Shown here: positions 1 through 64,000 of the stretch, piece after piece
How the letters are laid out: every line of letters begins with the position of its first letter
How positions within the stretch are numbered: the stretch's first letter is position 1
NCBI GenBank assembly: GCA_019828595.1
Contig: JAHQRK010000004.1
Coordinates: 2,108,001-2,172,000 of the forward strand
Length of the DNA: 64,000 bases
Reading direction: 5' to 3'
Origin: Aphanomyces cochlioides
Lineage: Eukaryota > Oomycota > Saprolegniomycetes > Saprolegniales > Verrucalvaceae
The notes under the pieces: generated by a model
The model's database searches: none
What the model was told of the DNA's origin: nothing
Seen by the model: the letters and a program-made list of their open reading frames with translations, nothing else
Program-made: the position numbers and the translations under genes

Positions 1-44
1 TTTGATTATTAAAAACTATATTCAAGGTCAAAGACATTCATACA

Positions 45-1527
45 TTAAACCGCACTTACTCTTTTTAAATCAGCGTTGAAATGCTCATTCGGGTTGTTTG
101 TGTAGGCACTACCACAGTCACTGTGATAAACTTGCCACTTCCAAAATCGTATGTCACTTCGATTGCTGAATCTCACGTCTCGTGGCAACCATGTGTCAAA
201 AAAATAAGTGCGAAATTTGCGTAGCTCTCGGGAACCACTCCATCTCTCATAGATTTCACCCATTTTTTCTTGGAGCCCTTCGAAAGATAAAGACAAGTGC
301 AACAAGTAGATGTCGAAGGTGACTCGACGCCATTCATGCCATTCGAGACCTCCCTTTCTTTCGTAACACTTCTTTAGAACATGAAAAAAACACATGAGAT
401 ACTGAATTTCTTGCCCTCTTGCACCAAAAAATTCTAGCAAACCTCTGTGTTGCGCACGATCAGCGTCACCCATAAAGAGCACAGGCGACCATGTGTAGTT
501 GAGCTTGCTCTGCATAATGGATTGTAAAGCATTCAAAACCCACTTGAAGTCGTCGCGTGTTCTTTGTGATGTTTTATACTCACGCACAGTACATGAAATT
601 GTCCAACTTTGTCAGAATAACCCATGACAAACACAGGATAACCAGATTTATTGGTCTTGAAGGTTGTGTCGACGTGCACAATGACCCTGAAGTCAGGGTT
701 GGATGTACAAACAGAAATATAGCGTCCGAGTAAAGAAAGAGTTGTGAAGGCTACATTGTAATTAGGAGGTGAAAATATGCCCTGTTTACCAGCTCGAAAA
801 GAACGAATCCCACCATCACCCACTTGCGGTTTGTCATCCACACATGGTACTCCGAAAACAAAGGCTTGATTTGAATCAACACCGTCCTGAGACAGACACC
901 TTCGTGCAAGTTCAACTTCAACAGCTTGCACCGTACTCTGATGTTGCATTTCCTTGGACCTTATGTACTTTATACTGTCTTGCACCTGCTGTAGAGAAGG
1001 CAAGGGACTTTGTCCAAACTCGTGCCTGGCATGAGCTGCCTCAAGTTTGTTGAACAAATCTTTAGGCTTGCGGGTTGGATTATCTTTTAACCAAGCACGT
1101 AGAGCTTCTTTCATTCTATCTGTTACCTAATTTATTCATTAGCTGTGAACGATATCCAGGAGACACTTACTGCAGTACGGACTGGTGATCGTGCACCACC
1201 ATCAGGAAACTGGTTAGAGCGGTGAACCCCCCGTGCAGCCACGCAGGCCAGCCCGGAGGGAACACATGTTATGATTCTGTACTTGACAGGACATTTTTCT
1301 ATATTGCTCGAATTGAACCCATTGAAGTCGGGGTGGCACCGACTGGAAACACAACAGGTGTACTGCACCTTCATGGGATGGGGCTCAAAGCAAGCAGCAT
1401 TGTACACGTCAGGGTGTTTCATAGTGCATGGCTTGTTATTACTGTTAGGCGTCCTGAAAGAAGGGAGGTTAGCCAGAAACGCTGCTAGCTCGGGTATTGG
1501 AAGTTGAATTAAAGGAAGAAAGTCCAT
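45..1527 (-). pseudogene. MULE (Mutator-like) transposase, copy 1, broken
   Basis: Transposase of a Mutator-like element, a cut-and-paste DDE enzyme. Three consecutive minus-strand reading blocks make one protein. 1527-1132 is an N-terminal region with a Cys-rich knuckle (CFEPHP, CCVSSRC, then EKC and a further Cys). 1114-533 carries the first catalytic Asp in HVDTTFKTNKSGYP. 587-45 carries the second Asp in LFMGDAD, the FFHVLKKCYE segment typical of the MULE domain, and NNPNEHFNADLKR near the end. The blocks are in different frames, so at least one frameshift lies near 560-590, where VSI/REY continues in the other frame. A splice donor follows LKR at about 45, as in copy 2. The C-terminal exon lies beyond the left edge of the window. 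Family assignment is secure; exact exon borders are not. Confidence 0.85.
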
Positions 1528-1711
1528 GAGTCCTCAACAAGATAAAGACACGATGGAAAGGACTGGGAGTACGACATGACGGTCACTTGTGAGTAACTGT
1601 CTTAAATCCACGGAAAACCGAGATCGCACAATGAATCCACGGCAGTCTTTGTGAAATATGTGTACAAGGCAAGAGAAAGAAGAGTGATGTGTATTACATC
1701 ATCGTTTGGAA

Positions 1712-1933
1712 TCACTCACTATCTAGCTGGAACTTCGTGATAATCGTATTCATATAGTGGATGTTTTGAACATCCAAGCGTATATCACGCGAAGTTGTAA
1801 TCGACGGGAAGTGCAATTCCATAACGTCTTGAATTCGACTGACACTCTTATGAAATGTCTCTTCACTCATGTTCTTCATTGTTTTGGAAAGCTTCCTGAG
1901 CTCTCGACGAACGTCTTGAGGCGTGGTGGACAT
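1712..1933 (-). CDS. Conserved upstream exon or small ORF of the MULE
   Basis: A 73-residue ORF starting MSTTPQDVRRELRKL, with a predicted helical, basic N-terminal half. A clearly homologous ORF (26682-26903, starting MTATPRAVRFALRQL) occupies the same position upstream of MULE copy 2. Shared residues include MKNMS, RI/TIQ, M..H.P.ITT.R and the final KFQ. No domain is recognised. It is either the first exon of the transposase (a possible GTGAGT donor lies just after the CAGCTAGATA segment) or a separate small element-encoded protein. Preservation of the frame in two diverged copies argues that it is translated. Confidence 0.6.
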   Translation of the reverse strand: MSTTPQDVRRELRKLSKTMKNMSEETFHKSVSRIQDVMELHFPSITTSRDIRLDVQNIHYMNTIITKFQLDSE

Positions 1934-2547
1934 GGCAGCTCAAACGCAGTTGTAACTAATCTTCGTTTTATCAATCACATGACACCTGATAGTTATTCTT
2001 AGAATGTACGACATTACGGTACAATGTGTACGTTGTACAAACGTCAAATCACTCTGAACATGCACATACTGTATAAAAATGATCTTGTGCTCTGAGTTGT
2101 ATATATTGCCAAACTTTTTGCAAATTAAATTTGAATATTGTATTATTCGACTCTAATTGCTCCTCTGGACGCCAGACCATATTTTCACCCCAAACTTTTT
2201 TTCACATTTATATATTCATACCAAAACAGCATATAATGGTGTCAAGAAAATGTGAGAATTTCATGAGTGCCCGTCTGGATGCCGAATCGATATAATGATT
2301 TTGACTACAAAAAGGCAGTAAAAACTTATTGCATACAAATATGCCTATTTCTCAACAAAATTATGAGATAAAATCATTCACATATCTATCATGTGCCACA
2401 AAACAAATTGCTTGGTGCAGTCGCCTTAGGCATGAGTGGAAGACGTGGACGAGGATAGAGTGAGACAGAAACTGTCGGTTTATGTCAAGCATAGCTCCAC
2501 GAAAGTCACGATGCATCGGTTGGGATTGGGCAGCGGGCTGAAGTCTT
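1934..2547. other. AT-rich intergenic stretch
   Basis: No convincing gene. The sequence is AT-rich and probably holds the MULE terminus and the missing left end of the Harbinger element. No matching terminal inverted repeat was found. Confidence 0.4.
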
Positions 2548-3258
2548 ATGGAGCGTATTTGTGAGGTTCTCGACCGCAGTTTAGTCGACCAAGCATTGGC
2601 ACCCCTGGACAAGACATGGAATCATGCCCAGGCAAAGTTCAGTGCGGTGTCGAGAGATGTATCCTTGTTCTCTGCAAAGTACCACCAGGTTTTGCTTCTC
2701 AACGAGAGCGGCAAAACTGACGACGATCGCATTGTGGATGCTCAAAGACTGTTCACGCAAACATCCCACAAGGATCCAACGAAGAGATATGCTTTTAGAT
2801 ACATGAATTGCTACGCTATACTCAAAGACTCTCCCAAATGGTCTACACAATACTGTGAAAGAAAGAAGGCTCCGAGTACTACAAACAAGGAGACAACTAA
2901 AGACAACGACTCAAATCCTTCCGATATGACCGCTGATGACGATGGCAACCACATCAAAGCCAAAGAGTATTCAGAAAGACCCATGGGCAACAAACGTGCA
3001 AAGCTTGAAAGGACGCAGTTGAACTTGTTGGAAAAGAACACACAATGCGCTGAAGATCTTGTGGCAATCTTGAAACAAAAGGCAGAGCAGCATGAGACGC
3101 ACTTGAAGCACAAGGAGAGCATGCAAGCAAAGAAAATGCAGATTGCAGAAGAGTTGAGAGAGCCCGGTGAGCCGAAATTGGCGTGCCAAATCCACAAATC
3201 ACTATCTGCTATGGCTTCTAAAATGATTGTTGGTTTCTTTTCTTTTCCTTTATACTGA
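2548..3258 (+). CDS. Harbinger accessory protein (trihelix/NAM-associated type), C-terminus altered
   Basis: A 236-residue ORF with the features of the second protein of PIF/Harbinger transposons, which binds DNA and brings the transposase to the element. The N-terminal half contains a trihelix-like segment (KTWNHAQAKFSAVSRDVSLFS, then RYAFRYMNCYAILKDSPKW, the usual 'C..IL...PKW' signature). A low-complexity acidic and Lys-rich stretch follows. A charged coiled coil (about residues 150-210) closes the protein. From about 3165 the sequence turns into the antisense of the converging transposase, so the last 25 or so residues (PKLACQIHK onward) come from a deletion junction and are not native. 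The family call rests on motif layout only. Confidence 0.65.
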   Translation: MERICEVLDRSLVDQALAPLDKTWNHAQAKFSAVSRDVSLFSAKYHQVLLLNESGKTDDDRIVDAQRLFTQTSHKDPTKRYAFRYMNCYAILKDSPKWSTQYCERKKAPSTTNKETTKDNDSNPSDMTADDDGNHIKAKEYSERPMGNKRAKLERTQLNLLEKNTQCAEDLVAILKQKAEQHETHLKHKESMQAKKMQIAEELREPGEPKLACQIHKSLSAMASKMIVGFFSFPLY

Positions 3259-3896
3259 CCAGAAAGGCCAACAGGACATTTCTTCCATGGCCAATGCATA
3301 CAATCGATGGAGCCAAGCATACCAGGAAATCCTCTTTCATAAGACCTGGCTAGCAAACTATCTGCTGGTGTTCCATAAGCAAGCATTCGTAAGGCAACAG
3401 TACATTTCACAAGCGACGAGATGCCAAGTTTTCCTGTAGCGTCTGGACGCTGCTCAAAGTAGTTGTCAGCTTCTGTATTTTCAAAATGAATGCGATTGAA
3501 GAGACTCTTCGGCATACGATATCGGCGTCGAAATGTCTGTTCGGAGTACATTGGAAACGTGCAGAAATACTGCTTGACGAGTCGTTCATGCCTACCAATC
3601 CAATCTCCGTTAATGTTTGAGGAGCGTCCAGGTAGTGATCCACCATGGCCACGTCGACTGAGCAATAACATGTGCTGTAGGTTTGTTGCATTGTTCTGAA
3701 TGAGGCTGAGCACAGCATCGCTCATGCCATCGATTTCATCAAGTTGATCATCGTCTGAGCTTCCATCGCTCGATGACGACGAATCGGACCACAATTCTTC
3801 CATTGGAATGGGAACAAATGGGAAGGCTGGGCAAAATGCAACAAATGGATGCGAATCGATCGCGTTTTTTACATGTCTTTTAAAATTGGGTCGCAA
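3160..3896 (-). pseudogene. PIF/Harbinger transposase, internally deleted and truncated
   Basis: The N-terminus is acidic and Ser-rich (EELWSDSSSSSDGSSDDD). It continues to MPKSLFNRIHF and then to the DDE block GSIDCMHWPWKKCPVG...QYKGKEKKPTIILEAIADSDLWIWHANFGSPGS, characteristic of the 'plant transposon protein'/Harbinger family. The first catalytic Asp (SIDCMHW) is present. The sequence between SYERGFPG and GMLGSID is shorter than in complete family members. Everything after FGSPGSLN, including the other two catalytic acids, is gone, and the frame then reads through the antisense of the converging accessory gene to 2811. It cannot encode an active enzyme. Confidence 0.8.
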
Positions 3897-3918
3897 ATTG
3901 CCATAAAATTTGTCAAAA

Positions 3919-3936
3919 CCGGTGGAGATGCTCTAA
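3919..3936 (-). repeat. Right terminal repeat of the Harbinger element
   Basis: Read from outside inward on the minus strand, the element end is GAGCATCTCCACCGG followed by TTTTGAC, with TAA just outside (3934-3936). GAGCATCTCC with a TWA target site matches the terminal repeats known from plant PIF/Harbinger elements. No partner repeat was found on the left, consistent with loss of the left end. Confidence 0.6.
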
Positions 3937-4337
3937 GTCTCACATTTGAACTAATCCTTTTATATTTGATGACTTCAGAATCTCCACATCTTCCTCTCTG
4001 ATCTTATTGGTATTTTCTATGGACATTATGTATATAAAATTAGGTACACTTTACAAATTTATATTTTTACTTGTGTAATTTATACTTTTGGTATGAGAAA
4101 ACACACTCTTCATTTTTCGCGAAACAATTTCAAACTGCAATCGCCAACCATACAAACAGTAAGTAATAAAAAAGAAAGCAACATTATATTAACTGGAGAT
4201 TAAAAGTCCTTAACGTGATTCGCGGTTGACCTCTGGTGGACAATAGGATGTGAGTGCGACGACGTCAGTACGATGAAGTAGCTCTCCACAGTGTGACTGA
4301 CTCGCAGTGCGGCGATCCCTTTTATAACTACTAGCGT

Positions 4338-4385
4338 GTCCACCCGGGCGGTCAACCAAGAAAAACGTCGATCGCCCGGGTGGAC
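4338..4385. repeat. Perfect 13-bp inverted repeat (hairpin)
   Basis: Arms GTCCACCCGGGCG (4338-4350) and CGCCCGGGTGGAC (4373-4385) are exact reverse complements around a 22-nt loop. With one mismatch the stem extends three more bases inward. It lies 18 bp downstream of the TATA-like TTTATAACTA. The same arms and spacing recur at 29328-29375. Confidence 0.9.
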
Positions 4386-4656
4386 GCGCATAACAACATG
4401 CACGTTTGGAACTATGCCATCTCCGGTTCGGGGACTCACGATCTCTGGTGTGCCGAATGAAAAATGAGCAGTATGAACACGAGAAAAGGGAGACAATGAT
4501 TGAACCTTACTTTAGTTAAAGAATGTGTAGAGACACCCTCTTTTCAATGACTATAAATAATGTTTCCCCTTTATTATGTCTTTACATGCAATTATTGGTT
4601 CTTAAAATAAGGTAATATTCTGGACCACCCCGACATGGTAGAATATGATCACTTTT

Positions 4657-4793
4657 CGGACAATATCTGAGAATGAATCCTCGGACATACTTGACGTTTG
4701 TATTGGACTTAACGGAAACATATTTTGTCCGAACACTCGGACAATATGCAATATGCTCGGACATACCTGTGGTTTGTATAGGCACAAGGTGGG
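4657..4793. repeat. Imperfect direct repeat, period 81 bp
   Basis: Two units begin CGGACAATAT at 4657 and 4738. Each continues through TCGGACATAC.TG..GTTTGTAT.GG. The duplication lies in the part of repeat copy A that copy B lacks. ORFs crossing it have no recognisable domain and are not called. Confidence 0.6.
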
Positions 4794-5504
4794 TATATTC
4801 GTGTTGGCCCCGGGCGCCCGGGAGGCCGTCTGCGCAAGCGCGGCCGGACGAGAGCGCGGATCTAAGCCTCTCGTGTTAACCAAATGATCTTTATTTAATT
4901 CTCGTCGGGAAAAGCGGCAGGTAGGCCTTTAGCGTGCCGCTCCCTGGCGAGGCCTGTGGAGCAATGAATCACACTTTATCGGAAAATAGTATTTTATCCG
5001 TTTAAATGCTCTAAGTACGTGCCCGAAGCGTGTCGCATGTCCGAGTCGTGATGGTATGGCAGGTGCGAAAAAGTGCCAGAAGGTTCAGTGGTCATTCTGT
5101 AATTCCAACCCACCCAGACCTTTTGCACTGGCTGTTCCTTGGCTGTTCCTATGCTGACATCTGTGAATAACATGTGCTCTACAGCTTCGAGGTGAAATTG
5201 TCCAATTCTGGGGGCTTCCCCTTCGGTCAAAACATCCAACTGCGTTGCTCATTCAATTGAATTACAGCCGTTCGTGTAACCCGTTACACTTCCTTAAAAT
5301 TTTCCTGTGATTACCCAAATACTGACTGTTGATTTCAAATTATATGGTGCACATCACCTACAGACGACAAAGTGGCCAAATTTCTTGGACAGAATGTTTG
5401 TATTTACAGATATACTATTGGACAATATATGTTTATATTTTCTATAAATAGCCAATCATATTGAAGTATTTCAATAATATGTTTCTCTTCAGGTTCAAGT
5501 AATA

Positions 5505-7509
5505 CAGGGAACGACGCTGAATAGTGGACAATTCTTTTGGATGGATTGGCCATTCCATACCTCCGGTTTGTCCAATTGAAATATGTGCCGCTGATTGTTG
5601 AAAAATAATGCATTAGGGTGATATTGGGTAAAATATGATTTCCTACAGGTTATTTGTTTGAACAGTATTTTTTCTTCTTTGACATCATGGATTAAGAAAC
5701 AAATTTAACAGGGTATTGCATTTGAAAGAATAGATGGAAGCATATTTAAATACGACCTGAGGTGGTAATGATCGTTACCGTACAGTTGTATATAAATAAA
5801 ATTTTATGTATTTAATATTACATTTCCATTGAAATGTTGTATAAAAATAAAATTATATGTATTTAATATTACATTTCCATTGAAATTAAAAAAGTTACGG
5901 TTGGAATATGGTGCGGCTGAAGTGTGAGCGCGCGCACCATAGGCTCTCCTACTGGACCCCCCCCCAATCCTAAGAACATATGGCCCGGGGCCGCACGAAT
6001 GCTCACCCTACTACTAGGGGTTGCCCCCTGACGGTATTCCGACTGCCCGTAGATCAAATTCAAGTGCCAAAATAGCCTACCAGTCATTTTCAACAGGTCA
6101 CCACTTCAAGTCCATGAATGCGCAAAATTTACATACAAATTTCAAGTATAAATGTATTGAAAGAATTATGAAAAATGAATATCAAAACTACTTTGGCAGT
6201 GCTTTCACAAAGCTAGCACGAACTTCGTCCTCGGATATCATTTCCCAAGCTTGAATAGCGCGCTGGATCATTACCATTCGTTTTTCTTTTGCAGTTGTCG
6301 CATTGTCATCTGATAGAACCCACAAATCGCGCATATGCTGTTTGAAAGGCCCCATGATGGACACGTCCAGTGGCTGGCAGTAAGAGGTACTGTTTGGTGG
6401 CAACGCACACAGCTCAGAGCCCAACTCGTCGCCAATTATCTTCTCGCTCTCAACACTGACATGAGAGTCAAAATTGTCGACAAGCAACACTGACGGATTC
6501 TCGATCTTGTAGTATAGCACTTCGCGGAGATATCGCCGCCAGACGCTCGCATCCATCCACGCACTCCCTTGCATGGCGTAGACGTGGTCACAAGGATATG
6601 TCTCAAACTCCGAGGTTTCGATGACCCCACCGTTCGCACCACGGATGATAAACAAGATTGGAAGTTTGAGACCATCCGCTCGGATGGTCAGGACTGCCGT
6701 CATTCGGTACGGGTGGCGCTCGCCTTTGGCAACATAACTGCCTCCACCTCGTACAGCCCATATTGTGGTAGGGCACATGTCGTAGTATATGCCGGTCTCA
6801 TCGGCATTGTAGATGCAGTCGAGATCCATGTGGCCGTATTGATCATGGAATTTTCGTCCAAATACAACGCGAGTCTCGGTCAAGTCGGCTTGGGTATGTT
6901 TCTGCTTACACACACTCTGACGAGAAAAGTCGTAGCGGTCGGCAAATCGCTGGAGCAAGCGCAAGAGTGATTGGTATCCTGACTTCCGTGATGACATGTA
7001 CTCTTCAAGCCATTCCTTATGGTTCATTCGTAGGAATTTGATCATGTGGCCACTCGTGACAGGCAACTCCTCGCGACGAAGGTCGCGTACAAAGATGGCA
7101 AGCTCATGAGGATCGGGGATGATTGGTTTGGCACCAGCATTGCCCGTGTTTCGTCGTCGCGTCTTCGACCCAAGGAAGTCCATGAGCTTCGACTCTTGCG
7201 ATAGCCACGAATGCACCGCACTTCGAGAGTAACCACAGATGGCTACAGCAGAGCTCAAGCCATGCTGTTTGGCAAGCTCTACGACCTGGAGCTTTTGCGC
7301 GATGTTTGGTCTTGGACGTGGCTTGGAAACATTGGGATGCACATCAGACATGGCACGAGATCAGGTTAGAGAGTTATCGGCGGCAAAAATTTAATTAATC
7401 TGATTTTCAAATGTTTTGGCCAACGGATTTGCAACCAAAAAATTTCAAGAAATTTAATTGGCTTATAATATGATAATAAGATTTGTCCACTATTCAGCGT
7501 CGTTCCCTG
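5505..7509. mobile_element. Complete pogo-family DNA transposon, 2005 bp
   Basis: Terminal inverted repeats are identical for 27 bp, starting CAGGGAACGACGCTGAATAG, and are flanked on both sides by TA (5503-5504 and 7510-7511), the target duplication of Tc1/mariner/pogo elements. It holds one uninterrupted transposase gene on the minus strand. The intact ends and gene make it a candidate autonomous element. The left interior (5640-6180) is AT-rich and non-coding and contains a tandem repeat of about 55 bp at 5778-5885 (AATAAAATT.TATGTATTTAATATTACATTTCCATTGAAAT twice). Confidence 0.95.
6188..7351 (-). CDS. pogo-type DDE_1 transposase, intact
   Basis: 387 residues, uninterrupted. The N-terminus has a helix-turn-helix (IAQKLQVVELAKQHGLSSAVAICGYSRSAVHSWL). 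A linker carries the family signature TGNAGAKPIIPDPHELA and a CENP-B-like segment (EELPVTSGHMIKFLRMNHKEWLEEY). The catalytic core carries all three acids: YNADETGIYYD (about residue 183), LLVDNFDSH (about 292) and QPLDVSIMGPFK (about 328), with 36 residues between the second and third Asp. It should cut at the CAGGGAACGACG termini of its own element and insert at TA. The start lies just inside the right terminal repeat. It has close paralogues at 19804-20955 and, broken, at 39724-43132 and 40372-41515. Confidence 0.95.
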   Translation of the reverse strand: MSDVHPNVSKPRPRPNIAQKLQVVELAKQHGLSSAVAICGYSRSAVHSWLSQESKLMDFLGSKTRRRNTGNAGAKPIIPDPHELAIFVRDLRREELPVTSGHMIKFLRMNHKEWLEEYMSSRKSGYQSLLRLLQRFADRYDFSRQSVCKQKHTQADLTETRVVFGRKFHDQYGHMDLDCIYNADETGIYYDMCPTTIWAVRGGGSYVAKGERHPYRMTAVLTIRADGLKLPILFIIRGANGGVIETSEFETYPCDHVYAMQGSAWMDASVWRRYLREVLYYKIENPSVLLVDNFDSHVSVESEKIIGDELGSELCALPPNSTSYCQPLDVSIMGPFKQHMRDLWVLSDDNATTAKEKRMVMIQRAIQAWEMISEDEVRASFVKALPK

Positions 7510-7511
7510 TA

Positions 7512-8377
7512 CTTCTCTGATAAATCGACATGCTTAAGAGCAATCATCTAAGGCAGAACTGCTTAGAACAGTATATGTTAAGCAATATTTTCAAAGCGAA
7601 TTGGTGCTCCTGGAGACTTATAGGCATTCAGAAGCTTGTTGACATCGCAGCACGTAATGAAGTCTTCAGCAATTCAGAAGTGGTATCCTGTTAATTAAAC
7701 AGGCTCCACCTTGCCCATGACTGGAAAAGATAACAATGAAGATCACTGTTTATTTTTCTATTCCACGCATCAAGATTTTAGACTAACTTGTTTCGTATTT
7801 CTCGGGCTCGCGAGCCTCAAAGACTTCGTAGGATCATCGCAAGGTATGTGATATCTCCAAAATATTATACGGATAACAACTCAGATGCTCCGGATAAATT
7901 TTGTCAATACAAATTTCAAGTATTGTTGACGAGCACCCCCTAAGGCCAAAATCTGTGATTTTCCATACATTTGATCACAAAAGTGACCTCTGGAGAATCA
8001 CCATAACTCAATCAATTCTTTGAATAGAGCAATTTCAAGCGGTAACATGTCTTCCTCTAATCCATATCTATCGATATTACCGCTTTTCTTATCCTTAATT
8101 GGACTCTCCAGAAATTTATCGACGGTCAAAGTGTAACGAAAATAATGTCGTCTCTAGATGATGTGCACCATAGCACGCAAATTCATTTTACTCCGATCCA
8201 CTGGGCAACATGGAAAGTGTGAAGGAAAGGAGCATTGGACGAGTATGCTCACAATGTCAGTTGTAGTGGAATGAGGTCTCAAGCATGTTTTCAAATGCTG
8301 TATTATGAGTGCTGGCAACAAATACAAGAGCACTTCATGGCAAGGTAGCTGGCTGGATGGCTAGATGAGAAGACCAA
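7512..8377. other. Intergenic region downstream of trpE
   Basis: No coding signal. It contains one isolated CCGGATAAATTTTG motif (about 7889) and ordinary AT-rich sequence. It presumably holds the trpE 3' untranslated region and terminator, which I cannot place precisely. Confidence 0.4.
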
Positions 8378-10118
8378 CTATTCGTTCGATTCCTTGTGGA
8401 GGACGCATTTTTCAACAGTGCGGACTGCCGACCCAAGCTTGATGATGGTTTCATGGTACTCAGCTGCCGGGTCCGAGTCGTATACGATACCAGCACCAGC
8501 TTGACAGTACACGCGGTTGTTGTGTACGACAATTGTGCGGATGGCAATAGCCGTATCGAGAACTCCGTTGAATCCAACGTAGCCAACTGAGCCTCCGTAG
8601 ATGCCACGGCGTTCCTTTTCCAAGCCGCAAATGAGTTGCATGGCCTTCACCTTGGGGGCGCCAGTGAGCGTGCCTGCTGGGAACAATGCGCGATAAGCGT
8701 CATAGATGGTCTTGTCTTCTCGCAGAGTGCCTAAAGGACATTTCAGTTGGAACTTACATTTCGTAATGGACTACCTTTGACCACGGAGACAATGTGCATG
8801 ACATGCGAGTACTTTTCAATCTGCATGAGGGCTTCGACATGGACAGAGCCAGGCACGGCAACACGACCGACGTCATTGCGGCCCAAATCCACCAACATAA
8901 TGTGCTCAGCACGTTCCTACTTGTCGTTTAGACCATGAGTGGCAGTACTACAACCTTTTCATCCGCCATCAAGTCTTCAGCAAGCGCTGCATCTTCAGCT
9001 GCAGTTTGTCCACGGCGTCTACCGAGAATGTGAGCCAAGAACTCCATAAGGAAGGTCATTCTACCTTGTACCAGCGATGGGATGCGTCTCGACAATACGT
9101 TCATGGTTGACTTTAACAAGCATTTCAGGGGAAGCACCGACAACCTACTCGAGGAGTTAGAGATGTTTAAGCTTGAAGACATACTTCGAGGCCGTCGCCA
9201 AAGTCAAGGTAAAACATGTATGGCGATGGGTTGATCACACGCATCTGTCTGTAGAGATCAAAGCTCGAAATGTTCGATGGCAGCGGGATATTCAAGCGCT
9301 ATGACTCAAGTAAACGAATGAATGAACATCGAGATACGTACATGCGATGGGACTGCTTGGAAAATGTCGCCGTCAACGATGTGCTGCTTGAGAGTTGTGA
9401 CAAAGTTCATGTAGTTCTCACGGCCAACGTTCGAAATGGCGTCGTAATCGACAACACCTTGAGCTGCCTTGTCGTTGACGTGGGCACTGCTGCTAGAACG
9501 AGCAAGAGGTGCTTCCAAGTGGGCTTTAATCGCATGGATACGATTTGTAGCTGCTTCGTACTCCGAGTCGAAGTCGTTTTGCAACTTGATGTGGGTGACG
9601 ACCTTGAGTGAGTGAAATACGTGATCAAAGACGATAATTGTGTCGAAGAGCATGTACATGCTTTCTGGAATACCAAAGATGTCTTTCTGCTGGTCAACAA
9701 ATGGACCCACAGTAGGCTCAAAGTGGCGGACAGCGTCAAAGCTGCAATACCCCACAGCACCGCCAGTCATGGGGAGACTCAATTCTGGCAAATGAACCGC
9801 TCGAAATGCTTGCATTTCCTGTTCCAATTGAATAAGCGGGTCACCTTTGTACGCACAGTTGGGCCCAGAAACGATAGTCTTCAATGGATTCGTGCCGATA
9901 AACGAATAGCGGGCAATGTTTTCGCCTGGTAGAATCGATTCCAGCAAAAACGATTGTTTGGCATCGCCTACTTGTTGCTGGCGGAGCTTGAGGTAGACAC
10001 TGACAGGTGTATCCAAGTCAGCAGTCAAGTCCAAGTATACTGGAAGGAGGTCTTTATCGTGGGCGTGTTGTTCATGGAGCTTTCTCGCGTCGTCTACGGT
10101 CGGGTGGATCATCGGCAT
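8378..10118 (-). CDS. trpE: Anthranilate synthase component I, six exons
   Basis: Converts chorismate and glutamine-derived ammonia to anthranilate, the first committed step of tryptophan synthesis. Exons on the minus strand, in order: 10118-9342, 9298-9185, 9144-9065, 9018-8955, 8916-8775, 8730-8378. They give 1530 nt and 509 residues with the frame kept throughout. The five introns (9299-9341, 9145-9184, 9019-9064, 8917-8954, 8731-8774) are 38-46 nt and all GT-AG. Family signatures: LLES near residue 60, [10 protein letters not shown], the [11 protein letters not shown] join across intron 1, [63 protein letters not shown] and [12 protein letters not shown]. There is no fused glutaminase domain, so a separate TrpG partner is expected elsewhere. 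This is the clearest host gene in the window. Confidence 0.95.
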
Positions 10119-10559
10119 GTTGCTTCAATTCGTGATTTGACAAACGACCAATCAGAGAGCTCGACCCACGACATTCATTTTAAAAATTCACACATCCACA
10201 TACAAATTTCAAGCTTTATTAAATATTTAAATAAAAATACTTTTCAACATCACAACATCGTATCAAGTTCTTGTGGTGTGCAGGCTCGATCGTCTCCTGA
10301 GGGGCAGAATACTTGCAAATTACGCCTCCAACTATCACAAGTACAGTCTAGATGTCTTCGTTATGTCAAATTTCATCGAATGCAGTTGAATGTGGCCTCG
10401 GATACTTGATGGCTCTCGACCATCCGGATAGCACACCCCCAGATTAACTTTCCGGATAAAGTATTCTATCCGGATTTCTTTCGAGAAGGTGCGCTATTCG
10501 GATAATCTTTATTCGGATTGTTCATCACTTTGGTCACAAAGATTTGTCGCGAACTGAAC
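10119..10559. promoter_or_regulatory. Divergent intergenic region with a CCGGATA cluster
   Basis: Lies between the divergent starts of trpE and the small membrane-protein gene. Between 10414 and 10518 it holds five copies or variants of a CCGGAT(A) motif (CATCCGGATAG, TTTCCGGATAAAG, CTATCCGGATTT, TATTCGGATAAT, TATTCGGATT). The same motif forms the subterminal palindromes of the Merlin elements in this window. It may therefore be a Merlin-derived remnant or a promoter-proximal binding-site cluster; the sequence cannot separate these. Confidence 0.45.
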
Positions 10560-10796
10560 ATGACGGTATCCGTGGTCCTGGTTCTTGCGTACATCCTCGC
10601 GGTGTGTGTTCTCTTAGCCATGGGAGCCTATGCGTATTGTTCATGGAAAGCAAGACAAGAGATGATTCTCGCGAAAATCCGCGAGCGCAACGCGAGAGGA
10701 TCGGATGAGATGTTGCGAGATAACCACTCGTTGCTAAAGCCATCATCCCCGGCCACGACGACAAGCATCCACTCGAACAACCAGACGCAAGTGTGA
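10560..10796 (+). CDS. Small single-pass membrane protein, unknown function
   Basis: From the ATG at 10560 the product has 78 residues. An upstream in-frame ATG at 10518 would add 14 residues, but the shorter form starts directly with MTVSVVLVLAYILAVCVLLA, a hydrophobic helix of about 25 residues. The helix is followed by a basic juxtamembrane stretch (SWKARQEMILAKIRERNARG) and a polar Ser/Thr/Asn-rich tail. The charge pattern suggests the C-terminal tail is cytoplasmic. No family is recognised. Its position between two host genes and its regular composition favour a real gene, though short ORFs of this length can occur by chance. Confidence 0.5.
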   Translation: MTVSVVLVLAYILAVCVLLAMGAYAYCSWKARQEMILAKIRERNARGSDEMLRDNHSLLKPSSPATTTSIHSNNQTQV

Positions 10797-10871
10797 CCCA
10801 CACGTGCCAAATACATATATAATTCAATAAGTATTTCGATTCCCCCTACCTACATATACGCACTTGAGTAC

Positions 10872-12197
10872 CTAGACCTGCTGTTCATTGATGACAGAGA
10901 CTGGTTGATTGTGGTCTTGCGCCTTCCACTCGTCAAACATCGCTTGCGATCGTCCGGTCGCGCCATTATTGTATCCGCCTGAAGGATGCACGGGCTGAGG
11001 GTGATGGAAAACTTGAGCTGGCTCCATGCTATTTGTCTGGGGATGCAAGTCGCCTCGGTCGTCGAACAACATGTCAATGATAGCATTGTCGTCGAAGAAC
11101 GTGTCAGACAGCGGAGTGTATCCGTGACTAAACTCCATCGGTTGCGTGTGCATCTCAGGAGCGTATCGTTGCTGATGCTGCGGGGGAGCTTGCTGAGGCG
11201 GAGGTGGCTGCTGCATCATCTTTGTGAACATGCCTAGTCCAGCAGTTGGGAAATTGTTCTCAGCGCCGCGCCGACTACCTTCGTTGTTGCTGTTGTTGGA
11301 TGCCTTGAGGTGGTTTTGGTTGTCGTCTTCGTCTTCTTGGAGGAGGAAGTCGACGTCAGTTTGTGGCTGGGACGTTCGGCCAGATTCCATTATTTTGTTG
11401 AAGCCACCGTATGTGGATTGCATGGCTTGGAGATGGCAGCTCAGTTGTTCATGCGTCAAGCTCTGACTGCGCGTGTGTTTGAGGTAGTTGCCCATGTAGT
11501 TGTTCTGAGGTGGTGTTTGCATCCACGACGATGATGACGGCTGCGCGTACGGGTCGAAGTAGAGTTGCTTGTCAGCCTCGCCCGTTTCAAACGACCGGAT
11601 CGCTTCCATTTTCTGTCGATGGAGGGTTTCTGGATCGGCAAAGAGCATTTCATGGTTGTTGTTGTTGTGGAGCATGTGTACAGGGGACTTGTATCGACCA
11701 TTAAATCCTTGCAATGTCGCGGGGAGGGACGACCGGCGCTTCTGGTGATATTTCACAGGCGGTGCTTGAGGACTATTCACATGGACGCCGCTGTGGTAAA
11801 ACTCGGCCGTGTTGGGTTGTTTCCTTTCATCTTTGGGATACACAAGATCAATATGGCTGTTTGGTGCGTTGTTGGATGCGCGTGGCACGAGTCGATTGTT
11901 TGATGTTGACGACGTTGATGACGACGGCGATTCGTCTCCTCCAGCATTCTCCTTGTATCCATCGTGAATCTTTCGATGGCGTGCCAAGTTGCCAGCCGTG
12001 GTAAACTTTTTCCCGCATCCTGGCACGGGGCATTCGTGTGGCTTGTCACCCGTGTGTGTCTTGATATGCTCGGTCATGGAAAACTTGCGCGTGAATCGCT
12101 TCCCGCACATCGGATGCGGACATTGGAAGCGCCGTTCCCAGTCGGGGATTTGCCGCCGCACGCTTTTGTGTGTTTGCTTTGGGTTGCCTTCGGTCAT
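10872..12197 (-). CDS. C2H2 zinc-finger protein, probable transcription factor
   Basis: 441 residues in one exon. Residues about 26-48 and 56-78 form two classical TFIIIA-type fingers with spacing C-x4-C-x12-H-x3-H (CPHPMCGKRFTRK...HIKTH and CPVPGCGKKFTTA...HRKIH), joined by the canonical TGDKPHE linker. The remainder is low-complexity: Ser/Asn runs, His/Gln/Pro-rich stretches (PPPPQQAPPQHQQ) and acidic patches such as LLQEDEDD, as in activation regions. It should act in the nucleus as a sequence-specific DNA-binding protein. Targets cannot be inferred. It converges with the small membrane gene, the two stops being only about 75 bp apart. The start is the first Met before the fingers. Confidence 0.85.
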   Translation of the reverse strand: MTEGNPKQTHKSVRRQIPDWERRFQCPHPMCGKRFTRKFSMTEHIKTHTGDKPHECPVPGCGKKFTTAGNLARHRKIHDGYKENAGGDESPSSSTSSTSNNRLVPRASNNAPNSHIDLVYPKDERKQPNTAEFYHSGVHVNSPQAPPVKYHQKRRSSLPATLQGFNGRYKSPVHMLHNNNNHEMLFADPETLHRQKMEAIRSFETGEADKQLYFDPYAQPSSSSWMQTPPQNNYMGNYLKHTRSQSLTHEQLSCHLQAMQSTYGGFNKIMESGRTSQPQTDVDFLLQEDEDDNQNHLKASNNSNNEGSRRGAENNFPTAGLGMFTKMMQQPPPPQQAPPQHQQRYAPEMHTQPMEFSHGYTPLSDTFFDDNAIIDMLFDDRGDLHPQTNSMEPAQVFHHPQPVHPSGGYNNGATGRSQAMFDEWKAQDHNQPVSVINEQQV

Positions 12198-13888
12198 CTC
12201 AGCTTGTGTGTCCTCCGTTTCGACTTGCTCTCGAAACAGTTCTAGGACGAAACTGTCGACTGAGCTACTGGGTCAAAAACACCAAGATTTATCGAATGTG
12301 GTCACTATTTTTTAGTGCCCGTTACGGATCCGTTAAGAAACTGCGCTCGAATCTCCTGCTTGACACGCATGGCTCGTGTCTGCTCTGCCTCATCCTGCCA
12401 CGCATTGTATCTTGTCGGTGCGGCCCACCTTGCGCGCTGGCCATCCTCAAGGCACGCTCAAAGAAGCATCCTTCCTTCGATGATACTCTCGACGCTGAGA
12501 ACACGAGAAATTCGACTTGGACTATCAGTCATTGGCCCATGGACTAACTTCAACCCATGGTGGGCACTTTTTCGAATCACGAAGATGGGCGGTTGAGAGA
12601 ATGGTGGGCATTGAAACCACGTTGCGCCGCATCGGACACGGCGATGCAGACCACAGCGCGCGGAGATGGCGCGACAGTCGACACACGATAGCAGCGCAAT
12701 TGGATGACGCCAGCCAGTGACGCCAATCTCCGTCCAAGAAGTGCGTGGAAAGAGACTCAAGGATGGACCCAATTAGCGCATCTTTTCGCCTGTCAAAATG
12801 GAATGCCCAACATGCTTAACGCCCCACGCGTGACAAGAGGGCGAGATTACACTTGGCCATTGCTTGGAAACGAATTTTTTTCACTTGGGAAAGATATACT
12901 CTATGACTTGACAGTTTATGTGGCAGCTGGACACAACCCCACGCTCGAATATCGAACGGCATGAGAGTCTGCGATTATTCCATTTTCTACCAGCAGCACA
13001 GACAAAGGCAGAGCGAACGATCCATTGCTGCGTGCTCTGCTCGGCACGAGATGATGCCAGCTGCGTATCAGAAGTCGACTGGATCACCAACGAAAGGCGG
13101 ACTCCACATGCACTGTACAGTACTTCTTGAAAGTTGCCTCCATCCAGCTTTTATTGAATTGCAATGTCAGTTGACAACTTTCCTTTCCCTCACGATGGCA
13201 GCAACGTGCAAAAGGAAGAGCTCGCTGGTGAGGATGAAGAAAGAGTAGTAAGTTATCGCGCTGGGGAGCATTTATGCAGAGAAAATCACTTTGATGATAG
13301 CAGCCTCGAGTTTTGATTCGCATGACTTGTTCCGAAACAGAAATAGAATTTATCCAACTGGGTGTTAAAAACATGTGAGTGATTCACAAATCTAAGCTGT
13401 CTCACCTCGTCATCTCAAATTTTGATTGCGAATCGTAGGAACAATATTCCGATATTTTCCATTTTTTCGAAAAAATACCTCTCATATTAACTTGATTAAA
13501 GTATGAATTTCGTTTTGACTGAAATTTTTGCCAAATTGTAGGACCGAAATTCCTACGTTTCATTGACCAATCATACATCTATAAAATCTCTTTATATTGA
13601 CCAATCACTTTGTTGGTGTCATCTATCGAGTGTTTTGAGCGTGCACAAAAGATCACGAGCCGGTAAGAGCATGCATGTGCACTTTCTACTTATGTAAGGT
13701 GAAGTCGCAAGAAGCTTCAGGCGACAGCTGAAGCTCGATATAGAGAGAAAGAATTGAATACACGATCATGGTCTTAATACCCTCAAACAAAGGACACTTG
13801 CCGTATCTCGCTTCCGACCTTAACATTCCTCAATATCTAAATAACCAAGCATTACATAGGACACCGTAGTTCCACCTTTGTTGTAGGT
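12198..13888. other. Non-coding region upstream of the zinc-finger gene
   Basis: Contains several open frames of 60-125 codons on both strands with no domain, no repeat partner and no consistent codon bias, so none is called. The first few hundred bases presumably hold the zinc-finger gene promoter. The last part (13440-13888) is AT-rich with several CCAAT/ATTGG boxes (ACCAATCATAC, GACCAATCAC). Confidence 0.4.
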
Positions 13889-13913
13889 GTATAATCGGCA
13901 CAACTTTACTTTA

Positions 13914-15846
13914 CAGTGGTCGAAAGCATCGAGCGACCTTCCGGATAAATGATTATTTTACGGAGATATCGAACTCTACAATTTTCATAAGAGAGATTCA
14001 TAAATTTATAAGATAATCAAATATGGAGAGTCATTACAAATTATCAAAATCACCCAGATTGCAATCGTCACAACTGTCATCATCGCTTTCAGATTGACTA
14101 TCCGAAGTCAAGCTTGATTCCGCTCGATCGTCTGCGGCATCCAAGTTTTCAAGGTATGTCGCCATGTCAAGCACCTTTCTCTCAGTGTGACGAATACAAT
14201 CGTAAATGACGCCGCTGCGTAGGCAATCAAACTCACGATCAAGTCGCTCACGGACGTCTGGAAACTTGGTGGAGGTATTGTACTGTCGGCCGACTGCACC
14301 TATGACGATTGACCAGATCATTTCAATAGGCTGGAAGTCTGAATGGTATGGGGGTGTGAAGACGACTTCGTGGCCACGATCTTTTGCCATTTTCACAATC
14401 ACAGGTAAAATGCTCGTCGCAATGTATTCCTTCAGTTTGGCCCATAGTGTTGAACGATATTCGCGCTCACCAACTTCTATGTCGAAGTTCCGACAAGCCT
14501 CAGCAAGTTTACATTTCGTCCATGTACCCTTTGGGGTGTCGTCAGGTAGACCCTTATGATATTTGGCATTGTCCATCGCAAAGATCAGGGTTTTCTTTCC
14601 TAGGGCGTCGACTTCATTGAGCAATTTTTCAAACCAACCCACGAAATAGGTATGGTCGAACATTGCATGATAGTCTTTTGGTTGCTTCCGGCCGCCCTCA
14701 AATGCATTGTAGGACAAAAGTTTTGATTGGTCTGGTCCGTCGGCTAAGATGCCAGCAATAAAGCACAGTCTTCGTCCCTTGTGCTTTGGTTTTGCGTCGC
14801 TTGCTTCGTCAGGGTGGTAGACACTGTCATTATGGCGTGCATAATGGTGATGTATGTAGGATTCATCCAAGTATACGACCGGTCGAGGCTGTGAGGACTC
14901 AAATACCGTAGCCATGTATTGAATGTATTTATCCCTAGCACTCGCGATTTCGTTAGAAAGCCTTACAGATTTTGTTCCCTTTCTGTCACCTCGTCGAAAA
15001 CCTTTCTTGACCAAGAACTTTTGCACAAGCCTCAAACATGCATTGACTTCCTTCGAGTTATTGCGGTCGTACTCGTACAGTAAATTCATCACATCTTTCG
15101 CGACCACTCGAGTTCGCGTTAATCTGCGTTCTCGTACGCAAGATTGGATCATTGATAACACTGATTTCGTGTCTGGAATTCTTGCTTTATGGTTGATTCT
15201 ATTTGCAGCCACTTGAGCTGAAGTCACGTTTGCATTGTGAAGGTATTCTGACCAAACCTCTTTGACGACATGCAAGCTCCTACCAACAAGCTGCGCTATT
15301 TGTTCTGCAACATTTGCGGTGCCCTTTTGTCGCATATGGGCATGCATTCGAAGTATGACTAGTCGTTCGTCTCTTGACACGGTCCGATGTCTCTTATTGT
15401 CGACAAAGCTCGTGATCTCCTCGTATTGCTCGGTCGTGATTGCAGGCATCGTCGTGTGCAGGCAGTCAACCAAATATGGAGACACGCGTATGACCGACCA
15501 GTCATCCATGTGTCTCATGAGTTGGTGTTCATCGACCAATGGAATTGCATGACAAACTCATATGTCACTCAATATTATATGTCAAAAGGTTCACACCGGC
15601 TTCATAATTTATCAAATATGCAAAGGAATATATATATTATTACAGATTATTGTATTTTACAGTCTAAAATGACATACATTTTGGAACTATTTTCATCATT
15701 TTATGAAGAGCATTTGATTTGAGAGACTCTCGTCAGAATGGTTGCATTCGCAATAAGAAAATGTATAGGACTCCAAAATTTTGAAAAAATACGCTTTTTT
15801 ATGATGACACAATGTAAAAAAGGTCGCTCGATGCTTTCCACCACTG
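13914..15846. mobile_element. Complete DD82E IS630-like transposon nested in Merlin
   Basis: 1933 bp. Terminal inverted repeats CAGTGGT(C/G)GAAAGCATCGAG...CCTT match over 27 bp with one mismatch. TTA lies directly outside each end (13911-13913 and 15847-15849). The target was the left inverted repeat of the Merlin element, whose undisrupted right repeat shows only a single copy of that trinucleotide position. The duplication is therefore best read as 3 bp (TTA) rather than TA. Confidence 0.93.
14034..15539 (-). CDS. DD82E IS630/Tc1-like transposase, intact
   Basis: 501 residues, uninterrupted. An N-terminal helix-turn-helix region (RDERLVILRMHAHMR...AEQIAQLVGRSLHVVKEVWSEYL) is followed by a second DNA-binding segment (RERRLTRTRVVAKDV...VQKFLVKKGFRRG). 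The catalytic core has Asp225 in VVYLDESYIH, Asp323 in FAMDNAKYH and Glu406 in QPIEMIWS, exactly 82 residues between the last two. That spacing matches the DD82E group (called Sailor, as I recall) of the IS630-Tc1-mariner assemblage. The C-terminus is acidic (SESDDDSCDDC). It is homologous to 61672-63075 (intact), 45060-46553 and 36318-37230 (both broken). Confidence 0.92.
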   Translation of the reverse strand: MVDEHQLMRHMDDWSVIRVSPYLVDCLHTTMPAITTEQYEEITSFVDNKRHRTVSRDERLVILRMHAHMRQKGTANVAEQIAQLVGRSLHVVKEVWSEYLHNANVTSAQVAANRINHKARIPDTKSVLSMIQSCVRERRLTRTRVVAKDVMNLLYEYDRNNSKEVNACLRLVQKFLVKKGFRRGDRKGTKSVRLSNEIASARDKYIQYMATVFESSQPRPVVYLDESYIHHHYARHNDSVYHPDEASDAKPKHKGRRLCFIAGILADGPDQSKLLSYNAFEGGRKQPKDYHAMFDHTYFVGWFEKLLNEVDALGKKTLIFAMDNAKYHKGLPDDTPKGTWTKCKLAEACRNFDIEVGEREYRSTLWAKLKEYIATSILPVIVKMAKDRGHEVVFTPPYHSDFQPIEMIWSIVIGAVGRQYNTSTKFPDVRERLDREFDCLRSGVIYDCIRHTERKVLDMATYLENLDAADDRAESSLTSDSQSESDDDSCDDCNLGDFDNL

Positions 15847-15899
15847 TTAGCCCCCGGTTGCTGTTTTAAACACAACAACTCAGCATAGAATGAATAGTA

Positions 15900-15921
15900 T
15901 ATCCGGATAATTATCCGGATA
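15900..15921. repeat. Merlin subterminal palindrome, left
   Basis: Two TATCCGGATA decamers, each self-complementary, separated by AT. The 22 bp together form a perfect palindrome. The mirror copy in the right repeat is at 17281-17302 and differs at its last base. It is a likely transposase binding site. Confidence 0.85.
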
Positions 15922-15983
15922 CATAGGAATGCCAAAGTGTCATTTTGATCTCTCGCAGAAGCAGAACCAAGAAGACGAATGTA

Positions 15984-17065
15984 TTATGGATATTTACACA
16001 TAGCTATGACTAATCCCTTGAAATACATGATACCTGTTGCATTTGCTGGAAAGTACCAATTGCGCCACATGAACATGTCGAGGTAAGATTGCAACTGCTC
16101 ACCTCTCAATCCTCGCATTGCTTTGAGGTATTGTTTGATGCGCACTTCCCACACCCCTTCGATTCGCAGGGTGTGGGCACCATTGTCTGGATTGACAAAG
16201 TTGTTCGAATGGTTGACCCACATGTGGGTATACCTCATGTGCCGAAGCGATGGCGTGTTGGCAAGAGTACGTCGCTCGTTGGCCGATACGTACGACGCAA
16301 ATTTGTCGGACACAATAGTCGTTCCTAATAGTTTATCAGATAATTATAAACGGTCAAAATAGTTACCTTCGGCAATGTGTTTCTCGATGATGGGCATGAG
16401 AGTCCGCTTTGTTCTGTCGTTGTAAACCAGCACGCCAAACCACTTGTTGGTCGTTCTGTCAACACCACCAAAGAGCCAACGGTCGTCGTGCTGAGTCCCT
16501 CGCCCATATTTGGATTTTTCTTCAGAGACGTCTCGTCAATCTCGAACACCGAACCAACTCCTCCAATCTAATAAATTGTCAAAATTAATACAAAATGAAG
16601 TATCAAATCAAAGAGGTACCTTTACATTGCATGCCCTCATTTCCTTCGAGCAGATTCCACGGCAAAACTTAAACCACGAGGTCGCCGTTTTCGACGACAA
16701 AGCAAGATCTTCTATCGCCTGTCGTGATGGCTTCATAGTAGCCCAGTTGAATAGAAGTCGGATAATCGACGACATGGGCAGATTTGAGCCAAGAAAAGGA
16801 GTATTTTGCCTCACACTCCGCTCTGAATCACAGCCGTTCCGACGACGACGCCAGCGCAACAGGTCAGCGGACAACTTCATGTCACCCAAGAAGACACTAC
16901 ATATCATTCTATTACCTATTAAGCCAACCTATACGTTGCATTAGAATAGACGAAATACAGTAGATATCATACCTTCATACACCATTCAATGGTTGTGCGT
17001 TCAGTACTTGTGGCATTCATCACCGCTTTGAACGTGTAATCGGATAGATCTGCCAACTCATACAT
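15984..17065 (-). pseudogene. Merlin (ISXO2/IS1595-like) transposase, one frameshift
   Basis: Starts at the ATG at 17065 with an exon ending EWCMK|GTATGA (16973). It continues through a Zn-ribbon-like segment (MKLSADLLRWRRRRNGC, 16907-16608) and an intron (GTACCTC...TTATTAG). A third exon carries IGGVGSVFEIDETSLKK (first catalytic Asp). After another short intron (GTAACTA...ACTATTAG) comes TTIVSDKFASYVSANERR (second Asp), ending with a VNPDN..HT...IEG...W region. In exon 3 one base is missing after SLKK: the correct frame continues KSKYGRG..., while the open frame reads NPNMGEG. The original Cys of RWRC is Arg here. Homologous relics lie at 38820-39260 and 50234-51063. Confidence 0.85.
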
Positions 17066-17280
17066 GACGCTGCTGGTTGAAAACTTGGAAGATAGCGAAG
17101 TGAAATGTCAAATGACTCCGATACTGGCCCACTTTCTCGGGGAATGAAGTAAACTGGTATACAAATTTCAATATTAAAATTTTGTGATTGTGTGTGTTTT
17201 TGGCAGAAATGGGTGGTCAAACTCCACTTTGGAGTAAGCGGATATTATCCGGATAAATTGGTGGCATGAGGTGTGGTATT

Positions 17281-17302
17281 TATCCGGATAATTATCCGGA
17301 TG
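17281..17302. repeat. Merlin subterminal palindrome, right
   Basis: TATCCGGATA, AT, TATCCGGATG. A further half-site (GGATATTATCCGGATAAA) lies at 17240-17256. Confidence 0.8.
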
Positions 17303-17377
17303 TATTATTCACTCTGTGCTGAGTTGTTGTGTTTAAAACAGCAACCGGGGGTTGAAGTAAAGTAGTGCCGTATAATC

Positions 17378-18758
17378 TAACCACTGTTTGACTTTGTTCA
17401 TATTCGTCTCGTGATGAATAGACCATGAGACGAGTATGAACAGAGTCAAACCGTGGTAATGCAAACGCGTCGTCAGACTGCATTTCATATCTCTATGCAT
17501 GTGCGCAGTATTGAACAACCCCCCTGAGTAAGGTGCTTGACGCTATTTAGCAATGCTGATACCTTTGCCATGAAACAGATATTCGCGACACACAATCGTG
17601 ATAGTGTATTAAATTCATTTAAAAAACGATTCGTTCGGCATTAGAATAGTTCACGTTACGTCTGAGCTGGATACAAGCTCATGGTGTTTGCTCACCGAAA
17701 TGGTGCTCGCAAAGTTGCAACTTGGCGCAACAGCGAGATCTCAAATCAATTCAAATTCAGCCAATTAAATTTAAAAGTTACTTTGATTCGTCAAAATCGA
17801 AATGTAGGCAATCTGTTCCTACGATTTCCAATAATAATACATCATATAGGATGTCATATTCTACCAATAGAAACACTTGAAATAGGAGCTGGGCTGACAG
17901 ACCTTTTGTAGGTCGACCAAAGGCTGCTCATTTGGTAACCTGCCAAGTCGTATCATGCCGACGATGTTAAGGTGCAACTTAAGGAGGATTATTACAAAAG
18001 ATTGACTGCGTAGCTCCGGAATATCAATGGTCCACAAGACCCATTGTGTCGAAAAGAGGGAGTGTTATTGGAGTTCCACACTATCAATTTCGATAGTGTG
18101 AAACTTCTATTATAATATAAACCTGACAAATTTATAGCCAATCATATACATCTATTCTCAAAATTGTTCAACCTATATCAACCTATTACAAGAATTGACA
18201 CCCGCTAATATGAGATGTATAGCCTAAGTATTGAAGGCCGCTTATGCTTTGGGGGTAGCCTCCGCGGTTTCCTGACGTGTAATATATGTCATCCCCAAAT
18301 TTCATTTGCTGAATCGTTGCATGTCAGTATGGCTATCTCTCGGAATAACGAATCCACCACAAATCAATACACTCTGATAACAAATATATATGCGACCATT
18401 AAATAATACAGGATTTGTCTTTTTTCATGTTTGACGTCTACGAACAATAGAAATTCATGATACAGCAGATGCGCACAACATCACTCAACAATGCAACATG
18501 GCCGAAAAAAGTCTCCGACATCTCTTAAACCTTGTATGAATTATTTTAACCAATCAAAATATTTTCCATGTACATTCGGCCAATTAGAGTGCTAAGAAAT
18601 AAAATATAAATATCAATTTCAGCCAATCAATTTTGGAACATAGGTTCCTACAAACTTTCAACATATAACGTCGGAAGTTGACAAGAAATATGCTATCCAC
18701 CCATTCAATTCTATAAATCATTGCATACTACACACATATTTGAATTGTCCCCGACAAC
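17378..18758. other. AT-rich intergenic stretch
   Basis: No gene recognised. A short inverted pair (ACTATCAATTTCGATAGTG) at about 18078-18100 could form a stem. Several CCAATCA boxes are present. Confidence 0.4.
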
Positions 18759-19524
18759 TACAGGGAGCGACGTTGAATAACAGCGCGTATGAGCTTTTTG
18801 ATTGGCCACGAAATTGGACTTATATGGCCAATCATATCGAGCTAATCAAACCCTTGAATAAAAATACGACAGCTGGTTCATTGACAAAATATAAATTATA
18901 GCAATTTATTTGTTGATAAGAGGAAATTCACATAGATGATTCTTGAAACAACGAAACAGTTAACAAAGGTCACAAGGTATTAAAGGTAGCATATTTAAAT
19001 CATGCAGAACTTCAAGAAGGAGAATTCGTGCATCCATTCAAAGGTTAGACATCTCATCCCAATTTTAAAAAATGGATAAAATAATAAATACTTTAATCAA
19101 TATAATACGACATATTTTATTTTAAATACCTTGTTTAAAATATCACAATATCCTGCAACCAGTCGTTCTTTTATACATCATGTTCTTTCAATCAGGCGCT
19201 ATGTTTCTACTGTGCTTTACCTCTACGCCGACTCATGGACACCAGATCAATTCACTTCCCGATTTCCTGTCAAACAGTCGCATGCTCGTCTTAATCCCTC
19301 TTCGGGGGGGGGGTCTGCCCCAAGTCAGCGACATCGCTACCCTACACCTTGGTTCTCTAGGACACAGTTCCCCGCGAGAATAGACCAGGGCAACAGGTCA
19401 ACAGTGCTACTGTCGTTTGGAAATCCAAAGTTATCTTTGGGTGGGGTACCCAGACTTTAGTAAAAAAACTCTTTGGCGGGATATCATTTTAATTTTAATA
19501 AATCTTTTTTTTGTTCAGTGTTCT

Positions 19525-19766
19525 AAAATGGTGTTTAGTTTCCTAAACATCATTTTAACTCATTTTAAATAACATTTAGAATTGAAAATTTGTTTTAAAA
19601 CTAATTTTCAATTCTGATTTAGAAAGGCATTGTTTAAAATCAATGCTTTTATAATTCAGAATTGAAAATCAGTTTAAAAACAAATTTTCAATTCTTTTAT
19701 ATTTTAGAAAAGGAATCTCTTTCTAAATTATAAAAGAACCTATTTAAAAAAGAACTCAAGAGTTCT
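19525..19766. repeat. Run of six short AT-rich hairpins
   Basis: Consecutive inverted repeats: 19525-19538/19543-19556 (14 bp, one mismatch), 19578-19590/19603-19615 (13 bp exact), 19623-19632/19641-19650 (10 bp, one mismatch), 19658-19669/19684-19695 (12 bp exact, same arms as the second), 19704-19710/19720-19726 (7 bp exact), 19751-19757/19760-19766 (7 bp exact). They sit just 3' of the pogo transposase stop. Confidence 0.85.
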
Positions 19767-19803
19767 TAAAAGAGAAAAAGAACATGTATATTAAAGTTGA
19801 GAT

Positions 19804-20955
19804 TTAAATCGACAAAGCCTTTTTGAAACTCGCTCGCACTTCATCTTCGGATATCATGCTCCAAGCTCGAATGGCCCTTTCTATCATAACAATGCGCTTT
19901 TCTTTTGCAGTTGTGGCTGTGACATCAGACATGATCCACAAATCTCGCAAGTGTTGCTTGAAAGGCCCCATGATAGAAACATCTAATGGCTGGCAGTGCG
20001 AGGTACTGTTGGGGGGCAGAGGGTAAAGTACACTTCCAAGTTCGTCACCAATGATGCGTTCGCTTTCGTTGCTGACATGACAGTCAAAATTGTCCACCAA
20101 GAGAACAGATGGATCCTCAATGTTGTCCACAAGTACATCGCGCAGATACCTCTTCCACACATTTCCATTCATCCACGCCTTCTGTTGCATGTAATAGAAA
20201 TGACCACCTGGGTAGCTGTCAAACTCGTTCTTCTCAATTGAGCCACCATCAACACCGCGAATGATAAACACAATTGGCAGTTTCAGATCATCGGCACGCA
20301 CTGTGAGTAAAGCTGTCATTCGACTTGAATGCTTGTCACCGGACGCAACATAACTTCCACCACCACGAACGGCCCATATAGTCTTGGGACACATGTCGAA
20401 ATAAATGCCAGTTTCGTCAGCATTGTACAAACAGTTTATTGGCAAGTCAGCATGCTTCTCAGAGAATTCTGTGGCGAAGGCACGTCGCGTCTCTTCAAGA
20501 TCGATTTGTGTCTTCTTTTGACGACAGATGCGCTGACGAGTAAAGTCGTGGCGATGAGCGAAGTTTTGGAGAAGACGAAGCAAGGATTTATAGCCAGATG
20601 ATCTTGTTGTAACATATTCCTGAAGCCAAGTGTTGTGATTCACGCGGAGGTAATTGATAAGGTGAGCGGTCGTCACGGCCTTCTCTTCACGTCTTAAGTC
20701 GCGGACATAAATTGCAAGTTCGTAGCTGTCAGGGATGATTGGCTTGGCCCCACAGTTGCCAGTATTCTTCTTTCGTGCCTTTGAGCCTGTGAAATTTTTC
20801 AACTTGTCAGTGTCACGAATCCATTCACGCAAGGAACTCTCGTTCCACCCGGTAATTCTTGCGGCTTCGCGAACAGATGTGCTTTCAGCGATGGAAACAG
20901 CGCGCAACTTCTCAGCCATGGTAGGTCTGGCACGTCGAGTCTTGGTAGCATTCAT
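19804..20955 (-). CDS. pogo-type DDE_1 transposase, intact
   Basis: 383 residues. The N-terminal helix-turn-helix is EKLRAVSIAESTSVREAARITGWNESSLREWI. The shared linker TGNCGAKPIIPDSYELA follows, then the core with YNADETGIYFD, LLVDNFDCH and QPLDVSIMGPFK, the same three Asp and the same 36-residue spacing as the 6188-7351 protein. The two enzymes are roughly 60 percent identical by eye and strongest in the catalytic half, so they are sister subfamilies and not recent duplicates. With intact ends around it, it may be active. Confidence 0.95.
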   Translation of the reverse strand: MNATKTRRARPTMAEKLRAVSIAESTSVREAARITGWNESSLREWIRDTDKLKNFTGSKARKKNTGNCGAKPIIPDSYELAIYVRDLRREEKAVTTAHLINYLRVNHNTWLQEYVTTRSSGYKSLLRLLQNFAHRHDFTRQRICRQKKTQIDLEETRRAFATEFSEKHADLPINCLYNADETGIYFDMCPKTIWAVRGGGSYVASGDKHSSRMTALLTVRADDLKLPIVFIIRGVDGGSIEKNEFDSYPGGHFYYMQQKAWMNGNVWKRYLRDVLVDNIEDPSVLLVDNFDCHVSNESERIIGDELGSVLYPLPPNSTSHCQPLDVSIMGPFKQHLRDLWIMSDVTATTAKEKRIVMIERAIRAWSMISEDEVRASFKKALSI

Positions 20956-21550
20956 CCGAGGCTATCAATTTTCGCGGTTGTCAAATTCAAAAGAATGGGA
21001 AATTGTGCCGCGAAAAATTTAGCCAATAAAATTTTGTTATCAGAAATAAAGATCTATGATTGGTCAATTCAAATTTAATTATGCCACGCTGTAATTCAAC
21101 GTCGCTCCCTGTAGTATGAACATCAACTCACTGCGAAGATCCGTCAGAGTAAATGCGTTCAAGCGCTCCTTAGAAGCCGAGAACGTAACGTTAGAGTATG
21201 TATTCGATTGTATGTCGAAAGATCCAAAAGGACGATGTATAAGCGCTGTCATGAACAAGTTTGCACTGCATTTGGTCTTTACTGCTGGTGTGAAAAAATG
21301 ACTCGCCACAAATACAGTAGTTTCGAACTTTTGCCACTTAAAATGTGGCTGCTAGAACGATTTACAGCAAGCCAAATTGCATTCGATGAACGGTTGTGCG
21401 AAATGGGGCGAATTCTGGAAAATACATGACGAAGCGCGAAGCTGGAGGAGTGATGAAATATGCCCCTGAATGTAAAAAACGAGAATTAATATATTAACGT
21501 GTCATCACTACACCAACGCTACAAACTCAGTCGATCACCAAGATGCGTCT

Positions 21551-22860
21551 ATGCTTTGCTTTGGTTTGAGTTTGTTACTGACAGACTGTTCAAACATGAA
21601 TCTTTTTATTTGCCTAGTTCGAGTGAAGACAAGTGAGCAACAAGATCTTACCTTGTATGCCGATGGAAATGTTGTGACTTGTCCCATCCTTGCCATCGCT
21701 CTGGCACTGGCCATGCAAACTGCTCCATGTTTGGTCTTGTTGGAGACTGTTCGCCCTAACGTCCATGAGTTAGAAATTGAGGCCATCGAAACCCTTCCTC
21801 TTATTGAGGTTTTGTCATTGGCTGAGCAATCGGATGTCGCAAGCCATAATGCGAGCAAGATGGAGCTAAAAAGCGGGCAATCAAAACAAAACGCTAACAA
21901 AGGCACCTTGCATGCGCAGTCAAGTCAATCGCCCACTCCGCCGAATTTGTATACCTGTTGGAGTCAACGCGCAATTGTCTTCGCACTCATTTCGACTTGG
22001 CGGTGCCCAACATGCTTATGGCGAAGCTGGTGTGAGTATGCAGTGGATATCGAATCGTGGTGGATGGAATCTTGCATCTACACGAACCGTCTGGTCATAC
22101 GTATTCAACACGGCTCGAGAAGGTCAGAGTTTCAAAGATCCTCAGCGGTTGGAATCCAAACTCACATGTACCTCTCGATTGCTTAGATATCCTTGACATT
22201 GTCGTTCTCGGGCAACTTCGAGTCTTGCAGGAACGACTCTTCTACACTTGCACTGGCCTGAAAGGCAGAGGATTAAATGTCGTGAAGTTTCGGATGTCTG
22301 TACCTCGAGGCTTTTACGAGCAATACCACAACTGCGTGCGTTGAAAGCCGTTGCTCCTATTGTACAGCGAATTGATATCTGTGTAGAGCAGGCTGGATTC
22401 ACGCGCGACGACTTTTGTTTCAACGTCGGCGTCGTTTCATGAAGCCTACAACCGAGAAAGTCAGGTTGATGAATCAGCTCTGCCTAAGAAAAATACACCC
22501 ACGGTTGACACGATCCACCAACAGACATTGCTGATCGCGTCAAGAATGCGCTTGACGTCCACGCGCTCGTCTGCTGTGTGGTTAGACTGGTATGCCGGTG
22601 AACCGCTCGCGTGGAGTTGGATATTTATCGAAAGAAAAGGTCAAACGCAGCAAATATTGTCGCGTACATGAAGTTGTGCCTATCGCGAGGTTTTATTCTC
22701 GATGAGGAGATGTCAAATTGCCGAGACGATGTGATGCGTTTGAGCAACGAAGCTGAGTTAACAGTTGTCAAATTTCTAAACGAGAACGGCGTGAGAACAC
22801 CAAAAAGCAGTGCAGTGCTAAAGCAGATGCGTGCACTGCACAATAAGGATATGTGAATGG
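21551..22860 (+). pseudogene. Crypton-type tyrosine recombinase, decayed
   Basis: Successive blocks in shifting frames make up the C-terminal half of a YR transposase. CPILAIALALAMQTAPC lies at about 21690-21730. SSHSFRLGGAQHAYGEAGVSMQWISNRGGW...TVWSYVF lies at 21970-22105 and includes the HxxR motif, the downstream W and the presumed nucleophile Tyr. KILSGWNPNS...LQERLFYTCTGL lies at 22110-22260. WLDWYAGEPLAW lies at about 22583-22620, and a C-terminal helical block runs 22620-22856. These patterns are those I know from Cryptons, which are abundant in oomycetes. At least three frame changes and a stop preclude function. The upstream half was not identified. Confidence 0.7.
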
Positions 22861-23199
22861 GCAAATACGTGAATTTGAGAGCCGTCGCTCAATGAGTACA
22901 GGAAATGTGGGCACCGAAAACATGAAAATGCAGGCTGAAATCGGGGAATCACAGGAAGTTGTAACAAATTACTCTACTGCAGTACTGTCTACACCTGAGA
23001 CCCATTTATCATGGGAATTATCCTAGATTGATAGAGATTGGTGGGGAAATATCCCTAATAGAAGTAAAGGTGGGTGCGCGCATATGTGCTGAAATATTCC
23101 ACCCTTCGAGAATGCGTTGCAACCTTTTTGTCACAGACCAGTGTGTGGATGAAAAACAATCATTGTGAATATTGAACATGATAAAACTACCTATTTAAC
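22861..23199. other. Intergenic stretch
   Basis: No gene or repeat recognised. Confidence 0.35.
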
Positions 23200-24680
23200 T
23201 ACTGTATTCAATCGCTATTGTTGCGGTCTTTGGGAGGTGTACGTGAGCCGAGGAGAACCAGGCCAACACAGCACAACGATTCACTTGCTTGTGTGTCCAA
23301 TCCTGTAGAACCAGGTCAGCACAGCGGCGACTGGTTTTTTGCGTGTCCTCGGTTGTCGACGACAACCGGGCAAGGAGCTTGAATTTCTCATACTGTAGAC
23401 AACCAAGTTGACCCAGCGGCGATTGCTGTGGACGATGAATACACGGCGACGATTCACGTGTCCAGGGGATCATTCGTCCGACTTCTTTGTGCATCCTGTG
23501 ATCCTGTGTGCACGTTGCAATAGAATCAATGGATATATGGAATTATTGCCGTGGAACTAGGCGAACACAGTGCCGATTGATACGTTCGATGGATCTACGG
23601 CCAAGTTTGTTACATGTAAGACTAGAAGCGATAGATATGTCGTACTGTAGTCAAATACTTAGGCCAACACAGTGTCGATTGATGCGTTGGATGGATCTAT
23701 GGCAGAGTTAAGTTGATTCAAGTAATGAAGACGTACTGTCGACTGGGGACGATGCCAACGCGGCCACGATAGACTTGTTTGAGTGTTCTAGTTGCATTTT
23801 AGACTAGAAGGGATGGAAAGGTCGTACTGTAGACTTGGCGTCAGGCCAACACAGTGGCGATCAATACGGTCGAGTTTAATTTGATTGGAGTGACGAAAAC
23901 GAACTGTCGACCGAGAACCGAGAAGTGATGAAGACGTACTGTCGACAATCACCAACGCGGCCACGATATACTTGTGTGAGTGTTCTAGGCACATTTTAGA
24001 CTAGAAGCGATGGGTAGGTCGTACTGTAGTCTCAGCGTTAGGCAAACAGAATGCCGATTGATGCGCTCGATGGATCTACGGCCAACAAAGTGTCAATTGA
24101 TGCGTTGAATGGATTTATGGCAGAGTTAAGTTGATTCAAGTAATTAAGACGTACTGTCGACTGGGGACGATGCCAACGCAGCCACGATAGACTTGTTTGA
24201 GTGTTCTAGGTGCATTTTAGACTAGAAGGGATGGAAAGTTCGTACTGTAGACTTGGCGTCAGGTCAACACAGTGGCGATCAATGGGTTCAACGTCTCTAC
24301 GGCCGATTAACTTGCGTAGAGTGATGAAAAGGTACTGTTGACTGAGAACGATGCCAACGCGGCGACGATGGATTTCTTTGAGTGCTTCTAGGTGCATGTT
24401 ACACTAGAAGCTATGGATATCTCATACTGACGACAAACAAGTAAGGTGACAAGGCGTCACTTGATGCCTTCAAGCTATCGACGCCGGGTTAGACATACTG
24501 GATCGAGTGTTCTATGTTCAGGTTCGACTCGATGAAGTAGTTAGATCGTACCATTGACAAGACGTCGAGTCAACACGACGGCGCTGCTGGAGGAGATTAG
24601 CAGAGAAGGCAACGGTTGCATTGTTGAAGTAATCTACAGCGAAATCAAACTAGTAGGATCTACAGCGAAATCACAGTAGT
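23200..24680. repeat. Satellite-like tandem array, 182-221 bp units
   Basis: The marker ACTAGAAG.GATGG occurs at 23621, 23803, 24000, 24221 and 24403 (spacings 182, 197, 221, 182). It is followed each time by GTCGTACTGTAG-like sequence and GCCAACACAGTG.CGAT. More degenerate units extend to both sides (GTCAGCACAGCGGCGA near 23310, GTCAACACGACGGCG near 24573). The segments at about 23730-23860 and 24150-24280 are nearly identical, so a higher-order duplication of roughly 418 bp is superimposed on the basic unit. No coding potential. Confidence 0.85.
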
Positions 24681-25149
24681 AGAATAGAGATCATGAAAAC
24701 GAAATGTATTAGCTTAAAGCACAGAGTATCCTGTGCTTCTCAAGAGAACACTCTAATCTCAATGCAAGGCACCGCGATTGTTTCTTGGACGACCACGCGC
24801 ATAACCATCTACAACTTCGTCGATAGCATCTTCTCGTGGCCGCTGACGATGTGTTCTATTCTTCAGTTTTCTGGGCGCACCTTCCATGCCTGGGGGAATC
24901 TTGCCAATTCGACAGGATAATGCAATCGAATGCACACAAATACAATTGCGCCCAAACAAGATAGCTGCAGCGCACGACACCATCTGCATGGACGACATCC
25001 CACCCCGTTGGTGGATGCATGTACAATTCGAGGCGTCTCAAATTTCTGCTGATAGGATTTCTTGGACTCATCTCAGGATAGGAGCCAGTTGTGAAATTCA
25101 ATCGTTCTTGGTCATCTTGTTAGACTTCATGGGGTGCCAGATGGCGGAC

Positions 25150-26504
25150 TCACCATGTCATCGGGTTTTCTGACACCATAGCAGAAACTTGTAGTAAACG
25201 CAGTTTTTGCAACTTTTGGTAATGTCGCTTGAGTTTTTCGCTTACCATGGCCTCCGTCGCCCAAACTCTGCGAGATCTCGACTCCTTTCTTAACAGCCGA
25301 CAGATTTCTTGAACCAGATGGGGAACATGCAATTTTTGATTGTTGACAAACTACAAAACATGTGTAAGAAAGTGACCGTCTTGAAAACGTACTCTTTTCA
25401 GCTCGGCATTGAAGTGTTCATTGGGATTGTTGGTTAAAGCACTTCCACTGTCGCTGTGGTACACTTGCCACTTTCAAAATCGAAATTTATTTCGACGAGA
25501 GAACGGAACTTGGCGAGGCAGCCAGGTGTCATAAAAGTAGGATCGAAACTTTTTGAGCTCTCGACTCGAGCTCCAGTTTTCATAGACGCGAGCCATTTTA
25601 TCCAGCAAATCTTCAAAAGAGGTTGACATGTGAAGCAAGTAGATGTCGAAAGAGACGATGCACCATTCAGACCATATGAGGCCACTCTTCTTCTCATAGC
25701 ACTTTTGACGACATGGAAAAAGCACATGACATATTGCACTTCAGGTGTGTTGGGTGCAATAACTTCCATAAGGCCACGGTATTGCGCCTTGTCGGCGTCA
25801 CCCATGAATAAGCGGGGCTTCCATGTGTAATTCAATTTCTCTAGCATAAGACTGCACAATGAACTCAAAACCCAGTGAAAATCCTGGCTTCGAAGCTGAG
25901 ACGTGATGCTCACACACAATGTGTGAAATCGACCACTCCTGTCAGAATATCCCAATACAAATATTGGGTAGCCTGATTTGTTCGTCTTGAAGGTAGTATC
26001 AACATGAGTCATGACTCTAAAGCCAGGATTTTCTTCGCATATGGCCACATATTTTCGTAAGAGGGCGATTGTAGTGAATCATGGCCACATGTTAGCATTT
26101 ATAACACTTGATGATGTACCTGCTCGGAATGCTTCAATCCCACCATCGCCAAACGTGGCTGGCCGTCGATTATTGGGACACCGAAAACAAATGGTTCGTT
26201 CTCATCAGCGATGTCATCTGGTTGCATTGGTCGGACAAGTTCAAGCTCGGTGGCTTGTACTGTGCTTTGATGTCGCATATCTTTGACCCGCATGTATTTT
26301 ACAGCCTCCTGAACCTGCTTCAAGCATCATATGGGGCTCAAAGCAAGCATCGTTAAAGGCATCAGGGTGCAGAGTTGTGCAAGGCTTTGCACTGCTACTA
26401 GGCGCTCGAAAAGCAGGGAGGTTCGACAGGAATGCCTCAAGCTCATGCGTAGGCAGTTGCACGATGTGTAGGAAGCCCATGATCTTAGCGAGAGTTACAG
26501 ACAC
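25150..26504 (-). pseudogene. MULE transposase, copy 2, broken
   Basis: Same family and orientation as the 45-1527 copy. Blocks from the N-terminus: 26504-26330 (LHIVQLPTHELEAFLSNLPAF...DACFEPH), then LKQVQEAVKYMRVKDMRHQST (about 26330-26240), then 26048-25434 with HVDTTFKTNKSGYP and LFMGDADKAQ. 25725-25474 in another frame (CYEKKSGLIWSEW...RKFRSYFYDTWLPRQV) shows a frameshift near 25710. The last block HFNAELKR (about 25410) is followed by an intron GTACGT...TTTTGTAG and a C-terminal exon (FVNNQKLHVPHLVQEI...SENPMTW, stop 25150). Relative to copy 1 it has lost the Cys-rich knuckle: CFEPH runs almost straight into the LKQVQ segment. Confidence 0.85.
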
Positions 26505-26681
26505 ATGCCAGACCGTTCACACTGTTGTAACGTGTAACCAAGTGAAACTACTGCTTTGTGAATTTAGTACATGAGAAGAGCTAGCAGCGTTGACGCCTAA
26601 TGCTACGGAGGAGTTATTCTAACCCAAGAGATGATTGAATGCAGATTGTTACATTACACAGCTGGCTAACACAAAATAATA

Positions 26682-26903
26682 TCAGCTATAGTTACGCTGG
26701 AACTTTTGAATCAGTTGGCTCATGTAGCTTACGTTCTTCATATCCAAAATGAGCTCGCGCGCGGTAGTAATGTGCGGCAAATGACCTTGCATTGCCTCTT
26801 GAATAGTCGTCACACGTCTATAGAAAGCAGTGTAGCTCATATTCTTCATAGCTCTTGCAAGCTGCCTGAGAGCGAATCGCACGGCACGAGGCGTCGCTGT
26901 CAT
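26682..26903 (-). CDS. Conserved upstream exon or small ORF of MULE copy 2
   Basis: 73 residues, collinear with the ORF at 1712-1933 and the same length, with about 45 percent identity by eye (for example ARAMKNMS against SKTMKNMS, HLPHITTAREL against HFPSITTSRDI). Its distance from the transposase start is similar in both elements. Function unknown. Confidence 0.6.
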   Translation of the reverse strand: MTATPRAVRFALRQLARAMKNMSYTAFYRRVTTIQEAMQGHLPHITTARELILDMKNVSYMSQLIQKFQRNYS

Positions 26904-26945
26904 GTCGCTTTGAACACAATTCTTGTTCTTAGTTACACACGGTAA

Positions 26946-27390
26946 GCTGTGACGTGTTCTTAAGTTAAACCAAAATGATGGTTTGTCTCATGTTTTTCAA
27001 TCTTCAGCATCACAAAATGGTTCGTGCATCCACTCCAAGTGAGAAACTGCCACTACTGCATATCTCTTGAAACATTATAAGTGTTGTCTTAGGTATGTGC
27101 CTTATCGTGAAACTTTATCAAATAATAATTTGTCAACGCCCATCTTTTTAGCGTACTTTCAAATCACTGGGTTTCTCATATTGTAATTCATCTTCAAATA
27201 TTATACGACGTTGCTACTCAGATTTGCAAATATATGCTAAATTCATCAACTACTGTGTTTGTGTTGAATGCAAAACAAGTAAATCCTAAGGGGACATAAG
27301 AAACATTGATTTAGTCTCATGGGACGGTGACTTACTATGACGACGTTCACCAGAATAGAATTCATAGCATGTTTGACTTAGAAGCAAAGA
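26946..27390. other. Intergenic stretch
   Basis: No gene recognised. Probably contains the outer terminus of MULE copy 2. Confidence 0.35.
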
Positions 27391-27592
27391 TGTCGGCGGC
27401 GGTGATCACTAGCAGACGACGAGCTCGCAATCTATCCACTGAGAAAGAGGTTTAGCCACTGGCTAACCTTCAGCTTGTCCATTTTGACAGTGTCCAGGCG
27501 GCGATCACTAGCAGACGACAAGCTCGCAATCTATCCACTGAAAGAGAGGTTTAGCCACTGGCTAAACCTTCAGCTTTTCCATTTCGACAGTG
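27391..27592. repeat. Tandem duplication, period about 99 bp
   Basis: GATCACTAGCAGACGAC starts at 27404 and again at 27503. The two units stay nearly identical through CTCGCAATCTATCCACTGA, GAGGTTTAGCCACTGGCTAA and CTTCAGCTT.TCCATTT.GACAGTG. Each unit contains the small palindrome TTTAGCCACTGGCTAAA or a variant. Confidence 0.85.
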
Positions 27593-28940
27593 AATTGGCG
27601 TCACTGTCGGCGTCGGACTGCCGTTTCGGTCGACGGTGTTGACGTAGTTCTTCCAGGCGTCATGACCGCTTTTGCGAAAGATGAACTGGCGGCGCGTCGG
27701 CACTTCCGACTTAACACCAGAGAAGAACGTTGGTTTAACGGCTTGGAGCCAGGCATCCGAGAGCGGAATGTCGACCTTCAAGTCCAGCGCCCTGTTTCCT
27801 CGGCCGACGGTATTGTCTGTCATCGCGTCGACAGAGGTAGAATTCTTATGGACGACAACGGGATGCAAGAATACACTGGCAAAACAAACTGTTCAAGAAG
27901 ACACTGGACCTTGATTCGTTTGCAACTTCATCAACAGCCGAGGTAGAGCAACTGCAGCATTGAAATTCATCACAATGTTTTGAACCAAGCTGACGACAGA
28001 TGTAAATTCCTTAGTCATTATGGTAATCACCCCGTTGACATGTGTATCTGCACCCAACGGGCTACTTGGCATTGTGGGAATAGATACCCGGACTTAAATA
28101 TATCATTACCCGTTTACTGTCGTCGGGGATTCGTCGTGGATTAAAGGCAGTACGCATGCTCTTTGTATGGAGAGCTCGCTGTACTCACAAATTTCGTCAA
28201 CACACATTTGCAGAGCAGTGTAAAGTGTCACACAAGTGACAGATTAAAAAATCTACAGCTAAAACTCGAAGTGGGTCCTCCAATGCGATTCCGAACGATA
28301 CGGACTTGCCAACCAGCGGTCTCGCCTCTGTCTCGTCGGACAGTAATAAGATCTGTTACGCAATCCAAACCTGGCTTGTGTGCAAGTATGAACAAAGCGT
28401 CGCTAAGGTTGCTATTTTTAACTGATGTAGAAAATACATTGGCAGCCATGTGAATGCTGCGAGGAGGGTGTAGCCGAATACAGTGTGAAATATTTTCATC
28501 ATTTTAGTCTTCAGCGACGCGCACAACTCAGTTGGAGCTGTCCCCGTCCGAATGAATATGCAAATTTCAATATCCAAGCTGTGATCATGACGCGTTCAAG
28601 TCTAGACGATCGTGACTACTAAAACTCAGGCTGTGTCTAAGCCCCAGTAGCACCTGTGGCCTGACCACCGCCTCTGGCTTTCAGAGGAACCCAACTAGTC
28701 TATATGAATCGACGCAAGTCGATCTCCAATCTTTGGACAAGGCGCTTCATGTCTATCTAGCTTAGCACAAGTATGACGTCCAGCCCGAGATGATCATCAC
28801 CGCTCTAGGATTGTTGGTGCTGCTTTTCACGACAATGGAGTCGGTGGGGGAAGGCGCAGCGTCAGTTTATGTTAACGTTTATTTATTTTTCTCTTGTTTT
28901 CATTAATGCTTTTGCTATGATTATATTATAGAGTTTTTAC
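27593..28940. other. Region without a recognised gene
   Basis: One minus-strand ORF (27868-27551, 105 codons) has a fairly regular composition, but it overlaps the tandem duplication at its 3' end and matches nothing I know. A 73-codon ORF near 28356-28577 is equally anonymous. Nothing else supported. Confidence 0.3.
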
Positions 28941-29119
28941 ATCAGTTAATGCTCTTTAGCTTGCGTTCCAAAGTTAGATACCTTTATAAACGTACTAGTA
29001 TATTTTTGCTTCGTAAGATATGGCTTATAAATGCGTCGTGTAACTACCAAAAACGATATTCGTCAATTTTCAATAAATATATTTCAAAAATTAATTTTCG
29101 ATGTCTCCTCAAGAATGCC

Positions 29120-29900
29120 AAAGTCTTTTTGTCGTGTTGAGCACACCAAACAACCATACAATAAGTAAGATAAAAATGATTTATATTAACATCTTGTAAG
29201 TCAGTGACGTGTTTCGCGGATGACCTCTGGAGGACAATAGGATGTGAATGCTAGGTGGCAGAAGATGCAGGAAATCTTCATGTTGTGACACTTTGCAGTG
29301 ACGGATCCCTTTTATAACTAGAAGTGTGTCCACCCGGGCGGTCAACCGAGAAAGACGTCGATCGCCCGGGTGGACGTACATGAAACATGCACGTTGGAAC
29401 TATGCCATATCCGGTATGGGGCCTTCGATCTCTTTTGTGTTAAATGAAAAATGAATGGAAATCGGCAACTCCTTAGGTGAAAACAAAAACCTTACTTTAA
29501 TACAATCTCAAGTTTTAATCCCCTCATTTTAATTACAATAAATCAACAATAAACAGAAAATTGTTTTGGTTATCATTCCTATGTCATTCAGTCGAGGTAA
29601 TTAGTGGTGACCATTTGCTTCGAAGCCCACATCAACAGCGGAATGAGCACATGTGCCGTGACGACTCGGCTGGCTGCAGGTTTTGCGATGAAAGTTGTAC
29701 ATATTTACTCAATTGAGCTTTTCCAAAGACATCTGAACGATTTCATGTGTTGAAGTGTTCCATGGTGAAATTGCCCAACTGATTGGGATTCCCCACATAG
29801 GAACATGCACCGCGTAGTGTGAATTGCACTGTCTCGACAGATGTTTGTGTAACAAGTTACATTTCCTACAAATCTTCCCGTGATTCCCTAAATTTAGACT
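29120..29900. repeat. Unclassified dispersed repeat, copy B
   Basis: Same orientation as copy A at 4110-5320. It preserves the TATA-like CCCTTTTATAACTAGAAG, the hairpin, ATGCACGTTGGAACTATGCC and the 3' block with GTGAAATTGCCCAA and GTGTAACAAGTTACA. It is shorter than copy A because it lacks the GC-rich insert. No ORF is conserved across both copies beyond a short frame through the hairpin. Confidence 0.7.
29328..29375. repeat. Perfect 13-bp inverted repeat, second copy
   Basis: Arms GTCCACCCGGGCG (29328-29340) and CGCCCGGGTGGAC (29363-29375), identical in sequence and spacing to 4338-4385. The 22-nt loop differs at only two positions. Confidence 0.9.
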
Positions 29901-29949
29901 GTAACTCCTGAATTTTAGCGCGCTTAAACATTTTTCTCGCGCTCAATTG

Positions 29950-30750
29950 GACTCATTGTCGACCCAGCGCCTCTTCGAACACGAAGCATGTTGGCGTTGG
30001 CTTGAGGTTGACTCACTTCCAATTAATGATAAACAACTTTGATGCATCAAATTGAACCATTGCAAGGCCCACGACTACCCCGTAGTCAATGCCACGCATC
30101 CGAAAAGCGTCTCCTTCAGCTTTCGATCGCTCTGGTGGCTCATTGTTTACTGATTTGTCGTTTCAGTCACCGATTCTATCGTCGAGTTCATCGTTAGCAT
30201 CGTCGTCGTCAGTCATTTCGACCACTGCCGCAGTCTTAGCTTTCACGAGCAGCATCTCCAGTGGTGGCTGATCCTTTATGTGGTTGGAGAAGTGTGTTGA
30301 TGGGCAGTGTGGGTAGGGGTGCAGTTTGTTGAGGGGGCGGTGTTTCGACGGAAGCGGCTGTGTGGACAAGGCGCGTCAATGAGCGGCGACCGCAATCTGG
30401 CGATACATCCAAAACCCAGGCGCTAAGGTTCTCAGGGGATTATGATAGCAATTACATCTGTAAACAAATCGAATAATAAATGAATTTTCGGATAATAGAT
30501 ATGTCGGAAGGAATGTGGGAACACAAATAATTGTCGGATATTTTATGGCATGGAGGAACGATACTTAAATAGCTGTTTGATTATCTCTCGACAAAAGCAC
30601 GTACAGGTGAACTCTCAAGGGTACATCATCAACAAATATGCACAGTACAAATCTGACTTAACATATATTATAAAAGATTCCTATTGGTAAAATTTCCATT
30701 TAAATGAAGATTTAAATGGTCAAATTTAGAAAAAATTAATAACCTATCCA
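29950..30750. other. Region without a recognised gene
   Basis: Short open frames on both strands around 30089-30369 contain Ser-rich or Asp-rich low complexity (TDDDDANDELDD on the minus strand) and show no domain. Otherwise AT-rich. Confidence 0.35.
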
Positions 30751-30882
30751 ATAGACCAATTTTGCTATCACACAATGTGCAATTCAGTTGAGTGGAATGA
30801 CCATTCCACAAAGTCTAAATATAGTTTGATTTTGCCATTGCACAAAGTGTGGTAGAAGCTGAAATCCGTAACTCCCAAGACA

Positions 30883-31950
30883 ATGGAAGCATTCAGACAC
30901 GTCGCACTGCATCTGATAGTGTTGCTACGCGACGAAGCTTCCACAAATCCTGCGGCTCCATTCGCGTCGCTAGCCACCAAGCTGGCCTTGCAATTTTCAC
31001 TTCCGTTTTCGGAGAGATGAAATCATCGAGCTCGTTTCACTTCTCCAAATTCCCAATCCATTCAAATCACGCCGTGGTTACACAGCTACACCCACTGAGG
31101 CACTATGTATGCTTCTGAATAGACTTATTTGGCCGAATAGACTTGGTGAAATGATAACTAAATTTGGGCGAAGTAGAGAGGCCATCTCATCCATCACAGT
31201 CGAGCTGACCGACATGATTTATAGCAGGTTCAAAGATCTATTGTACTGGGACGAACAACGACTGAATGCTGCTTGGTTTGAACAGTGTGCTCAAGCCATC
31301 TCAGACAAAGGAGCCCCACTAGACTGCTGTGTTGGGTTTATTGACGGCACTGTCAGAGGCATATGTCGACCCATAGGAGCCCTCCAAAAAGTCACTTTCA
31401 ACGGTCATAAGGTATAGCTTAGCCTTCTCAACTGACTATCAACGATGAATCTAGCGTAAAAATGCACTTAAGTACCAAGCTGTCACTGCTCCTGATGGTA
31501 TAATAATTCACCTCTATGGCCCAGAGCCTATCACGTCACGACGCATACTTATTACAGCGGAGTGGCTTGACAGCATTTCTTGAATCACGACTCAAATCTA
31601 ATGGCATGCAATACGTACTCTATGGTGACCCTGCTTACGGCATGGGAAAGATTATATTTTCTGGCTTCAAAGGAGCTAGATTATCCGAAGACGAGGAAGA
31701 GTTCAACAGTCGAATGAGTGCCGTGCGCGTAAGTGTGGAGTGGGGATTTGGCATTGTTCTCAAGACACTTTCAATGATTGACTTTAAACGTTCTCAAAGA
31801 CTAAGTACTCAGCAAGTTGACCAGCACTATGCTTTGGCTGTTTTGCTTACCAATATACGAACATGCTTGAGAGGAGGAAACCAAATTTCAAAAGCCTTTC
31901 ACATCAAGCCACCAACTGCACGTGAATATCTGTACTATAACGAAACATAA
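30883..31950 (+). pseudogene. PIF/Harbinger transposase (DDE_4), near-intact
   Basis: Begins MEAFRHVALHLIVLLRDEAS. It continues in another frame as DEIIELVSLLQIPNPFKSRRGYTATPTEALCMLLNRL, implying a frameshift near 31015. The core reads GFIDGTVRGICRP (first Asp), YGDPAYGMGK (second Asp) and SVEWGFG (Glu), the Harbinger DDE triad. A GT-AG intron of 43 nt (31412-31454) joins FNGHK to RKNALKYQAV. A second frame slip at about 31528 separates LYGPEP from SRHDAYLLQRSG. The order and spacing are those of a full-length family member, so only two small lesions separate it from an active gene. Confidence 0.85.
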
Positions 31951-31961
31951 AATTAAATGTA

Positions 31962-32796
31962 TTAATCTTTACTCTTGCTCGATTCCTCTATATACTTCAT
32001 GAATGAAGCCATGAGCTGCATATTTTGCTCGCGTTCTTTCATTTGCTGCTCACGCTCCTTCATCTGTAGTTCACGTTCCATCCGCTCGATTTCACGGCGT
32101 GCAATTTTTTCTTCACGCTCAAAATTGAATCGCGCTTCGTCAAGCTCAATTCGTCGACGAGCAATATTGTTGGACTCTCGCTGCATATTGTTTGATTCGT
32201 GAGCTATAGTAGTGTAGTCTTTCAGAATGAGCATTGCTTCATTTGGCTTTTTGGACCCGATTGGGGCTGCTGACGAAGCTTGTCACAATCATCGCCCAAA
32301 GATTCCCTCTTTCGCTGTATTGCTACCATACCAAGGCGGCATACGTCGTCACAATCGTCTTCTCGTTTCTTCATTTTCGCCAGTTTAGAGCTTTTCTTCT
32401 CCTGCTTTTCGTTGTTTGTTACATCCATCTAAACATTATAGTCATATCATGTGCTATATCTAGCCTTATACATACCAAATCTACGATGTCATGAAGCAAT
32501 TGCTCCCTCTCGTTGTATTCTTCGTCAGTACCTGACGCCCGCAGGGAGTTCAAGGTATCCTTCTTGAAATTGACAACCAAATCCTCGAACCTACGCCGAC
32601 AGGAGTAGGCATTCACAGCTCCATCGCAGTGAATTTCGCACATAGAACCCGACAGTTCCTCCCAACGTCGCCCGGTTTGACCGTAGTCGGCAGCAAACGG
32701 CTGGGCTCGCATGACTTCTCGAAGAAGGTCGACGTCTGTCGACGCCTTGAAGCGGAACACTTCATTGCGCTTGCCTTCACTCATAAAATTGACCAA
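31962..32796 (-). pseudogene. Harbinger Myb/SANT-like accessory protein, one frameshift
   Basis: Exon 1 (32796-32476) carries a trihelix/Myb-like fold: FRFKASTDVDLLREVMRAQPF...WEELSG...YSCRRRFEDLVVNFKKD, with Trp and aromatic residues at the expected intervals. A 47-nt GT-AG intron (32429-32475) follows. Exon 2 is basic (QEKKSSKLAKMKKRED) and then, after a one-base slip in the A5 run near 32252, continues in the next frame as a long charged coiled coil (IARREIERMERELQMKEREQQMKEREQNM) to 31962. Such proteins bind the transposon ends and carry the transposase to the nucleus. Confidence 0.75.
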
Positions 32797-33244
32797 TCAT
32801 TCGTCAAACTCTAATCCACAGAGCTTGTAGCGATAACCGTGTTTTGTTCAAAGGAAGTCTGTGCGTTCAGAAAGGAATGTTCGTCAAAAGTGTGTGTCTT
32901 TTGCACTTTGTGGAATAGCAAAATTCGTCTAATATTATGTTTGTGTTTCATAAATACCCGCAAAATATGAAATCGTATTTTTCCAAGGTTTTTAGTATTT
33001 CACGAGTTGTTCCATAGTCTTTGAAGTAGAATCTATGTCTCTTGTAGAATTAATAGGACAAGTTCATGAAAATATTACAAAAGTGATAATACGAATTACA
33101 CCTCTCAATCGAATACCACTACACCTTTGCTCGCCCAACTTGAGACACAGCCACAGTCCACTAGAGAATAAATATTTTAGATTTATTATTGTGGTTTTAA
33201 TAAAAACTGGAGTCGTGCGGAATAAAATTTGACGCAAGCAAATT

Positions 33245-33290
33245 GACGCAACAATTGACGCATAAAAATTTCAAGTATAAAATAACAGAC
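33245..33290. repeat. Short tandem AATTGACGCA repeat
   Basis: Three near-copies of A(A/T)TTGACGCA occur between about 33227 and 33262. Minor. Confidence 0.5.
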
Positions 33291-33597
33291 GTCCGAAACG
33301 AGTTTTATAAACGACGAGACTCGTTCGAAACACCCCTACCAGACAACCGACGCATCGACTCAAGGCGAGCAAGCTTATGCTTTGGAACGCTAATAATGAA
33401 ATAACCATATAGAGAGTAATGCTTGGGGTTCTCCAACTCATGGTGGTTGGAGACGACGTGTCTGATCATTACAAATCGTTTCTCTCACGACCTCGAAATC
33501 AAACACAAGTTTGTTTCATTGTGTGCGTCAACATAAATGAAGTATGCGTGGATTATTCTGAACACTTGACAAACAATTTTGGGCGAAAACCACAATA

Positions 33598-34222
33598 TTG
33601 ATTTAATACAAAGTTTGGGTGGGTGCTCAATCGAATCATGCCGGCAAATCGATCCACCAATCGCGCTGATTGGCTGAAATTTTCAGAAATGATTTTGATT
33701 GGCTGTTCTATTGAGATTATTTTGACTTGCTTTCCACACTGCAGAGATTGATATGTACTTTTTGAACTTTGAACGGATAGCAGCTTGTGCCTCGTCCAGA
33801 AATGTAAGCGGCCGAGCTTTGATATGGCCAACTAGCCATTCCTTTTCGTGGTCGGCAAATGTCCCGTCCACCGCTGTTCCTTTTCTATGGTAGTCGCCCG
33901 TTTGTTCGTATCAGTGTATCCAGTTTGATGTGGTTTGCTTGTTCTTGCTATAAACGATTGCCAACTGTCGACGCTTAATTCCGAGGAAGAAGTAACCGTA
34001 CAAACAGTGCATGACGGTGTTCGTGCTGGCGTGTTGCGATATGGCTGACTCGATGGCGCTCATGTGTCGACAACTCGCAACCAAATGAAGAAATATCATC
34101 AATTGATTGGACAATTTTACCAATAAAAAGAATGCAAAAATAACCAATAGAATCGGTTTTGGATCGATTGTGCTGGCTGTGATATACCACGCCAAAATCC
34201 GAAATTTCACTCGAATGCACAA
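33598..34222. mobile_element. Non-autonomous IS630-like element, 625 bp
   Basis: Inverted ends TTG(A/T)...A(A/T)ACAAA.TTTGGG and TTGTGCATTCGAGTGAAATTTCGG are related to those of 60296-60825 and bordered by TA on both sides (33596-33597, 34223-34224). The minus strand holds the remains of a transposase N-terminus only: MSAIESAISQHASTNTVMHCLYGYFFLGIKRRQLAIVYSKNKQT (34104-33915) and, in another frame, EKEWLVGHIKARPLTFLDEAQAAI...ISISAVWKA (33850-33725), the second helix-turn-helix of IS630-type enzymes. The catalytic domain is absent. Confidence 0.8.
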
Positions 34223-34449
34223 TACAGTAAAACCCCTTAGTATGAACTAGTCGCGGTGGAGTGGGATATTTGTTCAAATTGAAAGGGGTTAATCAAGCCA
34301 TAGGATAACCAAGGATTTTGTATTACCATAGACAGTTCTTGTCAACATCATACCATACGCCACAACAACATCACAATGGACACAAGCACATCTGTGCTCA
34401 ATCCGTTATGTGACACAAAATGCGAGTGCTAAGCTAGCCAAGTTAACAT

Positions 34450-34670
34450 TAGCATTGAACAAATCGCTCTAGCTCCTTCATGATAGCATTTCGGTGTTGC
34501 TTTGTGTATGTTACAGCGCCATTAGAGCACTTAAAACGAGCCACGATGTCTTTATTACTACGCACATGTGTCAAAACCATGCTGTTTAGCATGAGAGGGT
34601 TTTGTTCAATCTAGAAGGGCGAAAACCAATGAAAATCTCTCCGTGGATCAAAAACTTGTTCAATTTGACA
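34450..34670 (-). pseudogene. Possible gene relic of unknown family
   Basis: One minus-strand frame reads QIEQVFDPRRDFHWFSPF, a TAG stop, then IEQNPLMLNSMVLTHVRSN...RFKCSNGAVTYTKQHRNAIMKELERF. The protein-like composition on both sides of a single stop suggests a decayed exon. I could not assign a family. Confidence 0.3.
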
Positions 34671-34734
34671 GGTGTTTAGCTATACGAGGTGTTTAAAGTA
34701 GCAGTTTTTTTGTATCATAGGAAATGACTGTTCC

Positions 34735-34930
34735 CCCCATTTTGGCTATTTCCCCCTAGAATTCAATTTGATACATTTTTTGCCGAGCATATTCGACACA
34801 TTAAGGGCATAGCCGTGAGCGTCCGCGATGACGTCAACAACCTTGGCACGTTTTTAGTGGTGATTGCTGGGAAGCCATGGTAAAAAATGTATCAAAGGAT
34901 TTGGGGGGGGGAATAGCCAAAATGGGGCAT
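34735..34930. repeat. Short element with about 45-bp inverted arms
   Basis: Left arm CCCCATTTTGGCTATTTCCC... to TTTGATACATTTTTTGCC (34735-34783). Right arm, in reverse complement, CCCCATTTTGGCTATTCCCC... to TTTGATACATTTTTTACC. The centre is about 100 bp. No target duplication was obvious. Confidence 0.8.
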
Positions 34931-35469
34931 TCAAGCTGGGAGGCTTGGAAACTCACTCTCGAGACAAAATTTTCAATCTGTAGATGGAATTCTGTTTAAT
35001 GCATTCTCTCAGTTACATTTGCTTGACGTGGCCCACCATGGGGATGATCCTGTAAGCCGTACTGTTGATGGCTTCCAATCGCAAACGCAATTTGCGAGCG
35101 TCCGCAAAAGAGCCGATTTTACGCATCGACTACCCTCGGCTTTTCCTCTTCCGATAACGTGCTCTTTGCTGCTTTCGACATCAAAGAAGTAACTCATTGG
35201 CTGTGTGCTATTTACTGTATCTCCAGAAAGTGTTCTTGTCGCCGATATTCACCGCCTATTACAGCAAGTCTCACGTTGAATGCGCATTTCTCACTGTACT
35301 CATTTAAAACATCTTTTTTTATATTTGAAGTAGATAGCCATTTGTCAATTCTCAAGTTGCCTGAGGACTTGTCTCAAGTTGGACAAGCAAAGGTGTAAAT
35401 CGATTATTTACATACAAGTCTTCAGTTCAGTTGTATTGCTTTATACTGTATACTACAGGTTATATACTA

Positions 35470-35920
35470 CCGTATTTCCCGTAAGGTTGTCACCACGAAT
35501 GATTTTCGAAAATGGTGACAAGTCCAAAGGAAATCAGATATCAAAACGAGGTACATTTGATTGGGTAAAAATTAGACTTATTTACCAATCATATTATTAT
35601 GAACACCTTGCAGTCGTATGTCGACTTTACGAGTGGCTGACTCCAGTTTGGGAGAATGAAAACCTGCAACGCTCATTTGGGTCCAGGTTTGCCGACTGCA
35701 ACGCATGAACACGACAAATTTATGGCCCTGGTATCTAATTGAGCCATTGCATTTCTTCCAATAAGATCTGACTGGTGACAAGTCAAGGGGAACTCCAAAA
35801 AATTCATCAGATTGTATTATAAATGTATACTATAAATTTGTATGAATCATTTAAATAATTATATCAGTGATGACAACTCAATGGGAAAAAATAGTGGTGA
35901 CAACCTTACAGGAAATACGG
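35470..35920. mobile_element. TA-flanked MITE, family 1, copy 1 (451 bp)
   Basis: Inverted ends CCGTATTTCC(C/T)GTAAGGT...CACCAC of about 27 bp, with TA outside each end (35468-35469, 35921-35922). Highly similar along its whole length, in inverse orientation, to 46613-47066. An ORF inside (plus strand, about 35497-35708, MIFENGDKSKGNQ...FADCNA) is preserved in the other copy with an in-frame 3-bp difference. It encodes no known domain. Confidence 0.92.
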
Positions 35921-35954
35921 TATTTGATCAGCCGAGAGACATGAAGTACACTAA

Positions 35955-37386
35955 CAGTGGTCGACAGCATCGAGACGTCATTTTGTTGATGATTCACTTC
36001 AAGAACAGATAAAATTCTGAAATTTAATACCAACGTAGAAGTCAACTTGCCCAATGCAATGAAATAACATATAGTTTCTCAAAAGCAATATCCTATGATT
36101 TATGATGCAAAGAATTTATGAATGAATGTAAATGTCATCGTAAATATGGAATACCTACTATAATTTATAACGATACAGATGACAAATTTATACAGTACAA
36201 GCAATGACTTTGGCATCCATATTGGTGACTCTTCGTAAGATGTTGTTGGAGGCCACATTGACGCGTCGACTTACAAGCGCATATGCGACGATGTCGCTAA
36301 GATGCAACCATGAGCACTCACTAAGGAAGAACGAATAGACATCATAAGAATTCAAGTGTAACTGCGCCACGAGCAAACGATGAAGATTGCCAGCACTGGC
36401 CAGAGCGTATCCCAACGAATTGCGACTATGTTAGGCCGTGGTCGCGACACAGTAGAGAAGGTATGGAAAGAATACATGAACCAGCAGACCATCGAAGTCC
36501 GCCCTGTACCTGCAAACAGAACGAACCATCCCACACGGATTTCCAACCATCCCATGGTTATCTCCGATGTTCAAACGTTTGTTCGTGAGCGACGGCTCAC
36601 CAGAACTCGTACAGTTGCACGAGATGTGGTTGACTTTATGCAGACTAAAGGATACCTCGTAGTCGAATGTTCGCAGTCTCATGGACATGCATCAGCCATC
36701 CAATACGTACAGCGCTTTCTTAAGCGCCTTGGATATAAACGTGGAAACAGGGAGGGAACCCAACCACTTGTATTGGCTTTGAAAAATCGTATTGTGAGAG
36801 ATGCTTACGTAACCAAAATGGTACAGTATGTGTGCTTTGTGAACCCTCATGTTCGTCGCACAGTTGTGTATCTTGACGAGAGCTATATCCACAATAACTA
36901 CTCTCGCCACAAAGACTCTCTTCATGATCCGAATGACGCCAAGGATATTCAGGTCAAACAACAACACAAGGGTCAAAGATACTGTTTTATTGGTGCGATT
37001 GTCGACCAAGGTGTGAATGATTCTTTTCTTTGTGGTTGGACTTCTTTGTTGGTGGCAAGCAGTCGAATGACTATCACAATATGTTCAAACATGCCTACTT
37101 TGTTGCTTGGTTTGATGGGTTACTGAAGGAGTTGGCCTCACGTGGCATATCGTACTCAACGATTGTAATCGATAACACAAATCTGCATAATTTTATAATA
37201 TCATTTAAGAAAGGAATTTCAAATCATTGAGATTGAATGGTTCCTTCGAAAATTTATACTTGTGTAACTTGATATACTGTTAAAACCTTATTTTTGTTAC
37301 CGTTCCAAAGTCGGGGGGAAATCAGTAGAAATCCTATGAAACTTGATGTTTTTCTCAAATGTCGTCTTGATCCTGTCGACCACTGT
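35955..37386. mobile_element. DD82E element, truncated gene (1432 bp)
   Basis: Inverted ends CAGTGGTCGACAGCATCGAG (left) and CAGTGGTCGACAGGATCAAG (right, reverse complement). TAA sits directly outside both (35952-35954 and 37387-37389). The ends resemble those of 13914-15846, so this is the same family with a second example of a TWA flank. Confidence 0.88.
36318..37230 (+). pseudogene. DD82E transposase, truncated
   Basis: Reads ALTKEERIDIIRIQV, a stop, LRHEQTMKIASTGQSVSQRIATMLGRGRDTVEKVWKEYM, then the second DNA-binding region (RERRLTRTRTVARDVVDFM...RFLKRLGYKRGN) and the first catalytic Asp in VVYLDESYIHNNYSRHKDS. A frame change near 37030 leads to FVGGKQSNDYHNMFKHAYFVAWFDGLLKEL and the second Asp in IVIDNTNLH. 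The coding sequence then ends abruptly and the Glu-bearing part is missing up to the right terminal repeat. Confidence 0.85.
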
Positions 37387-37501
37387 AAATAGCTATTTAT
37401 CATGGAAATGACGGAGAGGCTGGGCAAATGACATGTGATTCAGTCACGGTAGAATTGACATACTCAAATACAATTCAAGTGGAATAGACGAAAATGACAA
37501 T

Positions 37502-38310
37502 TCAAATGCTATGACTGACTATACACAATAGCATCAATACAAGGACTTTACTACACCATTTGCCGGTTTTTCGTAATACTTGGGATATATTTCGTATCAT
37601 TTGCGTCCGATATGTGCGCTCACGCTGCCGAGTCAATTCAATGGTGTCTCGTTCAGCAGCTGTACGTCTCAGAAGTTGCTCGGCTTCATCAGCTTGACGG
37701 TGTTCTGAATCAGCGGCTAGTCTAGCAGCAACTTCTTGTGAGCGAGCTCTCTCTTTCGATTCCTCAATCGTCTTCTTGAAATGCTCGTGAGCCTGTTGCA
37801 TCTCTTGAAGGTGAATTTGTTGTTGTTGAGCCATTTGCTGTCGGAAGACTTGCATGTGATGACTGATCTGCTATTAAATGAGATAGTCAGCGACTGGACT
37901 TGGAAACTGTGAAGAGACGTTGCAGGTGATTGCGCCGTTGGGAATCGGACATTGGATGATGTCGGTGTTGATGGCAGTGAGTCAGACTTTGACTCCATTT
38001 GTCGTGATGGAGATTTTGGTTGAGTGCGGTGTTGTGGAGAAGCCATTCTTTTGCTAGAGTCTGTAGCCACGGGCTCACATGTATCAACTTCTTTGCAAGC
38101 TCTTGCAAACGACTTCTTGCGTTTGCTCTGTGCTCCCTCGCTTGCGCGCTCGTTAATACTTGCCTCTCTCAGTTTTGAATGTCCTTTGGAACGTCTTTAC
38201 CTTCCATGCACGACGCTGCAATTTCGAAGGTGTTGGATCTCTTTTCTGAGATATTTTGTGGGATCATATTCGGATGGCGGTTCTGAACCGGACGGCAACG
38301 TGCCGTGTGG
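37502..38310 (-). CDS. Possible spliced coiled-coil protein, unknown
   Basis: Minus-strand blocks that can be joined: PSGSEPPSEYDPTKYLRKEIQHLRNCSVVHG (about 38300-38200), a short GTAAAG...GAGAG gap, then ASINERASEGAQSKRKKSFARACKEVDTCEP...MATDSSKRMASPQHRTQPKSPSRQMESKS (38160-37920). After another apparent intron comes a long Gln-, Glu- and Arg-rich coiled coil (QQMAQQQQIHLQEMQQAHEHFKKTIEESKERARSQEVAARLAADSEH, 37855-37502). The pattern (basic Ser-rich N-terminus, C-terminal coiled coil) resembles transposon accessory proteins such as the one at 31962-32796, but no DNA-binding motif was found. Exon borders are tentative and it may be a relic. Confidence 0.4.
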
Positions 38311-38819
38311 CTTCTGTTATGATCGTCTCACCCATTGTCGACCCTGATTGACTCAGGCTAGACAGGAACGTTCTTGTCTTGCGCTCCGCTGAACGAAGGG
38401 TTTGCGCTGAGCTCGTTCCTTGGTATCATAACCTATAAGAAGTCAGCACTGCTTACCTTAGGTGAGCTGGGATCTCCGCAGGTCGTTACGAATAACAGTG
38501 TGTATTATCGACCGTTATGCAAGATGGGGGTTTCATGTTGTATGTCAAACACCATCTACTGGTTTAACAGTATACAGTAGAGCCCCAAGGCAAATCATGG
38601 GCAATTTTTCGTAGAGCGATAATCAATTCAAACAACCTACAGACAATGTACTCCTTAAAAGTCACATGACTCATTCGAATCACGGTGAAACGTCAAAAGT
38701 TGATGGAATCACGACATAGTGGCAAAGGTGTGGAGATCACATATGTCATGATTGCTTTGGATGTATGCTCACTATGGCACTAGTAAAATGATGCCCCATA
38801 AATGAATAAAAGAATTGTT

Positions 38820-39260
38820 AAATTTACGGATAACACAATCTACCCGGATAACTAAATTTATCCGGAAATTGGGGGAAATGAAAGTCATTGATACAAGTCA
38901 ATTCACAATGGATCAAGGCCCTCCAGCCCCACACTGCGTCAGCCGCTACGACCCCTCGTCTCTCGAAGATTTCGAGTATGAGGTTGTAGTGGCTATGACG
39001 TGCGATGAAGAAACTTGAATCGTTTGGTGCATGCTTGTGGGGCTGCTCCATGACACAGCCGCTTGCCCGGGTTGCGAGCGCCACATTCGTTACTACGCGA
39101 GGGAGCCGGTGGCGATGCGCCACACCAACATGCAAGGGCAAGGAGGTCAGCGTCCGTTTCAAGTCCTTCTTCGCCAATTCCAAGGCGACCATGTGCCAAG
39201 CGGTGCGGATGCTGAACGACTTGGCGCACACGAAGCCCATCGGCGTAGTAGCTCATCATA
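38820..39260 (+). pseudogene. Merlin relic, N-terminal part only
   Basis: Starts with CCGGATAA-type subterminal motifs (38826-38870). The coding remnant reads DPSSLEDFEYEVVVAMTCDEET, a stop, IVWCMLVGLLHDTAACPGCERHIRYY. In a shifted frame it continues RWRCATPTCKGKEVSVRFKSFFANSKATMCQAVRMLNDLAHTKPI. This aligns with the start of the Merlin at 50234 (DLCDYSFKTVMKAATSE..AIEWCMKVGLF, then RWRCRREGCNDLEIGLR) and retains the Cys pairs of the zinc ribbon. The catalytic part is missing. Confidence 0.65.
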
Positions 39261-39841
39261 ATAAGGCGGTCGTGGTTTTTCCCTCCCCGACCACACCGAC
39301 CACACGGCGGAATGATTTTGAAAGGCTTGGTCATCGGGATCCAGTAGCATTTTATGAATGTAGATACAGAAGCAGTCTAAATAATGTACGTATACAGTAC
39401 TGTAGGGACAGTACCGTATACGCGACTTGTCTTAGTCAATGTAAAAGTTGTGGCTGAGTATAAGGCAGACCAAATTACAGTTTGTGTTATTTAATAATTC
39501 ATTTATTTACTTTGGGGCATCATTTTGCTAGTGCCCTCACCATTTTTTGGTTACTACGTACAGGGAACGACGGAATTTTGGCACTAGTGGTACTTCGAAT
39601 ATTGCCGTCAAGAACCTCTCGAATATTATCCAATCAAGTAGAATTGAGATGAATACTATAATAACATAGGCTAAAATAGAAATTTGTATTTTATTACCAT
39701 TATCAACCATTTTCATCAACTCCATGCCAGCAACCCAACGGAGCACCGTCAAAACCAAGCTCGAAGCGATAGCCCTGCTTGACACCATGTCAAGCTACGA
39801 AGTCGCCAAGAAATTTGATGTCGATCCCAGCAAAATACGTA

Positions 39842-42072
39842 CAGATAACGACGGAAAAGTTCGTCACAGTAGTACCTCAGGTTATATGGGAATTTGTAAA
39901 TAAACCCATTTTGTATTTTAATAAAATTAGAGTTTGTCTCTCTCTTGAGCAGCAAAACCTAAGGTCCATTAGCACCTTTTAGCCAATCATGCTGTATTGG
40001 GAAATATCGATTTTGCACGTGGGACATTGCTAAATATAGCTATTTCGCGGTGTCGATACATTGTCAACCAGCGTTGGTCATGCACAGGATCATTTCTAAT
40101 GGCCGATAGATTGCAGATGTATGTGTCTTTTTGTAATAGAGTACTATCTTTAAACTAAGTGTCCGCTGTTTCTCGGGAGTACCTGGGGGTGTGGTCAAGT
40201 AGTTCGGGTATTCGCTGACTTCGATTAGTTTGGCACGCGGGAAACATCATCATGGGTCCCTGTCCTCTAAGGCTAATACAGTCCAACTGCGCCTAAGCCG
40301 AGCTAAGGTGAGAATTATCTCACCCGATCATTACCAAGCTTTAATAAAAACGTTCAGAATGTGCTCTATTACTAAAGTTCATATACTTGAGGAATAGCTT
40401 TAAAAAACGACTTAACTATGGTGTCTTCGGTCAAAGAATTCCATGCTTTAATTGTTCGCTTGATCATCGCGATACGCTTTTCCGCAGATGTCTTGACTGG
40501 AGCCTCCCTCAACCAAAGTGAGCGCATTTTGGCTTTCAGTGGGCCCATGACCCCAACATCCAAGGGTTGGCATACGCTGGTGGAGTTGGGAGGCAATGCT
40601 TCGAGGCTGGCACATAGGTCTAGGCAGATAGTTTCAACAGACGCATGACTCACATGACATGCAAGATTGTCAGCCAGGATCACCGACGGTGTCTCAGCAA
40701 CCAGCTCATTCTTCAAAAGATACTGAAGGTAGATCTGGCAGACTCTTTCGTCCATCCACGCCTCCTCCTGAACGGCGTACACATGACCGTCAGGATAGGA
40801 GGGGAATTCATCAGCTTCGATCTTGCCGCCAGGTTTACCGTGGACAATGAACAAAATCGGCAGCTTTTTCCCTATACAAAACATAAGAGACATTATTTAT
40901 CATTCTTACCATCAGCGCGTATGGTCAAAACAGCGGTCAGTCGGTCAGAATGTTTCTCTGACTTATCAACTTTTGACGACCCCCCACTTCAGCCCAGATC
41001 CGTCGTGGGGGCATATCATAGTAGATGCCAGTTTCATCCACGTTCAGGATTTCACATGCCTAGTAGTCAGAGTATTTAGACCAGAATTGACGAGCAAACG
41101 ACCGATGCGTCTCGTCGAGCTCTTGCTGGCGAGCACGAGATACACAAGCAACACGTTGGGAGAAGCCGTGTCGATGGGCAAATCGTTGGCATAAACGCAT
41201 AAGCGTGTTATAGCCACTAGGGTCGTCTTTCTTCATGGCTATGTATCGGTCAAGCCAGTTGCCATGGTGGGTCTTAATCCACGTTGTCATGTGAGCCGTG
41301 GTGAGAATATTCTCTTCACGTCGAACATCTTTCATGAATGTGACAAGCTCGTTGCCAAAAGGTATGGACTCGACTTGTCCTTGTCCACCAAGCGACTTTT
41401 GCTTAGCTGTTGCATGACAGTTCATATAAGTTGAGGCCTTTGTAAGCCAACCAGAGAAAGTCTGTCGTGGTATATCTTGCTCGCGACAGAACTGTTTGAT
41501 GTTGGGAATGGCCATCGTTGAAAAAAGTTCAAGCAGTCGGATACGATCGCGAACGAAATAACGCCGATTTTGTCGAGATAAAAGTCACGTTTAACGATAC
41601 TCTTTTCTTCAGACATGATGACTGCATCATGGAGGGTCTCTTCAACAATGTATTGGTCGGCACAAGACTTGGAGCAGCAGGCAGCGTCGTATGGAGGCTT
41701 GACAAGAACAGACGCAAAGTATTCATTCGAGTATAGATGGTGGGCTGAGCCCCCACACATCAGGCACGGCCGCACAGACACAGCAAAAGGACAATCAGGA
41801 AGCTCGCAAAGCATGGTGCAAGTAGTGAAGTGTCATGGCGAGAGTTCTGAGGTAACAAAAGTGTATATCGCTGAATAGCCAATGAAATGGCACAGTTTGT
41901 CACTTCGAGAGCCAATCACAGAGTATTGCCCAGTTTTACTCTTTTATGATTGGCGGGATTTCTCTCTACAATGATTGGATAATATGGTCACCAAATTTAA
42001 GTTTACCCCGGGAAATGAATATTATTAAAATACAGGTAGTACTACTGTGACGAACTTTTCCGTCGTTATCTG
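39842..42072. mobile_element. pogo-family element nested in another pogo, 2231 bp
   Basis: 34-bp perfect terminal inverted repeats beginning CAGATAACGACGGAAAAGTT, with TA at 39840-39841 and 42073-42074. The sequence of the repeats differs from that of its host (CAGATAACGACGG against CAGGGAACGACGG), so the two are different subfamilies. The internal transposase is on the opposite strand to the host gene. Confidence 0.95.
40372..41515 (-). pseudogene. pogo-type transposase of the inner element, broken
   Basis: From 41515: helix-turn-helix IPNIKQFCREQDIPRQTFSGWLTKAS, then the TTAHMTTWIKTHHGNWLDRYIAMK and LMRLCQRFAHRHGF segments. Next come an in-frame TAG (after KYSDY) and NVDETGIYYDMPPRRIW. A frameshift follows AEVGGRQK, then TIRADG joins KKLPILFIVHG across a 38-nt GT-AG intron (40872-40909). 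The C-terminal block has VILADNLACH (second Asp) and CQPLDVGVMGPLK (third Asp) and ends at 40372. One stop and one frameshift; all catalytic residues retained. Confidence 0.9.
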
Positions 42073-43396
42073 TAAGTGGGCAGCCAAGCAAGACAAATAC
42101 AACCAACTACCCAACAAGAAGAACAAAAACATTCCCGGCGCTGGCCGTCCCGAAGCACTCCCGAGTCCCGATGCTCCAGTAGATTACATTGGTGAGCGTA
42201 GGAGTAGGGAGAGGGCGATAACCTCAATACACATCATCAACTTTCTTAAGCGTCATCAACGCCAGTGGCTCGACACGTATATGGCGTCCAGCGACACGGA
42301 CAGAGCCTGCAACAACCTCATGAGAATGATACAGCGCTTCTGCGACCGACATGTTCTCCAAGCAGAAACCACACAAAATGAAACGCAACCAAGAGGAGCT
42401 CGAAGGTTGCGGGACGGGTTTGCCGAAGACTTTCATCGAAGATACTCTGCTGACAGCTCCGACCAAGTGTACAATGTCGACGAAACGACCGTCTATTTCG
42501 ACATATCGCCAAGGACAATCTGGTCTGTGAGAGGCGGCAATTCAGCCTTGTCGGCAGGCGAAAAGCACTCAATGAGGATGACTGCAGTGTTGACTGTCAG
42601 AGGCGGTGGGGTGAAACTCCCTGTTCTCTTTATTATGCATGAAGCAGCGGGTGGATTGATCGAAAGAAGGGAGTTTCACCTCTTCCCCTCTGATCACTTT
42701 TACGCCATGCAGTACAATGCTTGGATGGATGCCGATGTCTTGGCTTTCTATTTGCGAAACTTACTCAAGGAGGCAGCAACTGAGCCAAGCGTGCTCATAG
42801 TTGACAACTTTGATAGTCACTTGAGTTCGCACTCCCGGCGTATGGTCGAAGTTGAGCTTGGCTAGACATTGTGCGCCCTTCCTCCAAATTCAACCTCCCA
42901 CCTGCAACCTCTAGATGTAGGAGTCATGGCTCCTTTCAAGAGGCATCTACGCGACCTGTGGTTACTTGAAGATGCAATGGATGACGACGATGTCGACTAT
43001 GATGTCGATGAAGAATCACCAACGGCAGCGATTAAGAAAATGAGACTTATCAAGCGGGTCATTAAAGCTTGGGGCATGATCTCTGAGGATGTTGTTAAGC
43101 AATCTTTCATAATGGCAATGCCCTCAGCATAGGTTTAACTCAATATATTCCATGTTTATGACTTTTGTTTGCGTTTAGCTTGAGATCTTCTTAGCCAAAA
43201 GTAGGTTAAACGCATATAAACCGTTTTTATTATATTAAACGCGTTTTTATATATGCATTTTATTATCTGACATTAGATGCTAAAGACGTTTTAAGACTAT
43301 CATTTGGGGTTTTCACTCGATTACTGAAAGGCTAAAAATATTAATATAATCTCTGGAATATTAATATTTGTTTGGCTAAATAGGCATCATATAATA

Positions 43397-43913
43397 GTGG
43401 GTCTCAGAGTAGGCAGCATCTTGTTTGGCAGCTTGGAAATCATTTGATGATTGGTAAAAATTGAATGATATTGAAGATGCCGAGATGCTAGCATCTTGGC
43501 ATCTTCTGCTTCTGGCAGGAAATAGTTTTCACAAGTTGTTATATTTATAAGTTCTTAAGAGTACTTTGAAACTGACTTTAATTTACCTCGTCCATCCATG
43601 GCGTCGACCGAGTCTTCTGGTGAGCAGGCCAAGAGCAAGAAGAATGGCTCGAAGGTCCAGAGCCTGCGAATTCTGTGGACGAACGACAGCGATGGCAGTG
43701 GAATGAACAGTATGGAGGTCCTTGTTGCGTGGCTGTCCAACGAAGCCAATTACACGAGATGGACTTTCACCATGAAGACGGTCTTGGAGTGACTTGAACC
43801 TTGCTGCTGCTGACTCGTAAACTGGGGGTGTCAGTGTTCATTCTATTTCTACGTTTACGATTGGACAAAAAGTCAAGCTGCCAAAAGTTGATGCTGCCTA
43901 CTCTGAGACCCAC
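43397..43913. mobile_element. MITE A, 517 bp, inside the outer pogo
   Basis: Inverted ends GTGGGTCTCAGAGTAGGCAG then CATC (24 bp exact), and a further TTTGGCAGCTTG match after a short gap, with TA on both sides (43395-43396, 43914-43915). It carries a 64-codon plus-strand ORF (43598-43792, MASTESSGEQAKSKK...SMEVLVAWLSNEANYTRW) that looks like the N-terminus of a larger transposon protein retained by a deletion derivative. Confidence 0.92.
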
Positions 43914-43915
43914 TA

Positions 43916-44386
43916 CTTTACTTGATTTGTCATGTGAGAAAAATATCTATGGGACGGAATATGTGTTTTGATAGTTTCCTCTTTGAATCTATATTTTGAC
44001 TTTTGAAGAAAATAGCGAGATATACAGTATAATAATTTATACAGGTCTATAGCAAACAAAATCGAGACTTTACTTCCAATTGAGCAATCAATGATAGGAG
44101 GGTATAGCTTCTGGAGTTCTCTGTAGATATTGCGTCTGTTATATTTTATGACAGGGCGACCAGTCGCAAGTCTGTGTGGGTGATGGCTTGGATTTGGAAC
44201 CATCAAAACAAAATGATTGACTGCTACGTATGCCAAATGCACGAAGTGCAATTTTTCCCGCCCGCGGGCATTTCAAATATGTATTATGGGAGGTATTTGA
44301 TGTTTGAAAGTTACCTCAGCAATTAATAACGGATGATATAAATTTTAAGAGGAAATTTCTTTTCTCACATGACAAATCAAATAAAG
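43916..44386. mobile_element. MITE B, 471 bp, abutting MITE A
   Basis: Inverted ends CTTTA(C/T)TTGATTTGTCATG then TGAGAAAA (27 bp, one mismatch). TA lies at 43914-43915, shared with MITE A, and at 44387-44388. No known coding capacity; a 112-codon minus-strand frame has no recognisable domain. Confidence 0.9.
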
Positions 44387-45059
44387 TAATGTCTCTGAAA
44401 CACACACTATCCATGCTTAATTTAATTTAATGATATATTTTTATAATTATTCTTCTGGATGTATATTATTAACAGGATCGTTCAACCATTGGAGGAATTA
44501 ATTTACGAAGCTCGAATATGAATAGCTCACTATCATTGGAGAATAAGAGAAGAACCCGAAGTACCACTAGTGCCAAAATTCCGTCGTTCCCTGTAGTATT
44601 AATGTATTTTTAATGAAATCTGCAATGTTTTGAGTTTTGAATTCCAGCCATTTACATCACAACTAGGCGAGTGAGCTTACAAAACACGGCAACAAATGTA
44701 ATGTCTCCCTGTGTGTTGCAGCGTGTTGCAGCTAGCCTAGCTTGTATGCGTGCTACATGCTAAAGATTATTCAGGACTGCATATTTGTCTATCGGTTTGA
44801 CTTAAAGCTGGCGAGTAAATGAAGCTTGGTATCTGCCAATTATCGTTTGTATCAGAGTGTGATAGAATCTCTATCACAGTTGCTCAGAATTGTGCAAATT
44901 TCAAATCCATATACTAACAGTCCCCGACACCATACACGACCCTACCTGGATGCGACATAGTCTTTGAGAGACTTGGCAGGAGGCATGTGACAATAAGAGC
45001 CTCTTAAAATGAATTATACAAAATATATTAAAAGTCAAGGTTATGCAAAGTAGAAGGCT

Positions 45060-46553
45060 TTACGCACTGTCACTACCACTATCGGAACAGTTGTCGCTGC
45101 TGTCACATTCAAAGCTATCGTCTTCTTGCCGTGTTGATTGAGTGGCGTTGTCGTCCGCTGCATCCAGTGCTTGTAGATAATTGTGAAGGTTCAAGAGCTC
45201 CTTGTTCGCCTTGCCAATACAACCATGTATTTCCGATGGACTCAATGAATCAAATGCCGTTCTCAAGCGGCGAAAAACATCTGTAAACGATGTAATGCCG
45301 TGTTGGTATTGTCGACCAACTGCGCCCTTCACATTTGCCCAGACTAGCTCGACGGGCTGTAAATTTGAATGGTGTAGAGGGGTAAACAACACAGTATGGC
45401 AACGTTCTTCCGCCATACTTACAACAACGGGGGCAATGTGCTTGTCCATGTACTTGGAGACCTTCTCCGAAAGCATGTGTTTTGTCTCTTGGAGAGGAAA
45501 TGCAAGTCCATACTGTACACATGCATTTTGAAGATCGATCTTCTTCATACTTTTTCGAGGAGCGTCAAAGGGCAATGCTTTGTGATAGCGTGCATTGTCC
45601 ATAACTATGCAAGCATGAGAAAACATCAATTTTTTCAAGTTCATCCAGTAAAATAGAAAACCATTCCTCAAAGTAGTGTCGATCAAACATGGCATGATAG
45701 TCCTTTGGGAGATGGTTGATGTACTGTACAGTATCCAGTTCCAACAAATCAGATGATAAATTTTTCTTGCCACCTTCAAATATATCCAAAGCCAAAAGTT
45801 GCGAGTGTTGCACACCTTTATCAACAATTGCCGCGATAAAGCAGTATCGACGGCCTTTATGGTATTCCTTTATTGTTTTGTCCAATAAATCGGAGGGAAG
45901 GTACAAAGAATCGTGGTGTCGAGAGTAGTGATAGTGAATATAAGACTCGTCAAGGTACACAAATGTTGGGGATGGGCCATTTCACTCAAAACTCGCCAAA
46001 TTCACCATGTGTTGGACCTAAGTATCTCTTGCAACCACGTGTTTTGTAGATAATTCAAAACCTGAGCCATTTTGCTTTTTACCACGTTTGTAGCCATTTC
46101 TGAGTAAATATCTCTGGACAGCTCTTTCAGCGGCCTTTGAGCTCTTAGTGCAATTCAAATCCACACACAAAATTCGAGATTCAACCAAAAATTCCAATAC
46201 ATTGTATGCCACTGTTCGTGTCCGAGTCAATCGTCGATTTCTCACATACTCCTGAATCATGTTAGTAACATAGTCGTTGTTGGGTATACGGGACAGATGG
46301 TTTGTGCGGTTCCCTGGAAAGGGCGCCACTGTAATGGTACGTCGAGAGAGATATTCTGCCCAGATCTGCTTTACAAGCTTGTCGCTTCGGCCCAAAGCAT
46401 CAGCGATTGTGCTGCTGGCATTTAGCATACCATGGACCCTGTAATACGCCTGTAAACGAAGGACATCCAACCTTTCTTCAAGGCTCAGACGAGCTGGTCG
46501 ATCCTTGTTGACGTACTCAAAAATTTGGTTGAACATAGCGTCGTCAATCGTCG
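45060..46553 (-). pseudogene. DD82E transposase, two stops and one frameshift
   Basis: Starts about MFNQIFEYVNKDRPARLSLEERLDVLRLQAYYRVHG (46535). It continues to the RNRRLTRTRTVAYNVLEFL and YLLRNGYKRGKKQ segments, hits TAG and TGA between 46020 and 45970 with the frame preserved (VQHMVNLASFE between them), and resumes with VYLDESYIHYHYSRHHDS (first Asp). A one-base slip in an A run near 45630 precedes CIVMDNARYH (second Asp). Glu is in LQPVELVWANVKGAVGR, again 82 residues downstream. Acidic tail DDSFECDSSDNCSDSGSDS. Confidence 0.88.
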
Positions 46554-46612
46554 TCCATGCACTCACTGTCTTCCTGAAGGATGTGTTTGAAGCGACACAT
46601 GCTACGTTACTA

Positions 46613-47066
46613 CCGTATTTCCTGTAGGTTGTCACCACAATTTTTTCCCATTGAGTTGTCACCACTGATAAAATTATTTAAATAATTCATACAAATTTAT
46701 GGTATAGATTTATAATACATTCTGATGAAATTTTTCGGAGTTCCCCTTGAGTTGTCACCAGTCAGATCTTATTGGAAGAAATGCAATGGTTCAATTAGAC
46801 ACCAGGGCCATAAATTTGTCGTGTTCATGCGTTGCAGTCGGCAAAACTGTACCTAAATGAGCGTTGAAGGTTTTCATTCTCCCAAACTGGAGTCAGCCAC
46901 TCGTAAAGTCGACATATGACTGCGAGGTGTTCATAATAATAATATGATTGGTAAATAAGTCTAATTTTTACCCAATCAAATGTACCTCGTTTTGATTTCT
47001 GATTTCCTTTGGACTTGTCACCATTTTCGAAAATCATTCGTGGTGACAACCTTACGGGAAATACGG
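46613..47066. mobile_element. TA-flanked MITE, family 1, copy 2 (454 bp)
   Basis: Inverse orientation to 35470-35920. Ends CCGTATTTCC(T/C)GTA, TA at 46611-46612 and 47067-47068. It landed just upstream of the DD82E transposase start. The internal ORF (minus strand 47049-46825, ending FADCNA) matches copy 1. Confidence 0.92.
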
Positions 47067-47430
47067 TATTAGATTAGAAGGTTTTGAAACAACCACATTG
47101 ACCTCTTAGTTTTGATATCAGAAAAAGGGAATTGATTATAAGTTACCATAGGTTATCATATTTACAGGTCAATTTTGAGCATCATTCACAAAGTTTGAGG
47201 CAAATTTAAGACAGGATATTAGATTTTAAAGCCGATCATTTCGTCCAGTTGTGGACCAGGTAGTGAATCACACAGGTGCAAAATTTCGGGTCAAAATATT
47301 GAGTATTGACTGAAATACGATGGGTTGGATCTTGTATGGTGTCGGGGACTGTAAAATCAAGTCAAAAATACTTATTGAAAATGCATTTCAGGCAACTGTG
47401 ATAGATTTCCTATCACACTATCATACAAAA

Positions 47431-48890
47431 AGATCATGTTTCTATCATTACCGTTCTTGCAAAACATCACACTTCCAATCACACCGCTGAATGATTGGCT
47501 AAAATTCTGCAGTGCACTCTTGCTGTAATATGTCGAAGTCTACAACACGGAGTCCACAATGACAACACGACAAGTCGATTTTGGCCATCGACATATGGGT
47601 CTTATGTATCTAGATATCTTATTCTTGGTTCTAACTCGTAACAATCACTTTGTGTAATACTTGATTCATTGTACGGACGGTATGCAAAACACACATGTGT
47701 CCTGTCGTTTTCTTCAACAGCAGCCGTCGTGTGTCTTATAGGAATTTTCACGAATTGCACCTCTATGTGCCGTCAGATTATTGTGTGGATACGAAGTCGA
47801 TATAGATTTTCTGATGGCAACACGGGCCTACTTGTCTTTTGACTAGTGCTGAGAAACTTAAAAAATCAAACACAGAATTCAAGTTAGCCTCCGTCGACCA
47901 AACCCAAATCATACGCAGTAGTTATGATTAGATTCAGGACGTATGTTATTTATAATTCAAAATGGAAGAGACCTTGTTTCAGGTTAACCGGTCACGTGCT
48001 CATGCTGCCCGGCTGCTCTATTCTCTTATGCTTTTATTGACATTGAAAGTGCTCGACACAATACACAAGAAAGAAAAGTAGTATATATATTAAGTCACGA
48101 ACTTATGAAGATAGCATTAGAGAAAGATGAATGTCCAGGCAAAGCAGAGCTGATAAGGGCCTTTTCCGAGTACCTTCGTAATTGGACGCCAAAATACGGT
48201 CCCAAGTAGACGTGTCGTCATTGAGTCGTGCTTCCATCGTTGGTAAATCGTCATTTGCAGAACTAGTTTAATTCGCTAAAATACATTTGTGTGCTCTCCG
48301 TCGTTCTTTGGGCGATAGGTTTGTTTGGTAACGCACCCTGACACACATGGACTTGATTTGACTTCAGCACTGTCAAATCGATTTGAAAACGAATTCGATT
48401 TTGGTCAAAACTACAAATTTGGTTGAAAATGACAATATGATTTACTGAAATTGAATAAAGCGCATTCTGATTAGCTACTACTCCGGTCCGCAATATTTGT
48501 CATATTGTTTTTGTCTTGTTTTAAGTATTAGCAATAATTTAATTAAGTATAAATTTTACTTCAACTTTTTGGCTAAACTTAAACATTTAATTTAATCTTG
48601 ACTAATGTATGAGTGATGTTGATGCATTTCGGGAAGAACGAGACTCAACAGCACGTTTCGAAATCCCATCGATGTCTTGGAGGTGTATGAGCGCTTGATT
48701 GGCACTCTGCAAAGGTAGTTAATATGACTGTCTTGTGTAGGGGACGCCATAGTGGTCTACGACTGCACACCGGAACTTTTTTCTTGATTACAGTAGAGTA
48801 ATCTGTGTTTAAGGAGTTGTTTCTCTCAATTGAATTTGATTCAGAGCACTTGCAGATAGTCCAATCAAAGAGCACGGTTATTGCTTCTTA
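47431..48890. other. Intergenic region
   Basis: No gene recognised in about 1.4 kb of AT-rich sequence. Short frames (48263-48493, 48645-48875) have no domain. Confidence 0.4.
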
Positions 48891-49067
48891 ATGAACCAAT
48901 CAGGAGCCCAAAATACCCAGAAATCAAAGAAATTTTGCCAATGGAAAAACTATATGACAAATAGTGTGGACCGGAGTAGTACTCCGCAAATGGATTTGAG
49001 AAGTCTATTCATCTTTCCTATGATTCGATCAGAGGAAGTGTTTTTGTTCGACTCCACTGCTGATTGG

Positions 49068-49875
49068 TCAAAAACTGTTCTTGGATTTCTTCATTGGGTG
49101 AATTGCACGAATACTTTCAGCCAACCCTTGGTAGCCTTTGTCACAATATATAGCCCACTTGATTGGATACAAGTCTTTCATTGGTCCAAAATCATCGATA
49201 GCAGCATCATCCCGATGTTTTGTCGAAAAGTTTTCATAAAAACTGAATTTTTTTCGAAAAATTTCAATGTCCGCAACAGAGCCCTTACAGTGATAGGAGC
49301 AGTATACTGCCACCCATTTGGGAGGACGGATACCTCAACTTTGTATCCCCACATCGAATGTTTCTTGCTGTAATATGGCTTTGACTCGGCGATATTGCCA
49401 GTTGGTCGATTTGCATGCTGAAATGTCACATCAGTAGCATACAGTGCGTGTGGATGATAGGTATAAGTTTGACCTGATGAGCAAAATTTTGACATTTTCC
49501 ACTCGTTCACGTTTTTTTCAGCATATTCAGTATAAATCCATGGTGATAATATATCCATAAATCCAGTAATCAATTTTTCAAAGTTGGTCCTTTGATTCGA
49601 AAAGCTTGGCCAAGAAAATCCCATGTTCCACCAAGTTTCAATACAGCAAGCATCATAAAAAACGCGTCTTTAGGAGTGAAGGTACTTTTGCGTCCACGAC
49701 CAACATTCCAATTTTCAACAATAAAATCATGGCAAAAATTCCATAAATTTCCAAATTCTCGAGCAGAAAAATTTGCCATCGAAGAAATTCCAGCGTTGCC
49801 ATTGGCCAAATATAATGAATCAAATATTGGCGACGGCGAATCACCATCGTCGTCAGAATCATTTCGCGCAGACAT
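49068..49875 (-). pseudogene. DDE_4-type (Harbinger/IS5-like) transposase relic
   Basis: N-terminal block 49875-49570 (MSARNDSDDDGDSPSPIFDSLYLANGN...FTPKDAFFMMLAVLKLGGTWDFLGQAF). The next frame, 49600-49178, has ALYATDVTFQHANRPTGNIAESKPYYSKKHSMWGYKVEVSVLPNGW, with the first Asp in YATDVTFQ and the K...YGYK-type substrate segment. A third frame, 49313-49068, has GSVADIEIFRKK and IYCDKGYQGLAE with the second Asp. Two frameshifts, and no terminal acidic motif was found, so it is truncated. The order of motifs is typical of DDE superfamily endonuclease 4. Confidence 0.75.
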
Positions 49876-50019
49876 AATATGTCTGCGCTGCTACGCTTCG
49901 GCAAGTCGAAGAAGCCCAACGGAGGCTTGTTCTTGGGTAACGTAAACGACCGAAGTCGAGCACGGGTTCAAAGTCGGGCACTCTTTTAAAGGAACCCCCG
50001 ATACAGTATTTTATATGTA

Positions 50020-50100
50020 AAAATCCGGATAATTATCCGTATAATCACTACTATATAACCGGATATACGCATAATACATTCAACATCCGGATGCCAGCTG
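50020..50100. repeat. Merlin-type CCGGATAA subterminal cluster
   Basis: AATCCGGATAATTATCCG at about 50022, then ACCGGATATAC and CATCCGGATGC before 50096. The first closely matches the Merlin palindromes at 15900 and 17281 and precedes a Merlin gene relic. Confidence 0.75.
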
Positions 50101-50233
50101 AGTGTTCTGTTCTGCCCCCGATTTTGGCGGCTTTCACACAGAGCCATCCTTTTTTACTTCATTTCACTATACCAATCTAATCGAACCCCCGTTGACCACT
50201 GCAAGATAATTTGAAGTCATTTTGCATTTCGCC

Positions 50234-51063
50234 ATGGACAGTCACTACGATATGTCAGATTTGTGTGACTACAGCTTCAAGACAGTTATGAAGGCTGCTA
50301 CCTCCGAGTTGGGTGCCATTGAATGGTGTATGAAAGTAAGTGCAATTGATATATTACGCTTATTCTAACCTTTCTCTAGGTAGGATTATTTGCGTAATAA
50401 AATGAATTGTTCGTCTTGCTCAACGCCAATGACTTTGGTAAGAGACAGATTGCGGTGGAGATGTCGGCGAGAGGGGTGCAACGACCTTGAGATCGGTCTT
50501 CGTTGCAGCTCTCCCTTTCGTGCCATTTGCCTCCCCATTGCGCAGTTGATACGACATCTCTTTTACTGGGCGACCATGAAGTCCTTACGCGCAGCTGTCG
50601 AAGACCTCAATGTTCCTGCTGCAAGCGCTGTCAAGTGGTACAAGTACTGCCGCGGAAGATGCACTAAAGAAATGGAGGCATGTATTGTAAGGGTAACAGT
50701 GAAATTTAATAAATTGTTTTACATTTTTCTCACAGTTTATTAGATTGGCGGGGTTGGATCAATAGTCGAAATCGATGAAACGTCCTTGAAGGAAAAATCC
50801 AAGTATGGACGCGAAACGCAACATGAAGATCGCTGGTTGTTTGGCGGGGTCGAAAGATCCACCAAAAAGTGGTTCGGAGTTCTCACAGGCAACGATCGAA
50901 CCAAGGAAACTCTCTCGCGAATTATATCCAATCACATTCCAGAAGGTATGAATTTGTTCTAATATTTGTCCAATCACATCATTTTGTAGGAACTCTGATA
51001 GTTTCCGACAAGTTCAGCTCTTACGTGTCGGCAAATGAACGCCACAAGCAGTCATTGGAATAA
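50234..51063 (+). pseudogene. Merlin (ISXO2-like) transposase, truncated
   Basis: Exon 1 from the ATG at 50234 (MDSHYDMSDLCDYSFKTVMKAATSE...EWCMK). An intron follows, then NKMNCSSCSTPMTLVRDRLRWRCRREGC (zinc ribbon with both Cys pairs) and LIRHLFYWATMKSLRAAVEDL. After a second intron, IGGVGSIVEIDETSLKEKSKYGRETQHEDRWLFGGV (first Asp) leads through a third intron to LIVSDKFSSYVSANERHK (second Asp). The gene then stops at 51061-51063 and the region with the last acid is absent. The intron positions match those of the 15984-17065 copy. Confidence 0.85.
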
Positions 51064-51348
51064 ATATATGGATTTTCAATATGTTCGTTAAGAATTTGCT
51101 TCCATATCAATTCCTACGTTGTCTCAACGGCACATATTAATTCTTGCAGTACGTACGGTTGCCATATCAATTCTGACGATATACCATATGGCCATATATA
51201 TTTCCGACAATCTTTCAAGCACCATATCAATGTATATGGAAAAGAATATGGACGATGGGGGATATATGGGGGGTCGCCGTCAGCCATGTAACAACCCTTG
51301 ATAGCAACCCTTGGATGGAAATGTATGGAAGCTGCAACGTTCCAGTAA
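51064..51348. repeat. Short CCATATCAAT repeats
   Basis: CCATATCAATTC or close variants recur at about 51107, 51162 and 51212, mixed with CCATATGGCCATATATAT. A local degenerate repeat of unknown origin that follows the truncated Merlin. Confidence 0.45.
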
Positions 51349-51349
51349 G

Positions 51350-51660
51350 TAGAGGGGATCCTTCATATTTGGGGGCACCAATGAATATGCATGGGCGATG
51401 AGGGCGAGGGGATTTGAAATCTTTGGAAAGATATGACCTATCGGGGGAGGGTTAGGGGGCGCGGGGGAATTGAAGGGGGTGGGGAGGGAACTGACGGAGA
51501 CCGTGTGGACAACATAATAATCGGGAAGGGGGACAACCTAAGATTGTCAAAATCAAGTAGGGGGCATTGGGGGAATGATAAATATCCTAGGGAACGTAGA
51601 GGGAAATGACAATCATCCCGGGGAGTCGTTGGTGATGATCAAAGTACAAGGGGGCGATAA
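51350..51660. other. G-run-rich tract with quadruplex-forming motif
   Basis: Strongly G-skewed on the plus strand. At 51443-51467 four G-runs of 5, 3, 5 and 5 are separated by A, TTA and CGC, followed closely by runs of 5, 4 and 3 G near 51475-51487. It lies directly upstream of the hAT gene. Confidence 0.8.
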
Positions 51661-51738
51661 CACACCCTCTGTAACCGCTCATGGATGACTCCTGGAGAGT
51701 TTTAATGACAAGGTATTCCAAGACAGACACTAATCAAA

Positions 51739-53247
51739 ATGCCAACCAGTGCCGACTACGCTGCGTACTTCTTCAAGAAACAGCCATGTGGACGATATTC
51801 GTGCCTCGAATGCCCCATGAACAAACTCTTTGTGCAACCCAGCGGCAAGGGGTACACAAATCTTATGTCACATCTCAAAAACAAGCACCCGACATACACA
51901 TCCAAGTACAACCTAATTCGGACGACAGTGGCTCAAGTGGATGCCATCCACAACGAACAGCACAGATCTGAGATCAACTTTGTCTCTACCCTTACCACAG
52001 ATACATACAGTTGGATTGACTGGATCGTGATGCAGAACCTCCCTTTTTGTTGCGTTGAAGATGAGAAGACGCGAAAGTACAGCTCCCTCAAGCCAACAAA
52101 CTCTAAAACATTGAAGAAAACCATGCACGCACTCGCCTCCGTTGTCGAGGGCAAGATTACTACTCATATGTCTGAGAAAATCGGAATTATCTTTGACAGT
52201 TGGACTAACGATGGCGACTCCTACTGTGCACTTTTTGGGGCATATTCGGTTGATATGTCCCCCCATTAACCCCTTCTTGCCCTTGCCCCCTTTGAGGACG
52301 GAACCAAATTTGACGCTGATGAGCACATCACCTTCCTTGAAGATACTTTACGGTATTATGGCAAATCATTGGATTCAGTGCTGTTCCTTGTGGGTGACAA
52401 TTGCTCGACCAATCAGTCAATGGCACGGAAGATGGACGTACCCTTGGTTGGTTGTGCTTCCCACCGATTTAATTTGGCTGTCATGAAGTACCTGAAGCCA
52501 TATGAACAGCTCCTGTCGAAGGTTAATTCGCTCATGGTGCTGATGCGTTCGTTGAAGAATAGGGGACAATTACGACGACACACCAAACTGGCTCCAAAAC
52601 TCAGAAATGACACACGCTGGTCGTCGACATACAGTGTAGTGAAGAGGTATGCCAATGTTATCGCTTGTTGAATGTTAACTATCTTAGGTACATTCGTTTA
52701 GACCCATTCTTGAACAAAATTGCTGGCATTGTACAGTATATGCCTTCACGATCGGAAAAGATGCAACTTGAAGACCTGATGACTCATCTAGAGCGTCACA
52801 AAAAGACTTCAAGGTAGTGAAATTGATTTAGGAACTGTGCGAAATATTTTTGATGGAACAATCAGGAAATATCCTGAAATGGAGGAGTACCTGAGCCCTT
52901 CAGCTAGGATTATCCAGTGCCCCGATTTCGAAAGTGGTATTGCCAAGGTTCTTACGAACCGTACCACCCATTTGACTAAAAGTGAAAAGCAGCAACTGTC
53001 CCGTTTCCTTCCGAGACAAGTCGAGCACGTTGTTGAGCAGGAGAGATCGACTCCACTGTCGTTTGTCGATGAAATTTTGTTTGAGGAGTCCCAAAGAATG
53101 AGAGAATTCTCTTCTAATGTTTATCCGGATTTGCGATTTATTCCCCCAACATCCAACATTGCTGAACGACTGTTTTCGGCAGCCGGACTGATCAAGTCAA
53201 ATCGTCGAATTGAAGTTCTGAGGTGTTGCGGAAGTCAAAGAAGCTGA
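51739..53247 (+). pseudogene. hAT transposase, one stop and one frameshift
   Basis: N-terminal BED-type zinc finger (CGRYSCLECPMNKLF...LMSHLKNKH, C-x2-C and H-x4-H). The core has IIFDSWTND (first acid region) and, after an in-frame TAA at 52267-52269 (between SPH and PLLALAPFED), FLVGDNCSTNQSMARKMDVPLVGCASHRFNLAV, the hAT signature with the second Asp and CxxH. A 41-nt GT-AG intron (52647-52687) joins VVKR to YIRLDPFLNKI. A one-base slip near 52803 precedes LGTVRNIFDGTI. The C-terminus retains the dimerisation motif FIPPTSNIAERLFSAAGLIKSNRR. The product would be a full hAT enzyme were it not for these two lesions. Confidence 0.88.
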
Positions 53248-53345
53248 AACTCTTAAGTAGCGTGCTCTAATTGAGCTCCTTCTAGCTCTACGTATTGTGT
53301 ATACCCTGAAGATTTGTTCGCCAAATAGATATTGAATGTTAGAGT

Positions 53346-54576
53346 CTATTGTTTCTCAAATGCATTTTCAGCTAGCATGCCCAACGACCAGTTCCAGTTT
53401 CGATCACGCTCTTCCGCAAGAATACCAGTGTGGCGCCATGAGTTTGAAATTGTGTTGGCACTGAGGTGGCCCCAAACTCTCTTGGACATTTTCATGGCTT
53501 GCAGAATATCGAATTTGAAGCATTTTGACACATCTACACCGTTTGAAAATCTCTCGAGAGCGACTTCCATTTGACGGATCTTGTAGGTCTTTTTGAAGGC
53601 TGCAATGACACCGGCATCCATGGGCTGCAGGACGGACGTCGTTCTTGGTGGGAGAAAGACAACCTGTACAAACTCCAGCCGCACAGAAGACAGCCGATGC
53701 GATGACACATTGTCGACGAGTAAGAGAATATGACGGTCAGCTGCCTTGAATTGTTCTTCTAGACGTTCGAGCCAAGCTTGAAATATTTTGCCAGTCATCC
53801 ACCCCTTCTTTGCATCATAGTATTGCAAATCAAGTGCTTCGAATCCACCAGCGCGCCGCACACACAGAGGTTCCTTCGACTTGCCAGTGAATAATGGTTC
53901 CAATTTTTCTGTTCCGTCTGCATTTGCTCCAAGACCAACGGTAAGACGGCTCTTGTCATTTTTGAACCCTGACATGGCTTGTGAGCAGATTGATCGTTTT
54001 GGGAAGGCGCTGTAGTACAAAGCCGTTTCGTCGAAGTTGAACGTGTTGGTTCGGCTGAACTCACTTGTAACTTTTTTCAACCACGAGCGTCCAGCTTCGA
54101 TTGCCTCGCCATGGACAGAGAAACTTTCACCTGGTCTTGCTCGAAGACGCAAGTTGTGGCGTTTTTGGAACTTGAACAGCCACCCGTTTGATAGCCTGTG
54201 TTGCAGGCCAACCTCGCGGCAGAATGCTCTTGCTTGCAGCAGTATTATTTGTTGGTTCACAAAGAACCCTTTCGATTCGGCAAAGACGATCCATGCGAGA
54301 AGTTTCACCTCTATAGTCATGCACTTTATGTGCTGCCTTCGCTTGTTCTTGTCATCACCTGGCTTCTGTTGTGCTAGCAGCCAGTCTTGAGCTTTGAGAA
54401 TTGTTTGAATTAGTACTTTTTGCTGGTCGCTTTGGGAGATGAAACTCGGCTTTTGCCCAGATTGCAAGTCTTTCAAGGCTTATGTGAGGGTCTTCAATCT
54501 TCGTTCGAATGATAGCACGCTTTTGACAATGTGTATACGACATCCGAGTCGCTTGAGGCATGATGAAGCCGATCAC
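53346..54576 (-). pseudogene. Tigger/pogo transposase with CENP-B HTH, N-terminal frameshift
   Basis: Residues from 54558 give MPQATRMSYTHCQKRAIIRTKIEDPHISLERLAIWAKAEF, the first helix-turn-helix. The frame then shifts by one near 54445 and continues as ISQSDQQKVLIQTILKAQDWL. After that the ORF is open to 53346: CENP-B-type second DNA-binding domain (EVKLLAWIVFAESKGFFV...LSNGWLFKFQKRHNLR), catalytic FNFDETALYYSAFP, LLLVDNVSSH and SVLQPMDAGVIAAFKKTYK (DDD triad), and the NSWRHTGIL tail. Apart from the N-terminal slip the gene looks complete. No terminal repeats were identified. Confidence 0.88.
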
Positions 54577-55108
54577 AACGCGAAGATTTCAAATTTTGAA
54601 TTATGTCCATCAAAATGAATACTATGTATCATTGGCACTGAGTTATAAATTTATAGAGTATATTTGATTTGAGTGGGTACGTTGTGCGGGGGTTTGTCTG
54701 TACTGGTTGGAGCATCAAGCAGACTTGTGGCGCAAGAAACTTGCATTGCGTACTCGACGTTGACTGCCCATGTTAGGGCAGCAAAGTCCAGCTCTTGTAT
54801 CCGCGCTGACGGAAGACCGCCAATGCTAACATTGGATTGTACAGTCAACCTTGTGGAATGGATCGTTGGCATACAAATGCCTGGGTTTCCTGTCCAGCGA
54901 CAACACATCATGATCAAAGCGTGCAAAATACTGCGAGAAATCCGCCCCAAACTATCGATTGGGGAAGGTTGGTATAAAAGACTTCGAGCTCGACACCCGA
55001 TATTGAGCAATCGGACATCTCAAACAATATCCCGATCGCGTAATGCAGTCGACTCAGACGATGTCCAGACATTATATGCATTGCTGCATCATCAAATTGA
55101 AAAGAATA

Positions 55109-57449
55109 ACGTAAATCGTCAATTTTTCGGTCTAGCGAAGCGCATTTCGAGTCATATCTCTCGACCCACTGGTGATCGTCGTATTTCTTTCTCTCCAAAA
55201 ACAATGAAGGCAACCAAATTACACAGAAATACAGTTAGAAAGGTTATGTTTTTGACGCCAGGTTGTGAGCCAATTTTTCGGTTCATTCAAATATCATTAC
55301 ATTTTGGGCAAAAATAAATATTTTGCAGATATATTTTTCGGAACTGTATATGGAGTTTTCTCGGTCATGACTGCGGTCATAGTTCATTTTTGGTCGTTTT
55401 ATGACCAGGATAAAATATTCTGTTTTTTCATTTTTCTTTCACAATACGACACCGAAAATCTTGTTTTCAAGCTTAAATCAGGCATCACAAGACATGTAAA
55501 CTTTGTAATGACCGAGTCGAGATGGCTCTCATGACGGAGCATGATAGTCTTGACCTTGGCAGGAGTGATGACAATGAGTGTTTGTATTAGCTTAAAATTA
55601 GTATGATGACCAGAGTTAAATATATCTCGAATATTTATTCAAAAACAGCCAATTTGGAAACTATATCTTTGATATTTATTTTCTTGGTCATGACAGCAAA
55701 ATTTATATTTTTGAGACCAAAAAATATAAGAAATAAAAAACATATATGTTTATACAGGTATAAAATCTACGCAGAGCGTATATCAGACAATCGCGATTTC
55801 GCTGCAAGTCATTTCCAAATTTTCACGAGCGCCGCCAGGTGTGTGATGACTCTGGCATTCATCGATATTCACGGTCTTGCTAGGTCTTTTCGCATTGGAC
55901 AAGCTCTTCAACAAACCAAGCGACAGGATGCGGCCACCAACGCGAATCTTCTTTCGCGTAGGTGGCTTTTTCGACTCGTCCGGCAAAGCCAGGATTGCTT
56001 CGCGCACCTGAGACCTGGCTCTGAGCCATTCAGGTAAGATGAACGACCGTGGAGTGCCTCCTGACGTGTATCGCTAAAGGCGCGCAAGCATTTTCTCCTT
56101 GGACAAAGGCCAGATACCCGCCTCAGCGAAGCCCGATGTCATGTTTGTCGGCGTGATGTGCCGTCTCCAAGCGCCAGAAGCAATCTCCAAAGCCACATCC
56201 CTCGGAATAGTTGTAGCGTCATCTAACATAAAATATAATTATCGTATGTCATCGTTTCTTACCATTCTCAATCATGTAGTCGTAGATGTCATTGCGGATC
56301 GCGCGCTTGAACGGCGCGAATACACATATATCCAGTGGTTACACTAAGTGCGTCGCATTCTCGGGAGCATCAAAAGAATCACCTTAAGTTCGTCGGACTT
56401 TTCGAGACATCTTTCAGATATATGACTTCCATAATTGTCCATGATAAGCAAAATTGGGCATTCCACAGAATCTCCAATACATTGAGAGAACCAATCAAAC
56501 CAATTGAAGAAGAGTTCTTCACTAATATATCCTTTGTTGGAGGTTGTGATTGTACTTCCTTCAATGACGTCACATTCTTCGAGATCCCGGAAAAGTTCGG
56601 ATACAGGCAAAATAAAAAGTTGGGGTAGCACTTTACCGGATGCACTGTGCCACAATGGAAAGATGGTAGCTCGGAGATACCGATTTGGACTAAACTGACT
56701 TTGACCCGCGCAACGCCAGGACTTTCTTACTTTTGCTGCGCGAGTCAAAAGCAGTCTCGTCCATATTGAATGTGCGGGTCTCATCCAGGCCGTTCTCTTC
56801 AATCGCCAAGGAAATGGAGTCGTAGAAAAGGTTCATGTATGTCGGTGTGACAGAATTTCGAGCTCGGTTGATCGTTTGAGAGGTCCGTGGTACAATGGTA
56901 GGATGACGCCGGAGGAATCTTCGAGTCCAATGATGTGATAGGTCTTTTATTTTGAGGCGCTTGGCGATTTGATTCGCCTTTTTAAGAAGGATTCGGTGGG
57001 TCGGTGGATGTCCTCGTGTTTGCATTCCCCCAGCCCAAGCAGTAAGATCGTCTTCAAAAGGCTTTGGGATGCGGGGAGGAGGGCCAGGGGTCAAGAGGGG
57101 GATGTCATTTCGGGCTTTCAATGCCCTGTCTCGTAGAGTATTCTTGGGGACGCCGTGCTTTCTAGCTGCAGCATAAATGGACAGGTTGTTGGTGAGAACA
57201 TCGTCGAGAGCTTCAAGCATGGTGGTTGGGGAGTACCCTTTGTATTTCATGGCAGTTAAAAAATGAATGCCTACTCGATTCTTGTAGTTGACGTCATAAG
57301 AGCCATCCAAAATGGCGCTGCAATTTCGCGCCAATTTCACTGGTTTCGAGCATACCTGGGAAAATTGATACAACTAGTTATATCAATAAATACAGGTTAT
57401 TATTTTTACGAGTGATAGACCGAAAAATTGACTTATTGACGATTTACGT
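55109..57449. mobile_element. pogo/Tigger-like element nested in the CENP-B-like gene, 2341 bp
   Basis: Inverted ends ACGTAAATCGTCAA, then TTTTTCGGTCTA after 0 (left) or 9 (right) extra bases. TA at 55107-55108 and 57450-57451. The interior left arm (55340-55620) has many TCATGAC/GTCAT motifs that could be subterminal binding sites. The gene is on the minus strand. Confidence 0.92.
55795..57373 (-). pseudogene. CENP-B/Tigger-like transposase of the nested element
   Basis: From about 57260: MKYKGYSPTTMLEALDDVLTNNLSIYAAARKHGVPKNTLRDRAL (psq helix-turn-helix), then the CENP-B domain FEDDLTAWAGGMQTRGHPP...WTRRFLRRHPTIVPRTSQ and FNMDETAFDSRSKSKKVLALRGSKSV (first Asp). After a break near 56690, GKVLPQLFILPVSELFRDL...GSTITTSNKGYISEELFFNWF and LLIMDNYGSHIS (second Asp). 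After a further slip, ENATHLV, a TAA where Gln is expected, and PLDICVFAPFKRAIRNDI (third Asp). A GT-AG intron (about 56224-56263) and WPLSKEKMLARL, then a stop, lead into a basic tail ending near 55795. Several lesions, so inactive. Confidence 0.82.
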
Positions 57450-57610
57450 TAATCTAACTCCAGATAGGATTTGGAATATGGACGAAACGGCTTTTGAAGA
57501 AGGGAGGAAAAGTCATTGCTGTTAAAGGTTCACGGAACGTATGGGGTCGAACGATTGACACTAACTTCCACATGTCGATTGCCGCCTGCATTCGAGCCGA
57601 TGGGAAAATA

Positions 57611-59123
57611 CAGAGGACCCGTAAAAATACACGTATAGTGGTACATTCAACTTTGGTGTCGTCTGAAGCAACCTTCAGAAGTTATAATATAGAATTTGAC
57701 GATAATATGTTTTGGAGGGAAAAATGCGAGGGAATTTGATCGTAGAGAATGCTCTGGAGTTCATTTTTGAAACTGATGGAAGAGCAAGTGAAGATCGTTA
57801 AAACGCGTCGTCGGTACAGCTTAGAAACCAAGCGAAATGTCCTGCGCGCGTTGTCTGAGTATACTCAGCAACGTGTCGCCGATCTCAGCGGCATCCCTCT
57901 CCGCACGATACAGAACTTCGTGCGAGAGAGGGAAAAAATTCTAGCATCGATCCAAGCCAAACGAAGGCTTAACATTGGCTATTATGTAGAGAATTCGTCT
58001 ATCGACATGGATTTTCTCGCCGTCGAGCCTCGACAGCAAAGGCGATGACCTCGACGCAAATGCTCGAAATTCGACAGCAATTTATCAAAGATTTTTGGCA
58101 GGAAAATCATCACTTTGATGACGGGGATGTCATCAATTGTGATGAAACTGGAATCTATTTTGACACGCCTCCAAAATACATCCTTGCCCAAAAAAGTGCC
58201 GACGCAAGCATTTCACATGCCGACAAATCATGCCGCCTAACGGCCGTCTTAGCAGCGAAACGTAACGGTAATAAATTGTTATTGACTGTTGTAATTTGTT
58301 ATAATTAGGCGATAAACTACCCATTCTTTTCATTGTTAAGGGGAAGCCTGGCGGTTTTATCGATGAAAACGAGTTGAGAACCTATCCTTCGGGACATGTT
58401 TACTTGCGATTGCTGGAATTTCTACTTGGACACTATTTTAAGGTAATAAATGCAAATTTAAATTTTTAATTAGTGTTAGACCTGAAATTGTGAGGCCATC
58501 ACTGATATTGATCGACAATTTTGAGGCCCATACTACGCCGAAAAACGTCGCTTTCGTCGAAGAGGAGCTTAGCTCTACTTTGTACACCCTCCCCCCGAAC
58601 ATGACATCTGTATTACAGCCTTTAGATGTCGGGGTGATGGGTCCGTTCAAAGCCAAGTTGCGAAACTTGTGGTTCAAGAAGCATACCACCCATCAAGTTC
58701 AGTTGAAAAAAGAATGGCATGCATCAAGCGTGCTATCAAAGCTTGGGTATGATGACCCCAGAAACGATTAAGAAAGCCTTTCAAAAGGCTATTCCACAAG
58801 GGAAATCTGCTTGGTGTATAACACTAATATATGTCTTTTCATTCTTTCACTAATTAATGACTTTTTTGGTTGGAAGTTCCAACACTGTAGAACTGTCTTG
58901 ATTCTTGTATATTCAGATCAGGTGTTTGGATATCGTATTTTGTAGTATATCTATTTCAAAGATTTGGAGTTGAGCTTAGAGTTCATTCAAAAATAGACTT
59001 TTCAAGTAAGTCCTACAGGAAATTGATTTGTAAAGGTATTTTGAAAACTGATATGTGTGTTAAGTGGCTGTTTGTCCAATCAAAATTCAGTACCACTGTA
59101 CGTGTATTTTTACGGGTCCTCTG
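57611..59123. mobile_element. pogo-family element nested in the same CENP-B-like gene, 1513 bp
   Basis: Inverted ends CAGAGGACCCGTAAAAATAC, then ACGTA(T/C)AGTGGTAC (34 bp, one mismatch). TA at 57609-57610 and 59124-59125. Plus-strand gene in the same direction as the host. Shorter than the other pogo elements because of internal deletions. Confidence 0.93.
57776..58800 (+). pseudogene. pogo-type transposase of the 1.5-kb nested element, deleted
   Basis: MEEQVKIVKTRRRYSLETKR...VADLSGIPLRTIQNFVRERE (helix-turn-helix) is followed after a deletion and frame change by VINCDETGIYFDTPPKYI (first Asp). A GT-AG intron (from about 58269 to 58308) joins KRNG to DKLPILFIVKGKPGG. The segment after PSGHVY is shortened. 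LILIDNFEAH (second Asp) and VLQPLDVGVMGPFKAKLRNLW (third Asp) follow. Closest in this window to the 40372-41515 pseudogene (shared VKGKPGG/VHGKPGG and GPFKAK/GPLKAK). Confidence 0.85.
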
Positions 59124-60295
59124 TACTCCCCTTAACTCTTATTTTTCCTGGAGATACGTGGACTGGACATTGTCAGAATCGTGCTCAATATCTGGTGCAA
59201 CGGTGACTACAGCTCCCAAAGGATGGATGAACGAAGACTTGTTCATATCTTGGCTGATGCACTTTAGTCGTTCGATTGGTGATATTCAAAGACCCGTCCT
59301 TTTTGCTATTGATGGCTTAGCAGCACACTGTACTGTCAATGTTGTTGAAGCCGCAAATGACCTTGGAATCACATTGCTTTGCTTACCCTCAAATGCTAAT
59401 CATATCTTACAGCCGCTCGATGTTGCTGTATTTAAATCATTCAAGGGAGCTGTGGAGCAAAAGATATTTGACGCTTTAGTTAACAATGGTACGCTCTACT
59501 GTTATGAATATGTATTTCTATTGTTATAGATGCTGGAGCTCTATTTACAGTAAGCAAGTCTATGGCAGTACAAATTGCCTGTGTCGCGTGGCGCCAGCAA
59601 ATTAAAGCAGAGAACGCCATAGCTGGATTTGCTGGATGCGGATTGTGGCCTTTATCTAAGGAAAAAATGTTTGAGCGTTTGAGCCGGTTCAAGACTAATG
59701 GAGTACCTTGTTGTGTGGAGCAAGCTGAATGGATGCAGCACCGTGATGTGGCGCGAAAGACAATTCTCACACTTCCTCCAATTCCAGCAAAAAAGAGAGC
59801 AACCAAACGAGTCGTCGTTGGGGCGAGGATCCTCACGTTGGAGGAACTTGCCAACGTTGACGCGACCAAGCAAGCGCAAAGAGAGGCCACTCTCCGCTCA
59901 AACGAACTCAAAAAGCAACGAGACAAAAAGCGCGCAACAAGAGCGGGACGCAAACTTCCAAGAGCGACAGCCTTGAACACAGTTCTAGAGATCGTGCAGG
60001 TGTAGACAGCTCTTACCAGATAAACGCATTTTCGTTTGGTTGTGCACGGCCTGACTTCCTTGTCTTGCTTCATCACGGATTACCTTGTCGCTTCATTCTG
60101 TTGGTATTCTTTGATTTCTGAAACTGTCCTCATAAAACCTGTAACCTTTAATATTTTATAATGTCTGTTTAAATTTATAACCTACCCTTTAATACCTGAC
60201 CTTTCGCAACTTCTATTTTGAATACTTTACTCCAGTTAAAAACTGTGCTCGACTTCGAGCCTCTAAAAAATATGCAAGTTTGATCAATAATTTTA

Positions 60296-60825
60296 TTGTC
60301 GATTTGATACAAATTTTGGGAGGTGGTTCAATCGAGTGAACCGATCCACAATCGATCCGATTGGCTAAAAAATATTTCATGCAATTTGATTGGTTAATAA
60401 GTATTGAATGGATTTGACTTGATGCTTGTATGCTGACCTTTTATCTTGGATTGAGTATGACCGGAAAATATATCCTCTGCACACATTTCAATCATTCAAG
60501 AAAGCCATGACCAGCTTGGAACACGCGGTCGTCTCAGGCATCCCAGAGAGAACCTATCCAATTCGCAATGGTCTGTTCGTTCTTGCCGTACACAACAGCC
60601 AGTTCTTGTCGTTTCATTCCTAAGAAGTAGCCATAAAAGCAGTGCATGACTGTATTTGTGCTTGCGTGCTGTGATATGGCGGACTCGATGGCGCTCATTA
60701 CGAGAGGTAGCGCGAGCAAGCAAATATACATGACCAATCATATTTGTCTAAATTTTTAGCCAATCGGATCGATTGTAAATCGATCTGACCCACGCCAAAA
60801 TCTAAAATTTGACTCAAAACCACAA
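60296..60825. mobile_element. Non-autonomous IS630-like element, 530 bp
   Basis: Inverted ends TTGT(C/G)G.TTTGA..CAAATTTT and an internal mirrored block ATCGATCCGATTGGCTAAAAA, with TA at 60294-60295 and 60826-60827. It encodes, on the minus strand (about 60698-60534), MSAIESAISQHASTNTVMHC...KRQELAVVYGKNEQTIANWI, a helix-turn-helix nearly identical to that in 33598-34222. No catalytic domain. Confidence 0.85.
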
Positions 60826-60827
60826 TA

Positions 60828-61671
60828 GTATTACATTTAATTTAAGATGTTTTGAAGAATATTTATTGTACTGGATGATTCTCTGAATTCTTCTCTATCA
60901 ATTGATGTACCTGTGGGTCTCATTCCATGCGTGGGTAGACTGTTGAAGGTTTTCAAAAAATAAATGTGCTCGACTTCGGTCGTTTACGGTAAGTTGTTGA
61001 GATTGCATGGTCAATTAGAAAATGACGAAATGTATCAGCGCTAACTTTCTTATATCATATTATGCACATGATTCACAATATGATGCTATTAGGCGGAAAA
61101 GATCAAGTTTTTGACGAAAAACAAGATCATTCACAGATAGACATGCGATTCATGCGATATCAAAGAGTGATATCAATAACAATTGACTTTATGATACCTT
61201 TGCAGTTTCTATAGATGTGGAACATCTCTGAAAAATTACCCATGATTTGCGTTGGGGCTCTATGTTTCCATTTCGTATTGAGTTTTGCAGTCTTTGTCGA
61301 CAATATAATTTCATACAGGATTTTTTGAAATGGGAAGTGGGAAAATAGTTTACGAAATTTCAACTCAAAAATTGACTTACAGACTGCGACACCATCGAGA
61401 CTGCTTTCAGGCGTTACTTCCCACCCATTGATCCAATCAGAGCAGAAGTGGGCTTTTTTGAAAGATCTAAAAAGTGGGAACTCCCTGTAATAATCAATAG
61501 TCTCTAAAACAAAATGACCTGCGTTCAATACCAAAATAAACTTCAGAGTGAAGTTTATTTTGCCCTTTTAAAGCTGTATCTCCTCAAAACAAATAAAGAT
61601 AGGAGAATTATCAAATATAAAATAATGAAGTAGTAACCTCTGAAATATGATATTGAGCCAGTTCATTCAAA
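60828..61671. other. Region without a recognised gene; 14-bp hairpin
   Basis: A 124-codon minus-strand frame (61534-61160, MVLNAGHFVLETIDYYREF...) has no known domain. At 61532-61562, CAAAATAAACTTCA and its exact reverse complement flank a 3-nt GAG loop, overlapping the start of that frame. Confidence 0.5.
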
Positions 61672-63075
61672 ATGCCGCATCTCGATGAAGCCATCAGCTA
61701 CGTCAAGGCCAATAGACCACGCGCCTTGACCCTACAGGAGAAGCTCGATATACTAATCCTTCAGGCAAACATGCGAGCGGCTGGAGCGGAAAGAGTCAGT
61801 GACACCATAGCTACAATGTTGAGCAGAGGAAGACCTCTTGTACAAGACGTATGGCGAGAATTTCAAGCCACTGGGAAGCTTACAATCGCCACACCTCCAG
61901 GGAACTCTAAACGACATGACTCCCGAGTGCCAAAATCCTCGTCAATTATATCCCAAGTACAACGATTCGTGCGAGATCGTCGTGAGCGTCAAGAGAGGAC
62001 TGTTGCCAAAGACATCCTTGGCCTTCTCGAAGCCGAAGGCCACATTCTTGTGGACCGAACTAAACCACAAGGATTGGCCTCGGCTTTGCGAGCTGTACAA
62101 CGATGGCTTCAGCAACTTGGATACAAACGTGGACGCAAAAAAGGTGCCCAGTCGTATCACCTTGCTGAGAAGAACAGAGTCTTGCGTGATAAATATGTCA
62201 TGGCGACGATTTCAGAGACCCAGCTTGTCAACTCGGCTGCCCGTCGGACATTTGTGTACACTGATGAATCGTTTATTCACCATCACTACTCCAGACACGA
62301 GGACTCGCTGTATGATCCAAGCGACGTCCACGACAAGACCCCAAATATGCGCCACAAGGGACAGAGATTGTGCTTCATAGCAGCCATTATTGATGAGGGT
62401 TGGCATGGACCTAGTTCACTTGTTTGCCTTGATATATTTCAAGGCGGCAAAAAGGTTGGCAAGAAGATTCCCAAGGACTACCATGGAATGTTCGATACTA
62501 CCTACTACATTGCTTGGTTCAAACGATTGCTTGATGAACTTGATTCCAAGGGTATTGCGAATGCTGTTATTTCACTGGATAATGCAAGTTACCACTGCAG
62601 TAAGCCGCCCGATACGCCGCAGCTCAAGGACAAGAAAGAAGCACTACAGCTTGCATGTGTGCGATATGGTTTGCCTTTTGAATCCTGGGAAACAAAGTCT
62701 GTGTTGTGGTCCAAGCTGAAGCATTTTATCGATACAAACGTTGAACCAATCGTGGTGACGATGGCCAAGGCGGCAGGGCACGAAGTTCGATATACCCCTC
62801 CGCATCACAGTGACCTGCAGCCTATCGAATTGGTATGGGCACTCGTCAAGGGAACTGTTGGTCGGCAATATACAATTGACACGAAGTTTGCTGATGTCAA
62901 GCCCTCTCTCTCTGCTGCTTTTGATGCCTTATCATCATCGACAATCAAGAAGTGCATAGACAAAGCCGAGGAGCATTTACTGGAAATCATGGCTCATTTG
63001 CAAATCATTGATACCCAAGAATGCAGCGAGGATTCTTCCGATAATTGTAGCGGGTCGAGCAGTGATATGGAGTGA
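61672..63075 (+). CDS. DD82E IS630/Tc1-like transposase, intact
   Basis: 467 residues, uninterrupted. The N-terminal helix-turn-helix (LTLQEKLDILILQANMR...VSDTIATMLSRGRPLVQDVWREF) is followed by a second DNA-binding segment (RDRRERQERTVAKDILGLL...WLQQLGYKRGRKKG). Catalytic Asp lies in FVYTDESFIHHHYSRHEDS, Asp in ISLDNASYH and Glu in QPIELVWALVKGTVGRQY, again with exactly 82 residues between the last two. Acidic C-terminus (CSEDSSDNCSGSSSDME). A possible right element end, CCACTG, lies at 63153-63158, but no matching left end was found, so the borders of the element are open. Confidence 0.92.
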   Translation: MPHLDEAISYVKANRPRALTLQEKLDILILQANMRAAGAERVSDTIATMLSRGRPLVQDVWREFQATGKLTIATPPGNSKRHDSRVPKSSSIISQVQRFVRDRRERQERTVAKDILGLLEAEGHILVDRTKPQGLASALRAVQRWLQQLGYKRGRKKGAQSYHLAEKNRVLRDKYVMATISETQLVNSAARRTFVYTDESFIHHHYSRHEDSLYDPSDVHDKTPNMRHKGQRLCFIAAIIDEGWHGPSSLVCLDIFQGGKKVGKKIPKDYHGMFDTTYYIAWFKRLLDELDSKGIANAVISLDNASYHCSKPPDTPQLKDKKEALQLACVRYGLPFESWETKSVLWSKLKHFIDTNVEPIVVTMAKAAGHEVRYTPPHHSDLQPIELVWALVKGTVGRQYTIDTKFADVKPSLSAAFDALSSSTIKKCIDKAEEHLLEIMAHLQIIDTQECSEDSSDNCSGSSSDME

Positions 63076-63164
63076 GCTTGTGAAAGTAAATAATTAACAG
63101 TAAATATACCTCTTTTGTTCTATATTATAGATGTTCAAAGGTTTTTGTACAGCCACTGTCTAAA

Positions 63165-63260
63165 ATTATCAGTTATCCGGAAGCAGTCTCGATGGTGTCG
63201 CGGTCTGTTAATATGAATAGCAACCGGATAATATCCGGATCGCCCAGTTATTCGGAACGT
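63165..63260. repeat. CCGGATA motif cluster
   Basis: GTTATCCGGAAG, ACCGGATAATATCCGGATCG and TTATTCGGAAC within 90 bp, the same motif family as the Merlin subterminal palindromes, but with no Merlin gene beside it in the window. Confidence 0.6.
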
Positions 63261-64000
63261 TTTGGGGTTTGTTTCCAAAATCAACGGAGCCAATCAGAAG
63301 TCTCGGAGTCGACATGTTATGCAAAACACGACAGCGAGTGACTTTTGTTATTTGCACTTTTTGCACTTACTGACGCACAGGTCAGATAAGTCACCCACCG
63401 AATTTCGTCGACAAAACAACGATGACAATAATACTTGGTTGCTCATTTCAAAGTCAAATAACGACAATACTTGGAATTGCCCCTTAATTCAGTTTTTCGC
63501 CCCTGTCAGGTTGCTCTTGACTGGTATCATGTCGAGACTTCTGACTTGACCATAAAGCCACGTGGGTTGGGATTCAGCTGGCTTCATTGAAGTCGAATCG
63601 CTCATTGAGTTAAGTGAGCTCTTCATTTCAATACAATATATATGTATGTCAGATCAACTTTAACATGGAGCAGGTAGGCGAATATTGAATCTCCAATTCG
63701 AATCACCGAACGCCATCTTTGAAGCTATCAAAATTCTTCATGATTTTCTTTTTGATACTAGTATTTTCAAGAAACAGAATGGTGGATCACACGAACTCAA
63801 GGTAGATGCATGCAAAACTAGCTGAAGCTCATGACTCTCACACCTCACTAAGAGGACTGTGCGATTTGTTGTGTGGCGTAGTCTGCGGCATCATTATTGA
63901 TGAAGAAATCAACCAACTAGACTGCCCAATCGCAGTAAGAATTGCTAAAGTTTCGACTTTGTTTGAAAGTCCGCGAGACCTACAATCTGTTTTCAACGCG
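63261..64000. other. Terminal region without a recognised gene
   Basis: No domain-bearing frame or repeat partner seen up to the right edge. Confidence 0.35.

What the first reader, a model, noticed from the sequence alone, without database searches (positions are those of the whole stretch)
13911..37389. IS630-like DD82E family with a TWA, not TA, target duplication
Two independent elements (13914-15846 and 35955-37386) start CAGTGGT and end ACCACTG symmetrically, and carry TTA and TAA respectively directly outside both ends. The transposases have exactly 82 residues between the second Asp and the Glu in three copies. TWA duplications are the hallmark of PIF/Harbinger, while the Tc1/mariner group normally duplicates TA. 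A 3-bp site in an IS630-type enzyme would be notable.
Basis: partly seen in the sequence, partly recalled or inferred. Interest (0 to 1): 0.8.

Follow-up and report, generated by a model that had tools for sequence, protein, structure and literature searches.

The report
Mariner-like transposons with three-base target TNA
These are mobile DNA elements of a known mariner-related type whose enzyme inserts at T-any-A and duplicates three bases, whereas the textbook rule for this group is a strict two-base TA, so they offer a natural comparison for how such enzymes choose their target.

Summary
Four DD82E-type elements lie in the window (13914-15846, 35955-37385, 44918-47351, 61380-63207), each with CAG...CTG inverted repeats and an exact 3-bp direct repeat (TTA, TAA, TAA, TTA). 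Together with copies fetched from the same 76-Mb eukaryotic genome, 56 of 61 resolved elements and short relatives (54 of 59 without duplicates) carry an exact 3-bp repeat. The motif is TNA, not TWA: 42 TWA and 12 TGA/TCA among 54 unique insertions, T and A fixed, pyrimidine before and purine after (Y|TNA|R). Of 71 perfect CAGTGGT-type ends, 70 are preceded by TNA. Uninserted copies of some targets show one triplet, including one inside the window (17277-17370). The enzyme has a Mos1-type fold and is related to the described DD82E superfamily Sailor, published with 4-bp TATA duplications and GT/CC ends; those features are not met. Three-base duplications are reported in other mariner relatives (TBE, ANT; Bogo, TAA), so this is a new variant of a known kind. 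The biochemistry is inferred.

The parts
13914..15846 (-). DD82E element 1, 1933 bp, CAGTGGT...ACCACTG ends
13911..13913 (.). left TTA copy of the 3-bp duplication of element 1
15847..15849 (.). right TTA copy of the 3-bp duplication of element 1
14034..15539 (-). DD82E transposase (501 aa as listed; first Met gives 494 aa), D225/D323/E406 in the numbering, 82 residues between second D and E
35955..37385 (+). DD82E element 2, 1431 bp, deletion derivative: region with the Glu lost, premature stops
35952..35954 (.). left TAA of element 2
37386..37388 (.). right TAA of element 2
44918..47351 (-). DD82E element 3, 2434 bp, CAGTCCCCG ends, TAA on both sides; transposase remnant 45087-46572 with broken frame
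61380..63207 (+). DD82E element 4, 1828 bp, CAGACTGCG ends, TTA on both sides
61672..63075 (+). intact-looking DD82E transposase of element 4, 467 aa, spacing 82
17277..17370 (-). paralogous empty target site of element 1: 94-bp gapless match (91%) to the joined flanks, 18 bp on one side of the junction and 76 on the other, with a single TCA at the junction
5505..7509 (-). in-window comparison: inverted repeats CAGGGAACG...CGTTCCCTG around a DDE_1 transposase ORF, flanked by TA and TA, the third base not shared (borders read by me from the arms printed)

Best explanation
The two regions are copies of a cut-and-paste DNA transposon group of the IS630-Tc1-mariner type with a DD82E catalytic domain, related to Sailor. 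Shown by sequence: the ends are CAG...CTG; the element lies between two copies of one TNA triplet; uninserted copies of some of the same targets carry one triplet; the fixed bases are T and A, and the surrounding target is Y|TNA|R. Inferred: the transposase dimer excises the element at the outer edge of CAG and joins its 3' ends to the target 5' of the T on each strand with a 3-bp stagger, and gap filling makes the duplication. The rule '5' of T' is the same as for TA enzymes, but one freely chosen base pair separates the two T:A pairs, so the adenine that Mos1 reads next to T on the same strand cannot be what is read here. Short elements with the same ends are moved in trans.
Against: 5 of 59 unique insertions lack an exact 3-bp repeat: L016, L024 inner, L035 and L048 show TAA/CAA, TCA/TTA, TTG/TTA and GAA/TAA (one or two bases off), and L066 shows CTA/TAA, which could be a true 2-bp TA event or a lost A. 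14 of 72 loci gave no resolvable end pair. Some candidate empty sites do not read the triplet cleanly: for the outer insertion of L023 the matches read CCA (71-74% identity) or have a gap; for L047 one match reads TGG and one has a gap; for L023 inner 5 of 19 differ by a base or a gap; L054 matches a 47-bp piece reading TTA. No biochemical test; no second genome was available to repeat the count.
Confidence: 0.93

Rival explanations
1. The duplication is strictly TWA, the PIF/Harbinger type; TGA and TCA copies are later mutations.
For: TWA is preferred: 42 of 54 unique insertions against 39% among TNA sites of the window.
Against: 12 of 54 unique insertions have TGA or TCA identically on both sides, which one mutation cannot give; the TGA insertion L047 has three sibling places with a single TGA.
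Confidence: 0.02
2. The true duplication is TA and the element has one uneven extra end base.
For: L066 reads CTA/TAA, a 2-bp TA repeat.
Against: The extra base would have to change with the target and sit right in TTA cases but left in TAA cases; TGA and TCA copies contain no TA at all. One DDE_1 element in the same window shows TA/TA, so the reading can tell 2 from 3, though that is a single comparison.
Confidence: 0.02
3. A PIF/Harbinger-type (NuwaII-like, C|TNA|G) enzyme moves these elements and the DD82E genes are passengers.
For: The published NuwaII target C|TNA|G (PMC4482050) resembles Y|TNA|R; one Plant_tran ORF lies in the window.
Against: Eleven end types by their first seven bases (one mutated type left out) are found around DD82E genes or remnants, and each has at least one exact TNA pair.
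Confidence: 0.02
4. These are ordinary Sailor elements with the published 4-bp TATA duplication, misread at the edges.
For: Same DD82E spacing and colinear D-E insert.
Against: 0 of 61 pairs have any 4-bp repeat; ends are CAG, not GT or CC; none of the motifs listed is HCELNPIE.
Confidence: 0.01

Closest known systems
Sailor (DD82E) superfamily, PMC8533490
   Same: DD82E (published range DD78E-DD111E), YLDE and MDNA motifs, D-E region colinear by profile comparison, reported in Stramenopiles
   Different: Published TSD mostly TATA, TIR usually starting GT or CC, motif HCELNPIEL; here TNA, CAG, mostly SDLQPIE. On a quick tree the two are separate sets (SH-aLRT 86 and 91, both under the 95 mark)
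Tc1/mariner (Mos1, Sleeping Beauty)
   Same: Fold; insertion 5' of T on both strands; DDE_3 domain
   Different: Strict TA with 2-bp stagger (PMC5481204) against TNA with 3-bp repeat; spacing of about 34 (recalled) against 82
TBE of Oxytricha (Tc1/mariner), PMC12242761
   Same: 3-bp duplication with two fixed outer bases and a free middle base
   Different: ANT, the reverse order of fixed bases; ciliate enzyme
Bogo of Blepharisma (pogo type), PMC9942856
   Same: putative TAA/TTA duplication in a mariner relative
   Different: pogo/DDE_1 transposase, C-rich ends; only TAA/TTA in the passages seen
NuwaII and PIF/Harbinger (PHIS), PMC4482050
   Same: TWA, or C|TNA|G, almost the same target; a 2025 paper calls TNA the classic Harbinger pattern (PMC12477816)
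   Different: another DDE family (relation recalled, not tested here); so convergence is the likely reading

Membership tests
Sailor (DD82E) | D-E spacing 78-111, mostly 82 | tested here: met
   82 in 11 and 81 in 10 of the 21 open frames that gave a spacing; 2 of 23 frames gave none because D2 did not match the search word
Sailor (DD82E) | D-E region homologous to Sailor | tested here: met
   hhalign of A1 against one HCELNPIEL protein (L082), probability 99.7, 264 columns, through the D-E stretch
Sailor (DD82E) | 4-bp TATA duplication | tested here: not met
   0 of 61 pairs
Sailor (DD82E) | TIR begins GT or CC | tested here: not met
Sailor (DD82E) | motif HCELNPIEL around E | tested here: not met
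   mostly [S/C][D/E/N][L/F]QPIE; none of the motifs listed is HCELNPIE
Sailor (DD82E) | one clade with Sailor to the exclusion of other ITm groups | tested here: inconclusive
   68 rows against two IS630 pieces only, no Tc1/mariner or pogo rows; 19 Sailor and 49 rows of this group form two sets
Tc1/mariner | TA duplication, 2-bp stagger | tested here: not met
Tc1/mariner | RNase H-like mariner catalytic fold | tested here: met
IS630 (NCBIfam NF033545) | score above curated cut-off | tested here: not met
   43.8 and 43.7 against 100
PIF/Harbinger | PIF-type DDE transposase domain | tested here: not met
   the two intact window proteins match DDE_3 only, at E up to 0.001
PIF/Harbinger | second Myb-like ORF | not tested
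   no dedicated search made

The most novel reading that the evidence does not exclude
The whole protist and oomycete DD82E group (QPIE type), next to Sailor, uses a 3-bp stagger at Y|TNA|R, so that one mariner-fold lineage shows a series TA (2), TNA (3), TATA (4) in which the rule 'join 5' of T on both strands' is kept and only the distance between the two joining points grows. Target reading would then differ from Mos1, where the adenine next to T on the same strand is flipped and read.
Probability: 0.45. Interest if true: 0.65.

Novelty: new variant of a known kind. Interest (0 to 1): 0.52.

Why it matters
A standard statement is that mariner/Tc1/IS630 enzymes integrate strictly at TA with a 2-bp stagger (PMC5481204). 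A group with many well-kept copies, the same fold and a 3-bp TNA rule gives natural variants for working out what fixes stagger and target, and suggests that the same target arose in two different transposase families. It also warns that TWA or TNA duplications around anonymous short elements do not prove PIF/Harbinger origin.

Tried and rejected
Prokaryotic and viral relatives: A1 in genome contigs and viral contigs gave none; the L082 protein in viral contigs gave none; A2 in viral contigs gave three 25-residue matches of no use. A motif scan for HCELNPIE gave one usable Sailor protein (L082, a 3.3-kb contig of a mussel symbiont assembly, probably mussel DNA); its own duplication could not be resolved. 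The same motif in the own genome gave 7 places; 4 were fetched and belong to another transposase family (L085-L088), not Sailor. Solved structures by sequence: none with P0001, two unrelated weak rows with A1. Plasmids: 4 records with weak matches, three of them named IS630, two used as outgroup. A second end type was counted (36 ends with up to one mismatch) but not tested for TNA.

Literature: in the open PMC library, listed nothing that I could see reporting TNA duplications for DD82E elements; the supplements of the Sailor paper were not readable here, so its element table may hold such cases. Of PMC8533490 I saw the outline with abstract, passages, section 11, the tables section and part 2 of 6 of the text. 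Of PMC12242761, PMC9942856, PMC5481204, PMC4482050, PMC12477816, PMC7325037 and PMC8151067 I saw passages only; all others only as search listings.

Rows dropped before counting: seven inverted-repeat pairs that I judged not to be ends of these elements (L017 twice, L018, L029 twice, W_c, W_el2); one of them (L029 outer) has a TA repeat, the others no 2- to 5-bp repeat. Loci L001-L008 were left out because they repeat later or window loci. For the tree 36 of 128 relatives and 19 of 121 Sailor-side proteins were used.

Full report
What is there. The window lies in a 76.2-Mb assembly of 94 contigs. The nearest named proteins are mostly from Aphanomyces, Achlya and other oomycetes, so the host is probably an Aphanomyces-like oomycete; this is inference. 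Element 1 (13914-15846) and element 2 (35955-37385) are as described, with TTA/TTA and TAA/TAA at their borders. Two more elements of the same group are present: 44918-47351 with CAGTCCCCG ends and TAA/TAA, and 61380-63207 with CAGACTGCG ends and TTA/TTA. The four window regions that match the 13 aligned transposases at E up to 1e-4 all lie inside these elements.

The duplication. Then came 20 shorter elements with CAGTGGT ends and 8 further stretches. Ends were chosen by inverted-repeat score and CAG/CTG with at most one change, not by flanks. Of 72 loci (68 fetched, 4 window regions), 14 gave no pair; one of these, L012, shows TTA/TTA around ends that begin CAATGG and is not counted. After removal of seven unrelated pairs 61 remain: exact 3-bp repeat in 56 (TAA 26, TTA 17, TGA 8, TCA 5), 2-bp in 1, none in 4, 4-bp in 0. 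Two are copies of a duplicated region, leaving 54 of 59. A separate count over the whole genome: 71 ends match CAGTGGTSGAMAGCATCSAG without mismatch (my count of the rows) and 70 places match with TNA in front; the missing one is the left end of L066. These ends overlap with the fetched elements and many are the two ends of one insertion, so the two counts are not independent. Of 68 printed, 43 are TWA and 25 TGA/TCA (my count of the list). TNA makes up 7% of window triplets and 39% of window TNA sites are TWA, so 42 of 54 TWA is a real preference (P about 7e-9), as is Y before and R after (97%; 27% of window TNA sites have both).

Empty sites. Joined flanks with one copy of the triplet align through the junction to uninserted copies. 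The inner element of L023 sits in a short element of which 19 other copies align; 14 read TAA once, L055 reads TGA, L062 lacks a base, L065 reads AAA, L070 GAA, and L049 lacks the stretch. For L047, L032, L043 and window 48361-48437 read TGA once, L041 reads TGG, and L013 has a gap. Element 1 against window 17277-17370 reads TCA once over a gapless 94 bp. Element 3 against L013 reads TGA once. Less clean: L024 inner, whose own two sides are TCA and TTA, meets mostly TTA; the outer insertion of L023 meets CCA in two 71-74% matches and a gap in a third; L034 and L054 meet weak matches reading TTA. Genome-wide, of 12 TGA/TCA insertions tried in one query, two had strong matches through the junction: L047 at 41 places (83-93%) and L059 (TCA) at two places (93-94%); L023 outer had one weak one (74%) and the others none through the junction. 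Those letters could not be fetched, so the L059 site is not read base by base. In the same window a DDE_1 element at 5505-7509 has TA/TA with a different third base, a single internal comparison.

How it works. Shown: a 3-bp target duplication and fixed T and A. Inferred: strand transfer 5' of T on each strand with a 3-bp stagger. In the Mos1 strand transfer complex the target adenines are flipped out and read through the backbone of V214, and the adenine next to T on the same strand is the one that matters for joining (PMC5481204, passages). In TNA that place is free, so the reading must use the outer adenine, the T, or the pair. The added preference for Y and R just outside suggests contacts at five base pairs.

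Relation to known groups. DD82E enzymes were described as Sailor (PMC8533490). One HCELNPIEL-type Sailor protein aligns colinearly with this group through the D-E stretch, but TATA, GT/CC ends and HCELNPIEL are not met. On a quick tree, 19 Sailor rows and 49 rows of this group form two sets with SH-aLRT 86 and 91, rooted on two IS630 pieces only. I therefore file it as a DD82E group related to Sailor, probably its sister, and not as Sailor. TBE (ANT), Bogo (TAA/TTA) and NuwaII (C|TNA|G) show that 3-bp targets are not unheard of.

Verdict. Observation confirmed; interpretation partly supported, TNA in place of TWA. A new variant of a known kind, of moderate interest, useful because it makes the question of how stagger and target are set in this fold testable.

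Noticed in passing
window 5505-7509: Element with CAGGGAACG ends around a DDE_1 ORF and TA/TA flanks; further DDE_1 ORFs at 19804-20955, 42047-42865 (weak) and 53346-54476 without clear ends.
   Followed up: partly
window 2811-3896: ORF with a Plant_tran (PIF/Harbinger-like) domain, no clear terminal repeats found.
   Followed up: partly
window 10872-12197: ORF with C2H2 zinc fingers, possibly a host gene.
   Followed up: no
L085, L086, L087, L088: Transposase-like ORFs with a YHCELNPIE motif in another context (FDQSTNH), a different family from Sailor.
   Followed up: partly
L029:1595-3997: Inverted repeats CAGGTCATCC with TA/TA flanks enclosing a DD82E element: a nested insertion into another element.
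   Followed up: partly
L023 and L040: Two near-identical nested insertions with the same flanks on one contig (C44), a duplication of a region; a third pair of ends of the same span is on C40.
   Followed up: partly
L082: A Sailor-type transposase ORF between inverted repeats on a 3.3-kb contig filed under a Bathymodiolus symbiont genome, probably mussel DNA in the assembly.
   Followed up: partly
window 15900-15921 and 17281-17301: Repeated palindrome-like TATCCGGATAATTATCCGGATA near element 1 and its empty site, and a near copy at 50023-50043.
   Followed up: no
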